In this document: positions 1 through 64,000 of the stretch, in pieces
Layout: every line of letters begins with the position of its first letter
Position numbering within the stretch: the stretch's first letter is position 1
Source: Phytohabitans houttuyneae
GTDB taxonomy: Bacteria > Actinomycetota > Actinomycetes > Mycobacteriales > Micromonosporaceae
Length of the DNA stretch: 64,000 nucleotides
NCBI RefSeq assembly: GCF_011764425.1
Contig: NZ_BLPF01000004.1
Span: 310,001-374,000, forward strand
Direction: 5' to 3'
Translations under genes and position numbers: made by a program
Notes under the pieces: model-generated
Database searches by the model: none
Told to the model about the DNA's origin: nothing
The model's input: only the letters and a program-made list of their open reading frames with translations

Positions 1-2
1 CG

Positions 3-821
3 GCACTCTTTGGGAACCGAATCGGTGATCCTCTTGATGAAGAGGAAACTCAACGACTGGTCCGTCACGCCGTGAATTTTCGATTTCCGAACCGGATTCC
101 TCCCGGCTTTGCCGACCAAGGCAAGGGTACCGACCTTGCCAAGGCGGGCGACTATTTGTTGTGGGAGGAGATTATCCGACATACCGCAACTCTTCCCACG
201 CCTCGCCGCGTACTCTTTGTCTCCCGAGATACAAAAGAGGATTGGTACGAACAGAACGATAAGGGTAAACCTCTTCGTCCATTACCCGCATTATATGATG
301 AAATGCTAGCTCGATCAAAAGCCGAACTATTGATTCTCACACCAAAAGAGTTCCTGCATGGTGCTCAGATGTTTCTTGGCGCTCAACTGGAAGCTGGTAC
401 TTACGAGGAGGTGGACCGAGTTTCTGACGAGGTCGATCGGCAGCCGCGACCGATACAACCGGTAGAGCCAGACATGCTGTTGGCTAGCTTCTCCGAAGCC
501 GAACCGTACACGTTCGAAACTGTGGCTAACGCTCCTAGTTCGCCGGGCGTGCACATCGTTCTTGTTGGGGACGTTATCGTTTATGTCGGATCAACGGGCC
601 ACCTGCGACGGCGGCTCCGGCAACATCTTACTGGCCATCGGGGTTCGTCTGTATTGCATGACCGGGTTGGCCAACTTCTTGACACTCCGGAAAGTGCTGC
701 TACGCCCGCGGATGTGGCGGCCTGGTTAGGTCGGTGTACGGTCGGTTGGTACGAGACGGATGAGCCTGCGATAGCGAAGGAAGCGCTCGTCGTGGCGCTA
801 AACCCCCGTTTTAACCGTTAA
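3..821 (+). CDS. PIN-like (DUF4935) domain fused to a GIY-YIG nuclease domain; 5' end outside window
   Basis: The frame is open from the first bases of the window with no convincing start, so the N-terminus is missing; a GTG at 72 is only an internal candidate. The first ~130 visible residues match the C-terminal half of DUF4935 PIN-like proteins: a PNRIPPGF stretch, a GDYLLWEEI stretch and VSRDTKEDWY. Residues from about 180 form a GIY-YIG core, with HIVLVGDVIVYVGST followed by an arginine-rich helix (LRRRLRQHL) and a terminal glutamate plus NPRFNR. PIN-like domains are usually metal-dependent RNases and GIY-YIG domains are nucleases, so a two-nuclease defence or toxin role is inferred. It ends 3 nt before the tandem repeat. 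Whether it belongs functionally to the dpd cluster is unknown. Confidence 0.75.
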   Translation, partial: ALFGNRIGDPLDEEETQRLVRHAVNFRFPNRIPPGFADQGKGTDLAKAGDYLLWEEIIRHTATLPTPRRVLFVSRDTKEDWYEQNDKGKPLRPLPALYDEMLARSKAELLILTPKEFLHGAQMFLGAQLEAGTYEEVDRVSDEVDRQPRPIQPVEPDMLLASFSEAEPYTFETVANAPSSPGVHIVLVGDVIVYVGSTGHLRRRLRQHLTGHRGSSVLHDRVGQLLDTPESAATPADVAAWLGRCTVGWYETDEPAIAKEALVVALNPRFNR

Positions 822-823
822 GG

Positions 824-1207
824 GCGACGCACGAGCTCGCGAGCTGCTCCAGTTGGCGACGCACGAGCTCGCGAGCTGCTCCAGTTGGCGACGCACGAGC
901 TCGCGAGCTGCTCCAGTTGGCGACGCACGAGCTCGCGAGCTGCTCCAGTTGGCGACGCACGAGCTCGCGAGCTGCTCCAGTTGGCGACGCACGAGCTCGC
1001 GAGCTGCTCCAGTTGGCGACGCACGAGCTCGCGAGCTGCTCCAGTTGGCGACGCACGAGCTCGCGAGCTGCTCCAGTTGGCGACGCACGAGCTCGCGAGC
1101 TGCTCCAGTTGGCGACGCACGAGCTCGCGAGCTGCTCCAGTTGGCGACGCACGAGCTCGCGAGCTGCTCCAGTTGGCGACGCACGAGCTCGCGAGCTGCT
1201 CCAGCTG
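824..1207. repeat. 12-copy perfect tandem repeat, 32-bp unit
   Basis: Twelve head-to-tail copies of one 32-bp unit start at 824 and every 32 nt up to 1176. The only variation is one T-to-C change at the end of the last copy, followed by a 7-nt partial unit. Each unit contains the 12-bp perfect palindrome AGCTCGCGAGCT, so the array could form repeated hairpins or act as repeated protein-binding sites. There are no spacers, so it is not a CRISPR array. Because 32 is not a multiple of 3, long open frames appear on both strands; I regard these as artefacts of the repeat. It lies between the nuclease gene and queC. Confidence 0.95.
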
Positions 1208-1540
1208 GCGACGCGGCGTCCTCGATGAGACTTGCGTGGGGGCACGGGGAGCACCAGGTCGCCACCTGAGCTGAGCGGACAGTTGACTCCAAGATGCGCT
1301 ACGGGTCTGCCCGAACATCTACTCGTCACATGCAGGCAGTGGATGGGTGGAACGGCGTCGACCTCCCCGACGGGCCATAGGCAACTGTCGTACGCGGGTA
1401 CTAATTTGACCACGGGTTGGTGACGGTCCTCAGGGTGCTGCTGGTCAGGGCTTGGGTCTGCTGCCGTGCTGGCAACTGTCACCGTGGCGAACTCGATCTG
1501 CGGCAGTTTCTTGGGTAACGTCACGCACGGTGGTGCCGAA

Positions 1541-1558
1541 AACTACACCCCTGTAGTT
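1541..1558. promoter_or_regulatory. Perfect inverted repeat upstream of queC
   Basis: The sequence AACTACACCCCTGTAGTT is a 7+4+7 perfect inverted repeat centred about 47 nt before the queC start. It could be a repressor operator; TACA-N-TGTA cores resemble BlaI/CopY-type sites. It could also be a short hairpin in the leader. It is the only regulatory-looking element seen before the preQ0/dpd operon. The rest of 1208-1596 shows nothing recognisable. Confidence 0.4.
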
Positions 1559-1596
1559 CGCGTTGCGGCATCAGTTTCTCATAGGGGGTTCCAGCG

Positions 1597-2292
1597 ATGG
1601 GCGAGTCGAAGGCAGTAGTCCTGCTCAGCGGAGGTCTGGACTCGACGACAGTGTTGGCCGTTGCCGCCAGCATGGGCTTCGAACCTTATGCCCTAAGTTT
1701 CCGCTATGGACAACGTCACACGGTTGAGTTGGAGGCGGCGAGTCGTGTCGCGCGGGCCCACGGGGTGCGTCGTCACGTGATCGCCGACATCGACCTACGT
1801 GTGTTTGGCGGCTCGGCGCTTACCGACGAGGCCATCAGCGTGCCGCACCACGGCAGCGTCGAAGAGCTCAACTCCGACATCCCGGTGACTTACGTTCCGG
1901 CTCGTAACACCATTTTCCTGTCGTTCGCGTTGGCTTGGGCGGAGACGCTCGGCGCGTCGGACGTGTTCATCGGCGTGAACGCCCTGGACTACAGCGGCTA
2001 CCCCGACTGCCGTCCCGAGTACATCGAGGCCTATGAGCGGATGGCGAATCTGGCTACCAAGGCCGGAGTCGAAGGAACGCAGCAGTTGAAGATCCACACG
2101 CCGTTGATCAGTCTGACGAAGGCAGAGACGATCAAGCTGGGTATGGAACTCGGCGTGGATTACTCGCTGACCCACAGCTGCTATGACCCGGTCGGCGACC
2201 GTGCCTGCGGAACGTGTGACTCCTGCCTGCTGCGCGCCCGCGGTTTCGCCGAGTTGGGGTACACGGATCCGGCGCTCGTTCCGGCCAGTTGA
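1597..2292 (+). CDS. queC: 7-cyano-7-deazaguanine (preQ0) synthase QueC
   Basis: QueC converts 7-carboxy-7-deazaguanine to preQ0 using ATP and ammonia, the last step of preQ0 synthesis. The 231-aa length is typical. The N-terminus has the PP-loop signature SGGLDS (residues 11-16). The C-terminus carries the four zinc-binding cysteines (about 195, 204, 207 and 210, as [16 protein letters not shown]). The ATG at 1597 follows a purine-rich AGGGGG about 10 nt upstream. It is the first gene of a tightly packed run in which queE starts 2 nt after its stop codon. Placed beside folE2 and dpdA, its product most likely feeds DNA modification rather than tRNA queuosine. Confidence 0.96.
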
Positions 2293-2293
2293 C

Positions 2294-2932
2294 GTGTACC
2301 GCGTCAAGGAGATCTTCTACACCCTGCAGGGTGAGGGGAGCCACGCCGGCCGCCCCTCGGTGTTCTGTCGATTCACGAACTGCAACCTGTGGACCGGTCG
2401 AGAGCACGAGCGCTACCGCGCCATCTGCCAGTTCTGCGACACAGACTTCGTCGGCACCGACGGACCTGGCGGCGGGCGGTTCGCCACCGCCGACGACCTC
2501 GCCGCCGCGGTCACGAAAGCCTGGCAGGGCCTTGAGCACCCACGCGCGCGGCGTTACGTCGTGTGCACTGGTGGTGAGCCACTGCTGCAACTCGATCAGC
2601 CAGCGGTGGATGCACTCCATGCGGAAGGGTTTGAGGTCGCCATCGAGACCAACGGCACCCGCATCGCGCCGGCCGGCATCGACTGGATCTGCGTGAGCCC
2701 GAAAGCGGGAGCCGATCTTGTCTTGACCGCCGGCGATGACTTGAAGCTGGTGTACCCGCAGCCGGGAGCGATGCCCGAGCAGTTCGAGCACCTGGCCTTC
2801 AGCAGGTTCCTTCTACAACCGATGGACGGGCCCGACCGGGAAGCGAACACCGCCGCAGCGGTCCGGTACTGCCTGGAACATCCCCAATGGCAGTTGAGCC
2901 TGCAAACCCACAAGTACCTGGGAATCGCATAG
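2294..2932 (+). CDS. queE: 7-carboxy-7-deazaguanine synthase QueE (radical SAM)
   Basis: QueE is a radical SAM enzyme that contracts 6-carboxytetrahydropterin to 7-carboxy-7-deazaguanine. The protein has 212 aa from the GTG at 2294, which directly follows the queC stop. It shows the [11 protein letters not shown] start of the family and the atypical cluster motif CX14CX2C (cysteines flanking [14 protein letters not shown] and then CQFC). A GGEPLLQ stretch is the SAM-binding glycine motif. The open frame extends upstream into queC, but that part has no QueE homology. Its stop codon overlaps the queD GTG by one base (TAGTG), indicating translational coupling. Confidence 0.95.
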
Positions 2933-3288
2933 TGGAAATCTTTCGCGAGTTCACCTTCGAAGCGGCACACCGGCTGCCGCGTGTGCCTGAGGGCCACAAG
3001 TGCGCTCGCCTACATGGCCACTCCTACCGGCTCGAGGTCCACATCCGTGGCGAGGTCGACCCGACGGCGGGCTGGATCATGGACTTCGGCGAACTCAAGG
3101 CAACGGTGAAGCCGGTCATCGACCAACTCGACCACTACTACCTCAACGAGGTGCCCGGGCTGGAGAACCCCACGAGCGAGAACCTCGCCCGCTGGGCCTG
3201 GGGGAAGCTGGCCGACGCCCTGCCTCTATCAGCGATCGTCGTGCGCGAGACGTGTACCTCCGGCTGCGTTTACCGAGGTGAATCATGA
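2932..3288 (+). CDS. queD: 6-carboxytetrahydropterin synthase QueD
   Basis: QueD converts 7,8-dihydroneopterin triphosphate to 6-carboxy-5,6,7,8-tetrahydropterin. The product has 118 aa, close to the E. coli enzyme in length and sequence. FEAAHRLP and HGHSY supply the zinc histidines, the cysteine in GHKC is the expected catalytic residue, and the LDHYYLN, NPTSE and ETCTSGC blocks are intact. GTG at 2932 was chosen because it overlaps the queE stop and aligns with the family N-terminus. The folE2 ATG overlaps its stop codon (ATGA). Confidence 0.96.
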
Positions 3289-4076
3289 CCCTGATCGACG
3301 TTCAGGCACTTGCTGACACCCGCGGCGTCACGCTCGACGAGGTCGGCGTTGAGGGCCTTCGGTATCCCGTGCTGGTCTGCGACGGGCAAGGCAACAAACG
3401 CGACACAGTCGCAACGCTGGCAATGTCCGTCGACGTCGCCAGCGACGTCAAGGGCGCGCACCTGAGCCGATTCGTTGAGGTGCTCCACGCCTGGCGCGAC
3501 CAACTCAGCGCCGCCAGCCTCGTGCTCATGGCCGATGACCTCCGTCATCGGATGGGCAGCAACCGAGCCACCATCGCGGCGTCATTCGTCTACTTCCTTG
3601 AACGACAGGCACCGGCAACCGGAGCCATGTCCTTTATGGACTATCCATGCACCGTCTCTGCAATCGCCGGTCCCGGTGGCGCCGTGATCCGGCTACAAGC
3701 GGAGGTCGCGGTCACCAGCGTCTGCCCGTGTAGCAAAGCCATCAGTGACCGCGGCGCGCACAACCAGCGCGGCCGCATCACGATCGACGTCGAGTTGGCC
3801 GACCCCGACAGCGACATCTGGTTGGATGACCTGATTGGCATCGCTGAGCAGTCAGCGTCCTCGCCGCTGTACGCGCTGCTGAAGAGGCCCGATGAGCGAC
3901 ACGTGACGATGGCCGCTTACGACAATCCGGTGTTCGTCGAGGACATGGCCCGCAATGTGATTGTCGCCATCCGCGATGACAAGCGTGTTGCTTGCGGTCG
4001 CGTCCGGGTCGTCAACGACGAGAGCATCCACAATCACGCTGCGTTCACCCAGGTTTCCTGGACCCGGCAGCGATGA
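3285..4076 (+). CDS. folE2: GTP cyclohydrolase I type B (FolE2)
   Basis: This enzyme converts GTP to 7,8-dihydroneopterin triphosphate, the entry point to preQ0. The 263-aa protein is of the FolE2/GCYH-IB type, not FolE. The signature [18 protein letters not shown] contains the cysteine pair at residues 147 and 149 and the metal-binding His at about 159. A dedicated cyclohydrolase here means the cluster can make its precursor directly from GTP without drawing on the host folate pathway. The start overlaps queD (ATGA). The next gene begins 10 nt after the stop. Confidence 0.94.
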
Positions 4077-4086
4077 GGACGCCGCG

Positions 4087-5030
4087 ATGACCAACGCTGC
4101 CGACGAGCCCGTACACATTGTGGTTACCTGCACCAACCGCAAGCGATATCCTGTGCCGCCACAGTTGCGCATCAGCAACCTTGCCCACTTACGACCGGGC
4201 ACCAGGTTCAACGAATGGACCGCGCGGCTCGCCGACAGTTCCCACTCTCGGTACCCGGCTGCGGACCTCTACGCCGGAGAACACTGGCAGGTAGCCCAGA
4301 AGCTGACCGAGGCCCTCGCAGCCAAGACGGCGGTGTTGTGGATCGCGTCAGCCGGCTACGGCCTCGTCGCGGCAGACACAGCAGTCTGCGCCTACGGGGC
4401 CACGTTCTCTGCCTCGGCCCCCGACGCGGTCGGTGCCAGCCTCGCTGACGTCACCGACTGGTGGCGTCGACTTGGACAGTGGCCAGGACCAGCACGTGAA
4501 TCTCCGCGGACATTCGCCGACCTGGCACGTCGCAACCCGCAGGCAACGATCGTTGCGGTACTGTCCGAGGCCTACCAGCGGGCGTGTGTCGATGACTTGC
4601 TAACCGCGGCGGCGGTCCTCGGCCCCGAGGCTCTATCCGTGGTGGGACCGCCGGACGCCCAACCCCGGCTAACTGATTTGCTGGTGCCGGTTACCGCGCC
4701 GATGCGTCACACCGTCGGTGGAAGCCTGCAGGCACTCAACGTCCGCGTCGCCAGGCACCTGCTGGAGCACAGCGTCGGTCTTCAGCGCGCACCGTTGCGT
4801 GAAGCTGCCGTCGCCACTATCCCCCGAGGCCACCGACCCCTCGGGCGGCTGGGGAGCGTATGTCCGATACCGAGCTCCGTGCGTACATCCAGATGCAGGC
4901 GCACACCAGCGCCACCAACCTGCTGCGCCAACTGCGTGCCACCGGCCGCTCTTGCGAACAGGGCAGATTCGGGCTCCTGCACGCGCAGATATGTCGCGCC
5001 GATGGATGTCAGCGGGTGAGCCGATCATGA
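4087..5030 (+). CDS. dpdC: Candidate DpdC (DUF6884-like), interrupted by a -1 frameshift
   Basis: The ATG at 4087 follows a GAGG. The first ~255 residues read well: a VHIVVTCTNRKRY start, an LYAGEHW block, an ASAGYGLV block and the LNVRVARHLLEH helix. The frame then turns into Cys/Arg-rich nonsense ending at 5019. Moving to the -1 frame at the GGGG run at 4851-4854 gives RLGERMSDTELRAYIQ and then LLRQLRATGRSCEQGRFG. That frame ends at 5030 with an ATGA overlap to the next gene, so it is the real C-terminus. DpdC is known to convert dPreQ0 in DNA to the amide form dADG. The assignment here rests on position and elimination, since the other ten dpd genes are accounted for; it is not based on a diagnostic motif. 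Confidence 0.6.
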
Positions 5031-6153
5031 CTAGCAAGGCGGAGTTGGTGCGGCGCGCGCTGAGGCTGGAACAGACGGGTGGGCACCCGCTGTACCTCTT
5101 TACGCTCACCGCCGCCGAAGTACTACAGGTCGCGGACGTGTCGAGGGTCAGCCGCGACGAGGCCGGCACACTTATCGGCTACCAGCGCCCCGAGGTACAA
5201 AGCCACGTCCAGGACATCATCGACTACCTCGACAGCGACCCCGTCATCTTCCCCAACGCCATCATCTTGGCCCTGTCCTCGAAGGCAAAGTTCGTCTCCA
5301 GCCGCGGTCCCAACGTCGGCGACGGACTCGCCACCTCCGGCACCCTCACCCTGCCGCTACCCACGAACGACCGGCGGAAGCCGGCGTGGATCGTGGATGG
5401 CCAACAACGCGCCCTGGCATTGTCTCGCGCCACCCGCACGGATCTCCCGGTTCCCATCACCGCGTTCGTCGCTGACACCGTCAGCCTTCAACGTGACCAG
5501 TTTCTGCGGGTCAACAACACCAAGCCTCTGCCACGCAGCCTCGTCACCGAACTCCTGCCAGAGGTTGACAGCCCGCTCCCGACACACCTGACGGTCCGCA
5601 AAGCCCCCTCCTACCTGTGCGACCGACTCAACAACGACCAGGACTCACCCTTCTACCGCATGATCAAACGTGCATCTACCAGCAAGAAGGACGCCGCCAG
5701 AGCCGTGATTGCCGACAACAGCGTCGTCCAGATGCTTCAAGAGAGCTACCGGCACGGCTGCCTCTACCCATACCGCAACCTCAGCACCGGGGACACCGAC
5801 GTCGACGGCATACACCACGCCTTGTGCATCTACTGGGGAGCCGTCCGCGACGCGTTCCCCGAGGCCTGGGGGAAACCCCCACCAACAGCCGGCTCATGCA
5901 CGGCGCCGGCATCCGGGCAATGGGTCGCCTCATGGACCAAGTGCTCGGCACCATCGACGTACACCAACCCGGCTCCGCGGCCGAGATCCGCAAGCACCTC
6001 GACCTGGTCGCTCCACACTGCCGCTGGACGTCAGGCACATGGGACGAGAGCGGCCTGCGCTGGGACGCGGTCGAAAACGTCCACCGACACATCGAGAAGC
6101 TGTCGAACTACCTCATCCGCGTCTACCTCACCGCGAGGACCCAGCTGCGATGA
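5027..6153 (+). CDS. dpdB: DpdB, first copy (DGQHR/DndB-like), interrupted by a -1 frameshift
   Basis: DpdB assists DpdA in putting preQ0 into DNA; in Salmonella both were reported as needed for dPreQ0. The ATG at 5027 overlaps the upstream stop. The GYQRPEV block and the signature WIVDGQQR (DGQQR near residues 124-128) mark the DGQHR/DndB-like family, and NNTKPLP is also conserved. The frame breaks at the CCCCC run at 5876-5880. Reading one base back restores KPPTNSRLMHGAGI and the CRWTSGTW block found in the second copy. The restored frame stops at 6153, overlapping the dpdA ATG. Corrected length is about 375 aa. It is clearly a paralogue of the gene at 7385. Confidence 0.85.
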
Positions 6154-7388
6154 AGTTCTTTTTTCCCGACAGCCAAGACCAGGTCGATCCCAGCTTCGAC
6201 TTCATCACCGAAGAACGCGACCCCTTCCGGGTCCGCCAACGCGACGACCTATACGCCCACGAAGTCCTGCAGCCCGCACCGTTCGACGGGCTCCTCGTGT
6301 CGAAAGCGATCGTGGACGGCACCGCCGCTGCCAGCACCGGCAAGTACACCGTTGCTCAGCGTCACCGCCTCTACCGGCAAGGCGCTCAGGCTTTCTTCCG
6401 GCTCAACACCGGCAGCACCCAACTGAAGATCATGGGTGACTGTGGTGCGTTCTCCTACGTCAACGAGGAATATCCGCCCTACACCGTTGACGAGGTGATC
6501 GACTTCTACGACGGCTGCGGCTTCGACTACGGCATCGCCGTGGATCACGTCATTTTCCAATACGAACCGACCGTGGTCCGAACCGACCCCCGCGCGGCCG
6601 AATGGGTACGACGCCAAGAGATCACCCTGACGCTGGCTGCGGACTTTTGGAAACGGTGCAGCGCCCGGGACGTCCACTTCACGCCGGTCGGTGTCGCCCA
6701 AGGGTGGAGCCCAGAATCCTACGCAGACGCCATCACTACCCTGCAGCGCATTGGCTACAAACGCATCGCCCTTGGCGGCATGGTCCCACTCAAGACGTAC
6801 GAGATACTTGCCTGCCTCCGCGCTATTGACAACGTCCGCAACCGAAACACCCAACTCCACCTGCTCGGCGTCAGCCGCTACGAAGACATCCCCACATTCA
6901 CCAGTCACGGGGTCACCAGTTTCGACAGCACATCACCGTTCCGGCAGGCGTTCAAAGACGACAAGGACAACTACTACACCCCTAAGCGCAACTACATCGC
7001 GCTACGAGTACCGCAAGTCGACGGTAACGCCAAACTCAAAAAGCGCATCCAGTCCGGCGAGATCCAGCAAGACCAGGCCCTGCGCCTGGAGCGCACGGCA
7101 TTGCAACTACTGCGCCAGTACGACACAGGTCAAGTCGACGCCGATCCCGTCCTGGAGGCACTGCAGGCCTACAGCGCGGTGTGGGACGGCAAGTCCGACC
7201 GCACCGCCCAGTACCGCCAAACCCTCGAGGACCGCCCCTGGCGCACATGCGGCTGTACAATCTGCGGCACTGTCGGCGTCGAAGTGATCATCTTCCGCGG
7301 ATCGGAACGCAACAAACGACGTGGTTTCCACAACCTGTATGTTTTCGGACAACGCCTACGTGCCCAACTGGGGAAGGACGACTCGTGA
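6150..7388 (+). CDS. dpdA: DNA-guanine transglycosylase DpdA
   Basis: DpdA is a TGT-family enzyme that swaps guanine for preQ0 in DNA. The 412-aa protein keeps the TGT layout. MGDCGAF provides the general-base Asp (D97), TSFDST provides the candidate nucleophile Asp (D259), and a C-terminal zinc site is present (C367, C369, C372 and His394, as CGCTIC...H). LGGMVPL and LLGVSRYEDIP are the substrate-pocket and barrel segments typical of the family. It is much closer to DpdA than to tRNA TGT because it lies between two dpdB genes in a dpd cluster. The start overlaps the upstream dpdB stop (ATGA) and its stop overlaps the next GTG. Confidence 0.93.
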   Translation: MKFFFPDSQDQVDPSFDFITEERDPFRVRQRDDLYAHEVLQPAPFDGLLVSKAIVDGTAAASTGKYTVAQRHRLYRQGAQAFFRLNTGSTQLKIMGDCGAFSYVNEEYPPYTVDEVIDFYDGCGFDYGIAVDHVIFQYEPTVVRTDPRAAEWVRRQEITLTLAADFWKRCSARDVHFTPVGVAQGWSPESYADAITTLQRIGYKRIALGGMVPLKTYEILACLRAIDNVRNRNTQLHLLGVSRYEDIPTFTSHGVTSFDSTSPFRQAFKDDKDNYYTPKRNYIALRVPQVDGNAKLKKRIQSGEIQQDQALRLERTALQLLRQYDTGQVDADPVLEALQAYSAVWDGKSDRTAQYRQTLEDRPWRTCGCTICGTVGVEVIIFRGSERNKRRGFHNLYVFGQRLRAQLGKDDS

Positions 7389-8602
7389 CCCGCATACGTG
7401 CCACGGCCCGCGCTGCTGACAAAAACACGCCCGCCGGCGGCGCCGTCCAGCTTCTCCGCGTGCCAGCGTTGGAAATCCGACAAGGACCAACGCGGAGGCT
7501 CTATACCTTCGCCATCGACGGTAAAAAGGTTCCGCAATTTGCCGCTGTGTCTCGGGTTCGTCGTGACGAACAGAAGCAGTTGCACGGTTACCAGCGCCCC
7601 GAAGTCCTCAACCATGTCGCCGCCATCCGCCGCTACATCGAATCCGACGACAACCCGCTGCTCCCCAACGCGATCGTGATCGCCTTTGACGAGCGGGTGA
7701 AGTTTGTGCCTGCCACGACTCCTGGGAATGAGCCCGAAGGTACGGGCTATGTGCGTACAGGCACGCTCCAGGTCCCGATCAATCACCTATGGGAAGACGT
7801 AGACAAGCCCGGCTTTATCGTCGATGGGCAGCAACGCTGCGCGGCAATCCGCGACGCCAGCGTCGATGCCTTCCCGATCTGCGTAACTGCATTCATCACA
7901 GGAGAGCACGCCGACCAACGATCCCAGTTCATCCTAGTCAACTCGACCAAGCCGCTGCCGAAGGGTCTCATACACGAGCTCCTACCCACCGCCTCCGGAG
8001 CGCTGCCCACGCCACTGCGGGTACGGCAACTGCCCGCCACTGTGCTAGAGCGCCTCAATTACGACGAGCGTTCCCCGCTCCAGCACATGATCCAAACGCC
8101 AACCAATCCAACCGGGGTCATAAAAGATAACTCGGTCCTCAAGATGGTTGAGAACAGCATCTCCGACGGAGTGCTTTACCGGTTCCGCGGGGACGACGCA
8201 CTTCCGAACGTTGGACTCATGTTCACCGTCCTGGCCAACTTCTGGACCGCGGTCCGGGACGTTTTCGGAGAGGAAGCCTGGAACAAGCCGCCACGCAAGT
8301 CGCGGCTCATGCACGGTGCGGGCGTCATCAGTATGGGCTTCCTCATGGATGCCATCGCTGACCACCATGGGCCGGGCGAGGACCTGCCCGACGCCAACGA
8401 GTTCGCCGCCGCCCTCAAGACCGTTAAAGACGACTGCCGCTGGACCGGTGGCACCTGGGACTTCGGCGACGGCGTCGTATGGCGCTGGAACGACATCCAA
8501 AACACTCCCCGTGATATCCAGCGAGTGACCGACTTCCTGTTGGGGCGGTACCGTGCGAGCCTCACCACTGGAAACGGGCGCAAGGCGAAGCGCCGACGGT
8601 AG
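7385..8602 (+). CDS. dpdB: DpdB, second copy (DGQHR/DndB-like)
   Basis: This intact 405-aa DpdB starts at GTG 7385, overlapping the dpdA stop (GTGA); the open frame continues upstream but only inside dpdA. It has the HGYQRPEV block, FIVDGQQRCAAI (DGQQR near 147-151), NSTKPLP, SRLMHGAGV and CRWTGGTW, matching the first copy block by block. The two copies are clearly diverged, for example in the region before the DGQQR motif, so they are not a recent duplication. Two DpdB proteins around one DpdA may act as a heteromeric complex (inference). It closes the modification half of the cluster; 776 nt follow before dpdE. Confidence 0.9.
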   Translation: MTRIRATARAADKNTPAGGAVQLLRVPALEIRQGPTRRLYTFAIDGKKVPQFAAVSRVRRDEQKQLHGYQRPEVLNHVAAIRRYIESDDNPLLPNAIVIAFDERVKFVPATTPGNEPEGTGYVRTGTLQVPINHLWEDVDKPGFIVDGQQRCAAIRDASVDAFPICVTAFITGEHADQRSQFILVNSTKPLPKGLIHELLPTASGALPTPLRVRQLPATVLERLNYDERSPLQHMIQTPTNPTGVIKDNSVLKMVENSISDGVLYRFRGDDALPNVGLMFTVLANFWTAVRDVFGEEAWNKPPRKSRLMHGAGVISMGFLMDAIADHHGPGEDLPDANEFAAALKTVKDDCRWTGGTWDFGDGVVWRWNDIQNTPRDIQRVTDFLLGRYRASLTTGNGRKAKRRR

Positions 8603-9378
8603 CCAACGCGACCCCACGGCGAACAACTGCAAGAGGGATGGGCTACCCTCGGCAGCTTCGTAGTCCACCAGTGGAGCGCGCCTGTTGTGCTGTCGGCATT
8701 TGGCGGCTGAGAGGGCGTCGGATGGCGGCAGCCACGTAACGAGGGGGATCTCCCAAGCAAGGGGCCGGATTCCCCATTGGCGGCTGACCGATCGACCCAT
8801 CCGGCCCGGCGGCAACCCGCAGCTCATGCGCATCAAAGGTTTCACTGAGTCATATCGACGGCGCCCTTTGCCGGTGCCGCAACGACGAGGCCTGCCCCCT
8901 CACGGGCCAGGGGTCCACGTTGTTTATGCAAGGGCCTGGGGTGCGAGGGGTCTTCCGGCCGGCTGGAACAAGCGACGTGCAAGTCACCGCTGGCGCATGG
9001 TGCCGGGCGAGTTTTTCCATGGACTACCTGACGGACGCGATTCGCTGGCGCCCGCCGCTGGACCGAGGGGAATGGATCTTCAGTCGCGGGCCGTGCATGG
9101 ATGGAACGGCATCCGGAACACACGACCCGTGACCGCCTTTCCCGCACGACTACCGTGCCATCGCCCCGTAAGTAGCGAGCGCTGCAGGGCCGAGAAGGTA
9201 GGCGAGAGGTATCCAGTCCAGCGTATGGCGCGACGCCGGTCCGGAGGTGCCTGGCCTCCGTTTGTGTCTATTTCCCGACTGACCTATCCATTTGGCCCAC
9301 ACGAGATCCTCTTTAGTTTACTCGCAAGGGGCTGTCGGTGGGGTGAAGAATGTCGGTGGCGGTAGATATCCTGCGTGT
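8603..9378. other. 776-nt gap between modification and restriction halves of the dpd cluster
   Basis: Open frames exist on both strands, the longest on the plus strand at 8685-9365, but none has a plausible protein composition or a recognisable domain. I see no RNA gene or clear hairpin. A promoter for dpdE is expected near the right end but cannot be pinpointed by eye. Confidence 0.5.
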
Positions 9379-12300
9379 GTGGCTCCTCGCATCCCTTCGA
9401 CGACATTGGCGATCGGCCAGTTCGTGGAACATGCTTGCGTGCCTGGGACCGCCCAGGTTGGGGAGCGCGTCGGCGGCCGGGTACGGGTCGACGCGTTCGA
9501 GTCGGTGGCTTCGTCGGTCGCCGCGTCGTGGTGGGTGCCGGCCGAGGAGTGTCAGCCGGTGCGCCTGCTAGAACAAACGCGGGTGTACTGGCACGATCCC
9601 GACACCGGCCGCTGGTCGGCCGGACGGGTGATCGGCGGCGGTCCGGATCTGTACTTCGTGCGCATCCCGAACCGTGACCGCGACTTCCAGGTGCCGCAGG
9701 AGGACCTGCGGGTGCGGTGGGATCGCCCGATCCAGTCTCCGGTGGAGGTCCTGACTGCAGGCGCTCACGAGTCGCCTTACTTCCGGGATGCACGGTTGCC
9801 CATGCTCGGTAGCCTCGTGGCACAGCGGGCAGCTTGCGCCAGCTTACCGGCATTTCTCTCCGCAGGCGTCGAGATCTACATGCACCAGGTTCAGGCGGCC
9901 CTGACCGTGCTCAGCGACCCGGTCCAGCGGTACCTGCTGGCCGACGAGGTAGGACTCGGCAAAACCATCGAAGCTGGCCTGATCATTCGACAGCGTCTGC
10001 TCGACCAGCCTGCGTCTCGGATCCTCGTCGTCGCGCCCGACGTGCTGCGCCGGCAGTGGCAGGCCGAATTGAAGACCAAGTTCTACATCGACGACTTTCC
10101 GGCCGCCACCGTGCGGATCACCAGCCATGAAACCCCCGACCGGTGGACGGAATACCACGGCTTCGACCTCGTCATCGTGGACGAGGCACACCGCCTATGC
10201 CGCACCGACGACCCGAACCAGAGCCCATACCGCGACATGACGCTACTGGCCCACTCGACGCCGCGGCTGCTGCTGTTGTCGGCCACCCCGACCACCGCCC
10301 GCCCCGAAACGCACCTTGCCCTGCTACACCTGCTTGACCCCGACCTCTACCGATGGCAGGACCGTGCCCAGTTCACCACCCGGTTTGAGGATCGCAGAAC
10401 GCTGGCGAGGGCCGTCCATAGTCTCGATGCGGACTTCGAACCACTGATACCCAGCGCCATCGACGAGATCGCGGCACTGATCCCGGAAGACACTGCCTTC
10501 AGGCGGCTCGCTGACGACGTGACTGGACTGCTCACAGCCGATGGGGACCTGCAGGATGAGACCCTCCGAGCCGTGCTGCGCGTGCGGGTGGATGGCCTTC
10601 GTGCGCACATCAGCGAGACCTACCGGCTACACCGCCGCGTCATCCGGCACCGCCGCCACAACGTCCTCGCCGCCAGCGCCGACACCGAGGCGCTACCGTT
10701 CGAAGTCACCGGACGTCGCCGACCGGACCCTATCGCCATGCCAGCCGGGCGCGCCATGCGTGCTTGTGACGTCCTGCTGTGGTGGCAACAGCAGGTGAGC
10801 CACTGGCTGCTGGATCAGGGCGCAGAGCAGTACGCCAGCGCCTACGGCCGGATCCTGGCCGTCCTGTCCTCGCGCGTTGACGACCTGAGCCAGGACCTGC
10901 ACGATGCGCTGCGCTGGCGGGTGCACCGCGACGAGGCCGCCGCCACCCGCGCCGGCCTCACTGCCGACGAGCGTTACCTCCTCGCCTCGCCCGTAATCCT
11001 GGCAGCGGACGAACTCGCTCTCGACAAGCTCGCCGACGACCGCAGCGAAACCGAGTTCGACCCGCGCCCGCTGACGCGTGCGGCGGCCCAACACCTGCGA
11101 ACAGTGATCTTCTGCGGCGCCGGTAGCCTCGCGAGCCGACTCGCGAGCTGCTTCAACGGCCGGGCCAGCCTCAACATCCACGAGCATTCTCAATCGCGCA
11201 GCGCAGTAGACAACGCCGCCGCCGTCGACCAGTGGCGCGCACACGGCGGCGTCCTCGTGGCCGACGATAGCGCCGAGGACGGGGTGAACTTGCAGGACGC
11301 GGACGCCGTCATCCACGTAAGGCTGCCCTGGTCACCGAACCGGTGCGAGCAGCGACTCGGCCGGGTCGACCGGTTCGCCGGGGTCTTCGGCGCGGTGCGG
11401 CAGCCGGCACCGCAGTTCGTAGTGCAGGTCGGAGTCGACGACCAAGACTTCACGGCGGGCTGGTCCACGCTGCTCACCCACTCCATCGGGATCTTCGACG
11501 ACTCGGTCTCCGCCCTACAGGAAGCCTTGGACGGGGTCGCCGAGTCGATTTGGGAAGCGGCCCTGTGCGATGGCCCTGCCGCTATGCTCCGCGCCGCAGG
11601 TAGCGTGACCGAGACCCTCACCCGTGAGCGGCGGGACATCGACGGTATGGACATGCTTGAGGCTGTGCACGAGGCTGCGCTCGGTCGCAGCGTTGCGGAG
11701 TCCACGAACGCCCTGGAAGCCGAATGGCGGCAACACGAGCGAGCGATGCGCGGCTACGCCGGCGACAACCCGGGCGGGCTACGCTTCCGCTGTCGGCCTC
11801 GCGTGGACGTCCAGCATGCTCTCCGGTTCGAGCGTGGTGCGCTACTGGTGTCCCCCCGGCTGCTGTCACTAAGCGGGCATGCTGTGCCCGCAGCGGCGAT
11901 GGAGGGAACCTTCAACCGCAACACGGCGCTTCGCCACCCTGAGCTTCGACTCCTGCGGTTGGGTAACCCGTTCGTCGACGTGCTGGCCCGCGTGGTCACC
12001 GTTGACGACCGTGGGCAGGCAACCGCGTACTGGCGGCGCGGGTATCGCAGTGACGCCCCGCAGCCACACTTCGGCCTGGACTTCCTGGTCGAGGCCGACA
12101 TCGATCCGGCGCTAGAGACAGTTGCGGACCGAGCCGATGCCCAGCGGGCACTGCGCCGGCAGGCCGACGTGATTTTCCCGCCGTTCCTGCAGCGCGTCTG
12201 GTTGCCGGCAGGTAGCGAGGTCGCCATCGTGGACGGACCGTTGCTGGGGTGGCTCGACGCCCGCTACAGCCCTGAGCGCGGAGACGTCAACCTCAGCGAC

Positions 12301-12645
12301 GCCCGAGTCAACGCCCTGTGGGAATGCTTCGGCGGCCCCGAGGCGTTCGCCGCCGCCGCTCGGCAAGCCGAACAGCACGGACGGATCGAACTGAGCCGCT
12401 CGGCAGACCTGCTCGCGCGCGGGCAGCAGGCGCGGGCGGAGGCAGAGCGGGCTCTGGCGATTCGGCAGGCGCAAGCCCGGGCCAGGCAAAGAGCGGGCCA
12501 CCTACTGTCCGATACCGAGAGTTATCTCGACGATGTCAATGCGACCGCCGCGCTGGTCGCCGGGCTTGGTCGGCCCCGGATGCGGCTGATGGCGGTCACT
12601 TGTCTCGTCGGTGGCAGATTGCCGTCGGAGCCGCCGAGTGTCTGA
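9379..12645 (+). CDS. dpdE: DpdE, SNF2-type helicase
   Basis: This is the SNF2/RapA-like ATPase of the dpd restriction side. Walker A LADEVGLGKT lies near residue 190, the DEAH box (VIVDEAHRL) near 266, and SATP soon after. The C-terminal helicase half has DGVNLQDADAVIHVRLPW and the Q-R-GRVDR motif near 640-670, and the C-terminal tail is rich in Arg and Ala. From GTG 9379 the protein has 1088 aa. An upstream GTG at 9340 or the frame's first codon at 9292 are alternatives, but the conserved region begins only after 9379. In Salmonella, dpdE was among the genes linked to a restriction-like phenotype. Confidence 0.88.
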   Translation: MAPRIPSTTLAIGQFVEHACVPGTAQVGERVGGRVRVDAFESVASSVAASWWVPAEECQPVRLLEQTRVYWHDPDTGRWSAGRVIGGGPDLYFVRIPNRDRDFQVPQEDLRVRWDRPIQSPVEVLTAGAHESPYFRDARLPMLGSLVAQRAACASLPAFLSAGVEIYMHQVQAALTVLSDPVQRYLLADEVGLGKTIEAGLIIRQRLLDQPASRILVVAPDVLRRQWQAELKTKFYIDDFPAATVRITSHETPDRWTEYHGFDLVIVDEAHRLCRTDDPNQSPYRDMTLLAHSTPRLLLLSATPTTARPETHLALLHLLDPDLYRWQDRAQFTTRFEDRRTLARAVHSLDADFEPLIPSAIDEIAALIPEDTAFRRLADDVTGLLTADGDLQDETLRAVLRVRVDGLRAHISETYRLHRRVIRHRRHNVLAASADTEALPFEVTGRRRPDPIAMPAGRAMRACDVLLWWQQQVSHWLLDQGAEQYASAYGRILAVLSSRVDDLSQDLHDALRWRVHRDEAAATRAGLTADERYLLASPVILAADELALDKLADDRSETEFDPRPLTRAAAQHLRTVIFCGAGSLASRLASCFNGRASLNIHEHSQSRSAVDNAAAVDQWRAHGGVLVADDSAEDGVNLQDADAVIHVRLPWSPNRCEQRLGRVDRFAGVFGAVRQPAPQFVVQVGVDDQDFTAGWSTLLTHSIGIFDDSVSALQEALDGVAESIWEAALCDGPAAMLRAAGSVTETLTRERRDIDGMDMLEAVHEAALGRSVAESTNALEAEWRQHERAMRGYAGDNPGGLRFRCRPRVDVQHALRFERGALLVSPRLLSLSGHAVPAAAMEGTFNRNTALRHPELRLLRLGNPFVDVLARVVTVDDRGQATAYWRRGYRSDAPQPHFGLDFLVEADIDPALETVADRADAQRALRRQADVIFPPFLQRVWLPAGSEVAIVDGPLLGWLDARYSPERGDVNLSDARVNALWECFGGPEAFAAAARQAEQHGRIELSRSADLLARGQQARAEAERALAIRQAQARARQRAGHLLSDTESYLDDVNATAALVAGLGRPRMRLMAVTCLVGGRLPSEPPSV

Positions 12646-15220
12646 CGCCTGGGCCGACGCGCAAGCATTGTGGTCGCTGTGGCCCGACGCTGATGCCGCC
12701 AACTCCACGGATGGCACGGTTATCCGGCTCCGCGACGCCCTGAGCGGTCTGGCCAGCGGTGAGACGGGTTGGCGTGACGCGGCGACCCTTACCCGCCAGA
12801 TCCTGCTGGAGCAGCAGGCACGCCGCCACGGCATTTGGCCCCTGGAGGTCCCCACCGGCCCGCCGTTGCCCAGTCGAGAACAGTGGGAGCAGGCTGGCTG
12901 CCAGGCGTTGACCACACCGTCCGGGCTGTCGCTGACCGCCCAGGCATGGCATCCGCGCACTCCATCGGCGGAAGTGAACCGGGCCGTCGATCAGGAGATG
13001 ACCGAGGTCTACGCCGGACAAGCAGCCACGCCGCCGTCGCATCCCGCCGATCCCTTCTGGACGCGAACCCTCGGCCCGCGCTACCAGCACTACACCTCCG
13101 TTGGACAACGCGAAGCAGCGCGCTCCATCGTGACGGCGTCACCGGGCAGTTGCCTCATCGTTTGCCTGCCCACTGGACAGGGCAAGACCGAGCTGGCCTG
13201 GGTGGCAGCGCTACCCGCGACACGCCAGCGTGGTGTGGCCGTCATCGTCGTGCCCACCGTCGTGCTAGCCATGGACATGGAGCGCCGACTCCGCGGATTG
13301 CTGGCCGAACGCAGTGAGCAGGCCAGCCCCAGTGGACACTACGCCTACACCGGTGGCCTCGCCGACGACGTCAAGCAGGCCATCCGCCGAGACATCCGAC
13401 AGGGCCGCCAGCGAGTTGTCATCGCAGCACCCGAGGCATTGCTGGGTGGCCTCAACTCCGCCCTTGAAACCGCAGCGCGTCAAGGCCATCTCACTCACCT
13501 CATCATCGACGAGGCACACCTTGTCGAACAGTGGGGCAACGAATTCCGCCCCGAGTTCCAGGCCATCGCCGGACAACGCCGCACCTGGATCACACTCGCG
13601 CCGCCGGGGCGCGCGCCGGTCACCCTGGCCATGAGCGCCACCTTGACCCGCCAGCAGATCCACACTCTCCAGCACCTATTCGGTACAGCAGGAGAAAGCG
13701 AACTGGTATGGGCCGCTCAGACCCGGCGCGAGCCCAGCTACTTCATCGACGAGTACGAGACGGAAGCCGCTCGCAACGCAGCAGTCCTGCAAGCCGTCAG
13801 CGCCTTGCCCCGACCGATGATCCTCTACACCACACGTAGGCGGGACGCGCAGGCATGGGCACAGCGGCTGCGCGATGCCGGCTTCCGCCGCCTGGTCGTA
13901 GTCACCGGCGACCTCGATGACACCGCGCGCCGCGACGCCGTGATGGGTTGGCGTGGCGAAGACGCCGACGGCCGCCTAGCGCGCACCCGCTACGACATCG
14001 TCGTGGGCACGTCTGCCTTTGGACTCGGGCTGGACATGGCCAACGTCCGCACCGTTATCCACGCCTGCGTACCGGAAACCCTCGACCGCTACTACCAGGA
14101 AGTCGGCCGCGGCGGCCGAGACCGCCGCCCCGCGATCGCCTACCTCGCCAGCGCACCCACCGACTACCCGCTCGCCACCAGAATCAACCGAGAGGTGGTG
14201 ATCAGCGCAGACAAAGGGTGGGACCGGTGGGGCAGCATGCGCCGATCGGCGAACAACCTGGGCCACGGCACCTACGACATCAACCTCGACACCCTACCGA
14301 CCTACATTCCGGAGGAGTCCGGCCACAACCGCCAATGGAATGTGCGCACACTCAACCTGATGGTGCAGGCCAGGTTGATCGCTCTAGAAACGCCGCAACC
14401 CCCGACGCGGCAGCCCGAAGAACCCGAGGAACAGTGGCAGCGGCGGCTCGACGAATACCACGAGCGCTCAGACGACCGCGTCATCGCGCATGTGCACGAC
14501 GGGCGCACCAACGACCACGCCTTCTGGCACCAGACCTTTGAGACGCAACGGCGGCTCGTGACAACAGAACAGACGGCGGCGTTGGCCTACCTACGTCGGG
14601 TGATCAAGGGCGACCAGTGCGTCGGTGAGATCCTTGCCGACTACTACCGGTTATCGTGGCGTGGCGGCACCCTCCTCACCACCATCAACTGTCGGGGCTG
14701 CCCGGCGTGCCGACGGCGCATGCCCTCGCGAAACGCTGGCGGCAACTACCGCAGTGCCAGCGAGCCACTGCCGGGCATGGCGTGCTGGCCGAACCAGCCC
14801 GACCCTCTCAAACACCTTCGGGGCTCGAGCAGTTGGATGAGCCTGTGGTGGCGCGACGCCGCCATTCGCGAGGACCTTCTGCCGCAGTTGCTGACACAAC
14901 TCGCCCGCCGCGGCATGTCGGTGATCGTCGGACCCGGCGCAAGCACGGAGCTGACCGTGGAGGTACAACGCGGTGCTTGGCCGATGCCCGTCATCGTGGA
15001 CAGCGACGTCAGTTTGGTCGACGGCTATGGCGGACCGCTGATCTGGGTCAGTGACGGGCGACCAAGCCTTCCGCAGGAAGTCCAGGCCCGGTTATCGGCC
15101 CGAGCGCCGACGTATCTCGTGCACCCGCGCGAGCTGCCGGATCCCGAACGTCCCCACCTGCGGCTGTGTCAAACCTGCGACGTGTCCCTGCCGATCACGA
15201 CCGTAATCGGAGCGCTGTAA
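12638..15220 (+). CDS. dpdF: DpdF, RecQ-like DEAD/DEAH helicase
   Basis: This 860-aa superfamily 2 helicase has Walker A CLPTGQGKTELAW near residue 176, DEAH (LIIDEAHLVEQWG) near 288, SATL near 333, and a RecQ-like motif VI (YYQEVGRGGRD) near 485. Cysteine pairs NCRGCPAC (about 685) and LCQTC near the C-terminus suggest zinc binding. GTG 12638 was chosen: it overlaps the dpdE stop by 8 nt and follows CGGAG, whereas the longer open frame from 12611 lies inside dpdE. It acts with DpdE and DpdJ on the restriction side by analogy with the Salmonella system; its substrate is not evident. Confidence 0.87.
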   Translation: MSDAWADAQALWSLWPDADAANSTDGTVIRLRDALSGLASGETGWRDAATLTRQILLEQQARRHGIWPLEVPTGPPLPSREQWEQAGCQALTTPSGLSLTAQAWHPRTPSAEVNRAVDQEMTEVYAGQAATPPSHPADPFWTRTLGPRYQHYTSVGQREAARSIVTASPGSCLIVCLPTGQGKTELAWVAALPATRQRGVAVIVVPTVVLAMDMERRLRGLLAERSEQASPSGHYAYTGGLADDVKQAIRRDIRQGRQRVVIAAPEALLGGLNSALETAARQGHLTHLIIDEAHLVEQWGNEFRPEFQAIAGQRRTWITLAPPGRAPVTLAMSATLTRQQIHTLQHLFGTAGESELVWAAQTRREPSYFIDEYETEAARNAAVLQAVSALPRPMILYTTRRRDAQAWAQRLRDAGFRRLVVVTGDLDDTARRDAVMGWRGEDADGRLARTRYDIVVGTSAFGLGLDMANVRTVIHACVPETLDRYYQEVGRGGRDRRPAIAYLASAPTDYPLATRINREVVISADKGWDRWGSMRRSANNLGHGTYDINLDTLPTYIPEESGHNRQWNVRTLNLMVQARLIALETPQPPTRQPEEPEEQWQRRLDEYHERSDDRVIAHVHDGRTNDHAFWHQTFETQRRLVTTEQTAALAYLRRVIKGDQCVGEILADYYRLSWRGGTLLTTINCRGCPACRRRMPSRNAGGNYRSASEPLPGMACWPNQPDPLKHLRGSSSWMSLWWRDAAIREDLLPQLLTQLARRGMSVIVGPGASTELTVEVQRGAWPMPVIVDSDVSLVDGYGGPLIWVSDGRPSLPQEVQARLSARAPTYLVHPRELPDPERPHLRLCQTCDVSLPITTVIGAL

Positions 15221-16127
15221 ATGCCGCTGCTCAACGATCCGGCTTCCTTTCCCACCGCTATGTGGATCGTCACCCGGTACCTCCTGGGCCGCCCTGGACG
15301 ACGGTTGAACCGTCAGACCCTCAAAGCCACGGTAAGCCCGGCCAGCCTGCTCCCTCCAGGCAAGCACGACAACGACACGACCTTCGACTACGCCGTGAAG
15401 ACCCTCATCGACCTCGGTATCGTCGCCGAAGACGGGGAGCAGTTCGCGCTCACCGACGTGGCGAAGAGCCTCAAGCCAGATGATGTAGCCGCTTTCGACG
15501 ATCTTCTACGCCGGCAGGCGCTGGCCCCCATTCGGAACGAGAACATCGCAGACAGCGCCAACCAAACGGGCCCCAAAGATCTCGTCCGAGCGCTGTCATG
15601 GTTCCTCACCCTGGATCCGTATACGGCAAAGAGCCACGACGACATCGTTCAAGAGCAACGTGGAGCGTTCACCGAGAACCTTGGCACCCCCTCGTCAACG
15701 ACTTCCGATGGAATCGGTTCACGTACTGGGCCCCCGCACTGGGCTTCGTTGCACCACCGCTCATCCCACCCGAAGGGACGAGAAGTCAAACGCTAGCCCC
15801 GACTGCACGACCGCAGTGCGGCGAACAATGCAAGCCAAATGGTCGCCCGGCACGCGCCTACCCGCACGTGACGCGGTCGCCGCCGTCATCGACGAGTTGC
15901 CCGTCCTGCCGGGCGGGCGCTACAGCGTGGCACTCGGCCTGGAAGCCGACGCTCCCGACGTGTCCGCGACACTATCCTTTGCGCTGCTCTGCGCCGACGA
16001 GTACGGATGGCTGCAACTGCATCGCCGCTCCGACGCTGACGACGAAGTCCTGCTCGTCGACCCCGACCAAGCAAACGGGACCCGGCGGGTGACGCACCTA
16101 GACATCCTGGAGCCCATCGATGAGTGA
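15221..16127 (+). CDS. dpdG: DpdG, interrupted by two -1 frameshifts
   Basis: The ATG at 15221 follows the dpdF stop directly. The N-terminal ~155 residues look like a winged-helix protein (a TRYLLGRPGRRLNRQTL helix, a DYAVKTLIDLGIVAEDG wing). The frame breaks at CCCCC 15687-15691; the -1 frame then gives VNDFRWNRFTYWAPALGF. A second break near GGG 15776-15778 leads to a third frame with ARDAVAAVIDELPVLPGGRY up to the stop at 16127, which overlaps the dpdH ATG by 8 nt. The joined protein has about 300 aa and matches the position of dpdG. Both breaks are single missing G/C bases. No catalytic motif is apparent. Confidence 0.72.
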
Positions 16128-19100
16128 CTTCCGGCAGTATTTGTGCTGGTCCCCCCTCACCGCAGGGCACACCATCAACACCGAGGCGGTTTCACCGTCT
16201 CGGGCCGTCTTCTTCGCCACCCACGCACCACTGCGTATCCGGCGGCGCCACCCCGAGGGCCGCGCCGACGCCCGCACTACCGAGGTCACCGAAGAAGAGG
16301 TTTGCAGCGACTTCTTGAACCGGCCGACCGCCAACGGAGTCCTGTTCATGCCAGTTGTGGGCGAGTCGGGCGCCGGCAAGTCTCACCTGGTGCGATGGGT
16401 CCATGAGAAGACGCCTGAAACCCCCACACGATCTATCGTCTACTTGCCCAAGACCAGCACCAGCCTCCGCGCCGTCGTCCGGACCTTGCTCGATAAACCC
16501 GACATCGACAGCCCCGAAATTGCTCGGCTGCGCGCCGACGTGGATCGGATGAGCACCGAACTGGACCAAGCCGCCCTCGAACGCCGGCTGATTAACGAAC
16601 TCTCTGAAGCAGTGAGCACTGCGGAACCCAAACCAGGCCATGCCAGGATGCTTGCAGGACCTAATCGGCTTGCCGCCGTGCTGCTCGATCCCTACATTCG
16701 TGACTACCTGCTACAACCCGGCAAACTAATCCCACGCCTAGCCGCCGCGCTCCTGTCAGACCAGCACGACGGACTCAACGACCGGCCGTCCCACTTCACT
16801 ATCGATGATCTTCCCCTTGATGTGGCCGATATCAAGCTGGCCTCGGACAAGGCTCGCCAGGTGTTGGGACATTTATATGGAAAACCTGAGTTGCAACCCG
16901 TCGCGGCAGAGATCCTCACCGAACAGTTGCCGACGGCTGTCACTGGGGCATGGAACATTGGCGGTGGGCGCCTTCAGGAGGCGATGCTCGAAGTTAGGCG
17001 ACAGTACGCCCTCCAAGGCAAGGAACTGCTACTCCTCATCGAGGACTTTGTGGTCCTACAAGGCGTTCAACGGGACCTTCTCGACGCCCTTATCGAGGTT
17101 GGTATACGCGACGGCAAGACCGTGCTCGCCCCCGTACGCACGCTGATGGCCGTCACCCCGGGCTACTTCGACCGACTCGAGGAAACCGTCCTAACACGTG
17201 CAAAGGCAGCAACGCCCTACATCTACGATCTCGACGCTGTCTTCGATGTGTCAGAACGAGGAGAAGCGGAGGTTGCCGCCTTTGTGGGGCGCTACCTCAA
17301 CGCAGCCAGGGTGGGCCGCGAGCGGATCGAGGAGGTCGGCGTCGGGGCGGGTGCCGACGTTCCCAACCAATGCGACGATTGCCCGTACAAGCAGCCTTGT
17401 CATTCGACGTTTGGCGTCTCGACCGCTGGACACGGGCTATATCCGTTTAACTGGTCTGCGCTGCGGCGGGCAATACGCGCGCGGCCAGCACACAAGAGTC
17501 CAAAGTCTTTCAACCCTCGCGCCGTTATCGGTGAAGTCATTCGACCAGTACTTTTGGAACACGCCGAGTCGCTCGCGGCGGGAACGTTCCCAGATGCGAG
17601 ATTCCGCGAAGACTACCCTACCGCAACGGGATTGGGAGAAACATTCCTTTACGGCGCTGTCAAAACACAGATCGACGAACTTGATCCAACCGGTAGTGAG
17701 CGCCGGCAGACCCTCTTGGAGTTTTGGGGCGACGCTCCCAAGGAACTCGTCAATCTTCCACCCGACCTACATCACGCCTTCGGTATCAGCCTACTTGACC
17801 TCGCCGAGCGACCAGATCGGATCATCCGCGAACCGCAGCGTCCAGCCGCCGGCAGATCAGCTACCGAACCCGCGGCGGCCACGCATCCCTCGGGACTGGA
17901 TTCGCTGCCGCCTCGGGTGCGTAAAATGTGCGACGACCTAGAGAACTGGCAAGGCGGCGAAGGAAAGCTACTGCAAGGCACGGCGCTGGAGTTGCGAAGG
18001 ATCATCAAGCAGGCGGTGGTGAGCCAGTGCGCGTGGAATGAGCCGGTGATGGCTGAGCCACTGGCCGCACAACTGGATAAAGCGTGGCCATCACGCTCCA
18101 CAGTGGTGTCGATCAAGGATGCCGAGGGAGAAGGCATGGTCGGCACCACCGACGCACCGATCAAGTTCGACCGAAACGCGCGCAATGCCACCTTCTTTCA
18201 GCAACTACTCTTGGCTGCCAACGGCATGACCGTCGGGAACGCGGGTGCCATCCGGCGCCTGCACCGCATCGCGAGCCGGCATCAGCGAGACCTGCAGCGC
18301 GCCGTAGTCCGGGCCAGGTCATTCTCCGACGAGGATCTCGTCACCGCCATGCGCGCCTCTCTGCTAGGCGCTGTTCTCTCTGGCCGTGCATGGCCAGAGA
18401 TGGCAAGTCCTGAATTGCTTGACGCTGTCCTCGACGACGGCGCCTCGTGGAAACGCAGCGACGTGGACGGCTGCGTTGCGCCGTGGGTGGGGTTGTGGGA
18501 GGCCCACCGGGCTGCACGCCTCGAGCTCGTTGCGAGGCTCCGCGAGAGCGTTGGCTATCGCCGCGGTACCCGAGGAGACGTACGCGTGGTGGACGCGGCC
18601 CGGGTTGTGCCGTTGCTTGCTCGAGCGGCCGAGGAGTGGGTCTGGCGACCCGACCGGTTGCCGGAATGGGTAGCTAAGGAGGCCGTAGCCGGATTCGCCA
18701 AATTCGCCGGCCTCGTCGAGGCGCAGGCCGCGCGGCTACGCGAGGAGCTTGGTGACATCCGGCGCGGACTTCCCACTGGCGTTAGTGGCAGCGACACCAT
18801 GACCGCGGTCGAGCAGGCGCTTGACGACGGCCTTCGCGAAGGGCTCGGACCCGACGATCTCGCAGCCTTCCGCAACGTCGTTGAGGCCGCTCGTCGCTGC
18901 GACTGGCGTCGAATTGATCGACTCGAACGTCATTTGGGCCAAATCGAGTCGGAAGCCGATACAGATGCCCGGTACCGGGCCACGCTGAAGCTGGTGACAG
19001 CCTACAGAGGACACGATCTGGCAGTCATCCGTGAGTTCCTGACCGCAAGCGACACCTGGCTGACGCAACAACTTGCCACAGCCAAACAGCGGGCTGGCGG

Positions 19101-19176
19101 ATCTGGCGCGATCGCCGCCGTGCGGGTGCAGGAGTTCCTCCGTCGCTGGAGCGCCCTTGGTGGAGGTGTGCAGTGA
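16120..19176 (+). CDS. dpdH: DpdH, large P-loop ATPase
   Basis: The 1018-aa protein has an AAA/STAND-like P-loop: Walker A GESGAGKSHLVRW near residue 82 and a Walker B-like LLIEDF near 306. A four-residue Cys/His cluster (NQCDDCPYKQPCHSTFG, near 417-432) suggests a small zinc site. The C-terminal third is helical and charged. Its ATG overlaps the end of dpdG by 8 nt and the dpdI GTG overlaps its stop. It is named by ATPase type and by its place between dpdG and dpdI. In Salmonella, dpdH was not among the genes tied to restriction, so its job is unclear. Confidence 0.83.
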   Translation: MSDFRQYLCWSPLTAGHTINTEAVSPSRAVFFATHAPLRIRRRHPEGRADARTTEVTEEEVCSDFLNRPTANGVLFMPVVGESGAGKSHLVRWVHEKTPETPTRSIVYLPKTSTSLRAVVRTLLDKPDIDSPEIARLRADVDRMSTELDQAALERRLINELSEAVSTAEPKPGHARMLAGPNRLAAVLLDPYIRDYLLQPGKLIPRLAAALLSDQHDGLNDRPSHFTIDDLPLDVADIKLASDKARQVLGHLYGKPELQPVAAEILTEQLPTAVTGAWNIGGGRLQEAMLEVRRQYALQGKELLLLIEDFVVLQGVQRDLLDALIEVGIRDGKTVLAPVRTLMAVTPGYFDRLEETVLTRAKAATPYIYDLDAVFDVSERGEAEVAAFVGRYLNAARVGRERIEEVGVGAGADVPNQCDDCPYKQPCHSTFGVSTAGHGLYPFNWSALRRAIRARPAHKSPKSFNPRAVIGEVIRPVLLEHAESLAAGTFPDARFREDYPTATGLGETFLYGAVKTQIDELDPTGSERRQTLLEFWGDAPKELVNLPPDLHHAFGISLLDLAERPDRIIREPQRPAAGRSATEPAAATHPSGLDSLPPRVRKMCDDLENWQGGEGKLLQGTALELRRIIKQAVVSQCAWNEPVMAEPLAAQLDKAWPSRSTVVSIKDAEGEGMVGTTDAPIKFDRNARNATFFQQLLLAANGMTVGNAGAIRRLHRIASRHQRDLQRAVVRARSFSDEDLVTAMRASLLGAVLSGRAWPEMASPELLDAVLDDGASWKRSDVDGCVAPWVGLWEAHRAARLELVARLRESVGYRRGTRGDVRVVDAARVVPLLARAAEEWVWRPDRLPEWVAKEAVAGFAKFAGLVEAQAARLREELGDIRRGLPTGVSGSDTMTAVEQALDDGLREGLGPDDLAAFRNVVEAARRCDWRRIDRLERHLGQIESEADTDARYRATLKLVTAYRGHDLAVIREFLTASDTWLTQQLATAKQRAGGSGAIAAVRVQEFLRRWSALGGGVQ

Positions 19177-19859
19177 ACCCCGGATCGGTGTTGGACAAGG
19201 CCCGGGATTTGAGCGCCCAAGCGGAAAGACTCCGAGTTGGCGCAGCGGGGGAGGAGAACGCCAAACGGATCCTGACCAGGCTGGACGAACTTAACGCCCT
19301 CCTTGACGAGGTCGAAGCGGCATCGGGTGCATCGGATCGCCTTCGTGAACAGGCCGTGGACTTGCCTCCAGTTCGACTCGACCAAGGACGTGAGGCGCTC
19401 GAACGGTCGGCCGGGGACGCCGGGCTGCCCACCGTGCGAGCCCTCACAGCCGCAAAGGAGAAAATTGAGGCGGTCCGCCGCGACGTGCAGCTCAGCCTGT
19501 CGCAGGCGTGGTCACAATGGACTACCGCGCGAATGGCGGAACTAGCACTGCACCGCATGGTCATGCTTCCCCCCGTGGAGCGGCGCACGGAGGAAGCGCG
19601 GTTGGGTAGACTGAATAAGCTCAGCAAGGTCGGCAAGAACGATGTCCCCTCTCGCTCCGACGTGGTCGAGTTCGTCGCGGTCTACGCTGGGCTTAAGGAA
19701 GATCTTGATGCGCTCAAGGATCCGGCACCCGAACTGCAAACGCTGCTGACTCGCCTCGGGCAGCGGACGACGCTGGCCCACCTGTCGGACGACGACATCG
19801 CGCTGCTGCGTCGGTACGAGGTCGCCGATCAGATCGAAGTACAAAGGAGAAGTGGGTGA
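19173..19859 (+). CDS. dpdI: DpdI, small helical protein
   Basis: The 228-aa protein is almost entirely charged and helical, with coiled-coil character over the first ~125 residues (AKRILTRLDELNALLDEVEA, AAKEKIEAVRRDVQLSLSQ) and no membrane segment or catalytic motif. It starts at GTG 19173 in a GTGA overlap with dpdH and ends in another GTGA overlap with dpdJ. The two flanking overlaps imply stoichiometric co-expression with the DpdH ATPase and DpdJ helicase. The name rests on its position between dpdH and dpdJ. Salmonella dpdI was linked to the restriction-like phenotype. Confidence 0.72.
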   Translation: MNPGSVLDKARDLSAQAERLRVGAAGEENAKRILTRLDELNALLDEVEAASGASDRLREQAVDLPPVRLDQGREALERSAGDAGLPTVRALTAAKEKIEAVRRDVQLSLSQAWSQWTTARMAELALHRMVMLPPVERRTEEARLGRLNKLSKVGKNDVPSRSDVVEFVAVYAGLKEDLDALKDPAPELQTLLTRLGQRTTLAHLSDDDIALLRRYEVADQIEVQRRSG

Positions 19860-22800
19860 CACAGCGGCGTGACGGTCGCTTCCTGTCAAGGATTCTCGAT
19901 GACTTGGAAGACCTTGAACTGCCGCTACTGACGTGGGGCGTCACCACGGGCAGTTTGGCTCACGACGAGGTCATGACCGTTATCGCCGAACGGCTCGGCG
20001 ACGCGGACGCACCCACCGACACCAGCGTCGACCAGGTCCGCGAGGCTCTGCTCGACGCCGCGCTGCTGTTCTCGGTGCCCAACACATCTCCGAAGCGCTA
20101 CCGCACACGCATGGGCGAGACGGTCCGGCTCACCAGCCGACTCCGGCAACTGTTTTCACTGCGTCAGCCCGCCGCTCCACCGCCACGGTGGTGGCTGAAC
20201 GGCCGGACACTTGTCGCCGACTTCCGGCTGCAGGTCAGCCGGCGCCGCTACCCGAGTCGCAACGTCCCAGTCGACGCCGCGCTGACCACACTCGCCGGGC
20301 TACCGGCCTGGTCCGACCACGACGCCGCCATCGCCCGAGCACAGTTGGGCGACCTGGCCTTGGCCCGCTTCCAGGTCGACGGCACGACAGCGATCATGAG
20401 CGCTATCAGAGCCGGCCGCAACGCCGGAGTCATCGTCGGCGCGGGCACCGGTAGTGGAAAGACGCTGACCTTCTACCTACCGGCCTTCCTGGCGATGGCA
20501 GGCCGTGCCTGGGCAGGTGGCACCGGCGTGCACACCCTTGCCCTGTACCCCCGCATCGAACTGCTCCGCGACCAGCTCCGTGAGGCAGTCAAGGCCGCGA
20601 TGCGCGTCAACGCTGCCCAGGAGCAGCGCGGCGCTCGCCCCCTGCGGATCGGCGTCCTCTACGGCGACACCCCCCAAAGCCTCCAGCAACTCGAGTCCGG
20701 CACCGCGGCACATCTCAGGCGCGGCTGGGCCGAGCGTGGCACCGACCTGCTCTGCCCCTACCTGAGATGCCCCGCATGCGGCGGAGAACTGGTGTGGAGC
20801 AGGCAGGACCGCGGGGACAACCGCGAGCGGATCCAGTGCACCACGGCGTCGTGCGGCACCACGATCTCTGATCTGGTCCTCACCCGCGACACGCTTCGGC
20901 AGTCGCCACCCGACCTGTTGTTCACTACCACGGAAATGCTCAACCGCAACTCCACCGATCCCGGCCTCGGGCCCCTGCTCGGCTGGTTCGGACCACGGCG
21001 GCCCAGCCTCGTCCTGCTCGATGAGGCCCACACCTACACCGGAATGCACGGCGCCCAGGTGGGCCTGCTGCTACGCCGATGGCGCCACGCATTGCGTGCC
21101 CCGGTGACGATCGTCGGGCTCAGCGCCACCCTCCGCGACGCCGCCGCGTTCTTCGGGCAACTCACCGGTCTGCCCGACGCGTCGGTGGACTACATCACCC
21201 CCGGGGCTAACGATTTCGAGGAGGAAGGACGGGAGTACGCCATCGCGCTCCGCTCCGACCCGGTGTCCGGCGCGAGCCAACTGTCCACGTCAATACAGAC
21301 CGCAATGCTCTACGGCCGAGTCTTGGACCTGCCCGGCCGCGAGTTCCAGCACGGGTCGAGGGGGTTCCTCTTCACAGACGACCTCGACGTGACCAACCGC
21401 TTCTACGACGACCTGCGCGACGCCGAAGGGCAGCAGGGCGGCCGAAGCACACGTCGAGCCGGCAACGTGCTGGCAGGGCTGCGGTCGCCCGACGCGCAGC
21501 ACTGGAGCGAAAGGTACACCGACGGCCAGTCGTGGGATCTCGTTAAGCAAATCGGCCGAGACCTCGACCCGATGGCCACTGTCGGCGAACTCCAGATCGG
21601 ACGCACCTCCTCGCAGGACGCCGGCGTCGACCAACACGCCGATCTCATCGTCGCCACCGCGTCACTCGAGGTTGGATACGACGACGACCGCGTTGGACTC
21701 GTCCTTCAACACAAGGCCCCGCATGACGCCGCCGCGTTCATCCAACGCCGCGGCCGGGCAGGCCGCCGCCGCGGCACACGGCCCTGGACTGTGGTGACCC
21801 TGTCCGACTACGGCCGGGACCGACTGGCCTACCAGGCATACGATTCGCTGTTCTCACCCGAGCTCACCGCCACCCGCTTGCCCATCGGCAACCGCTTCGT
21901 CCTGAAGATCCAGGGCACGCAGGCCATGCTTGACTGGCTCGCCGCCATGCTGCGCCAGCACCACGTCGATGTGCGCCGTGTACTGACCGCGCCCGTGCCC
22001 GGCGGCCGGCCGATACCGGACCACTACGTCACCCCGCTGGCCAACCTTCTGGAGCAGTTGCTCACCGACGCGGCGCTGCAAGACAATCTGATCAACCATC
22101 TGCGTCGCGCTCTCGACATCAGCCAGGACGAAGCCCAAGCTCTGCTATGGGAACAGCCCCGTGCGCTCCTGCTGGGAGTCGTGCCAACCGCGCTACGCCG
22201 ACTGCGCTCGGCCTGGAGGCCCGCAGCAGCCGTCGATCCTGGCGCGCACCCGAGAAGCCTGTTGCCCGAGTTCCTCACCGGAACACTGTATGAACCACTC
22301 AACGTTCCCGAGGTTACCCTCGAAATGCCATTCACCGACGAGGAGGAAACCCTCTCGATCGAACGGGCACTTCGCGAAGCCGTGCCCGGCAAGGTCAGCC
22401 GCCGCTACGGATACCGTCGAAGCGACGACAGAACCTGGGTAGCGCTACCCGACGCATCCGCAGGCGGAAACCTCGACATCGGAAGGTTCGTCACCGCATT
22501 CACCCCACAAGGTGTCTGGAGCCCAGACGGCCACCCACCGGTCCAGGTGCTACGACCCCACGTGATCGCTCTGCGTCGACCACCAGCCGATATCGACACC
22601 CGATCACAGGGCATCCCGAACTGGGCCTCTCAGGTGCTCGCACCTACCAGCGGCATGTTCGCGGCCGATGTCCCGCAGCCCTCCGCCTGGGGCACACGCA
22701 TCAGTTCCGTCGGGTTCGCTACCAGCGCCGCCGGCAACTCGGCAGAAGTCCGACGCATGACGATCGGCGCCGAATGCGATACCACGTACACGCGCCCGAA

Positions 22801-24322
22801 CCGTACTGAAGCCAGCAGCGTCCGCTACACCTTCGACGGCCAACCAGCCGCCCTCGGGTTCCGCCTCACCGTCGACGCGGTCAGCTTTCGTCTCGCACCC
22901 CTTGACTTGCAACGCGACACGGTCATCAACTACCTGCGCTCACCGCAGTGGCGCCTACTCGCATTCACGACAGCCCTTGCTGAGGACACTGAACTCGACC
23001 AAGTCGCGAACACCTTCCAACGCACCTGGCTGAGCTTGGTCTACACCACCGCGTACGCACTCGCCGCCACACAACCTCACCGCGCCGACCAGAGCAGCGA
23101 AACAATTCACTCCGCGCTACGCGGCGGAGCGTGGCGAGCCGACATCGACGAGATCTTGCGTGTGCTGTACCGAGACGCCACCCCTGGCAGCACCGCGCCC
23201 GAGCGGCTCGTCACCACACTGACCGAACTCAGCCACGACGCCAGGGTCATCGAGCGGTTGGACCACCATGGACGGTTGCTGTGGGCGGCCGACGTCACCG
23301 CCAGCAGCGCAAACCTCGCCCGCAGGGTCTACCAGGACACCATCGCCGCCGCGATCCTCGCCGCGGCGCAACGCGCCTGCCCCGATGCCCAGGACCGCGA
23401 CCTCATCGTTGACATCCAGGGAACGGCCCAACCCGACGCTGCCGCTACGATCTGGCTCAGCGAGACCTCACTCGGCGGCCTAGGCATCGTTGAGCAGTTC
23501 GCCATCTACTACGCGCAAGATCCGCGCCGTTTCTGGGCGCTCGTCGACAGCGCACTCGGCCCCAGCGACTACGAACACGTGCACGAGTCACTTGTACGCC
23601 TGCTCGAGCACGTCGTCACCCACCCCACCGGTGCGGCAGCGCAGGCCATGGACTCGCTCCGCCAGGCGCGATCAGCGCACGACGCGGACGCCGCCCTGCG
23701 CCAGTTGCGTGAGGCGTGGACCGCGCTCGACGGTTACCCCCGCCATCAGGCGGTCGCCGCCCTCTCCGCGCGACTGCTGCGACCAGGCAGCACCCGCGCC
23801 ACGGACACCACCACCCTGGCCCTGGTACGGGAATGGGATGCGCTACAGGAGCGACTCGGTATCGAGATCGACGCCACGACATTGGCGTACCTGGTCGGTG
23901 CCGGCCGGATGACCCTGCCCGGTCTGAGCGGGCCAAACCTCACCGCCGACCAGGTCTTCAGCCTGCTGTGGCCCCGCGGCAACCGTGCCCGCGCCCAGCA
24001 CCTGCAGCACTACCAGCCCTACGCCGGGCCACCGCTGATCGACCGGCTTCTGGTCCAGGCCGCCCACGACGAACGGCTGCCCACCGTCGAAGTCACAGAC
24101 CCGGAATGGTTGAAGCAGTACACCACCGAAGTCGGTAAACGTGGCGCCCTAACTCTCGTCGCACCGGCTAGTCACGCACGCGAGTTCAGGGCCGCCCTGC
24201 AGGCCGTACCCGCGGTCGCGATCGACCGAGACGTGCTGCGGGTATATGGGGAGGTCACCACCGTGGTCCGCGATGCCGGCCAACTCCGGGCGAATATCGA
24301 GATCCGCGAGGCACTACAGTGA
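19856..24322 (+). CDS. dpdJ: DpdJ, giant DEAD/DEAH-box helicase
   Basis: At 1488 aa this is the largest protein in the window. Walker A GAGTGSGKTLTFYLPAF lies near residue 197. A four-cysteine zinc finger (CPYLRCPACGG then CTTASCG) is inserted near 300-340. The DEAH box (LLDEAHTYTG) is near 389, SATL near 422, and the C-terminal helicase motifs SLEVGYDDD and QRRGRAGRRRG lie near 602-638. About 800 further residues follow without familiar motifs, as in other giant defence helicases. GTG 19856 overlaps dpdI. It may contribute to the restriction-like activity. Confidence 0.87.
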   Translation: MTQRRDGRFLSRILDDLEDLELPLLTWGVTTGSLAHDEVMTVIAERLGDADAPTDTSVDQVREALLDAALLFSVPNTSPKRYRTRMGETVRLTSRLRQLFSLRQPAAPPPRWWLNGRTLVADFRLQVSRRRYPSRNVPVDAALTTLAGLPAWSDHDAAIARAQLGDLALARFQVDGTTAIMSAIRAGRNAGVIVGAGTGSGKTLTFYLPAFLAMAGRAWAGGTGVHTLALYPRIELLRDQLREAVKAAMRVNAAQEQRGARPLRIGVLYGDTPQSLQQLESGTAAHLRRGWAERGTDLLCPYLRCPACGGELVWSRQDRGDNRERIQCTTASCGTTISDLVLTRDTLRQSPPDLLFTTTEMLNRNSTDPGLGPLLGWFGPRRPSLVLLDEAHTYTGMHGAQVGLLLRRWRHALRAPVTIVGLSATLRDAAAFFGQLTGLPDASVDYITPGANDFEEEGREYAIALRSDPVSGASQLSTSIQTAMLYGRVLDLPGREFQHGSRGFLFTDDLDVTNRFYDDLRDAEGQQGGRSTRRAGNVLAGLRSPDAQHWSERYTDGQSWDLVKQIGRDLDPMATVGELQIGRTSSQDAGVDQHADLIVATASLEVGYDDDRVGLVLQHKAPHDAAAFIQRRGRAGRRRGTRPWTVVTLSDYGRDRLAYQAYDSLFSPELTATRLPIGNRFVLKIQGTQAMLDWLAAMLRQHHVDVRRVLTAPVPGGRPIPDHYVTPLANLLEQLLTDAALQDNLINHLRRALDISQDEAQALLWEQPRALLLGVVPTALRRLRSAWRPAAAVDPGAHPRSLLPEFLTGTLYEPLNVPEVTLEMPFTDEEETLSIERALREAVPGKVSRRYGYRRSDDRTWVALPDASAGGNLDIGRFVTAFTPQGVWSPDGHPPVQVLRPHVIALRRPPADIDTRSQGIPNWASQVLAPTSGMFAADVPQPSAWGTRISSVGFATSAAGNSAEVRRMTIGAECDTTYTRPNRTEASSVRYTFDGQPAALGFRLTVDAVSFRLAPLDLQRDTVINYLRSPQWRLLAFTTALAEDTELDQVANTFQRTWLSLVYTTAYALAATQPHRADQSSETIHSALRGGAWRADIDEILRVLYRDATPGSTAPERLVTTLTELSHDARVIERLDHHGRLLWAADVTASSANLARRVYQDTIAAAILAAAQRACPDAQDRDLIVDIQGTAQPDAAATIWLSETSLGGLGIVEQFAIYYAQDPRRFWALVDSALGPSDYEHVHESLVRLLEHVVTHPTGAAAQAMDSLRQARSAHDADAALRQLREAWTALDGYPRHQAVAALSARLLRPGSTRATDTTTLALVREWDALQERLGIEIDATTLAYLVGAGRMTLPGLSGPNLTADQVFSLLWPRGNRARAQHLQHYQPYAGPPLIDRLLVQAAHDERLPTVEVTDPEWLKQYTTEVGKRGALTLVAPASHAREFRAALQAVPAVAIDRDVLRVYGEVTTVVRDAGQLRANIEIREALQ

Positions 24323-24837
24323 TGCTGGAACGAGTAGTGCGTACCGGCCGGACCACAGGGTTACGCATCGACAAGATCCTGACCACCGTCCTCGTCGCCG
24401 AACTTGTGTCGCCCAGCAGGATCCTGTGGCTGGTTTCGCCGTGGATCAGCGATGTCAACGCCATCGACAACACCACCGGCGGATACGACAGCGTCTTCAT
24501 CGAGGCAACCAACCGCATGTATCAACTGTCAGAGGTGCTCGCACTGCTGACCCACAGCGGTGCGACCTTAAATGTCGTCACCCGTCCCGATGCCCACAAC
24601 GACACCTTCCTGCGCCGCCTGCGGCGCCTAGCAAAGGCCGAGAACGTGTACGTCGTCCAGGACGACGACGTACACGAAAAGACCTTCTGTGGCGACGACT
24701 GGCTACTCACTGGATCGATGAACCTGACGGTCCGCGGGATGCAGATCAACGATGAGGCGGTCACCTACAAGATCAACGACCAGGTCGCCGCGAATACACG
24801 AGTTGACCTGCGTCGACGCTTCGGAGCCGACGCATGA
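24319..24837 (+). CDS. dpdK: DpdK, phospholipase D-like (single HKD) protein
   Basis: The 172-aa protein has one HxK(x)4D motif (HEKTFCGDDWLLTGSMNLT, His near residue 120) with the following GSMN, the phospholipase D superfamily signature. Single-HKD proteins in defence loci usually dimerise to form a nuclease, so it is a candidate DNA-cutting component of the dpd restriction side (inference). The start GTG 24319 is directly followed by an in-frame ATG at 24322; both overlap the dpdJ stop. Its own stop overlaps the dpdD ATG (ATGA). Confidence 0.87.
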   Translation: MMLERVVRTGRTTGLRIDKILTTVLVAELVSPSRILWLVSPWISDVNAIDNTTGGYDSVFIEATNRMYQLSEVLALLTHSGATLNVVTRPDAHNDTFLRRLRRLAKAENVYVVQDDDVHEKTFCGDDWLLTGSMNLTVRGMQINDEAVTYKINDQVAANTRVDLRRRFGADA

Positions 24838-26824
24838 ACACCGAACCCAACGTCGGCGACTACGGCCACGCAGTCGACATCTTCATCGAAGCCTTCTTCG
24901 GCCCCGCCAATCCGGTGTGGTCGGATCGCGACCCGAACTCGGCCATCGGCCGCCGCCTAGCCCCGTACCTTCAGGTCCTTCGCCACGGCGCCGGCGTTCC
25001 CATCGTCCTGCCGCGACAAAACCCGCAAACGCGCCAGTGGGCCGCGTACGTCATCCCGCGGGATGCCCGTCACGCCGGCGCAGTGTCCGAACTGCTTCAA
25101 GCATTCGTCGGTCCCACCTACGCGCGGTTCGATGGCCTACCGACACAGTTGGCTGACGAGGACCCAATCGATCAGGCCGTCGTCCGTTTCGCTGGCCACC
25201 GCCTCATCTTCGTCATCGAAAGCCCACGGGCTGTCGAAAAGAGGATGTGGGACGCCCTACGCCTAATGCAGCAGACCCTCGCCGTGCGGCCACACCGATC
25301 CTGGCACGCACCGGTCCCGGTAGGTCGACTCCTGGCACAGTTCGAGATCGCGCTGGCCTCAGGTGCCAACGCCGCCTCCGCCGAGGTCCTCGACCAGCTC
25401 ACCGCAACCGGGGGGCTGAACGCCAACAACCTTAGCCATCTGAGGATCAAGCGGCTCGCACGACTTGGGAGAAGCAGCGAGCTACTGCGGTTGCCCGATC
25501 TTGTCGACGTCGCCACCACACGGCCACCCGTCCCAGTGCGTAACGCGATCCTCGGCGCGGTGTACGCAACGGCACTCGCTGAACCCCTGTCCACCGGCGA
25601 CCTGCAAACGGCCAGAATGCGTCTCATCGAGGCAGGAACCCTGGTGCCGGCGCTGATGGAAGGAGCCCTTACCGACCTCAGCCCAGAATCTCTGACGGTG
25701 CTCGCCATGGCCGCCTGGATCGCCGACAGTACCCCGATCGGCGAGTTCCTCCGCCAGAGCCCAGAAATGCTCGCCGCGGTGGAGCGGTTGGCTCCCGGCC
25801 TCGCTATTCACTACCGGGAGCCCTTAACAGCCCTAGAAGCCGACGGCCTGCCAGATGGCGACCAGGCCGAACCTGATACCCCAGCCCTCCCCAAGTCCTG
25901 GCTAGCGTGCATCACCAGCCTCGCCGGGCAGGAAGCAAACCGCGAGATCATCGACCAGGAGTTGTGGCGCTCCTGGCCCGCTGCGGCCGACGCCGACGCC
26001 GACATCGCCGCCGCCCTCGAGCAACTCGATGACGAAGCGGCGGGACACGCCTGGCACCTGGTCGGCGCCTTCGTCGATTCGGATCAGTACCGACGACCAG
26101 CCGCCAAAACGGCCCGCGAGTTCCTCAGCAACGCCCTCACACATGATCGCTTCAGCCCAGGTGATCTCGCCGGCATCGTTGCGCTGGCGGAGATATTCCT
26201 CCGGGCCAGCCCAGACGCTTCGACCTATGCGCGGCTGCTCGACGACCTGGCCGCCGAAGCAACCCGGTGGGTCGGACCCGACCGCGCCACAGTTGTGCTC
26301 GACCTCGCCGACCTCCTAGCCAGCGCCCCCTACCCGGACGAAGAGGCGAGGCTTCGGCTTGCCTACCAACTTCTACGGCCACTGTCTGACCATCCCAAGC
26401 GGCTCGATGCCGATCAGTTGACCTTCGCGGCACGGCTGAGTGCAGAACTGGGCGCAACACTGACCTGGCCTCGGCAGGATGATCACGGCACGATCAACCT
26501 TCTACCGGACGTACCGACACAAGAACTGCTGCTGTACTCCCTCGACGAAAAGGTCCTCGATCGTGTGCGCGCAGAACTCCAACTGCAAGCCCCCAAGTCA
26601 CCGTGACCGCAAGTCACGACCACGTCGGCAGCCGGCAGTTCAAACAATGGATCCGCAAGGCCGACGCCATCGTCATGGCCACCCGATGCGCCACCCACGC
26701 CGCGACCGGATTCATCCGCGCCCACTGCAGGCCAGACGCCATAGTGCGGGAAGCCGACGGCAGTGGATCAGCATCGCTGCTACGCGCTGCCACGCTAGCC
26801 ATCACTCGCCGACAGACCGAATAG
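24834..26824 (+). CDS. dpdD: DpdD, with C-terminal DUF2325-like domain split off by a frameshift
   Basis: The first frame runs 590 aa from ATG 24834 to a TGA at 26604-26606. A second frame begins immediately at GTG 26603 and runs to 26824. Restoring one C in the CCCCC run at 26590-26594 joins them through QAPQVTVTASHDHVG and creates a continuous DUF2325-like alpha/beta domain: LLLYSL strand, helix, VTVTASHD strand, RKADAIVMATRCATHAA, then GSGSASLLRA. I therefore treat both frames as one gene of about 660 aa. The name DpdD comes from its place after dpdK and by elimination. No nuclease motif is seen in the N-terminal part. It ends the cluster. Confidence 0.7.
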
Positions 26825-27001
26825 CCAAGTGTCGATGTCGGCGGGCTCTGAGGCTGCCGGATGCGTCAGCCAACCCAACACAGTCCAGTGGATTCGACTC
26901 CACGCGCTATACGAAAGATGGTGCTCCTAGGCACGCCTGTGGCGCGGTAGGTAGTGTAAGTGCATGACCTGCTACTTCCGATTTGGTGAAGGGGTGCTCA
27001 A

Positions 27002-27920
27002 ATGGGAGACGTTGCCGCAAACCATTCGAACTCTTCCGAAGTGCCGCTTGCATGGCTTGCGGATGCACCGCTTTTCATAGATTCGGAGCAAAGTTTCGGC
27101 CTTCTATGATGCCGTCGTAATGCCCGAGAGTGAAACTGATAAAATATCGATCTCCACCAAAGATATGAAGCTTAGCAAGACGAGCGTAACCGGTAAGGCG
27201 GGGTTGCGATTGGGAACGTCCGCCTTGCTTGCGACCATCTTCCCGTTTCTTGATGCCCGAGCAAATGTGGAGGGTACGCGCGGTAAAGAGCGCTCCACTC
27301 AAGAGGAAAGAGGCGATGTCATTGAACTTCGTCCGATCAAGACCCCCCATCGTCAGTTGATCCAGCTTGCGTTGCACTACTCGGCGAATCTCCCCGACAG
27401 GGTTTGCTCCATCGGGGCTGACGACTATGGGCCTGTGCTTGACGCAGCCTATGTTACTCAGTTACCCCGTGCCCTCGTGTTCTTCGAGGTTCCTGCCGGG
27501 CTGCCAATTATTCCTCTTGCAGTCGAGCATGCTAACGGAAAAGTTGTCACGCTGTTCGACGAGTTGGCTGGAGGAATTTCTAAGACGGTTCGGACCTTGC
27601 CGCCGACGTATCCGGCAGAAGATGATTCGAACGCTACTCGTGAATACTGGAAATGGTATTCCAACAACTACAAGCCCATCGTCGCAATGAATGTGCTCGA
27701 GTCTGGTATCGGGGAGGGTGGGTTGCCGCGATGGGTAGACTATCGGCTACCGATGACCGAGCATGAATCTCTTCACCTTTCGGTACGTGGTCGCGGGCGA
27801 TACGAAACCGGAATCTATGCGTACTCCACCGTGCTTAGGGGACACGAACATGGCTTGCGCGTCGTCGGTACGTTGAAACGCGGTCCGGGACTGAATATCC
27901 TGGCAATCTTTGAAAACTAG
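27002..27920 (+). CDS. Uncharacterised soluble protein, +1 frameshift near its start
   Basis: ATG 27002 follows a good GAAGGGG site and reads MGDVAANHSNSSEVPLAWL and then ADAPLFIDSEQ before a stop at 27110. Dropping one A from the AAA run near 27090-27092 joins it to the long frame as FIDSEQVSAFYDAVVMPE, which continues to 27920. The joined protein has about 305 aa. It is soluble, with GLRLGTSALLATIFPFLD as its most hydrophobic stretch. Base composition is visibly more A/T-rich than the dpd genes. I do not recognise the family. It lies 177 nt after the dpd cluster in the same direction and may be a separate cargo gene. Confidence 0.6.
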
Positions 27921-28628
27921 GCCTGTCGACGTCGGTCAACTGGTGGGGCAGTTTTTTCTGCTCGTCGGCATCCATTCTTCGCATGCCTGTACCTCGCAGC
28001 TCTCCGCCCGGGCGAGGCGCCGGGTATCGGCAACGTGCCTTCAGTCTCCCCGCTGAGGGCTGGGGCCATCGCATGGTAGAGAAGTCTCGGTCGGCGGCAG
28101 GCAAGCGCTACACCGACAGCGGTGAGGTCCACGAACGACCGCGGCCTCAAGCATCGAGCCGAGACGGAGACGCGGGCGGTGCCCATCCCTCCCGAGCCGG
28201 TGGTGATCCTCCACGAGCACATCGAGCGTGTCGGCGTCGCCGACGACGGCCGGCGGTACCGCAGCGACCACGGGAACGTCGCCGCCGCCTCCACGTACTC
28301 ACGCGTGTGGGACGACGCATGGGCGCTGGGCCTGCCGCCGGATCGGGTGGAGTCGCCTCTCGCCGGTCGGCCGATCCTCGCCACGCGGGCTGGTTCTGAC
28401 CGAGTTCGTTGGCCCCACCGGGACGTTGATGTTTGGCCCCGGTTTTGTTGATGGCTATCTATTGGTGTGACGGTCTTTGTTGGCCCCGGTCCTGGTCTGC
28501 TGGTAACTCGTGACGGTCATGTTTGGCCCCACCCGGGTGACATGGGCGCTGTTTCGTGACAGTTGATCCTGGCCCCACCGTCAGGCTGAGTGTCTGCGAT
28601 TTCGTGTCGGTTGGTGGTTGGGGGCCTG

Positions 28629-30284
28629 GTGAGATCCCGGGTGGAGCTGTTCGAGGCGATCCGGCGTGACGCACGTCGGGAGGATCTGTCGATCCGTGCG
28701 CTGGCTGAGCGGCATGGGGTGCATCGGCGTACCGTGCGGGAGGCTTTGCGGTCGGCGGTTCCGGCGCCGCGGAAGCCTCGGGTGGCTCAGGCGCCGAAGC
28801 TTGATCCGGTCCGGTCGGTGATTGACGGAATGCTCCGGGTCGATCTTGATGCGCCGCGCAAGCAGCGGCATACGGCTCGGCGTATCCATGATCGGCTCCT
28901 GGGCGAGCATGGGGTGACTGGGCTGTCGTACTCGGCAGTGCGTGATTATGTGCGCCGGCGTAGGCCAGAGATCGCCGCCTTGGCCGGCCGGGCGCGCCCG
29001 GCGGCGTTCATCCTGCAGTCGCACGCGCCCGGTGCGGAGGCCGAGGTTGATTTCGGCGAGGTCTGGGTCGAGTTGGCCGGGGAGAAGACGAAGTGCTTTC
29101 TGTTCGCGTTCCGGCTGTCGTTCTCCGGCAAGGCCGTGCATCGGGTGTTCGCCTCTCAAGGGCAGGAGGCGTTCATCGAGGGTCACGTCCACGCGTTGAC
29201 CACGATCGGCGGGGTGCCGACCGGGCAGATCCGCTATGACAACCTGCGCTCGGCGGTGTCGCGGGTGCTGCTGGGCCGCAACCGCACCGAGTCCGAGCAC
29301 TGGATCGCGTTCCGTTCGCACTACGGCTTCGACCCGTTCTACTGCATCCCCGGCATCGAGGGTGCGCACGAGAAAGGCGGCGTGGAGGGCGAGGTCGGCC
29401 GGTTCCGCCGCACCCACTTGACCCCGATGCCGGTGATCGACAGCCTGGCCGTGCTCAACACGGTCATCGACGAGGTCGACGCCGCCGAGGACGCGCGGCG
29501 GATCACCGGCAAGACCAGCACGATCGGGCAGGACTTCGCCGTCGAGGTGCCACTGCTGCGCCCGCTGCCCAGCGACGCCTTCGAGACCGGGCAGTGGCTG
29601 CAACCGCGGGTCGACCGCTTCGCCCGGGTCACGGTGCGCTGCTACTACTCGGTGCCCGCTGGGCTGATCGGCCGGCAGGTCCGGGTCCTGCTGCGCGCGT
29701 CCGAGTTGGTCATCTTCGACGGCCGGCGGGAGGTGGCCCGGCACGCGCGTTCGGTGGTCAAGGGTTCCCAAACGCTGGTGCTGGATCACTACCTGGAGGT
29801 GTTCACCCGCAAACCCGGTGCCTTGCCCGGCGCGACCGTGCTCGCTCAGGCCCGCTCCAACGGCTGGTTCACCTCGGCCCACGACGCGTTCTGGGCCGCC
29901 GCCCGCCGGGTCCACGGTGACGCCGGCGGCACCCGGGCCCTGGTCGAGGTGCTGCTGCTGCACCGCCACCTGCCCCACGCCGACGTTGTCACCGGGCTGG
30001 AAGCCGCGCTGCGCGTCGGCGCGAGCACCGCTGACGTGGTTGCGGTCGAGGCCCGCAAACGCACCCAGCAGTCACCCCGCCGGACCCAGCCGCTCTGGCC
30101 ACCGTCGGATCAACCGGTCGCCCAGGTCGTGAGCCTCACCGAACGCCGTCTGGCCGACCCGGCCGCGGTGATCGGTGGCCTGCCACCAGACCCGCGGCCG
30201 CTGCCCAGCGTCGCCCGCTACGACGAGCTGCTCACCTTGCGACGCGCTGGTGGCGCGCCGCCGTCCACCGGGAGAGTGTCATGA
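28629..30284 (+). CDS. istA: IS21-family transposase IstA
   Basis: IstA is the DDE transposase of IS21 elements. The N-terminus has the typical helix-turn-helix (RALAERHGVHRRTVREAL), and the rve core begins at AEVDFGEVWVEL (first Asp) with YDNLRSAV (second Asp) and a glutamate in HEKGGVEGEVGRFRR. GTG 28629 was chosen because it aligns with the usual SRVELFEAIRRDAR start; an upstream GTG at 28590 would add 13 residues. It has 551 aa, seems intact, and its stop overlaps the istB ATG (ATGA). Confidence 0.92.
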   Translation: MRSRVELFEAIRRDARREDLSIRALAERHGVHRRTVREALRSAVPAPRKPRVAQAPKLDPVRSVIDGMLRVDLDAPRKQRHTARRIHDRLLGEHGVTGLSYSAVRDYVRRRRPEIAALAGRARPAAFILQSHAPGAEAEVDFGEVWVELAGEKTKCFLFAFRLSFSGKAVHRVFASQGQEAFIEGHVHALTTIGGVPTGQIRYDNLRSAVSRVLLGRNRTESEHWIAFRSHYGFDPFYCIPGIEGAHEKGGVEGEVGRFRRTHLTPMPVIDSLAVLNTVIDEVDAAEDARRITGKTSTIGQDFAVEVPLLRPLPSDAFETGQWLQPRVDRFARVTVRCYYSVPAGLIGRQVRVLLRASELVIFDGRREVARHARSVVKGSQTLVLDHYLEVFTRKPGALPGATVLAQARSNGWFTSAHDAFWAAARRVHGDAGGTRALVEVLLLHRHLPHADVVTGLEAALRVGASTADVVAVEARKRTQQSPRRTQPLWPPSDQPVAQVVSLTERRLADPAAVIGGLPPDPRPLPSVARYDELLTLRRAGGAPPSTGRVS

Positions 30285-31114
30285 CCGCGACCCGCGCCAC
30301 GACTCTGGCCGCCGGCTTCGCCCAACGCGGCCGCGGCCTGACCGAACAGGCCGCCGACGCCGCGATCGACTCAGCCTGCCGGGCACTACGCCTGCCCACG
30401 CTGCGCGGCCGTTTCGGTGACGTCGCCGACGCCGCGAAACGCCAGCAGCTGACCTATCGCGGGTTCCTGGCCGAACTGCTGCTCGCTGAGTGCGACGAAC
30501 GGGACCGGCGCCGCTCTGAACGGCGCATCCGCGCCGCAGGCTTCCCCCGTGACAAGTGGCTGCAGGACTTCGATTTCGAAGCCAACCCAGCTGTCAACCC
30601 CGCGATGATCCACACGCTGGCGTCCTGCGCCTGGGTCCGCAACGGCGAACCACTCTGCCTCATCGGCGACTCCGGCACCGGCAAGAGCCACCTACTCATC
30701 GGCCTGGGCGCCGCCGCGGCGATGGCCGGCTACCGGGTCCGCTACGTGATGGCCGCCAAACTCGTCAACGAACTCGTCGAAGCCGCCGACGACAAGCAGC
30801 TCACCAAGACCATCGCCCGCTACGGCCGCGTCGACCTGCTCTGCATCGATGAACTCGGCTACATGGAACTCGACAAACGCGGCGCCGAACTGCTCTTCCA
30901 GGTTCTCACCGAACGCGAGGAAAAGGCCTCCGTCGCGATCGCGTCCAACGAGGCGTTCTCCGGCTGGACCAAAACCTTCACCGACCCAAGGCTCTGCGCC
31001 GCGATCGTTGACCGGTTGACCTTCGGCGGCAACATCATCCAGACCGGCACCGAGTCCTACCGCCTCGCCCGCACCAGAACCACCATCGTCGAACAGACCC
31101 AGCCTCGCCACTGA
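30281..31114 (+). CDS. istB: IS21-family helper ATPase IstB
   Basis: IstB is the AAA+ ATPase that helps IstA choose and capture the target. The 277-aa protein has Walker A GDSGTGKSHL near residue 130, Walker B LLCIDELGY near 187, and the conserved IASNEAFSGW sensor region. It overlaps istA by 4 nt. The sequence shows no damage, so the element could still be active. Confidence 0.93.
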   Translation: MTATRATTLAAGFAQRGRGLTEQAADAAIDSACRALRLPTLRGRFGDVADAAKRQQLTYRGFLAELLLAECDERDRRRSERRIRAAGFPRDKWLQDFDFEANPAVNPAMIHTLASCAWVRNGEPLCLIGDSGTGKSHLLIGLGAAAAMAGYRVRYVMAAKLVNELVEAADDKQLTKTIARYGRVDLLCIDELGYMELDKRGAELLFQVLTEREEKASVAIASNEAFSGWTKTFTDPRLCAAIVDRLTFGGNIIQTGTESYRLARTRTTIVEQTQPRH

Positions 31115-31146
31115 CAACAGCACCACCCCTGGCCGCGGACCGCAGC

Positions 31147-31347
31147 ATGAGTGACACACCCGGCGACCTCACCATCCCCGGCCCAGCCGAACGCGCGAGG
31201 CGCAACGCCGCCCTCGCCGCCAACGGCACCGAGACCGGCTTCTGGGACGACCACGGCCGACCCGCCCCCTGGCCCGAAGACATCGATCACTGGCACCCCG
31301 AAACCAGCGAACCCGCCACCCAGAAACCCCGAAAACAACCCTCCTAA
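31147..31347 (+). CDS. Small passenger protein of the IS21 element
   Basis: This 66-aa frame follows istB by 32 nt inside the element. The protein is hydrophilic and proline/acid-rich (GFWDDHGRPAPWPEDIDHWH). I recognise no domain. Coding is plausible because the composition is protein-like and the frame lies between istB and the right terminal repeats. Confidence 0.5.
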   Translation: MSDTPGDLTIPGPAERARRNAALAANGTETGFWDDHGRPAPWPEDIDHWHPETSEPATQKPRKQPS

Positions 31348-31828
31348 CCCCCACCCGGGCCAAAATCAACCGCCCCACATATCAGCCTTCATCACAACAC
31401 CCGGAACGCGCGCACCGTCACCTCGCACCAACCGTCCACGACCACCGGGGCCACCCACCACTGCCCCGACGGGGCCACCAATGACCGTCACAACCACGCG
31501 GGCGTCCCGGCGCCCGACGCTGAGCGAGCCGGGCACTCTGCCGACGTGCTGCTCCGGGTCTACGCGAGGTGCATCGACGGGAACCGGGGAATCATGAATG
31601 GCCGGATCGAGGCGGCTCTTGCGCCGTGCGGTGGACGGGGTACGGGGCCGTCACCTGCCGCGGCTCCGTATCGCATGCACTCTGACCTGGGAAAACTTGA
31701 CCAAGATCATTGCACGTATTTGTGGATGGGCGGCTAACGGCGGCCCGGGCGGCACATCACTGTCTACGATGACCGATCGACCAACTCAAGTAAAGCCAGT
31801 TCAGAGGCCATTTGCTAGACCAAAGGAG

Positions 31829-31900
31829 TGCCCCGGCAAGATTCGAACTTGCGACACACGGTTTAGGAAACCGATGCTCTATCCCCTGAGCTACGAGGGC
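31829..31900 (-). tRNA. tRNA-Arg (anticodon CCU)
   Basis: Read on the minus strand it begins GCCCTCGTAGCTCAG, has the anticodon loop TTCCTAA on a TCGGT/ACCGT stem, and a T-arm GCAAG-TTCGAAT-CTTGC. The acceptor 3' strand reads CGGGGC-A, whereas pairing with GCCCTCG needs CGGGGGC, so one G is missing from the G run. The gene is therefore 72 nt rather than 73. No CCA is encoded. I read the missing G as a likely base-calling error. tRNA-Arg(CCU) genes are common integration sites. Confidence 0.93.
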
Positions 31901-32303
31901 GCGGCTCCCTAGGCTACCTGCCAGCGTTTGCTGATGGTCACCGGGGAGCGACAAGCGCCGACGGCCGCGGACCGTCCCACCGCCGACCGGCGGAGCACGA
32001 AACCGGTCAGGCTGATGACGCCAAGACGATCTTGGATCTGGTGCCAATCGTTGCGGATCGTCACCGACGGCCACCGGTCGGCGCTGCTCTCCATTGCCGC
32101 TGCGTCCGAGCACACGTGGACCTACTGCTTCGACGAGGCACTCCTTTGCACGTGTCGCCGAACCAGAGCGGGCGCGGTATGCCGGACTCCGACCGAGCGG
32201 TTCCGGCGACGTCTCACCGAAAGGCTCTGCAGCCGCCGGACGCCCATCGATTACAGCCGCGTGTCCGAGTCCCCGCCCGCCGGCGGTGGACTATAAAGCT
32301 CGT
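31901..32303. other. About 400 nt without a recognisable gene
   Basis: Open frames on both strands lack protein-like composition. It is the upstream flank of the tRNA-Arg gene (minus strand) and of the HNH gene (plus strand), so promoters for both are expected, but none is clear by eye. Confidence 0.4.
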
Positions 32304-33206
32304 GTGGGCGGCAGTGGAGATCTGGACGCGCAGCTGCGCGCGGCGATGTTCGCCCATCTGGCCCGGGTCAGCGCCGCTCACCCGGACGGCGTCCCCTCCG
32401 ATGTGATCAACTCGTTCAGGTTCGCGGACGCCCCGATGCGGCTGATCGTCCAGCCCGGCATCCGCAAGCCGGCGCAACTCGATGCGGCGTTGACTATCCG
32501 CACCACCTGGACCCCGCCCGGTGCTGCGGCACCCTACGCCGACGAGGTCGGCCCAGACGGCAGCCTGCGCTACAAGTGGCGCGGCACCGACCCGAACCAC
32601 CCGGATAACCGGGCCCTGCGTGAGGCGATGCGACGGCAAGCCCCGCTGGCCTACTTCTATCCCGTCGCCCGCGGCGTCTACCAAGCCATCTACCCGGTGT
32701 ACCTCGTGGACGAAGACCAGTCGGCACACGAGTTCGGCGTCGACCTCGGCCAGTACCCCAACGACGAGGACGACAGTGCCGAGACGCCACTGGACCGCCG
32801 CTACACCCGCCGGCTGACCCTGCAGCGGCTACACCAGGTGCTGTTCCGTCCCAAGGTCCTGCGCGCCTACGAGTCGCGGTGCGCGTTGTGCCGGTTGCGG
32901 CACGCGCCCTTGCTGGACGCCGCACACATCCTGCCCGACCATCACCCGCACGGTGAGCCGGTCGTCCCTAACGGGTTGGCCATGTGCAAGATCCACCACG
33001 CTGCATACGACGCCGACATCATCGGCATCCGACCCGACCGCGTCGTGGAGGTCCGCCAGGACATTCTTACCGAGATCGACGGGCCGATGCTGCGCCACGG
33101 CCTGCAGGAAATGCACGGCGCCAAGATGTTTCTGCCCCGCTCCGGCCGCGACCACCCCGACCCCGAGCGGCTGGAGGAACGTTACGTACAGTTCCGCGCC
33201 GCCTGA
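32304..33206 (+). CDS. HNH endonuclease family protein
   Basis: The C-terminal third carries a clear HNH nuclease: CALCRLRHAPLLDAAHILPD gives the first Cys pair and the His, followed by NGLAMCKIHHAAYDADIIGI. The N-terminal ~180 residues (RIRTTWTPPG-like modules) resemble the DNA-recognition part of McrA/YDJ-type restriction endonucleases. A stand-alone HNH enzyme of this type often cuts modified or foreign DNA; the specificity here is unknown. GTG 32304 gives 300 aa; GTG 32286 is an alternative adding 6 residues. It lies between the tRNA-Arg gene and a partial tRNA-Arg copy, so it may be mobile-element cargo. Confidence 0.82.
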   Translation: MGGSGDLDAQLRAAMFAHLARVSAAHPDGVPSDVINSFRFADAPMRLIVQPGIRKPAQLDAALTIRTTWTPPGAAAPYADEVGPDGSLRYKWRGTDPNHPDNRALREAMRRQAPLAYFYPVARGVYQAIYPVYLVDEDQSAHEFGVDLGQYPNDEDDSAETPLDRRYTRRLTLQRLHQVLFRPKVLRAYESRCALCRLRHAPLLDAAHILPDHHPHGEPVVPNGLAMCKIHHAAYDADIIGIRPDRVVEVRQDILTEIDGPMLRHGLQEMHGAKMFLPRSGRDHPDPERLEERYVQFRAA

Positions 33207-33304
33207 CCCACGACGCCGACGAGCCCGCCGTCGTGTGCCGACATCGGGCGCCACAGGCCGTTCGGGCCAGCTCGGTTGCGAACGAGTGGATGGAGGGGGA
33301 CGCG

Positions 33305-33592
33305 ATGACGGTGCACCGGGACCCGAGGACGATGAGTCGGGAAGAGCTGGTGGCCTACTTCGACGGCGGAGGGGACATCTCGGAACTGTTGCGCGATGCC
33401 GCCGTAGGTCCGGACCTCGGTCCGGTGCCGAACCCGGAGAGAATACCGATGATCGTGACCGGAGTACGGCTCTCCGCGGCGGCAGTTCAGCGGCTAAACG
33501 AGCTGGCGGGTAACGACAAGGCGGGACGCTCAGATTTGATCCGTCAGGCAGTCGACGAGTTCCTGGCCAGGCATACACCCGAGGATGCCTGA
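33305..33592 (+). CDS. Ribbon-helix-helix (antitoxin-like) protein
   Basis: This 95-aa protein starts at ATG 33305, directly behind a strong GGAGGGG. The C-terminal half reads VTGVRLSAAAVQRLNELA and then RSDLIRQAVDEFLARH, an RHH/CopG DNA-binding fold. The N-terminal half (SREELVAYFDGGGDISELL) resembles antitoxin toxin-binding segments. Its stop overlaps the next frame (ATG at 33585), the usual toxin-antitoxin arrangement, but the downstream frame has no recognisable toxin domain. Confidence 0.7.
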   Translation: MTVHRDPRTMSREELVAYFDGGGDISELLRDAAVGPDLGPVPNPERIPMIVTGVRLSAAAVQRLNELAGNDKAGRSDLIRQAVDEFLARHTPEDA

Positions 33593-33917
33593 ACAGCGAC
33601 AGTTCCTCGCGTCCTCGCGTTGGCGCGCACTCTTGCCGCTGCCATCGGCGGGCGCTGCTTTACGAGATCAGGTGCACGCACGGTCCCCGCCACCTGTGGG
33701 TGGCCTGCTCATCGCCGGAAGCAAACACGTACATCTCGGTGGACGGGCCATCGATGCCGTTCAGCATCCTGTAGCGTTCGAACCAGCGCTGTACTACGAG
33801 ACGGTTGATGAGCGGCGGCGTTACTTGTCGGGCGTTGCCGGCTCGACGGGGCGACTCGGGCTGCTCGTCGGGACCGATGACGCTCTCCATGGCGAGAAGC
33901 CGTTGCTCTATTCCTGA
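33585..33917 (+). CDS. Uncertain frame overlapping the RHH gene; possible toxin partner
   Basis: The 110-aa frame overlaps the RHH stop by 8 nt and reads MPEQRQFLASSRWRALLP onward. Neither it nor the alternative frames match a toxin family I know, and the middle part shows better protein-like stretches in another frame (ALLYEIRCTHGPRHLWVAC), so it may be frameshifted. Its last codons fall in the partial tRNA-Arg copy. I keep it only because of the operon-like overlap. Confidence 0.3.
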   Translation: MPEQRQFLASSRWRALLPLPSAGAALRDQVHARSPPPVGGLLIAGSKHVHLGGRAIDAVQHPVAFEPALYYETVDERRRYLSGVAGSTGRLGLLVGTDDALHGEKPLLYS

Positions 33918-33928
33918 GGTACGAGGGC
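33896..33928 (-). repeat. Degenerate copy of the 5' half of tRNA-Arg(CCU); possible attachment-site scar
   Basis: On the minus strand GCCCTCGTACCTCAGG and then AATAGAGCAACGGCTTC align with the first 34 nt of the tRNA-Arg gene at 31829-31900, with about 5 mismatches and a one-base gap. The same orientation and the 2-kb distance suggest an old integration or duplication at the tRNA. Duplicating a 5' half is less usual than a 3' half. Confidence 0.6.
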
Positions 33929-34249
33929 CGGCAGGCTCACGATACCTGCCCTCGGGTGACTGCCCGCCGCCTGGGCGCAGTGGTGTCGTTGGACCTGGTG
34001 ACGGCCGAGCCGCCCTGACCGAACACGACCGCCGAGGTTCGCCAGGTTGGGATAGCCCGGGGCGGGTAGTGGGTAGTGTCTAAATTATCCCATAGGTTCT
34101 GGTGCTCCATCTGACGCGCGCATCAAGTCTCAAGAAGCCGGGACGCTGCGGTAGGAGACCGACCATCAAACCTGCCTATACATTTGGCATTCACCTACAC
34201 GGCAAATAGTGCATTTGATCAATCGCTGAATAGCGCTCGACCTGAGGTG

Positions 34250-34293
34250 AGCGCCAATTGGCGCTTGGCGGGCCCAAGTGCGCTGCCAATTGG
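34250..34293. promoter_or_regulatory. Palindromic operator pair before integrase 1
   Basis: AGCGCCAATTGGCGCT (34250-34265) is a perfect 16-bp palindrome. A second CCAATTGG core lies 32 nt downstream (34286-34293), 20 nt before the integrase start. The pair looks like an autoregulatory or element-encoded repressor site. The rest of 33929-34313 shows no gene. Confidence 0.5.
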
Positions 34294-34313
34294 GAACAGA
34301 AAGGCCTGACGCT

Positions 34314-35774
34314 GTGATCAACGGATCCTTGTATAAACGATGCGTATGCCGCGACGCACTGACTGGAAGAGTGTTGGGTCGGGCGTGTCCAAGATTGCGG
34401 CGTAGCAGCGGTTCCTGGAGTTCTGAGCACGGACTGTGGTATGTGCAGCTTGAGTTGCCCCGTCGCCTGGACGGGGGACGGCGACAGCTCCGCCGCGGCG
34501 GCTTCGGCAGCAGGAGCGAGGCCACCGAGACACTCGACCTTGCCCGGGACGTGCTCAGACTCGCCGGGCACGACCAGGCTCGCCGTGATGATGTCGCTGA
34601 GCTGCTGCTTGCCACGATCCGAGCGGGTCAGCCTTTGCCCGACATTGAGGACGTACGTCGGCGAATCCGCGCTGACCTTTCCCTAACCGGAATTCCCACC
34701 CTGGCCGAATACCTCACCGAATGGCTAGCAGGTCTCACAGTCGAGGCCACCACCGTCGCCGGCTACGAGTCACACATCCGAGTCCATATCATCCCGCACC
34801 TCGGACACCTGCCTGTAGACAAAATCCGTCCACGGCACATCAGAGCAATGCTCCAGGCAATCCAAACCTCCAACGCCGAGCTGCTCGCCGCGAAAGCGAG
34901 CCCGGACCCGCAGGTTCGCATCGGCGCGACAGGTAGGCGGATAACCGGTCCAGGCACCCTGCAACGGATCCGCGGCACGCTCCGCAAGGCCCTCAACGAC
35001 GCCCTCGCGGAGGAACTCATCGCTGGGACGAACCCGGCCACCCTGGTCAAGACGCCCTACCGTCGGGCGCTCCCCATGATCTGGGAAGACGAACGCGTCG
35101 CCGAGTGGCGTCTGAGCGGAACAGTGCCCAGTCCCGTCATGGTGTGGACCGGCGAGCACCTCATCAGCTTCCTCACCTATACCGCCGCGCACGACCCGGA
35201 CCTGCACCCCCTGTTCCACCTCATCGCCTACCGCGGCCCCCGCCGCGGCGAAGCATGTGGCCTACGCGACCGCGACGTCCACCTCGCCAAACGCGAAGTC
35301 GTCATCAACAACCAGATCACCGCGTTCGGCAACACGATCTGCCAGAAACCGCCCAAGAGCAGAGCCAGCAACCGGCTCCTCGTCCTTGATGCAGATACCT
35401 TCGCGGCGCTGGCCGCCTACAAGGCCCACCGGGCGGCCCGGCAGCTCGCCGCCGGCCCTGACTGGCCCGCCACCGGGCTGTTCTTCGTCCGTCCCGACGG
35501 ACAGCCGTGGCATCCCAACGCGGTCTCAGCGCGGTTCCGCCGCTTGGTCCGCGACGCGGACCTCCCGCCAGTGCGGCTGCATGACCTACGACACGTCGCG
35601 GCCACCATGGCCCTCGACGCCGGCATAGACATCAAGGTCGTGCAGGAGCAACTCGGCCACTCCACATCCACGCTGACCCGCGACGCGTACCAGTCCGTGT
35701 CCAAGCATCTACACCGTGAGGCGGCTGACGCCGTCGCACGGCGTATCGCCGAAGCCGGCGGTCGAAGCGCCTGA
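34314..35774 (+). CDS. Site-specific tyrosine integrase 1
   Basis: The 486-aa protein begins at GTG 34314 (MINGSLYKRCVCRDALTGRV), matching the zinc-ribbon-like N-terminus of actinobacterial phage and AICE integrases. A SAM-like core-binding domain (TLAEYLTEWLAGL) follows. Catalytic residues are visible: Arg in YRGPRRGEACGL, HDLRHVAATM, LGHSTSTLTRDAY with the tyrosine. It is intact. The partial tRNA-Arg copy and an operator pair lie just upstream, and it converges with integrase 2. Its attachment site is not established. Confidence 0.92.
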   Translation: MINGSLYKRCVCRDALTGRVLGRACPRLRRSSGSWSSEHGLWYVQLELPRRLDGGRRQLRRGGFGSRSEATETLDLARDVLRLAGHDQARRDDVAELLLATIRAGQPLPDIEDVRRRIRADLSLTGIPTLAEYLTEWLAGLTVEATTVAGYESHIRVHIIPHLGHLPVDKIRPRHIRAMLQAIQTSNAELLAAKASPDPQVRIGATGRRITGPGTLQRIRGTLRKALNDALAEELIAGTNPATLVKTPYRRALPMIWEDERVAEWRLSGTVPSPVMVWTGEHLISFLTYTAAHDPDLHPLFHLIAYRGPRRGEACGLRDRDVHLAKREVVINNQITAFGNTICQKPPKSRASNRLLVLDADTFAALAAYKAHRAARQLAAGPDWPATGLFFVRPDGQPWHPNAVSARFRRLVRDADLPPVRLHDLRHVAATMALDAGIDIKVVQEQLGHSTSTLTRDAYQSVSKHLHREAADAVARRIAEAGGRSA

Positions 35775-35828
35775 ACCCGACCACGCCACCAGTCCACCCG
35801 CTCGGGCTGTCGCCGCGAAGATCAGACC

Positions 35829-37001
35829 CTACCTGTCCCTGGCGGCGAACTGTTCGAGGATTTCGGAGACGTCCGAGACGAGGACGGGCTTGGCGATGTA
35901 GTAGGTGCTGGTGATTCCCTCACTGGCGTGGCCGAGCTGGGCTGCGGCGCTCTTGGTGTCGGCCTCCTGGGCGATCACGGTGGCGACGGTCTTGCGGAGG
36001 GTGTGCGGGGTAACCCATTCGAGGCCGGTGTCGGCGCGGGCCCCGCGCCATTGCCGGCGGACGTTGTGCGGCGACAGCCAGGTGCCGCGCCGCGAGGCGA
36101 AGACCGCGTCCCGAGCCTTGTCGGCAGCGATATCCTTGCGGGCCCGCAGCATCCGCACAGCGAACCGGGGCAAGACGAGTGTCCGGTAGCCGGCGTCGCT
36201 CTTGGTCCACTCCTGCCGAAAGTACCCCTTGCCCTTGACGTAGACGAGGGTGCCGCAGATGGTCACAGTTGGACGTTCGGCAGCCAGGTCGAGGTCGTCC
36301 CAGCGCAGGGCGAGGATCTCGCCGATGCGGGCGCCAGTGGCGAGTATGAGGTCGACGACGTCGGCCAGGTCGCCGTTCTGCCGAGGTCCCGGCTTGCCGG
36401 CCACAGGCTGCTGCCACTGGCGGATCGCCGCGCGGACAGCCTGCAGGTGCTCCTCGGTCAGCGCCGCAGCCTTACTGCGTGGGTTCCGCAGTCGCCCGGT
36501 CTCGCGTACGGGGTTGGTCATCAGCGCCCCACGGCGTACCGCCAACGCGAACATCTGACCGAGGACCACGTTCGCGGCCCTGGCGGGCCGCTGGACGATT
36601 TCGGCGACCGTGCGCAGGAACTTGTCGAGGCGGCCCACAGTGGCCTCCTGGATGCGCAAGCTGCCCAGGGCGGGCAGGATCGCGCTTCGCAGGCTGGTCT
36701 TGTAATTGTTGATGGTCTGCGGTTTGACGCGTTCCTCCGTGGTGATCTCTTCGATCCACAGGTCGGCGAGCGTGCGGACGCGGGTGTCCCTGGTGATCTC
36801 GTCGTCGTTCGGGGTGGCGCGGTCGCGCAGCTTCTCCTTCAGCGCCCGGATGGCGGCCGGGCCAGTACTGGCGGTGGCCTCGACGTCACGGGTCTTGCCG
36901 TCGTAGTCCCGGAATCGGGCTCGGGCGCGGTATCGGTTAGGGCCGCGCATCTCGGTGCGGATGCTGCCCCAGGTACCGATCGGTAGTGGAGGTCGGGCCA
37001 C
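35829..37001 (-). CDS. Site-specific tyrosine integrase 2
   Basis: This intact 390-aa tyrosine recombinase (GTG start at 37001) has an AP2-like N-terminus, the Arg in ATGARIGEILALRW, TPHTLRKTVAT, and LGHASEGITSTYYI with the nucleophile. It is only 3 nt downstream of an excisionase-like gene, the xis-int layout of actinomycete integrative elements. No rep or tra gene of such an element is seen nearby, so this looks like a residual integration module. Confidence 0.92.
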   Translation of the reverse strand: MARPPLPIGTWGSIRTEMRGPNRYRARARFRDYDGKTRDVEATASTGPAAIRALKEKLRDRATPNDDEITRDTRVRTLADLWIEEITTEERVKPQTINNYKTSLRSAILPALGSLRIQEATVGRLDKFLRTVAEIVQRPARAANVVLGQMFALAVRRGALMTNPVRETGRLRNPRSKAAALTEEHLQAVRAAIRQWQQPVAGKPGPRQNGDLADVVDLILATGARIGEILALRWDDLDLAAERPTVTICGTLVYVKGKGYFRQEWTKSDAGYRTLVLPRFAVRMLRARKDIAADKARDAVFASRRGTWLSPHNVRRQWRGARADTGLEWVTPHTLRKTVATVIAQEADTKSAAAQLGHASEGITSTYYIAKPVLVSDVSEILEQFAARDR

Positions 37002-37004
37002 GGC

Positions 37005-37213
37005 TCACCACGGCGGATCGGTGTGTGCGTCGAGCCAGCGTTCGACCTCGCTGCGTCGGTAGCGCAGCGTGTTACCGACCCGGATGGCCGCGGTCCCTTA
37101 CCTCGGCTGTGCCAGGCGTAAAGGGTGTTCTTGGGCTTGCCCGGCCAGGCGGCGACATCGTCGACGGTCAAAAGAGGGTCGGGTCGCCATTCGGCGGCGG
37201 CCGGCTCGTTCAT
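37005..37213 (-). CDS. Excisionase-like helix-turn-helix protein, frameshifted
   Basis: From the ATG at 37213 the frame reads LLTVDDVAAWPGKPKNTLYAWHSRGKGPR, a MerR/excisionase-type helix-turn-helix (HTH_17), then loses sense. Restoring one base near 37085-37090 gives IRVGNTLRYRRSEVERWLDA and then HTDPPW with a stop at 37005, 3 nt before the integrase GTG. The corrected length is about 69 aa, right for Xis. It probably directs excision together with integrase 2. Confidence 0.72.
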
Positions 37214-37948
37214 CGCCGGCCTGCCCTGCCGCAGGGCCACAGCCCCGACACGCCCGGTCAGCCCCTTACGCCGGACGCAGCTGACCACCCTGGCGAGCCT
37301 GGTTCGTCTTGCACACCAGACATGCCTGGCCAGCCCTGCCATTCCGGTGGAGAGAAGATGCCGAAGACCAGCCCCGCCGTCGCCACCAACCGGAGACGGC
37401 CAGCGCGATCCAACGCTTCACGGGGCTCATGCCCCAACCCCCGAAGCTATTGTGGCCCACCCGTCGCCGTCGCGGTTGTCAATTCGATCAAGAAGCCTGG
37501 CCGCCGGCCTCGGCGTCGCGACATCCCTGCAGCGGTGCCCGTGCACCCGGATCGCCCGGTGCAGTGGATCGCACTGACGACAAACGGCAACGGGTCAGGT
37601 TGCGGGAGCTCGACGCGACCGCTCCACGCCGACCCAGAGCAGCCCGGCAGAACCGCGGTCGGGCAATCGGCGCACGGCGGCGCGCGACATCGACAGTAAC
37701 AAAGAGCGACACATGACAGCGGCTCACCGGCAGCACCCCCGATGTCTTCGACGGTGGGCCCAGTCCCAACGCATTGAACACGTCGTCGCCACTCGCGGCC
37801 ACCGTCCTCAAATCGCCGGCCCGCCGGAGCCGCCGCTCGTGGCAGGCCGCCGTGCCCAGCGTCGCACCGGCGCGTGCCCGGGATTCCGCCGATTGACATG
37901 GCCAACCACGTCCGAGCGGCGGCGGTGCCGAGACTCAGCCCCTGAATC
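37214..37948. other. 735 nt without a supported gene
   Basis: Several overlapping frames on both strands are Arg/Pro-rich and inconsistent with each other. One minus-strand frame (37447-37905) has scattered Cys pairs but no recognisable fold. It may be decayed integrative-element DNA upstream of xis. Confidence 0.4.
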
Positions 37949-38524
37949 CTATTCTGTTACCTCCACCTCCAGGTGTACGGTCCAGCGTTGTCCACTCGAA
38001 TCATTGAACGCACAGTTCAAATACACGATGCCCAAGGGGGTGCCAGGATCCTTTACGATTGGCACAAAAGCATAGGACATCGGCTCAATGCGGTCAACCT
38101 TGATCTGGTAGCTCGCCCAATACCAGTCTAGAAAGCCGGCTATCGTTCTTGGGATCGTCCTATTCCAGTCGATCTCTAGCATGAGTTGCTCGAACGTGCG
38201 GTGATCTTTGTTGAAAACCATGAAGCCGCGTTTCGGAGCAGATTGATATGTCGCGCTAAGTTGCGGATGCGATACAGAGGAATGGTCGTGTTGCTGGTTT
38301 CGTGCATCATTAGGGGCTTTTCTGTCATCGCCTTGCAGAGTTGATCCCCATCGTGGTGCTTCACGTTCCCGCATCAGGCGTTCCTCTTCTATGGCAGTCA
38401 GACGCCTCGCGGCCTCGGCCTGATCTCGCGCATGTCTCGCCTGGCGACGCGCGATGAGTAATGCGACAAAACCTGTGAGTGCAACTGCAATAGACGCGAT
38501 TAGCCCGAAGATTTCTACATTCAC
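37949..38524 (-). CDS. Membrane-anchored protein of unknown function
   Basis: GTG 38524 follows AGGAG. Residues 5-25 (IFGLIASIAVALTGFVALLI) form one transmembrane helix, followed by an Arg-rich stretch and an EEERLMRERE helix, then a polar region and a C-terminal domain ending NCAFNDSSGQRWTVHLEVEVTE. The topology suggests a cytoplasmic C-terminal domain behind an N-terminal anchor. Base composition is more A/T-rich than the flanks, suggesting recent acquisition. I recognise no family. Confidence 0.65.
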   Translation of the reverse strand: MNVEIFGLIASIAVALTGFVALLIARRQARHARDQAEAARRLTAIEEERLMREREAPRWGSTLQGDDRKAPNDARNQQHDHSSVSHPQLSATYQSAPKRGFMVFNKDHRTFEQLMLEIDWNRTIPRTIAGFLDWYWASYQIKVDRIEPMSYAFVPIVKDPGTPLGIVYLNCAFNDSSGQRWTVHLEVEVTE

Positions 38525-38573
38525 GCGAGCTCCTAGCGTTCGGCCGTCTGCCTACATTACTAGTTCATGTCGA

Positions 38574-38837
38574 TTACCGGGCGTAGCGAGTCGGTGGTGC
38601 CACTGAATTGCCACAAAGGCGATGCGGTACACCGATCTCGCGCGCGGCCGACAGGCACGGCTTGGGTGAGCCGGCGGCTCTGTGAGGTTTGAGCGCCAGA
38701 TACCGCTCGACGAGCTCGCCAACCGAGACCGCCGGCGGCAGCTGCGCAAGTACCTGCGCGAAGCGGGAGAGCTCGGAAGGCTCGACGCGACGGACCACCC
38801 CGTCGTCTCCGACCACGACCACCAGCATTGAGCTCAT
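38574..38837 (-). CDS. Small uncharacterised protein
   Basis: From the ATG at 38837 an 87-aa frame reads MSSMLVVVVGDDGVVRRVEP and then LSRFAQVLAQLPPAVSVGELVERYLAL, which looks protein-like; the last 30 residues do not. The open frame continues upstream to 39068 with poor composition. It is a weak call. Confidence 0.35.
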   Translation of the reverse strand: MSSMLVVVVGDDGVVRRVEPSELSRFAQVLAQLPPAVSVGELVERYLALKPHRAAGSPKPCLSAAREIGVPHRLCGNSVAPPTRYAR

Positions 38838-39083
38838 TGCCCCCATCAAGAACCAAGATCCGGCGGCCAACGAATGTAACCGGACAAAAAGGCTCGATGG
38901 GTGAGGCGCGCGGGGCGGGCACCTGGCGGCGGCCGGTGAGGTTGCTGGTTGAGGATCAGTGTCGACGGCTGGCGGTAACCGCGCGAAGCCCGCAGAACCC
39001 TCCCAACTGTCTGGGGCAATGCCCGACCGCCATCGTGTGCTGCGATTGCATTTCAGACACCAACGCACCGATGTACGTGAGAA

Positions 39084-40646
39084 TTAAGCCTTTGAGTTGG
39101 GTACGAGATGGTGTGGACCGACAAATCCAACATGGACACGGCCAGTAGGTCCGTCGGTGTCATCGTAGAAGTAGATGCGCGGAGCAAGTGCACCTCCTCC
39201 CTCGCTTACCTTTATGTGAGCCTCCATATAGGTGCGCGGGCCTAGTCCCACCGCCGGATCGATCTCGAAAATGCGCGACTCTGCGTGGCGACTGTTGCGT
39301 AGTGTCTCTGATTCAGTCATAGCTAGGCGCTTGCTGCTAGCTGGCCAGCTCAGTGGGTCGCCACGTTCGCACCACGACCAGAAGTTGCCGCTGGCACCAG
39401 TTTGCTTCGCCTGGACGTAGGAGGCGAGGGCTTGAAAGCCCCGCCAAGCGGAGTTGCCGAGCGCGAATGCGTTCGGGGCGGTGTCGATACCCTCTAGCTT
39501 TTGGACGGCGCTTGGAGCAACCGTTACCCATGTGGCGAGGTGTGTTCGTGCCGCCTCGACTGCCTCGGACACGTCTTGGACCGTTTCCGGACGCGCGGCT
39601 GTCTCGTCTGGCTGCTCTGGGGCTGCCGACACCCTCCAGAACATTTCAGCCAGGCCCTGTCCCTCAAGCGCCTGTCGTAGGCGATCGAGGTGTCCGTTTG
39701 CTCGGGCGAGCTCCCGCTGAGCCTCCGCGAGTTCCTCATAGGCGAGGTCGGTCTCGAATTGTAATTCTTCACGTATTTGTTCTAGTTCGCTTTGGTTTAC
39801 TGCGGTCCTGTCATCTCCTGTGAAGACCTGCAGTTCGGCGGGTACGCGCCGTCGGGTCGATAGCTGAGCGACCGCATAGACGATCCGGTCGACTGCGGCC
39901 TCTCCGCCGGCTCCGAGAAGCGCCGTTGCCTGCACGTACCGATGGCGCCAACCGTCCGCTGCTGTATCCAGGGGTGCAGGCACGTATGTCCGCACGGCCC
40001 CGTTCCATACAGCGAGAGGCCCGAGTTCTGCCTTAAAGGTCGCAGTTGCAGCCTCGTCTAGAACAACTACGGTTGCGATACCCCGAACGCGATGTGCAAT
40101 TCGCTGAGCCCGATCCAACCACTGTACGTCCGTGTCATGTGGTGGTGCAGCGACCACAATGAACGGCAGCGTGCGCTCGCTTGATCGAAGAACATCAACT
40201 AGCGCCTTGGCTTCGCCGTTGGCGACTCGGACGACATCTGTGACGATGTTGCTGACGCCGAGGGCCGGTGAACCGGGTAGCGTGAGCACACTGTCGACAA
40301 GGCGGGGACTTCCGACGACAACGCGTTGAGTCGGGTTGTCCGTCTCCATGTCGACATCAATCCAGACATGGACCGCAACGTCCGTAGCGAGGGCACGCAT
40401 CGTGACTGACCAGACCGCCGTCCCACGAGGCTCTCGTGAGCACGCTTCGACGCCGTATTCGGTGGCAGTCTCAAGGACCCGTACCGTGATCACCTTGTCC
40501 TGGACCACGGTCTCGCCCACGCCAAGCGACGTCACACTTGGGTTGTCCAGCGCCCATCGACTGAAGATCTCGCGCGCCAGCTCGACTACGGCACGCCGAT
40601 CGGGTTCGGTGGTGTCCTTCCATATCGCGCGATACAGCAGGCTCAT
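39084..40646 (-). CDS. Large uncharacterised protein with central coiled coil
   Basis: The ATG at 40646 has GGAG nine bases upstream and was preferred to the frame's first codon at 40739. The 520-aa protein starts MSLLYRAIWKDTTEPDRRA. It has an alpha/beta middle (LPFIVVAAPPHDTDVQWLD), a coiled coil near residues 285-335 (SELEQIREELQFETDLAYEE), and a C-terminal IYFYDD-type domain (RVHVGFVGPHHLVPNS). I recognise no catalytic motif. The organisation resembles large cytosolic proteins found as single defence-island genes, which is an inference only. Confidence 0.7.
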   Translation of the reverse strand: MSLLYRAIWKDTTEPDRRAVVELAREIFSRWALDNPSVTSLGVGETVVQDKVITVRVLETATEYGVEACSREPRGTAVWSVTMRALATDVAVHVWIDVDMETDNPTQRVVVGSPRLVDSVLTLPGSPALGVSNIVTDVVRVANGEAKALVDVLRSSERTLPFIVVAAPPHDTDVQWLDRAQRIAHRVRGIATVVVLDEAATATFKAELGPLAVWNGAVRTYVPAPLDTAADGWRHRYVQATALLGAGGEAAVDRIVYAVAQLSTRRRVPAELQVFTGDDRTAVNQSELEQIREELQFETDLAYEELAEAQRELARANGHLDRLRQALEGQGLAEMFWRVSAAPEQPDETAARPETVQDVSEAVEAARTHLATWVTVAPSAVQKLEGIDTAPNAFALGNSAWRGFQALASYVQAKQTGASGNFWSWCERGDPLSWPASSKRLAMTESETLRNSRHAESRIFEIDPAVGLGPRTYMEAHIKVSEGGGALAPRIYFYDDTDGPTGRVHVGFVGPHHLVPNSKA

Positions 40647-41377
40647 CGTCCGCTCCGAGTTCTGCGGCGCGACCAGACCGCGCGGGCGTAGCGCCGCGTA
40701 TGTGTGATCATCGCGGATGTAGAGGATACCTCCGTCCACCGGGTGCTTTCAGGCAGTGACCGATTTCCGACGACGCGCCGTCGTCTAAGCATGGGGGCCT
40801 GCAGGACTCGGACGCCGGCTACACCGTAAACGCCGTCGATGGACCAAGTGGACACCTATCCGGTTGCCGGACCTGTGGATCGAGATCAGTTGATGTGGCG
40901 GCACAATGCGGTGACGGCTGTGAATCAGCGGCCCATCAGCCGGATGTGGCAAGCCGAGCCGCCGCAGCTGGCGAGCCGGGATCGGGATAGCGCACGCCGA
41001 GCCAGCTCCTGGCGCACGTCGGCGTCGTCACGGAGCCTCTACTCGTCGGCGACGGGCCGTTCGTGGCGGAACTTGCCATCGGCGTACCGACGTCGGTCGC
41101 ACTGGATCGTGACGGCCAGGACCTGGACACTCCCCGGATCCGCCGTCCACCATATGAACGCTGCCGAATCGGGGCGACGGTGGCACGACCCGCAGTCGGT
41201 CGTGGCTTGCAATCGCGACTGCCCAGCCTGACCGCGGCCGGGGCGCAGTGTTCGCGTCTAGGCGACCCTCGAACGACGTAGCTTTGCCCTCCTGCAGAAG
41301 GTCGTGAAGCTCGAAGCGGGCGGCACCTACTACAGAGCCGTGGTCCACGTCACGCCCTGCCTTGCAGCCAATAGCTC
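40647..41377. other. 730 nt without a supported gene
   Basis: Frames on both strands are short, Arg/Ser-rich and mutually overlapping. The right part may include the damaged 5' end of the IS5-type transposase relic that follows. Confidence 0.4.
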
Positions 41378-42060
41378 ATGGTCGAGTGGCACACCTGCAG
41401 CGCAGGAATACCCAGCGCCGTGCGGCGCTGGCCTGGTGCGGTTAGCAAACATAAGAACAGTTATCGACCATTGAGCGCCTGGCAGGCTACCACGGCCCTG
41501 CGGGTGCGCCGTCGTCGGACAGGCCACCGCCGACTACGCCGGCCAGATATGCGGCAGGCCAAGCGGTCGGCGGTGCTGGTCGACGGGTTCCTGGCCCCGA
41601 CCGGCAACTGCACCGGTATACCGGACCTGTACTCCGGCAAACGCCACAGCAGCGGGATGAACGTCCAGGCCGTACCCAATTTGGCTGGCCGGCTGCTCGA
41701 CAGCGGACTACCGGTCCCCGGCGCCCGCCACGACAGCAAAGCCCTGGCCGAGTCCGGCACCGCCGACCGCTGGGCCAACCACCTGCGACCCGGCGGCCCC
41801 GGCATGCTCGCCGACCTGGGCTACCTAGGCACCGCCGCGATCACCGGCACCCGCAAACCACGCGGCGGCGAACTCGGCGACGTACGACGCGCCTGCAACC
41901 AAAGATCACAGCACCCGCGCCGCAGTCGAACGAGCAATCGCGCACCTGGTCAATGGAAGTCCTCGACGCCGGCTGGCGCGGACGCCTTACCGACTTCCCC
42001 GACGTCCTACTACGGCAGCCGCACTTCGTAATCTGATTGTCCCAATCCTCCAGCAGCGCA
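41378..42060 (+). pseudogene. IS5-type (DDE_Tnp_4) transposase relic
   Basis: The best-preserved part encodes AVLVDGFLAPTGNCTGIPDLYSGKRHSSGMNVQ (split over several hits), then SGLPVPGARHDSKAL, ADLGYLGT and RKPRGGEL, which are the core blocks of IS5-type DDE transposases. The frame then changes repeatedly: ERAIAHLV, DAGWRGRLTDFPDV and TTAAALRNL lie in different frames. The N-terminal third is unrecognisable. It is an inactive fragment. From 42061 to 42449 I see nothing more. Confidence 0.75.
42008..42026 (+). repeat. 19-nt inverted repeat paired with 45082-45100
   Basis: TACTACGGCAGCCGCACTT matches the reverse complement of 45082-45100 at 18 of 19 positions. The pair encloses the cysteine-rich gene and the IS701-type transposase. 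It could be the ends of a 3.1-kb element, but this left copy is also explained as coding sequence of the IS5-type relic, so the interpretation is open. Confidence 0.45.
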
Positions 42061-42449
42061 GTGAGTTCGCCCCATCGGCTGATGTCATGGTCAGCTTCGC
42101 CATGCTGCGAGTTTCTCGCACTGCACACAAGCAGTCCAGGTCTTGCCGCGGGTGCAGAGCATCGTTGCTGCTGGCCATAGCGATGGTCGCTGATCCGCGC
42201 CGGAGGCAGAACCGGGTGCGGCGGGTGCTCGCGCTGGCGCTGTACTAGGCCGCCCGCCGCACCGGTCGGACGGTCCGCGCGGGTTGCGTCAGGACATGCC
42301 GCTGTGGTGGCTGGGCGACGCTGCCGCTAGCAATAGCGGCCAGACGGGACAACAGTCCGCTCACTGTTTGTACACAGACAATGGGCCTGTGACACTTGAG
42401 CCAGAGACGAGCGTGCCGCTGCACTGTATCTCCAAACTCGTTCCTGCGA

Positions 42450-43082
42450 TCAGGTCGGGCCCATGTAGACGCAGTCATTAGGTCCAGCATGCGCCGGGTC
42501 CAAACACACTTGGTAAAAATAGTCGCAGTTACAGTAACAATAGTCGTACTGATAGGGGTCATGAGTGTCATAAGGATTGCCATGGCAGCCCCTAATGCAC
42601 TCGGCCCACGACCTCCGACACAGGGCCATGTGGAACGACGACCCGGTGGGGGTGCCTCGTGGAGGCCACAACTTCGGATCTGGGTCTGGGGGCTGCGCGA
42701 AGGGGAATCGCGTAGGTGGCGGGTCGAACCGACGCGTGGTAGTGGTCTGCAGTGACCGAGTGGCCGCGGGTCGTGCTGAACGACGGGCTGAGTCGCCCAG
42801 CTGCTGGAAGACATCGGCCAATGCGTTCTCAGCAAAGGAGACCTGTACGATCATCAGTCGTTTGCCGCAACAATGGTGAAACTCGTCCGTCGTTGTGACC
42901 GACTCGATAACCTGCTTGTCGATGGTCAATGAGTAAGCACAGAGGCATCCTACGTCCGGTACAAACGGCGTGACCTTGACGCGGCCTTCGTCCTCGGGAA
43001 CGGCCTCGATGGTGACGCGTAGTTCCTCGGCGCTACCTTGCCGCGCCAACACGTCGTCGACCGTGATCCGATCGCCTGACAT
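42450..43082 (-). CDS. Cysteine-rich protein of unknown function
   Basis: The ATG at 43082 follows AAGGAG. The 210-aa protein has two parts. Residues 1-98 form a compact acidic domain with CLC (46-48) and HHCC (69-72), a likely metal site. After a Pro/Thr/Arg-rich linker (100-150), the tail has eight more cysteines, including YCYCNCDYFYQVC (181-193). There is no signal peptide or membrane segment. The Cys-x-Cys-x-Cys run suggests metal or Fe-S binding, or a modified peptide tail. I do not recognise the family. It lies divergently from an IS701-type transposase. Confidence 0.6.
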   Translation of the reverse strand: MSGDRITVDDVLARQGSAEELRVTIEAVPEDEGRVKVTPFVPDVGCLCAYSLTIDKQVIESVTTTDEFHHCCGKRLMIVQVSFAENALADVFQQLGDSARRSARPAATRSLQTTTTRRFDPPPTRFPFAQPPDPDPKLWPPRGTPTGSSFHMALCRRSWAECIRGCHGNPYDTHDPYQYDYCYCNCDYFYQVCLDPAHAGPNDCVYMGPT

Positions 43083-43322
43083 TCGTGGCTCCTTGTCTAC
43101 CACGTCCACAGTGGCCATTCCACCTAAATCTCGACGTAGAAATCATACGCCCGTTCGTCGGCGAGCCCAAGGTGCGTGCCATGTGGGAGCCCACGCGATG
43201 ACCGTTGCGGGGTGTGCGGCACCAACGTAGAGCCGTGACGTTTGGGCTGGTGAGACGCCTGCTAGGTTGCGGATCAACCAGCCATATCCCGACGCCGTGA
43301 CCAGCGCTTTAAGGCAGGCACG

Positions 43323-43577
43323 TTGGAACCAAGTCTGGTTGTTTGTCCGCAACCAGAGTCACAACTCCTGGCCAGTATTACGAAGCCGATCTTGAGCCCA
43401 CCTACAAAATTTGACGGCGACGTGGCGTTCACCTCGACATGTCTCGCCGGCGGCGGGGCCACTGCTGAGGTGGCCTGCCGGCAGCCGGATGGCACCTGGC
43501 TTTGGATGATCGACCAGCCCAACGTTGTCGGATCGCGACTTGCCCCGATGCCAGCCCTATGGAATCCGCAAGGGTGA
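43323..43577 (+). pseudogene. Fragment of a SnoaL/NTF2-like protein
   Basis: The frame encodes PPTKFDGDVAFTSTCLAGGG, then ATAEVACRQPDGTWLWMIDQPN, which resembles the last two strands of SnoaL/DUF4440-type NTF2-like domains (GD-AYTT...R-PDG-W...IDQP). No N-terminal half is seen. It is probably a remnant cut by the neighbouring insertion sequence. The remaining parts of 43083-43679 show nothing else. Confidence 0.35.
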
Positions 43578-43679
43578 CCGCCTGCTCCACTTACCAGCTC
43601 GACATTTGCGTGCCGTAGGCACAGCCCCGTGCGCTCGGCGTGTCGGCTTGCGTGAGGGGCGGCCGTCCCATAGTTCTGC

Positions 43680-45071
43680 GTGATTGTGGATCAAACTGAA
43701 TACGAGACGGCCGCCGCGTGCATGGTAGCGGCCGGTGAGTTGACCCGGGAATACCAGGACGAGTTGTTGGGGCGTGTCGGGTGGGTGTTCGCCCGGCGAG
43801 AGCCGAGGTTGCAGGCGGGCAAGTATGTGCGTGCGCTGACTGCCGAGGTGCCGCGCAAGAACGGGTGGCAGATCGCGGAGTGGGCCGGTGATGCCACCCC
43901 GGACAAGACGCAGCGGCTGCTCAATCACGCGGTGTGGGACGAGAAGGCAGTGATGGGTGTGGTGGCCGGGTTCGTCGCCGAATATCTGGGCGCCGAGGCC
44001 GATCCCCTTGCGGTGGTGGTGCTGGACGAGTCCGGTCAGGAGAAGAAGGGCGAGTCCACCTGCGGCGTCAAACGCCAGTATGTCGGCTGCGCGGGCCGGG
44101 TCTCCAACGCGGTCAACATTGTGTACGCCACCCTCGCGACCGTCCGCGGGCATGCCCTGGCCGGGGCTCGGCCGTATCTGCCCCGCGAGTGGGCTGAGGA
44201 CCAGAGGCGGCGGGCGCGTGCCGGGGTGCCGGAGCGTGTGGTGTTCAAGACGAAACCGGCGCTGGCCGTGGACCTCCTGACCGACCTGCACACTGCCAGG
44301 CTGCTCCCGCCGTGGGCCACCGGCGACGAGGTCTACGGACGGGACAAAGACCTGCGCGACTTCTGCGAGCAGCACAGCATGGGCTACGTGTTCGGGGTGC
44401 CATGCTCATTCACCGTCACGCTGACCTCCGGCCGGCGGGTCCGCGCCGACCAAGCACTGAAACTGGTGCCACCCAAAGCATGGAACCGCGCCTCATGCGG
44501 TGCCGGGTCCAAAGGAGACCGAACCTACGGGTGGGCGTGGATCGCCACCTGCAGCGACCGCCACCACCTGCTCGTGCGCCGCAACCCGACCGACCCGACC
44601 GATGTGGCCTTCTTCTACGCCTACGCACCCGACGGGCGGCCCGCCACCCTGCCCGTCCTGGTCTCCGTCGCCGGGCGTAGATGGCCGGTTGAGGAAGACT
44701 TCCAGGTCGGCAAGGACCAGTTCGGCCTCGACCACAGCCAGGTCCGGCTCTACACCGCGCTGCTGCGCCACCTCGTCCTGGCCATGCTCGCCCTGGCCGC
44801 CTGCGCGGTAACAGCCGCCGCGATGCGCGTGCTCAGCAACACCGCGGCCGCCGCCCCGACCCACCCCGACGATGAGCCACCCGAAGACCCCGGCCTCATC
44901 CCGCTGACCGTCGCCGAGGTCAAACGCCTGGCCAACATGCTCACCCGAACCGGGCAGCGACCCGCACACCACCTGCGATGGTCGTGGTGGCGACGCCGCC
45001 ACCAAGCCCGCGCCCGCTGGTTCCACCACCGCAACCGGCTACGCCGCAGCCTTCAACCAGCACGAATGTAA
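43680..45071 (+). CDS. IS701-family transposase
   Basis: The 463-aa DDE transposase is of the IS701 type. VVVLDESGQEKKGE carries the first Asp, ATGDEVYGRDKDLRDFCEQ the second, and WPVEEDFQVGKDQFGLDHSQVR the Glu. It has an intact frame. The start is GTG 43680 with another GTG at 43686. The usual CAGGTCTCAAAGTGCGGCTG-like end follows the stop at about 45074. The left end is not obvious near the gene. Confidence 0.92.
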   Translation: MIVDQTEYETAAACMVAAGELTREYQDELLGRVGWVFARREPRLQAGKYVRALTAEVPRKNGWQIAEWAGDATPDKTQRLLNHAVWDEKAVMGVVAGFVAEYLGAEADPLAVVVLDESGQEKKGESTCGVKRQYVGCAGRVSNAVNIVYATLATVRGHALAGARPYLPREWAEDQRRRARAGVPERVVFKTKPALAVDLLTDLHTARLLPPWATGDEVYGRDKDLRDFCEQHSMGYVFGVPCSFTVTLTSGRRVRADQALKLVPPKAWNRASCGAGSKGDRTYGWAWIATCSDRHHLLVRRNPTDPTDVAFFYAYAPDGRPATLPVLVSVAGRRWPVEEDFQVGKDQFGLDHSQVRLYTALLRHLVLAMLALAACAVTAAAMRVLSNTAAAAPTHPDDEPPEDPGLIPLTVAEVKRLANMLTRTGQRPAHHLRWSWWRRRHQARARWFHHRNRLRRSLQPARM

Positions 45072-45168
45072 CCAGGTCTCAAAGTGCGGCTGCCGTACTA
45101 CGCACCGTCACCACACTCGAGATCAACCGAACCTGGGGATAACCGATTTGCTTCGTCCAATCTTTCCG

Positions 45169-46359
45169 CTACGCGTCCCCGATGAGCGTTGGAGGCGCCG
45201 CCAACCCGTGGATCACCGTGTTCGTGACGTAGGGCGAGCGGAATGTCGTCATTTCGCCGTCTCGCTTGCCAGGCACAGGCATCAGCCGACCTGACAACGG
45301 CTTTGCGAGCCGTACCGCGAGCGTACCGATGTCAGACAGCACACGAGCGAGGCTTCCCACAGAGACATCGCCGGCCAGCGGAAGAGCGTCCAACCCCGTG
45401 CCGCAGACCGCCGAGTAGTACAGCAGCTTGTCTATGTCGACGAGCCTCTGCGCCCAGCGCTGTCCGAGTATCGAATCCTCGAGCACTGCCAGCATCAGAC
45501 CGTTGTAACCGCGCGTCGGCAATCCGGTCGTCTGGATTCCTTCCGTCAGCGCGGCAGCCAAACTCAACGTGCCGGCCGAGCCGAAAAACTCGAGGCCGAA
45601 AGCCTCAAACGCGGCCGCCAGACTGTCGTGACCAAGTGGCGCCGGCGAGAGATCAATTCCGTCGAATCCGACGCCATGGTCGGCGCCGAACTTCGCCAAT
45701 GCCGTCACTACCGGACCCGCATGGGCGATGAGCGTGCGTCGCACCAGCTCCGGGACCTCAGCGATCGAGCACCCGGACGACAGAGCCGCTACGACCGCGC
45801 TTGCACTTTGCAACCCCACGGTGAGGCCGGTCGGTCCCACGCCGTGGCTCGCCGCTGGGAAGAACGGGCAACCGTGACTCATCATCGCGACGCCGGCGAA
45901 GCGGAAATTGCCGAAGCCCTCTTCTGACTCCTGGGAGAGCCTCCTCACAACCTCAGCAACCGCCACGCATCGATCGAAGTCGACGCCATGATTGCGGGTG
46001 GCCAGCTGGACGGATCCGGAAAACGCGGGGTGTTGAACGAGAGCATCGCCCAGCCATGCGATGTCCTCACATGATGAGGTCGCGCCGGCAATACCCAGTG
46101 AGCAGAATTCAAGTCCGGCGTCGCGGACGACATCGTGAAAATCACGCAAATACCGCGATCGCGCCTCATTGTGCCAGTCACGCAGGTCATGCAGGACCGG
46201 CCGAGTGCTGAGCCGTATTGTCTGGACAGTGAATCCCGCCATCTCAAGACTGTTCCGAGCCTGATCCAGTGTCCACTTGGCTTGTTCGACAACCGAGGCA
46301 TCGAGAGGGTGCCGGTCGGCCAAGCCCAGCGTTATTGTGCGGACTATATCTGAATTCAT
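45169..46359 (-). CDS. DUF711 family protein
   Basis: The 396-aa protein opens with IVRTITLGL and ends with PVPGKRDGEMTTFRSPYVTNTVIHGL, both hallmarks of the DUF711/UPF0210 family, which belongs to the glycyl-radical-like/PFL fold group without a known reaction. GVDLSPAP-type (FDGIDLSPAPLG) and CSIAEVPELVRR segments are conserved. It is the last gene of a seven-gene minus-strand operon; its ATG overlaps the upstream stop (ATGA). A role in a peptide-modifying or signalling system is inferred only from its neighbours. Confidence 0.8.
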   Translation of the reverse strand: MNSDIVRTITLGLADRHPLDASVVEQAKWTLDQARNSLEMAGFTVQTIRLSTRPVLHDLRDWHNEARSRYLRDFHDVVRDAGLEFCSLGIAGATSSCEDIAWLGDALVQHPAFSGSVQLATRNHGVDFDRCVAVAEVVRRLSQESEEGFGNFRFAGVAMMSHGCPFFPAASHGVGPTGLTVGLQSASAVVAALSSGCSIAEVPELVRRTLIAHAGPVVTALAKFGADHGVGFDGIDLSPAPLGHDSLAAAFEAFGLEFFGSAGTLSLAAALTEGIQTTGLPTRGYNGLMLAVLEDSILGQRWAQRLVDIDKLLYYSAVCGTGLDALPLAGDVSVGSLARVLSDIGTLAVRLAKPLSGRLMPVPGKRDGEMTTFRSPYVTNTVIHGLAAPPTLIGDA

Positions 46360-46946
46360 TCAGGCCATTCTCTGCTGATATTTTGGCGCAATGTACAGGC
46401 ACATGCGCCCGGCACAGCACGACAGAGACGGCTTGCCAGTTCCACCTCACCGACGAAAGAGTGGAGTTCGTTGCCAACGGATCCAATTTCCTGACTTCGG
46501 CTACGCAGTACCTTATCCGCTACCAGCGCGGTGAAGACGTAGGCTTTGAGAACGTCGAGGTTGCAAACTTCTGTCAAGGAATCCGTGCCAGGAGTGCAGA
46601 GGTAATGATATTCTCCTGCCCACCGAGACAGGTCGCCGTCCTGTGACACCAGGCGGTCGATGTGAAGGTCACATTCGCGCGGCACGCATGAAACCGTCGG
46701 ACCGCCGCGCCCCTCAGTCAAGATCGAGGCACAGGCCGCAAGACGGTAAACTTCGACAAGATTCTCTCGAACTTGCTGGCCATGCACGGGCTGAGCGGCC
46801 AACAGGCGCTTCGCCTTCAGGAGCAGAAGATACATGCGGTCGACGTCGACGGGTCGTCGCAGATCAAACGCCCTCAATCCGAGGAGTTCATCAAGAACGT
46901 TGTCGGCGACACGCAGATTCTGCAAGCAGTTGGCGGCCACAGCCAT
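46356..46946 (-). CDS. Uncharacterised helical protein
   Basis: The ATG at 46946 lies 10 nt after the ridA stop; the open frame continues upstream within ridA with poor composition. The 196-aa product is alpha-helical (VADNVLDELLGLRAF, VDRMYLLLLKAKRLLA) with several cysteines and a final ELASRLCRAVPGACACTL. I recognise no domain. It ends in an ATGA overlap with the DUF711 gene, so the two proteins are likely made together. Confidence 0.6.
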   Translation of the reverse strand: MAVAANCLQNLRVADNVLDELLGLRAFDLRRPVDVDRMYLLLLKAKRLLAAQPVHGQQVRENLVEVYRLAACASILTEGRGGPTVSCVPRECDLHIDRLVSQDGDLSRWAGEYHYLCTPGTDSLTEVCNLDVLKAYVFTALVADKVLRSRSQEIGSVGNELHSFVGEVELASRLCRAVPGACACTLRQNISREWPE

Positions 46947-46956
46947 GGCAGTGACA

Positions 46957-47340
46957 CTACACCCCGAGGACTGCGAGAGCGTCGAGCTCCACGAGCAGAT
47001 CGCCGGGCAACTGGACGCCAACCGTGGTCCGTGCAGGAAACGGCTCCCGGAAGAACTGCGTATAGACCTTGTTGACGGCCGCGAAGTCGGCAAGATCGGC
47101 TAGATAGATTCGCATCATGATCACGTCTTCGAACGACGCATCAGCCTCCGTCAGCACGGCCTGCATGTTCAGCAGCGCCCGTTCCGCCTGAGCGTCTGCA
47201 CCCCCCGGCACCATCTCCTCAGTCCGAGGATCAATCCCGACCTGGCCGGCGACGGCAAGAATCCTGCCGCGGCGCGCAGCGTGGGAATAGGGATTGACGG
47301 GAGGCGCGATCGTACGGCCGAAGGTCTCCAACGAGATCAA
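46957..47340 (-). CDS. RidA-family reactive intermediate deaminase
   Basis: RidA proteins hydrolyse reactive enamines and imines. The 127-aa length is canonical, and blocks AVAGQVGIDPRTEEMVPGG, ERALLNMQAVLTEADASFED, MRIYLAD and the active-site arginine in FPARTTVGVQLP are present. TTG 47340 is preferred because AAGGAAG precedes it at good distance. It sits 24 nt after the caspase gene. In this setting it may process an imine formed during peptide modification or cleavage, which is speculation from context. Confidence 0.9.
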   Translation of the reverse strand: MISLETFGRTIAPPVNPYSHAARRGRILAVAGQVGIDPRTEEMVPGGADAQAERALLNMQAVLTEADASFEDVIMMRIYLADLADFAAVNKVYTQFFREPFPARTTVGVQLPGDLLVELDALAVLGV

Positions 47341-47364
47341 CTTGGCTTCCTTCCAGGATTGCTA

Positions 47365-49305
47365 TCACGTTAATTGACCAGCCAGCGGACGCCCATGGCG
47401 CCACAACACTGAGAAGGCCGAGAGCATCGACTCGCCCACCGCAGATGCGGCACGCACGACGTGTACAGGCGCTCTCCAAGGATCGGCCGACATCAGGCAA
47501 AGAGTATAAAATACTCGATCATCCACTACGCATAGATTTACTGGCATGAAGGTCGTCGAGTTCAACCGCAGTTCTGGGCCGCGTGCCCTTCGGAGCGCCC
47601 GAACGCAAACACGAGCGAATTCCTGGCCGTCAGCCAGACCGTGAGCCAATGCCTCCTGCCTGCCTCCGCACAACAGCGTAGCGCGCAGGCTCAGGAACGC
47701 GCCCTCCGGATCCAGCGCTACGAGTCTCGCATCGACGCGCCGCGGTATGACATCCGGCGCAAGGGTGAACTCCGCGTTACCGGACCACTCCTGGTACATG
47801 AAGACGCGCTGTCGTGCGGTACGGATCTGATCGGATAACTCCTCGACGCTCCAGTCCTCGATGACTTGGAAGCTTTGCTCAACCTGGAAACGGTGTGCGC
47901 CTGGTCCATTTGCCGGACGCTGCAGCCACGCGACTGCGAGTTCTAGTCGCTCGATCCTGCTTGAGGCAGCGTCGTTGGGCTGAGGCATCCGGGTCGACGC
48001 CGGGCTGGATGGCAGACCCCATCGACCGAGCGTGTCGATGACCTGTCGGAGCAGTCCGCCCATGACGCTGTCGGCCGGCGTTCGATGCATAGGCCCCAGA
48101 TCTGCATCGGCATGGGGCAGGAAGACGCCGTAATACATCTCGCGATCGACGTTGTAGACCGGTCCGGGCACAAACGCATCGTAAAGCTTAGTGTTAGGGC
48201 CGTATCCGTAGCGCCACAACCAGTCGACGGACCGCTCACGCTTCCGCTCAACCCCTGCGACCCGTCCATCGCCGTGCGGGGTACGAGGTTCCGCGATGGT
48301 GAACGCGTAGTCCTCCCGGTGCGCCATCCGCAGCGCCCGGAACCTCGAATCCGGAGCGAGCAGCAGAAACTCATAGTTCACATTCGGACGCGCTGGTCCG
48401 CACTGCGCGATGTCACTCTCCACTCCGGGGAACCAGGTCTCCAGGATAGCAACCGAACCGAGCGCCTGTCGCACAGCGTCCAAGACCTTGCCCGGTTCCC
48501 ACCGGGTATAGATGACGTAGTCGGTGTTGGGTGTGGAGGACCCCCGGCCTTTGCCGGGCGGCGGCACGGCGCTGTGAGCGACAACTACATCCGAATTGCC
48601 GTCCAGAGATCTCCAAATCCGAAGATCGTCCTGTCCGGCAAGTCGCCGTGTGCAGTAGCGCCAAAGTTCGTCGACGGTGATCTCGCCGTCACCGTTCAGA
48701 TCCGCTCGCCCTTGAAGGATCCCTTCGGCGATCGTCTCCGTCATGTAAGAGGTCAATGTCGCAAGATTGATCTTGGCGAGAGAGCTCGGCCCTGAAGCGC
48801 CGAGCATCGCGTATCCATAGCTGGCCAGTGCCGCCGGCCCGGCACCCTTCAACACGTCGACAGCCGCCGCACCGGCGTAGCAGCAGTCCAGAATGAAGAC
48901 GCACTGGTTGATCCCACGGTTTCGCACAAACCCTGCCACCGTCGCCAAATCCAGCCCGTCGACATCAACGTCGGTGGTCCCGCCGAGAATGAGCCGAAAC
49001 TGCCCGGCTGTAGTTAGATCGGCGTGGCCGGAAAAATAGAAGACGAGGCTGGTGGAAGGTGACGCCTCAACGAGGATTCTGTTGATCTGCCGCCGGGCCT
49101 CCGTATCATTAAGGCTTGGATTCAACACAAGGAACGTCGTCCGCTCGGCCGATTCAGCCCCTGAAAACGCCTCGCGCAGCAATTCGACATCCCGCTGCGG
49201 TCCGTCCAGAGCTGAAAGCCCTTCCACCTCCGTCTGCTCGACACCGATGGCGATGACGGTCCGGCTCGATCCTCCACCACTGGGCGGACCGGCGTCTTCT
49301 ATCAC
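47365..49305 (-). CDS. Caspase-like (peptidase C14) protease with EF-hand
   Basis: The 646-aa protein has an N-terminal caspase domain. LVFYFSGHAD carries the catalytic His (residue 94) and CVFILDCCYAG the catalytic Cys (residue 142). Residues 202-213 (DLNGDGEITVDE) form a textbook 12-residue EF-hand loop, implying calcium control as in some metacaspases. The C-terminal ~400 residues (NTDYVIYTRWEPGKVLDAV, YGVFLPHADADLGPM) contain no domain I know and may be a sensor or effector part. GTG 49305 overlaps the upstream stop (GTGA). Bacterial caspases often act in suicide or defence pathways. Confidence 0.88.
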   Translation of the reverse strand: MIEDAGPPSGGGSSRTVIAIGVEQTEVEGLSALDGPQRDVELLREAFSGAESAERTTFLVLNPSLNDTEARRQINRILVEASPSTSLVFYFSGHADLTTAGQFRLILGGTTDVDVDGLDLATVAGFVRNRGINQCVFILDCCYAGAAAVDVLKGAGPAALASYGYAMLGASGPSSLAKINLATLTSYMTETIAEGILQGRADLNGDGEITVDELWRYCTRRLAGQDDLRIWRSLDGNSDVVVAHSAVPPPGKGRGSSTPNTDYVIYTRWEPGKVLDAVRQALGSVAILETWFPGVESDIAQCGPARPNVNYEFLLLAPDSRFRALRMAHREDYAFTIAEPRTPHGDGRVAGVERKRERSVDWLWRYGYGPNTKLYDAFVPGPVYNVDREMYYGVFLPHADADLGPMHRTPADSVMGGLLRQVIDTLGRWGLPSSPASTRMPQPNDAASSRIERLELAVAWLQRPANGPGAHRFQVEQSFQVIEDWSVEELSDQIRTARQRVFMYQEWSGNAEFTLAPDVIPRRVDARLVALDPEGAFLSLRATLLCGGRQEALAHGLADGQEFARVCVRALRRARGPELRLNSTTFMPVNLCVVDDRVFYTLCLMSADPWRAPVHVVRAASAVGESMLSAFSVLWRHGRPLAGQLT

Positions 49306-49622
49306 TTAGATCCGTCCTCGTCCTCGCCCTCGTCTTCACGAGTCTCAATTTGGGCATCCCTGATCCGATGCTTGGCGACCCGCTCGCGCAGATAGGCAAC
49401 CGTCCAGTCCAATCCCCTGCCGGCCGCGTAGCCGATCACGAACTCAATGATCATCTCGGTCGGCGCTTTCGTCTGATCGCCACCGTTGAGGTCGGACCGC
49501 GTGCCACGACGATGCACCACCACACTGAGACCATTGGATCGCAGGTCTCCAGACAGCCTGTCCAGCGCCGCAAGATTGGCCGGCCCGCTACTGACTGGCA
49601 CGGCCAATAAGATCGTCTTCAC
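49302..49622 (-). CDS. Small protein resembling effector-associated adaptors (EACC1-like)
   Basis: GTG 49622 follows a GGGGG run; a TTG at 49643 would add 7 residues. The 106-aa product has a strand-helix-strand start (KTILLAVPVS, LAALDRLSGDLRSNG, LSVVVHRR), a second helix (WTVAYLRERVAKHRI) and an acidic tail. This order resembles the EACC1 adaptor domain found beside caspases and other effectors in actinobacterial conflict systems; the match is structural impression, not a clear motif. It overlaps the caspase start (GTGA), consistent with a direct partner. Confidence 0.5.
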   Translation of the reverse strand: MKTILLAVPVSSGPANLAALDRLSGDLRSNGLSVVVHRRGTRSDLNGGDQTKAPTEMIIEFVIGYAAGRGLDWTVAYLRERVAKHRIRDAQIETREDEGEDEDGSK

Positions 49623-49690
49623 CAGGGATGTACCCCCAATCAATCACTTCCGACAGTACAGACTTGTGACAATCTGTCTACCAGCCGCAG

Positions 49691-50506
49691 TCAAGGGAGA
49701 CCGAGGACCGTCGCGCGAGCATCGTCCAGCTTGACCGCGGCCCACTCGGCCTTGCACCGCGCTTCGGCGCTGTCGATACGCCGATTCCATGCGCCCAGCC
49801 GGGCGACTACGAACAGTTGATGCAGTAATCCGAACGCGGGTCGCGGATCTTCGCGAAGCGGTGTGGTGTACAGCTGGCCGTCGTCTGCTTCCAGACAAGG
49901 CGTCGAGGCTAGGAGCCCGTTAAACCGAACATGGGACGCCTCATGGATGATACCTTCAGCGCACACTGCTGGGTCGTCGAGCTCATCTCTACGCAGAAAA
50001 ATCAAGCCATGTGTTTTGAAGTCGGCGAATCCCAATACCCTGCTGCCAACGAAGATATTGAGGCACGTTGTCGTTACCCGGATCTCCCGCTCGATCTCCG
50101 GCCAGTAAGAACGGACGAGACGAAATGCCGCCGCGATTCCCTCGCGTATCGAATCATCGATTACCTCGCAGACTGCGAATTCTTGACGTTCTCCAGTGGA
50201 CTCCTCCGCCGCCACATGCGCCCGTTCAACGGTGCCTTGACGCAAGAGTTCAGGGAGCGGTTCCAGGTCGAACTGAAACGACCCCGCGGTCCCGTACGAT
50301 GTCGCCCTCCGGCGACTTTCCGAAACAAGTTTCATCAGCAGATCGATGGGCGGCCGTCTCGAATAGGGAACCGAATTTGCGGCAAAGACGGCTGGGTGGA
50401 ATACGCCCTCCGATGTGGAGTCGAAACCGAGGCCCATGGCCAATGCTCGCGACAGCGCCATGCTCTCTGCCCGCGCCCTACTGGGATTCGGGCGCCAGTC
50501 CAACAT
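49691..50506 (-). CDS. aKG-HExxH-type peptide beta-hydroxylase (HEXXH motif protein)
   Basis: The motif IIHEASHVRFNGLL (His-Glu and second His near residues 188-192) followed by PLREDPRPAFGLLHQLFVVARL matches the HEXXH peptide-modification family, whose studied members are 2-oxoglutarate-dependent hydroxylases of ribosomal peptides. The N-terminal ~150 residues include FHPAVFAANSVPYS. ATG 50506 (GAGG about 9 nt upstream) gives 271 aa; ATG 50515 and ATG 50461 are alternatives. The first two overlap the end of the peptide gene. The next gene begins 68 nt downstream. No radical SAM partner is nearby. Confidence 0.8.
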   Translation of the reverse strand: MLDWRPNPSRARAESMALSRALAMGLGFDSTSEGVFHPAVFAANSVPYSRRPPIDLLMKLVSESRRRATSYGTAGSFQFDLEPLPELLRQGTVERAHVAAEESTGERQEFAVCEVIDDSIREGIAAAFRLVRSYWPEIEREIRVTTTCLNIFVGSRVLGFADFKTHGLIFLRRDELDDPAVCAEGIIHEASHVRFNGLLASTPCLEADDGQLYTTPLREDPRPAFGLLHQLFVVARLGAWNRRIDSAEARCKAEWAAVKLDDARATVLGLP

Positions 50507-50648
50507 GTGTTCCATCCTCGTCCGAGTTGTTATCGGCCGCCGCTACCGGCCGGTCCGGAATGGTGCCGCTGCGAAGAAGGACCGGAAACTCCGGCAACTC
50601 GGCGACGACGAGCTCTTCCGGCGCGGGGTAGATCAACTGTTCTGACAT
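50478..50648 (-). CDS. 56-aa candidate precursor peptide
   Basis: The ATG at 50648 is preceded by GCGGAGG, the strongest ribosome site of this operon. The product starts MSEQLIYPAPEELVVAELPE, an acidic amphipathic leader-like segment, continues FPVLLRSGTIPDRP, and ends in a polar VAAADNNSDEDG and then THVGLAPESQ. Its size, leading position and overlap with a peptide hydroxylase gene suggest that it is the modified substrate. The Asp/Asn cluster (DNNSDED) is a natural candidate for beta-hydroxylation. It lacks the FxSxx ending of the known FxsA peptides. Confidence 0.6.
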   Translation of the reverse strand: MSEQLIYPAPEELVVAELPEFPVLLRSGTIPDRPVAAADNNSDEDGTHVGLAPESQ

Positions 50649-50767
50649 ACGTGCCTCCGCAGATAACATTCACGACCATTGCAGTCTAACGCAGCACAGG
50701 TTGCGCAAGAACACCGAGCGCATGTGGCACGGGCAGTGAACCGCCCTGATGATCTAGGAGACTCGGA

Positions 50768-51330
50768 TTATTGCGCTCCGGCCGGGGCGACCGAAGTGTT
50801 GTGTTGATCGTAGTAGATGGCCTCGTACTCAGCGGGTACCAGTCGATGTATTCCAGAGTGGCTAGTTCGAGATCGTCGAGGGGTGCGCCATGGTCCATGC
50901 CGCTCGACCAGCTCGGTCTTGTACAGGCCGTTCACAGTTTCGGCGAGTGTGGTGTCGAATGAATCTCCTTTGCTGCCAACGGACACGCACGCTCCGGCCC
51001 TGGCGAGGCGTTCGGTGTGGCGAATCGACAGGTATTGCCTTGGGTCCCGCGGCCGAAGTGGTGTACCAGACCGTCGGGCACAACGCGTTGCCATAGCGCC
51101 AACTCCAACGCGTCCAGCGGCAGTTCGGTACGCATGTGCCCGGCCAGCCGCCACCCGACGATGGACCGGGAGAACACATCAACGATGAACGCGGCGTACA
51201 CCGTGCCGGGGGCGATCGGCACGAGGTGAAGTTCGCGACCCACCGCTGGGGGGCCGGCGCGGTGAAGTCGCGTTGCAGCAAGTCCGGGCGGGCCGCCGCG
51301 GCGGCCGGCGACGTCGGCGCCAACTGGATC
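50768..51330 (-). pseudogene. IS3-family OrfB (integrase core) fragment
   Basis: Minus-strand frames encode RPDLLQRDFTAPAPQRWVA, TVYAAFIVDVFSRSIVGWRL, MRTELPLDALELALWQR, TLAETVNGLYKTELVERHGPW and a C-terminal PAEYEAIYYDQ, which in order are the IS3 OrfB DDE core. They lie in different frames and OrfA is missing. It truncates the gene at 51331-51710. Confidence 0.78.
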
Positions 51331-51710
51331 GTGCGCTTCTCTTCGCCCGCAAAGATGTGACGATGATCGCGCCTAACGTAATTTTCGTCGGCGCCGTGTT
51401 TGAAAGCACAGAAAGCATGGGTCTTCGCATCGGAAGTCGTCCGAAGAACCATGTGGTTGGGCAGCAGTCGATAGTCATCGGTGTCGTAGTAGACGCCGGT
51501 ATTTCGGCGCGGATCATTCCGGTCGTTGCGCTTCTCTATGATCTGCGCCCCCGGTACCAGGTCGCCCATTCGATCTTTCATTGAATCCAGCCAGGCGAAA
51601 TGCTCCACGTTGGTTGTTTCGTTCTTAAAGTCGAGTTTTGGTCCAAACTGGCTGAAGAGCACAAGGTTGCCCTCGCGCCGGAAGGATGGAGTGTCGGGCA
51701 ACGTCACCAC
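51331..51710 (-). pseudogene. 5' part of a CYTH-like protein truncated by the IS3 fragment
   Basis: The frame from 51710 encodes MVTLPDTPSFRREGNLVLFS and then a domain with NTGVYYDTDDYRLLPNHMVLR and CAFKHG, resembling the strand pairs of CYTH/VTC phosphate-binding domains. It runs into the IS3 fragment after KRTIQL, so the C-terminus is lost. About 125 original residues remain. The base composition is more A/T-rich than the IS part. Confidence 0.5.
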
Positions 51711-52329
51711 CTAGTTGTCGGTCGGCTGTGCTATATAAATTTGGCGTTGGTCCCCGGACCCCTATTGAACCGCGTGAATCACTGAGGGTCAAGAGATCGT
51801 GGCGGAAGGTAGACTACGAGTGAAATTGATCTTCTGTCGCCCACTGTCGTCGGGTTGAGCCGGCATGAGGACGGGTCATCATATCGAGCCTGCGGCGCGG
51901 CCAGGTGTTGAAGACAGCCTTGAGAGTGATCATGAGTGAGCCGGCGTGTCGCCTGCCGCCTCACCTCGACTATTGTCGGGAGTGGTGCTGTGGCGCGGGC
52001 TGGTGAGCCGCTGCGAGAATCACGGCGAGTGCGCGCCGACGACCCTCATAGCCAGCGGCCATGGGCTGGTGGCCTGACGTCTGGGAGACGGGTTTCTCGG
52101 AACTACTTTCCCTGACTCATCAGTGCTGATGTCTGGCGGATAGGGGCCAGCTCGTCCCGATGACGCGGACTGTGGTTGCCAGTTCGGCTCACTGCGTGGG
52201 TTCTCCACCCACGACGTCGGTCAGACGCTCGGTTCTCGGCAGCCAGCGCGGGTACGTGGACACCGCAACTGCTGGACCACGTGTAGCTCACCGTTTGGAC
52301 GGACGTGCACGTGTAGTTCGCCGACCGTC
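51711..52329. other. About 620 nt without a supported gene
   Basis: No frame with convincing composition and no RNA structure was noticed. It lies between the CYTH/IS3 debris and the integrase debris. Confidence 0.4.
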
Positions 52330-52990
52330 TGTCCACCGGCAGCGGCGTGGCCGCGTCGTCGGTGAGGCTCTACTACTACGACCTGTTCCACACCATTGGA
52401 GGACGCTTCACGCTGCCTCGAACTCCCGGATCGGCGACGTCCTTGGCCTTCGTGCGAAGCGCCAAGCGCGACCGGGTGATCCGGCCGCCCGTGCCGGGGC
52501 ATCAGACTCGGCAGCGTGTACCGCGGCCTGACCCGAAACGCCGCGGTGGATCCCGACCGAGGAGCAGGTGCTACGCCTGTTCGAGGCGGTGCCCGAGCGG
52601 TACCACGCCGCGCTCTGGCTCCGGGCAAAGCTGCCGTTGTGGTGACCGTCCGGATTGGCCGGGGAACGCCGGATTCGGGGTGGTGGTAGCCGAGGTGCCG
52701 GGATGCGACAGCGGGTCTCCACCTCCCAGGCGAACTCGCGGGCAGCCCGCCACCGCGCAGCGTACTCTCCGGAAGGTGAGCCGGCTGCTGGCCGGATCGA
52801 CGTTAACCTCCGGCGCCACGCCGGTATGGCAAGCCGGGTCGAAGGCGTCGGCCGCAGCCTCATCGTGGAAGGACCGGCAACGCGGACGACCGCCGACATC
52901 GAGGTAGTCGACATGCAATCGCCGACCCGCCCGTGTCGTGCGGACCGGACAGCTTCGCCATCCGGGCCTGGCATGCGCAGGCACCACAGG
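52330..52990. pseudogene. Integrase fragments in both orientations
   Basis: On the plus strand about 52550-52640 reads WIPTEEQVLRLFEAVPERYHAALWLRA, the start of a tyrosine-integrase catalytic domain. On the minus strand about 52700-52920 reads VDYLDVGGRPRCRSFHDEAA and then EYAARWRAARE, an integrase N-terminal arm. Opposite orientations and several frame changes mean the gene is both decayed and rearranged. It lies next to the tRNA-Lys fragment, its probable old attachment site. Confidence 0.6.
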
Positions 52991-53142
52991 TCCGTGACGG
53001 CCATGCGCTATCGGAACTCCTTGCTGTGCGGTGGAAGGGGGTGCCGGCCGAGGCGAGCCTTGACCACATCTGCGGCCCCATCGGTCGGCCGGGGCAGCAC
53101 CGACCGGGCCGTGGTCCGAGGGCTGCCTGCCATTATGGTCGG

Positions 53143-53182
53143 TCGATGTGTGATCGATGTGTGATCGATGTGTGATCGATGG
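53143..53182. repeat. 11-bp tandem repeat, 3.6 copies
   Basis: TCGATGTGTGA repeats three times from 53143 to 53175 and a partial fourth copy follows. It carries GATC/TCGA palindromes. No gene depends on it; between 52991 and 53306 nothing else was recognised. Confidence 0.7.
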
Positions 53183-53306
53183 TTTCGGTAGCGACTGACA
53201 CCGTGCGGCACTGCCGGATGCCGAGACGGCGGGTCAGCCGGCGCTGACCAGCACGAACTGGCACCTGCCGACACTGCCCGATACTGGGGGCTGTCCTATC
53301 GTTCGT

Positions 53307-53352
53307 ACTCTTAATCCGCGGGTTCGGGGTTCGAGTCCCTGGCGGCGCACCA
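53307..53352 (+). other. 3' fragment of tRNA-Lys (CUU), likely attachment site
   Basis: ACTCTTAATCCGCGG and then GTTCGGGGTTCGAGTCCCTG and GCGGCGCACCA are the anticodon loop (CTT), 3' half, T-arm, acceptor strand and CCA of a tRNA-Lys(CUU). The upstream bases do not form the 5' half, so this is not a gene. Such 3' fragments mark the distal end of an element that integrated into the tRNA. The full tRNA would lie at the other end of the element, outside this window. Confidence 0.85.
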
Positions 53353-53357
53353 GACGC

Positions 53358-53400
53358 AAGGCCCTGATCAGGCGGCACGCCTTCGGTCAGGGCCTTCTTC
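53358..53400 (+). terminator. Hairpin terminator after the tRNA-Lys fragment
   Basis: AAGGCCCTGA (53358-53367) pairs perfectly with TCAGGGCCTT (53387-53396), a 10-bp stem followed by CTTC. It is probably the original terminator of the tRNA-Lys gene, left with the fragment. From 53401 to 53665 nothing else was recognised. Confidence 0.75.
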
Positions 53401-53665
53401 ATGCCCACTGTGGAGCACCGCCGGCAAGCTCTACTCGGCGTAAGACGGGACCGTCGATGACTGTGCAAACCCGCCGAATGTAGTGGGCCGAGCGACGAGA
53501 AAGGTCGTCTCAATGCGACCGCCTCAAAGGCAGCGTACGGTGCCTTGCAAGATGGCTCCCCGGATAAATCGCGCTGACGATTGGAGTCTCGTCCAGTGGG
53601 AGTGAAATGGAAATAGCGGCAAAGTAGACAAAGGGACCGGGGAGCTGGAGCGTGGAACGTCGGCA

Positions 53666-53866
53666 CTAGGCCAAGGTGGCGAAGTCTCCCTGAGAGATAT
53701 GACCTTGCTTCAGCGCGACCAGAAATGCCACCCAAGCGCTCCGGCCCACCGACAGCATCGTGCCGTCAGGGTCCTTCGAATCTCTGATCCAGATGCACTC
53801 GCCGCTGGCTCGGATCTCCACGCAGTTGCTGCTTCCCGCGCCACTCCTCGTGCTCTTGATCCACAT
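53666..53866 (-). CDS. DUF397 protein
   Basis: The 66-aa product (ATG at 53866 behind GGAGAGG) is a DUF397 protein: KSTRSGAGSSNCVEIR, WIRDSKDPDG, and LSVGRSAWVAFLVALKQG. In actinomycetes these small proteins accompany and modulate XRE/DUF5753 regulators, and such a gene is found 370 nt upstream on the same strand. The upstream extension of the open frame to 54019 is unlikely to be coding. Confidence 0.88.
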   Translation of the reverse strand: MWIKSTRSGAGSSNCVEIRASGECIWIRDSKDPDGTMLSVGRSAWVAFLVALKQGHISQGDFATLA

Positions 53867-54235
53867 AGTCGCCTCTCCATCGAGATCAGCCACCTGCTGG
53901 ACCTCCAGACACTCCGCTCGAATGATCACCGGCACTTCGACGGCATCGACGCCAGGTCGATAAAGATCGTCGTTAGGCCATGGTCGCCATGGCGACTTAC
54001 CGTAGTCCGCCCAGGCCAAGAAGAGTGTAAATGGCTGCGCGCTGATGGGCTAGACAGTGGACCTACTGCTGGCCGCCAGGGCTTGCATCTGAACGCGATA
54101 TCGGAGCAGTAACGGCACACCGACGCGCCAGGACCTGGCGTGCACGCGATGGAGGCCGTCGCGGGCCTCGGCAACCGGTGACCGCGCCGGCTCGGCGGTC
54201 CGGGCCTGCGCGCAGGCAGGCCCGGGACACTGTCG

Positions 54236-55114
54236 TCAGCCAGGCATCGTGTCCAGGACGCCATCCAGGAACGCGTCGAGCTCAGACGCCTGGGTCGCGA
54301 TTTTTTCCAGATCGAAGAACGCGCTCTTGTAAACTTCGATCTCGTCGGCGTCGTCCCGCGTCACGACGTTTCTGCGCGAGTTTTCCAGGAACAACAAGTC
54401 GTCATCTCGGGCATCGGGAAACTCAAGGAGCACAAACGGGCCCTTGGTGCCGAAGTGGGCGCCTTGGGTGAAGGGAATGATCTGGATGCTGACGGCTGGG
54501 AGGGATCCCATTTCCTTGAGCCATCTCAATTGCTGCCGCATGACTTTCGGGTCACCCGGTTGCGTGCCAACCCATCGCCTCACAACGGCCTCGTCCAATA
54601 TGAAGAACATCTGTGGCGAGTCGGCCCGCTGAAGAAGGGAGCGTCGCCTAAGCCGCGCCTCGATCTGGCGTTCGATTACGCGATCCGACGTCCCGGGGTC
54701 CGCAAGCGTCTTGATTAGTGCCCGCATGTACTCCTCCGTCTGGAGGAGACCTGGCACGTACGTGCTTTCGAATTGGCGGAGAATTGACGCAGCGCTTTCA
54801 TAACCGAGATAGATTACGAATTCTCGCGCCAGTACATCTTTGTAGTTGCTCCACGTCTGCTTCTTGCCTGCCTGCGCCATGCGTCGGAGGTCTGCCGTCT
54901 GCTTTGGATCGTTTATCTCATATTGATCGAGCAGAGCCCGCAGGTCGGTCATCGATATACTCACCTGTCCCGTTTCGATCCGGATGACCTTGGACAGGGA
55001 CCAGTCAAGTGCCTCCGCAACCTCACGCTGGGTGAGCCCCGTGGCGATGCGCGCCTCCCGTAGTGCCACCTGCAGGCGCCGACGCTGGACCGTCGGATCC
55101 AGGTCTCGATCCAT
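54236..55114 (-). CDS. XRE-family regulator with DUF5753 domain
   Basis: The 292-aa regulator has an N-terminal helix-turn-helix (LTQREVAEALDWSLSKVIRIETG, residues 28-50) and the DUF5753 domain, ending with FLDGVLDTMPG. ATG 55114 with GGGAG upstream is preferred to the frame's first codon at 55144. It pairs with the DUF397 gene downstream, a common actinobacterial regulator/partner couple. The repeat-rich region just upstream is a likely binding site. Confidence 0.92.
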   Translation of the reverse strand: MDRDLDPTVQRRRLQVALREARIATGLTQREVAEALDWSLSKVIRIETGQVSISMTDLRALLDQYEINDPKQTADLRRMAQAGKKQTWSNYKDVLAREFVIYLGYESAASILRQFESTYVPGLLQTEEYMRALIKTLADPGTSDRVIERQIEARLRRRSLLQRADSPQMFFILDEAVVRRWVGTQPGDPKVMRQQLRWLKEMGSLPAVSIQIIPFTQGAHFGTKGPFVLLEFPDARDDDLLFLENSRRNVVTRDDADEIEVYKSAFFDLEKIATQASELDAFLDGVLDTMPG

Positions 55115-55175
55115 CTGTGACGCTCCCTCGCGTCTCGTGCGCACCCTCCCGCCGAAGGGTTCGGTCTAGCGCTAT

Positions 55176-55292
55176 GCTAGTGGCTAAGCGGCAGTAGCGA
55201 TCAGCTAGTAGCAAGATCGCGATGACGGTCACTAGCTTGCGCGGGAGGGCGAGCTAGTGCCAATCGGCTACTAGCAAGTGGCTACTGTAGCA
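55176..55292. promoter_or_regulatory. Cluster of GCTAGTNGC repeats between divergent genes
   Basis: About five direct or inverted copies of GCTAGT(G/A)GC(T/A)AA(G) occur: 55176-55188, 55204-55215, an inverted one near 55229-55240, 55253-55263, and inverted near 55267-55278. They fill the divergent promoter between the XRE gene and the plus-strand membrane-protein gene. They are likely operators for the XRE regulator itself. Confidence 0.55.
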
Positions 55293-55362
55293 GCGGCTTG
55301 GCGGAGGCCACGGGGGACTCCGGGGAATCTTGGAGCTGGTCCGGGTTCGGGGCAATCTGGAC

Positions 55363-56049
55363 ATGGCTCTCCTTATGGCGGGTCCCTCTGTCGCCTTGGA
55401 GATCATCGTGAGTCGGAGAGCGCGGCGTGGGGAGCGCGCGACGCCGAGTGTTGGTTCTGGCGCGGATCCAACACCGGCAGACGGCGGTGCCGGAGCCAAC
55501 GGCGTGCCGCCGCGCCCTCGCGCGCCGGCAGACGGTCAGCGGATCGATCAGGCTGTCGCGCGGCAGGGACGTTCGGGACGAAGCCAGCACCGTGACCACT
55601 CCCAAAACCGGGGTAGCGCCAAGCAGCGAGGTAAGGCGAAGAACGACGTCGCCACCGACCGCGAGGGGGCGGCCGGACGTAACAATGAACGTCCGTACCC
55701 CATGACTCAGGGGCGAGGCGACATTCGCCCACCGGCTGCCGAGCCGACCAGGGCCGCGGACCGTGGGCCCGCCTGGTTGGTTGCCCTGCTTGATTTCGCT
55801 GAGCGACTGCTCTTCACGGCGAAGACGGTGTGGGGAAAGATGCTGCTCGCGTTGACGCTTGCTGTCGCCATCGCCTTACCGCCTGTCCTGATCCTGATCG
55901 GCTTGGGCTATGTCGCCAGCGAGGTGGCACCGCATATGTCAAACGCCACCTGGACGCTCTTGGCGCTTACTGCCGGCGTTGGCGGCAGTGGCGGGATCAT
56001 CATCCGCTCGTGGATGAAGGTAAAACGTGAGGATGGGCAAGATCGATAG
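55363..56049 (+). CDS. Two-helix membrane protein with long polar N-terminus
   Basis: The start is uncertain: ATG 55363 gives 228 aa and TTG 55330 adds 11. The first ~145 residues are Arg/Gly/Pro-rich and probably disordered. The C-terminus has two hydrophobic segments, MLLALTLAVAIALPPVLILI and WTLLALTAGVGGSGGIIIRS, ending in a positive tail. I recognise no family. It converges with another small membrane-protein gene. Confidence 0.55.
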   Translation: MALLMAGPSVALEIIVSRRARRGERATPSVGSGADPTPADGGAGANGVPPRPRAPADGQRIDQAVARQGRSGRSQHRDHSQNRGSAKQRGKAKNDVATDREGAAGRNNERPYPMTQGRGDIRPPAAEPTRAADRGPAWLVALLDFAERLLFTAKTVWGKMLLALTLAVAIALPPVLILIGLGYVASEVAPHMSNATWTLLALTAGVGGSGGIIIRSWMKVKREDGQDR

Positions 56050-56072
56050 CCATTAGCGGCTGTCTGCGCTGA

Positions 56073-56462
56073 TCACCCCTTGCGCTGCGATGCGGTGAGG
56101 CGAGACGCCAGGCGCTCTACACGTGGCTGGCTGAGCCAGCAGGCGACCCAGGTGGCAACGACCCCTGCCAGGGCGATCGCGGTCAGCGGCCATCCGCTCA
56201 TACCGACACCCTGAAGAAACCTGATAAGCAATGCGCTCAAGAGGATGAACACCGTAGCCGTTGTGGTAGCGGTGATTAGGGCAGTCGCCGCGAGGACCGT
56301 CCGGCGAAGCGAGCGCGAAGGCAGCAAAGCCTGGGCACGCGGCGTGTTCACAAGCTCAGACGTGTGATCTCGCACGTCGGCATTGATGGACACGACTGGA
56401 ACCATAGAGGCTACGGGCATGCCTTGGGAACCCGTGAGCGGCGTCGAGTTGTCAGCAATCAT
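56073..56462 (-). CDS. Small two-helix membrane protein
   Basis: The 129-aa product (ATG at 56462, preceded by GGATAGGA) has two membrane helices, TVLAATALITATTTATVFIL extended by LSALLI and WPLTAIALAGVVATWVACWL, after a polar N-terminal ~55 residues. A short basic C-terminus suggests cytoplasmic ends. Its function is unknown. Confidence 0.6.
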   Translation of the reverse strand: MIADNSTPLTGSQGMPVASMVPVVSINADVRDHTSELVNTPRAQALLPSRSLRRTVLAATALITATTTATVFILLSALLIRFLQGVGMSGWPLTAIALAGVVATWVACWLSQPRVERLASRLTASQRKG

Positions 56463-56958
56463 GATCCTATCCAAGGATAGTCCACCACAGAGCGCTGCGG
56501 ACCCATCACACCACGTCCGTAAGATCCCTGGGGTGGAGTACTCCATGACAATTTAAACTCGCATTTCGGATCAACCACCGAAGCGTGTCAACAAACCCCA
56601 GGAGGGTCGTGATCGACCAGCTCCGTGCTTCGTCGCTCTTGGTAACCGATCCGAGGTCGACAATGGTAGTGGCCGGTGTGAGCCCCTTATTGCGGCGGCC
56701 GAGGAAGGTGTTGGTGCAGCGGGTGGTAACGGTCTAGTCATCTTGGACAATCTCCGCCTGCGTCCGCCATCGCTCGTCCGTCTGGATTCTGGGTCCTGAC
56801 CGCTAGTTGATGACCCACCCGAGGATCGGTATCGGCCCGGTTTGCCAAATTCGGCAAACGATCACGTTGGGTGCTCTGGCGAAGTGGAAACCGTTCTGTT
56901 CCAAGACTTGGCTCTGACCGCCAACGGTCGTAGCCAGCCCTCCGGCCAACCCTAGCCG

Positions 56959-57083
56959 CCGAAAACTTTTCGGTGACCGCCGCGGGCAGACTGATCTTCG
57001 TAACAGCCTTTCAGTACGGCGGGTTGATCTAGAGCGTTGACATGGGCGTAACGCGCTGGCACGATTTCCGAAAAGGTTTTCGG
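56959..57083. promoter_or_regulatory. Two palindromic operators before the arabinofuranosidase gene
   Basis: CCGAAAACTTTTCGG (56959-56973) and CCGAAAAGGTTTTCGG (57068-57083) are perfect palindromes sharing CCGAAAA half-sites and lying 109 nt apart, the second ending 88 nt before the GH127 start. This is the look of LacI-family operators controlling a sugar-hydrolase gene. The remaining 56463-57171 region has no other feature. Confidence 0.65.
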
Positions 57084-57171
57084 GGCGCTGTTCCGACGGT
57101 ACCGGGCGCTGTCGGAGCGACGAAGCGCGCTCCCTGACCGTCCCGGTATCACTGCGTGGAAGGGACCTTCA

Positions 57172-60100
57172 GTGGCCCAGTTCGACGAGGTCAGGTTCAA
57201 CCGACGCCAGCTCCTCCAGGCATCCGCTCTCGGTGCCGGCGCCACCGCCGGCTCTAGCATGTTCGGGGTGACGCCCGTCGAGGCAGCGCCCCGCATCGGC
57301 ATCGCCGCGGCCGATCCCGGGCCCGGCGGCACCGCGCCGGTGCGGCCGTTCGCGCTGGGTGATGTGCGGCTGGGCAGCGGTCTGCTGCAGGAAAAGCGCG
57401 ACCGCATGAAGAGCTTCCTGCGCCTGTACGACGAGCGGCGCTTTCTGGTCTTGTTCAACAACCAGGCCGGCCGGCCCAACCCGGCGGGCGTCGGGGTCCC
57501 GGGCGGCTGGGAGGACGGCGGGCTCCTGAGCGGCCACTGGGCGGGGCATTACATGACGGCGCTCGCGCAGGCGTACGCGGATCAGGGCGAGGCGGTCTAC
57601 AAGCAGAAGCTCGACTGGATGGTCACCGAACTCGCCGCGTGCCAGGCCGCGATCACCGCGCGGATGGACGGCGGTGGGCCGGGCGGTGAAGAGCCGCCGG
57701 AGCCGGAGATCGACCGGGTGCCGGGGCGGTACAACAGCGCGCTGCGGCTCAACGGGCCGAGCCAGGCGCAGTACGTGACGCTGCCCCAGGAGGCGATCAA
57801 CCAGCTGACCGACTTCACGATCGCGGCCTGGGTCAACCTCGCCTCCACGCAGAGCTGGACCCGGCTGTTCGACTTCGGGCAGAACACGACGGTCAACATG
57901 TTTCTGACCCCGCGGGCCGGCGTGACCGGCAGCGTGCCGCGGTTTGCCATCACGGTCGGGGGCTCGGGCCAGGAGCAGCGGATCAACGGCACCGCCGCGT
58001 TGCCGACCAACCAGTGGGTGCACATCGCGGTGACGCTGGCCGGTGGCACCGGCACGATGTACGTCAACGGGCAGGTGGCGGGCACCAACACCGCCATGAC
58101 GCTCAACCCGTCCAGCCTGGGCAACCCGGGCAACCGGTGGATCGGGCGCTCGCAGTACGGCGACCCGTTCCTGGACGCGACTATCGACGAGTTTCACATC
58201 TTCGACCGGGCGCTGACCCAGCAGGAGCTGCTGTCGCTTCAGGACTCCGCGGCCGGCAGCACGGGCGGTGGCAGCATCGCGTGGTACCGGTTCGACGAAG
58301 AGGGCGGCACCACCCTCCTGGATGCCTCGCCCAACGGACGCGATGGTGGCATCGTGGTCGCGCAGCAGGGTGGGGCGAGCGACTGGGTCCCCACCCACCC
58401 GGGCTACCTCGGCGCGATCCCGGAAGACGCGGTGCTGCGCCTCGGCCCGCCGCGCTGGGCGGTCTACGGCGGCAACGCGGACACCAACACGTGGGCGCCG
58501 TGGTACACGCAGCACAAGATCATGCGTGGCCTGCTCGACGCGTACTACCACACCGGCAACACGCAGGCCCGCGACGTTGTCGTCAAGATGGCGGACTGGG
58601 CGCATCTCGCACTGACCATCGGGGACAAAAACCATCCCGAGTACACGGGTCCGCTCACCCGCGACAACCTGAACTACATGTGGGATCTCTACATCGCCGG
58701 CGAGTTCGGCGGTGCGAACGAGGTGTTTCCCGAGATCTACGCGCTCACCGGCGAGGCGAAGCACCTGGAGACCGCCAAGGCGTTCGACAACCGGGAGTCG
58801 CTCTTCGGCGCCACCGTCGAAAACCGGGACATCCTCGTGGTCACCCCGCAGAACAGGCCCGGCCGGCGCCGCCCGGAGCGGTTGCACGCCAACACGCACG
58901 TGCCGCAGTTCATCGGGTACCTGCGGATCTTCGAGCACACCGGTGACGAGGAGTACTTCACCGCGGCGAAGAACTTCTACGGCATGGTGGTGCCGCACCG
59001 GATGTTCGCCAGCGGCGGCACCGGCGGCAACTACCCGGGCTCGAACAACAACGTCGAGCTGTTCCAAAACCGCGGCAACATCGCCAACGCGATCGCGCAG
59101 GGCGGAGCGGAGACGTGCACGACGTACAACCTCATCAAGCTGGCCCGCAACCTTTTCCTGCACGAGCACGACCCGGCGTACATGGACTACTACGAGCGGG
59201 GCCTGCTCAACATGATCACCGGGTCGCGGGCGGACACGGCGAGCACGGGCGACCCGCAGCTCACGTACTTTCAGCCGCTGACGCCGGGATCCAGCCGCAG
59301 CTACGGCAACACCGGTACCTGCTGCGGCGGCACGGGCCTGGAGACCCACACCAAGTACCAGGAGGCGATCTACCTCAGGTCCGCGGACGGCTCCACCCTC
59401 TGGGTCAACCTGTACGCGCCCTCGACGCTGACCTGGGCGGAGAAGGGGTTCACGGTCACCCAGGAGACGGCGTACCCGCGCGAGGACCGGACGAAGCTGA
59501 CCGTCGACGGCGAGGGGCCGCTCGACATCAAGCTGCGGGTGCCCGGCTGGGTGGAAAAGGGCTTCTTCGTCACCGTCAACGGGGTCGCGGCGAACGTGGC
59601 GGCCACGCCGGGCAGCTACGTCACGCTGAGCCGCACCTGGACGGCGGGAGACACGATCGAGGTCCGCATGCCGTTCAGCATCCGGATCGAGCGGGCGCTG
59701 GACCGTCCGGACACCCAGTCGATCTTCTGGGGCCCGTGCTCCTGCAGATCGTGGGCAACCCCGGCGGTGGCAGCTTCCGCGAGCTGACCCTCTACCGCCA
59801 CCTGAAGCGGGACGGCGACTACTCGCGTGCGGCGATCACGCTGAACGGCACGACGCAGGCGGGCGATCCGAGCTTCACCGCGCAGGGGTACACCGTGCGG
59901 CCGTACTACATCAGCGACACCCAGCCCGTCTCCTCGTACTTCCGCCGGGTCGAGCCGACGATCGTGTTCGGCTCCATCGACACCGGCGTGCCGAACCGGA
60001 AGCGCAACGACGGCCTGCCCGCGTACGACGTACCGGTGACAGGCATCCCGTCCCCCGGCAGCGACGGCCCCACCTTCCTCGACCTGGTGTGGGACAAGGC

Positions 60101-60542
60101 GCCCTTCGCCAACCACGGCGCGTTCGTCGCGGCCGTTACCGGCACCGCCGAGGCGTTCGTCGCGGCGGGCGTCTTCAGCGCGGCCGAGAAGGACGTCGTC
60201 GTCGCACGGGCGGCCGGCGCGGCACAGGAGCTCGCGCCGCCGGTCACCTGGGCGGTCGACATCCAGGCCCGCGCGCAGTGTGTCGGCACCAGCGCCTACG
60301 TGTCGGTCAACGTGCGCAACACCGACGAGGTACCGCTCACCGTCGAACTCGTCACGCCCTACGGTTCGCGGACGGTGAGCGGCGTCGCGCCGGGCAAGGC
60401 CGCCTACCAGTCATTCAACGCGCGCCGGGCGACGGTGCCGGCCGGTACGGTCACCGTGAAGGTCACCGGCACCGTCGACGGCACCGCTGTCACGGCGCAG
60501 TACGACGCACCGTACGAAGCGGGCGGTTGCGCCACTGCCTGA
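57172..60542 (+). CDS. GH127-type beta-L-arabinofuranosidase with inserted LamG domain, frameshifted
   Basis: This secreted glycosidase removes beta-L-arabinofuranosyl residues. A twin-arginine signal (NRRQLLQASALGAGAT) begins the protein. The (alpha/alpha)6 catalytic domain starts near residue 45 and resumes at HPGYLGAIPE near 409. Between them residues ~186-404 form a LamG/concanavalin-like domain. The zinc/catalytic set is intact: ETC (E647, C649) and the pair C717-C718. One missing G after CCC near 59739 breaks the frame; the -1 frame continues VLLQIVGNPGGGSFRELTLY to 60542. Corrected length is about 1123 aa, with beta-rich modules at the C-terminus. Confidence 0.87.
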
Positions 60543-60695
60543 GCACCGCGGTGGCGGCGCCCTTCCGGGCGCCGCCACCGTCGATCGGATCGGGATCTGT
60601 ATACCTTTGGATGAAGCGATCAACCCTTCCCGCCCTCGCTAATCGACCCCGGTCCCTCTTCGCCGGACGGCGGGGAGACAACGGGGAGGTCTACA

Positions 60696-62318
60696 GTGGA
60701 TTTGCGTGCCGGCGTGCGCCGGCTTCTCGCCGCTTTCACGGTCGCCGTCGCGGCGTCGGGGCTCACCGTGATGGTCGCCGCGCCGGCCAGCGCCGGTTCC
60801 GGCCCGCTCAGCATCAGGTCGATCGCCTTCGCCGAGCGCCATGTCGACACCACCGCTGACGCCGTCGTGGTGGCGTTGGACTTCACCATCAAAAACACCA
60901 ACGCCGCCGCGGAGCACCTCGCCGGCGAGGTGAGCGTGCGGCTGGCCGGGACCGCGCCCGGCACGTTCGTCGGGCAGACCCACGAGATCCTTTTCCAGTA
61001 CGGCCAGACGGGCTACGACCACGCGGACTGGATCTCCGGCACGCCGCAGCTTTCGAGCTACCGGTACTCGTTCGTGGTGCCGCGGTACGCCAACGCCCGG
61101 CACGCGCGCTGGGTGGTCACCGCGGTCACCGCGCAGGACGAGCTCGGTGGCACGCTCTCCGTCGACCGCGCCGGCCTGCAGCGGTTCAGCCGGTCGTGGG
61201 TGGCGGCCACGTCGTTGGTCGACACCACACCGCCGAGCCTGGGCGGCGTCGACCGGGACGTGTGGATCGGCAACCGGCGGCCGTACGTGTACACCGCCGG
61301 TGGCAACGCCGAGGTGCGGTACCGCGTCGACCTTTCCGACTACCAGACGGGCTTCTGGCACGGCAGCCTCACCATCACCGGTCCCGGCGGCGCGACCATC
61401 ACCACGGACTTCGCCTCGCAGGTCAACAACCTGTCCCGGTCCTGCGGATACTCCTACCCGTACGACGCCTACGAAGGGCCGTGCGGCGCGCTGGTCGTAC
61501 CGCCGGCGAACACCGCCGCGGGTACCTGGCGGGTCACCTCGGTCGTCCTGGTCGACAATGCCGGCAACACCGCCACCTTCGGCGACCCGGGCACGGAGCC
61601 GGTCGTGTTCACCGCCAACCAGGTCGTCAGCGCCAGCGACTTCACGGTCACTCCCAACCCGGTCAACAACTGGCACGAGAGCGTCGAGACGCGGGTCGGC
61701 ATGGCGGTACACGGCGCGCAGCAGGGCGTCAGCGAGATCATCCTGGACCTCAGCAACGTCGGCGGCCACTGTGCACAGGTCTCGACGACGCCGACCGCGC
61801 ACCCGGACGGCACGTATTCCGTCCCCGTTCGGGCGTACCAGGGCGCCGCCCGGTGCGTCGCGCAGGGCCTGGCCGTCGTCGACGGTGCGGGTAACGCGGC
61901 GGCGTACGGCACGCAGTACTTCGGTCCAGACCCGGGCGTGACGATCCTGCGGCTGCCCAACACCACGCCGCCGGTCGTGACGGCCGCGTCGGTCTCCCCG
62001 GCGACGGTCACCCAGGCCGCGGCGAGCGAGACGACGATCACGCTGTCCGTGCAGGTCACCACCCCGATCGCGCCGGTCACCAGCTACGACCTGTACGTGT
62101 ACGACGCGGCCGGCGAAGAGGTGGTGCGGCAGGGCGGCGGCACCGGCGCCTACAACGGTGTGGTGGAGGTGCACTTCCGCTTCTACGACGGGGCGGAGCC
62201 CGGCGAGTACACGGTCGGCTTCGCGATCTCTGACGCGAGCCGCCTGACCTCGCGCTGGGGCATGCCCGGCTTCCCACCGGTACCCGGTGGCCCGGTGACC
62301 ATCACCGTCACCGCCTGA
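60696..62318 (+). CDS. Secreted multidomain protein of unknown function
   Basis: GTG 60696 follows GGGGAGG. The 540-aa protein has an N-terminal signal peptide (RRLLAAFTVAVAASGLTVMV ending APASA) and then beta-rich, Ig-like repeats, each introduced by DTTPPSLGG- or NTTPPVVTA-like linkers. WIGNRRPYVYTAGGNAEVRY and VVLVDNAGNTATFGD suggest bacterial Ig-like domains. There is no cell-wall anchor. It follows the arabinofuranosidase by 153 nt and may be part of the same extracellular carbohydrate function. Confidence 0.72.
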   Translation: MDLRAGVRRLLAAFTVAVAASGLTVMVAAPASAGSGPLSIRSIAFAERHVDTTADAVVVALDFTIKNTNAAAEHLAGEVSVRLAGTAPGTFVGQTHEILFQYGQTGYDHADWISGTPQLSSYRYSFVVPRYANARHARWVVTAVTAQDELGGTLSVDRAGLQRFSRSWVAATSLVDTTPPSLGGVDRDVWIGNRRPYVYTAGGNAEVRYRVDLSDYQTGFWHGSLTITGPGGATITTDFASQVNNLSRSCGYSYPYDAYEGPCGALVVPPANTAAGTWRVTSVVLVDNAGNTATFGDPGTEPVVFTANQVVSASDFTVTPNPVNNWHESVETRVGMAVHGAQQGVSEIILDLSNVGGHCAQVSTTPTAHPDGTYSVPVRAYQGAARCVAQGLAVVDGAGNAAAYGTQYFGPDPGVTILRLPNTTPPVVTAASVSPATVTQAAASETTITLSVQVTTPIAPVTSYDLYVYDAAGEEVVRQGGGTGAYNGVVEVHFRFYDGAEPGEYTVGFAISDASRLTSRWGMPGFPPVPGGPVTITVTA

Positions 62319-62376
62319 CGAACGAGAACGGGCCGGCGGCGCGAACGTGTCGCGCCGCCGGCTGCTGCGACGAAGG

Positions 62377-63812
62377 TCAGGCGGCGATGGAGGGCAGGAT
62401 CAGTTCGAGGTTCGCCCAGACGCGGGTGGAGTTGTGTGAGGAGAAGGCGGCGCCACCGTAGTACGTGCGGTTGCGGCCCTGCAGCGCGTTGAGGCGGCGG
62501 TAGAAGCCGCGTGCGATGGCCGCCGGTGAGACGTGCAGCTCAAACGGGATGTGACCCTCGAAGACCACGAGGTCCTCGTACCTGAGGGGTACGTGCCGGC
62601 CTTCGCGATCCGTTCGAGGTCGGCGCGGATGTTGCGGCGCACCTGTGTCGTGGGCAGCGGTGTCGGGCTGCCGTACTTCACGTTGTAGAGGCCGGGGATG
62701 CCGGTCGGGCCGATCCCGTAGAGGCCGGGCAGCGGCGGCAGGTTGTACGGCGTTTCCGCGGCCACGTTTTCCAGGCCGATGCCGTCTGGCAGGCCCGAGA
62801 CGCGCGCGACGCCCGTGTAGTAGGCGCCGCTGACGAACTGGCTGAACAGCGACCGCTCGACCGAGTCCAGGTCGAAGCCGGCGAAGCTGCGCAGCAGCGG
62901 TGGGATGGCCACCACGAGCTTCCCGGCGCGGATCAGCCGCGGGCCGTCCGGCGTCGCGACGAGCACGCGCACCTCACGCGCCGAGCGGTCGACCCGGATC
63001 ACCTGCGACTCCAGCAACACGTCGTCGCCGAGGTGGGCGGTCGCGCGCTCGTACAGCAGGCTGTTGTCGTGCGCGGCGCTGGTGAGGAAGCCGCCGCCGA
63101 GGATGTTGCCGGCGACGCCCTGCCCGAAGAGGTTGATCGCGTAGAGCGCGGGCAGGTCGAGGAGGTCGCCGATGCCCTGCCCGTAGTTGAAGATCAGCGG
63201 CACCACCGAGCCGAAGTCGTACTTCTCCACGAAGTCGGCGAAGGGCGCGACCAGGTCGTGCGGCACCGGGTCCGGCAGGTTGTAGACCGTGTCCAGCGGG
63301 CCGAACTCGCTGATCTTCTGGTAGTACGCGGGCAGCGCGACGGGTGGCGGCGGCGTGTAGTCGACCGGCCGTCCGGTGCGGAAGTCGATGTACCGGTTGT
63401 CGGCGCCGAAGCCGCCGGCGGGGGTGAGGCCGAGCCCGAAGCGTTCGAAGTGCCGGTGCACCACCGGATCGTCTTCGAACACGATGACGCCGATGTCGAC
63501 GGTGCCGCCGGTGGCCGGGTCGTGGTAGGTCTCGGTGTGGCCGCCGAGGCGGTCCTTCGCCTCCACCAGCACCACACTCTTGCCGAAGTCTCCGAGGCGG
63601 GTGGCGGCGTACGTGCCGGCGGAGCCACCGCCGATCACGCAGACGTCCCGGTGGATCACGTGCGATTCAGCGAAGGCGGCGGCCGTACCACGGGCCGTGG
63701 CCTGGGCGGCGGCGGACGAGCTCAGCGGCGCGGCGACGGACCCGGCGGCCGTCGCGCCCATGATGCCGAGCATCCGCTTTCGGGTGAGTCCCAAGGCGAT
63801 CTCCTTCTCCAT
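62377..63812 (-). CDS. FAD-dependent amine-oxidase-like enzyme, frameshifted near C-terminus
   Basis: The protein has a Tat-like start (TRKRMLGIMGATAAGSVAA) and a Rossmann FAD motif VCVIGGGSAGTYAA followed by LVEAKDRLGGHTETY, so it is an exported flavin amine oxidase/desaturase-type enzyme. The frame breaks where TACCCC lacks one C near 62590-62595. The other frame then gives RYEDLVVFEGHIPFELHVSP to the stop at 62377. Corrected length is about 477 aa. The substrate is unknown. Confidence 0.8.
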
Positions 63813-63862
63813 GACGGACGTGAGAACGCCTCACTGTATGGGAATTTCTCGATTGAAGCGGG

Positions 63863-64000
63863 TCACTGCGGGAGCAACGTTGCCCGCTCGGGCGCCAGAT
63901 TCGTGTCCTCGCAGAACCGGGCCAGGATCTCGGCCGGATCGCCCGCGTCGCGCCGCAGGAACGTGAAGCGCCGCGCCGGGCGGCCGGCCGGGCCGAGCAG
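63863..64000 (-). CDS. C-terminal end of an unidentified protein; partial
   Basis: The minus-strand frame open to the window edge ends RRFTFLRRDAGDPAEILARF and then CEDTNLAPERATLLPQ before a stop at 63863. It is too short to identify. Its start lies beyond position 64000. Confidence 0.5.
   Translation of the reverse strand: MLGPAGRPARRFTFLRRDAGDPAEILARFCEDTNLAPERATLLPQ

Follow-up and report, generated by a model that had tools for sequence, protein, structure and literature searches.

Genomic islands carrying dpd genes are said to have been described by Thiaville in 2016 and by Yuan in 2018. Published dpd islands combine synthesis genes (dpdA to dpdC) with restriction genes (dpdD to dpdK), and both sets occur in the island of Phytohabitans houttuyneae discussed here, which lies in a window of 64,000 nucleotides (the whole stretch of DNA that was analysed). 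Leaving aside the share of published islands with each feature, this island differs from them in that two DpdB genes flank DpdA, the GTP cyclohydrolase is FolE2 (IB type), queC heads the modification genes, and frame changes occur in the present assembly. According to a 2025 preprint (PMC11888242), about 27% of dpd islands adjoin de novo preQ0 genes, and extra dpdB copies are common (n=801). Islands of this type are thus already published, and the idea of self-sufficiency is an old one.

Judged by its genes, the locus is a Dpd modification-restriction island, a known kind of phage defence, in a soil-type actinomycete. The full reading, held with fairly high confidence, is that of a sporadic, probably transferred Dpd island that brings a preQ0 module of its own and whose frame changes are most likely homopolymer under-calls.

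Organization and Predicted Function

The genes follow the order queC-queE-queD-folE2-dpdC-dpdB1-dpdA-dpdB2, then dpdE-F-G-H-I-J-K-D, all on the + strand between 1597 and 26824 (Table 1). Start and stop codons overlap at 10 of the 15 gene junctions, a second frame being used in two of these. Family models matched 15 of the 16 island genes, DpdG counting among these as two pieces below cut-off; model scores are bits set against curated NCBIfam cut-offs, and PADLOC and Pfam were also searched. These profile searches and the reading frames bear out a preliminary description as regards the genes present, their order and strand, and the outer limits of the cluster; the end coordinate that it gives, 26824, is the stop codon of the second dpdD frame.

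Table 1. Genes of the dpd island, with model scores and the state of each reading frame.
Gene	Product	Coordinates	Strand	Evidence and frame
queC	7-cyano-7-deazaguanine (preQ0) synthase	1597..2292	+	TIGR00364 209.1 bits, cut-off 150.3
queE	7-carboxy-7-deazaguanine synthase, Cx14CxxC type	2294..2932	+	TIGR04508 355.1 bits, cut-off 240; start inferred
queD	6-carboxytetrahydropterin synthase	2932..3288	+	TIGR03367 116.0 bits, cut-off 89.25; start inferred
folE2	GTP cyclohydrolase IB	3285..4076	+	NF010200 244.9 bits, cut-off 215
dpdC		4087..5030	+	PADLOC model 167.6 bits, covering profile positions 4-215 of 299; frame change 4821-4848 as assembled; second frame ends 5028-5030
dpdB1	upstream DpdB	5027..6153	+	NF041060 332.9 bits over 3-273 of 352, cut-off 300; frame change 5857-5881 as assembled; two-frame matches to relatives
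dpdA	DNA-guanine transglycosylase	6150..7388	+	NF041059 614.0 bits, cut-off 200; frame intact
dpdB2	downstream DpdB	7385..8602	+	NF041060 477.5 bits over 1-352 of 352, cut-off 300; frame intact
dpdE	SNF2-type helicase	9388..12645	+	NF041062 1072.6 bits, cut-off 500; frame intact, start unsettled
dpdF	RecQ-like helicase	12638..15220	+	NF041063 866.6 bits, cut-off 550; frame intact, start inferred
dpdG		15221..16127	+	NF041064 57.3 and 45.8 bits (end pieces), each under cut-off 80; frame changes 15685-15694, 15765-15801 as assembled
dpdH		16120..19176	+	NF041065 1075.5 bits over 1-1014 of 1014, cut-off 450; frame intact
dpdI	named by position alone, between dpdH and dpdJ	19173..19859	+	
dpdJ	helicase	19856..24322	+	NF041067 1686.8 bits, cut-off 800; frame intact
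dpdK	phospholipase D-like protein	24319..24837	+	NF041068 200.8 bits, cut-off 100; frame intact
dpdD		24834..26824	+	NF041061 448.3 bits, cut-off 300; frame change 26585-26600 as assembled

Gene content and reading frames are direct observations of this analysis; we infer the chemistry and the restriction from the families to which the genes belong and from the literature on other islands. FolE2, QueD, QueE and QueC would convert GTP to preQ0. DpdA, aided by DpdB, would swap guanine in DNA for preQ0, which DpdC would hydrolyse in DNA to dADG. DpdE to DpdK, together with DpdD, would make up a putative restriction arm directed at unmodified DNA. In an 11-row alignment (the window and 10 of 41 related loci), DpdA residues C367, C369, C372, H394, D97, D132 and D259 are invariant in all rows, and the C-C-C-H set presumably has a zinc role. 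DpdA also matches a solved DNA-guanine transglycosylase (PDB 7ui4, E 8.2e-130).

Relatives and Distribution

The order queC-queE-queD-folE2-dpdC-B-A-B-E-F-G-H is shared with Dactylosporangium roseum NRRL B-16295 (locus L013). From queC to dpdB1 the two are 69-90% identical, whereas from dpdE to dpdH identity is just 33-43%, and this arm therefore has another history. The same order recurs in L009, L010 and L017 through dpdH, as far as the compared flanks reach. In L009, from Micromonospora haikouensis DSM 45626, where dpdH is the end of the flank, identity is 54-83%, with folE2 (66%), dpdC (54%) and dpdB1 (66%) more distant; its dpdC, dpdB1 and dpdG each lie in one frame, unlike those of the present island. 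For these comparisons the queE query started at 2288, two codons before the inferred start.

DpdA was found in 8 of 121 genomes, the present one counted, and in none of the 5 other genomes of the genus. The island is thus sporadic within the family and was probably gained by transfer, its form being common in actinomycetes.

Two DpdB Lineages Flanking DpdA

The least expected result concerns DpdB. Copies encoded upstream of DpdA, DpdB1 among them, form one clade, separate from the downstream copies, with which DpdB2 groups; both copies are present in 31 of 41 related loci. The motif VDGQQR is found in 35/35 upstream and 38/38 downstream DpdB rows, counted after removal of one upstream row and two L042 rows. 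Among the matches listed in a literature search, titles and abstract openings made no mention of paired DpdB lineages. A tentative proposal, judged less likely than not, is that DpdB1-DpdA-DpdB2 constitutes a distinct Dpd subtype in which two anciently split paralogues pair on one transglycosylase. If so, the two DpdB proteins might, for instance, assemble into a hetero-oligomer or divide loading and site choice between them, in contrast to single-DpdB islands. The observation sharpens the question of why two old DpdB lineages travel together flanking DpdA.

Frame Changes in the Present Assembly

The preliminary description called the cluster complete. The genes do stand in the stated order, dpdI being placed by position, but it overlooked that four of them change frame, five times in all and always by a net -1. 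These changes emerged from protein matches to relatives: one each in dpdC, dpdB1 and dpdD and two in dpdG. A complete cluster, intact as assembled, is accordingly rejected. Relatives' DpdC is matched in two frames, L009 DpdG in three, and the last 71-73 residues of DpdD lie in another frame, at 62.5-67% identity to L016, L019 and L020. Within the intervals derived from protein-match ends, four of the five frame changes have a C5 or G5 run, a count of four that was reached in 0 of 20,000 random placements.

Homopolymer under-calls appear, on sequence evidence, likelier than gene decay, and are most likely what the island's frame changes represent in this assembly; the living strain therefore probably has an intact cluster. 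Similarity to relatives past each shift is approximately equal or higher, the lowest case being dpdC against L009 (51 then 46%). Ten genes (queC, queE, queD, folE2, dpdA, dpdB2, dpdE, dpdF, dpdJ and dpdK) give one-frame matches that come within 13 residues of the relative's end.

Changes of the same kind occur elsewhere in the genome. A polA-like gene on contig C1 carries a -1 change at a G5 run against 3/3 congeners; this gene need not be indispensable, because the genome has another 5'-3' exonuclease gene (L004). A GH127-like gene within the window carries a -1 change beside a G4 run, with no run of five, also against 3/3 congeners. Own-specific changes in the controls, defined as single-base changes against at least two comparators with no other indel within 75 bases, amount to 2 per 25,635 bases with at least two comparators. 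This rule omits, for example, a -1 change in L074 at a C5 run (position 10814), which has one comparator, and a -1 change at 9023, seen against 1/3 comparators. On the island's contig, an open frame of 18.7 kb runs unbroken through a polyketide-synthase region. Near the 18.4-kb mark of this region there is a frame switch, which could be the border between two genes or a shift. Congeners G002 and G004 bear isolated changes of their own. Systematic run-length compression was also considered, and the genome's profile was not clearly different from those of relatives. This profile, the unbroken polyketide-synthase frame, the other exonuclease gene and the lack of a run of five in the GH127-like gene count against an artefact.

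Alternatively, the frame changes are real, with preQ0 synthesis, DpdA and DpdB2 kept but DpdC, DpdB1 and DpdG lost, as well as the end of DpdD. Such an island would yield dPreQ0, hardly any dADG or none at all, and would no longer restrict DNA; it would be a remnant capable of modification only. This alternative is unlikely, yet it draws on several observations. The five changes fall in 4 of 16 genes, and none were seen in relatives' dpdB, dpdC and dpdG rows. The island count (5 in 25.2 kb by protein matches) is nominally above the control rate, which comes from a different method, and this counts against an artefact. The interval of the second dpdG shift lacks a run of five, and other genes of some relatives show breaks, the dpdA match of L041 and the queD match of L040 being in pieces and dpdB2 of L041 interrupted. 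Against decay stand the one-frame matches of the ten genes, in the island no other type of break being seen, the conservation without a drop past the shifts, and the like -1 changes in the polA-like and GH127-like genes of the same genome. For under-calls, the favoured reading, the case serves as a warning that defence islands called complete from single assemblies may conceal frame errors.

Supply of preQ0

All enzymes of the route from GTP to preQ0 claimed for the island are present, with four models over their cut-offs and intact frames. Its queC, queE, queD and folE2 give single-frame matches to their L013 counterparts, and its QueD is the best among the 3 PTPS matches of the genome. The preliminary description further expected the island to work in a host without queuosine synthesis. 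No TGT over the family cut-off was found in the genome, where only DpdA itself matches (20.8 vs cut-off 26.3 bits), nor any match to QueF; a QueA-like gene is present. With neither TGT over cut-off nor QueF, the strain therefore looks like such a host, and the absences fall short of proof because genome completeness is 95.44%. The analysis confirms that an actinomycete of this kind carries a dpd island together with preQ0 genes. Modifying DNA would be a main purpose of preQ0 there, along with one other locus.

That other locus lies on the same contig, 83 kb from the island, and encodes FolE (FolE-I, 172.2 bits), QueC (213.5 bits) and QueD (97.2 bits), with an adjoining QueE-like radical SAM gene. 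The expectation of self-sufficiency thus stands as far as the intact preQ0 genes on the island go, but it stays undemonstrated because of this second locus; autonomy for preQ0 is plausible from the gene content. The preQ0 might instead come mainly from the second locus, its genes standing side by side, or both loci might feed one pool. This is quite improbable: the island copies have unbroken frames and continue directly into dpdC-B-A-B, all four preQ0 genes are kept near dpdA in 22 of 41 related loci, and the second locus, with just 38 to 43% identity in its QueC, QueD and QueE, is accompanied by partner genes of its own. A long template/variable repeat pair of the diversity-generating retroelement type was sought at the second locus and none was seen.

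Restriction Arm

Profile searches assign the helicases to Dpd families and do not indicate an unrelated defence system. DpdE and the DISARM helicase DrmD have SNF2-like helicase domains in common, but the notion of a separate system such as DISARM merely lying beside the modification operon can be dismissed, since DpdE, DpdF, DpdH, DpdJ, DpdK and DpdD exceed Dpd-specific cut-offs and DpdE scores 1072.6 bits against its own model vs at best 138.1 against DrmD models (cut-off 610). DpdC had no NCBIfam match, and DpdI had no model match in PADLOC, NCBIfam or Pfam. In tblastn comparisons, the putative DpdI is 29-31% identical to the gene in the corresponding position of L016, L019, L020 and L024.

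Gene content and organization

The dpd DNA-modification and restriction island, running from queC to dpdD, is a real and ordinary member of a known system. Its 16 genes all occupy the plus strand of an 11.34-Mb genome (5 contigs, 95.44% complete), in a window (C4:310001-374000) with a GC content of 0.649. QueC, QueE, QueD, FolE2, DpdA, both DpdB proteins, DpdE, DpdF, DpdH, DpdJ, DpdK and DpdD exceed the curated cut-offs of their NCBIfam models. DpdC is identified through PADLOC, DpdI is assigned from position, and the NCBIfam DpdG model is hit by two terminal pieces, neither of which reaches the cut-off. The preliminary description read the genes accurately; its term 'complete' is qualified by frame changes in dpdC, dpdB1 (the dpdB upstream of dpdA), dpdG (twice) and dpdD. 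Starts and stops overlap at 10 of the 15 junctions. Because the single long intergenic gap (8603 to about 9388) separates dpdB2, the downstream dpdB, from dpdE, this organization suggests two operons split at that point. The adjoining gene has a PIN_8 domain (75.5 bits) and weakly matches GIY-YIG, at 21.1 bits against a cut-off of 22.6.

Judging from protein families, preQ0 would be built from GTP and put into DNA by DpdA and DpdB, and DpdC would convert it there to dADG, these three roles being those given in PMC12839542. Restriction of unmarked DNA is the presumed role of the dpdD-K arm.

Features of the window and of other stretches of the genome
Feature	Position	Remark
PIN_8 domain gene	72-821	adjoins island
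Tandem array	823-1214	directly upstream of queC
Island	1597-26824	queC to dpdD
IS21-type pair	28590-31114	right of island
tRNA-Arg	31825-31902	right of island
Tyrosine integrase	34278-35774	right of island
Caspase-like domain match	47365-49305 (-)	
GH127-like gene	57172-60482	
polA-like gene	L074:904-2000	
QueA-like gene	L049 (G000:C1:3270486-3271484)	
Second preQ0 locus	C4:227.7-230.2 kb	
Second preQ0 locus with neighbours	L004:3581-14715	about 83 kb left of island on G000:C4

Frame changes in four island genes

For each of the four affected genes, matches to proteins of relatives are spread over different frames of the window, and every change, worked out from the frames, is a net -1. Past the shift, similarity is 72% (dpdC) and 82% (dpdB1) to the Dactylosporangium roseum locus (L013), 72% (dpdG) to that of Micromonospora haikouensis (L009) and 66% (dpdD) to a further related locus, L016. 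Among relatives, a piece in another frame occurred in none of 41 dpdB, 38 dpdC and 8 dpdG rows, where the dpdC row of L041 matched at its end only and loci lacking an upstream dpdB were matched via another copy. Other genes of relatives do show breaks: L041 has a fragmented dpdA match and an interrupted dpdB2, and L040 a fragmented queD match and a stop inside a dpdA range. For queC, queE, queD, folE2, dpdA, dpdB2, dpdE, dpdF, dpdJ and dpdK of the window, a single frame matches a relative and stops no more than 13 residues short of its end, and dpdH covers its whole model.

These changes are quite probably an assembly artefact, with decay as the alternative. Four of the five intervals contain a C5 or G5 run; when equal intervals were placed at random, with 5 bases of slack, none of 20,000 placements reached four. 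As controls, the genome's own DNA was aligned with three congeners (G001, G002 and G004), giving 13,738, 8,664 and 3,233 bases with at least two comparators in the stretches L073 and L074 and in the window, respectively. Two own-specific changes emerged, both -1 and each against all three congeners: one at position 1456 of L074, in a G5 run of the polA-like gene, and one near 59729, beside a G4 run of the GH127-like gene. At the L074 site, Pfam places the PolA-type 5'-3' exonuclease in two parts in different frames. Under-calling is indicated because a housekeeping polA-like gene is broken in the same manner, with the caveat of one further 5'-3' exonuclease gene in the genome (L004). The two counts differ in method: protein matches gave the island's 5 changes in 25.2 kb, whereas the controls were counted in DNA alignments. 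Counting against under-calling, a polyketide-synthase frame of 18.7 kb on the island's contig is unbroken, the genome's run lengths do not clearly stand out, and one dpdG site lacks a run of five; against decay, the polA-like and GH127-like genes carry -1 changes too.

Two lineages of DpdB

Scanning genome contigs with DpdA yielded 41 distinct related loci. DpdB flanks DpdA on both sides in 31; among the others, several are truncated where their contig stops. A tree of 76 rows unites 35 of the 36 upstream copies in a single clade (100/99) that excludes every downstream copy; the stray upstream copy (L037) and two L042 rows joining at the clade's base are all long-branched. Owing to these three rows, each positional label changes twice on the tree, versus about 25 times in shuffles. 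Downstream copies form no supported single clade. The upstream clade spans Actinomycetota, Planctomycetota, Acidobacteriota, Pseudomonadota, Myxococcota and Cyanobacteriota (some rows are MAGs), and VDGQQR is kept in both upstream and downstream DpdB. Extra dpdB copies number 801 in the available part of PMC11888242, which does not discuss two lineages.

Distribution and mosaic origin

Within the flanks covered, queC, queE, queD and folE2 all match in 22 of the 41 loci, the three que genes without folE2 in 10 more, and fewer preQ0 genes in 9, three of which lie on contigs shorter than 5 kb. A search of 121 genomes found DpdA in 8, this one included, and in none of five other genomes of the genus, a sparse distribution that fits sporadic transfer of the island. 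The DpdA match in G067, a genome of the same family, has the coordinate of the D. roseum locus, so that this family is probably the one to which D. roseum belongs. Relatives of DpdA are present in 25 records of a plasmid collection (best identity among the matches listed, 49%). From queC to dpdB1 the D. roseum locus is closest in nearly every gene, and from dpdE to dpdH that of M. haikouensis; by sequence comparison, the island is a mosaic (1597-19176). The restriction arm is inverted in L016, L019, L020 and L024, for example. In the tandem array a 32-base unit is repeated 12.2 times; the unit has a palindromic core, whose exact form is absent from the other loci searched (three own-genome loci left out). 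Elsewhere, the caspase-like match (21.3 bits) falls just below the Pfam cut-off of 21.4.

PreQ0 supply and a second preQ0 locus

FolE2 can stand in for FolE. The pathway from GTP to preQ0 uses FolE, QueD, QueE and QueC (PMC11888242). The island carries FolE2, QueD, QueE and QueC, so that its proposed self-sufficiency is supported by gene content, but this host offers no proof because its genome holds a second preQ0 locus. Nor is the idea new, having been published for about a quarter of such islands. In this genome no TGT passes the cut-off, the one weak match being DpdA, and QueF has no match, but one QueA-like gene (248.6 bits) is present.

The second locus comprises FolE-I, QueC and QueD together with a QueE-like radical SAM gene, accompanied in L004 by a MurC-like ligase, a reverse transcriptase (RT), an FGE-sulfatase-matching ORF (77.1 bits), DUF6884 (29.6 of 30 bits), glycosyltransferases, radical SAM and the 5'-3' exonuclease. 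Judged by title and abstract start, none of the papers listed in a literature search deals with it. The nearest solved relatives of the RT are termed retron-type and group II RTs. Its box, commonly given as YADD, reads FADN in all nine aligned sequences. The order QueC-QueD-QueE-RT-DUF6884-GT2 recurs in eight of nine other RT loci; of 150 genomes sampled within the family, 10 have the RT.
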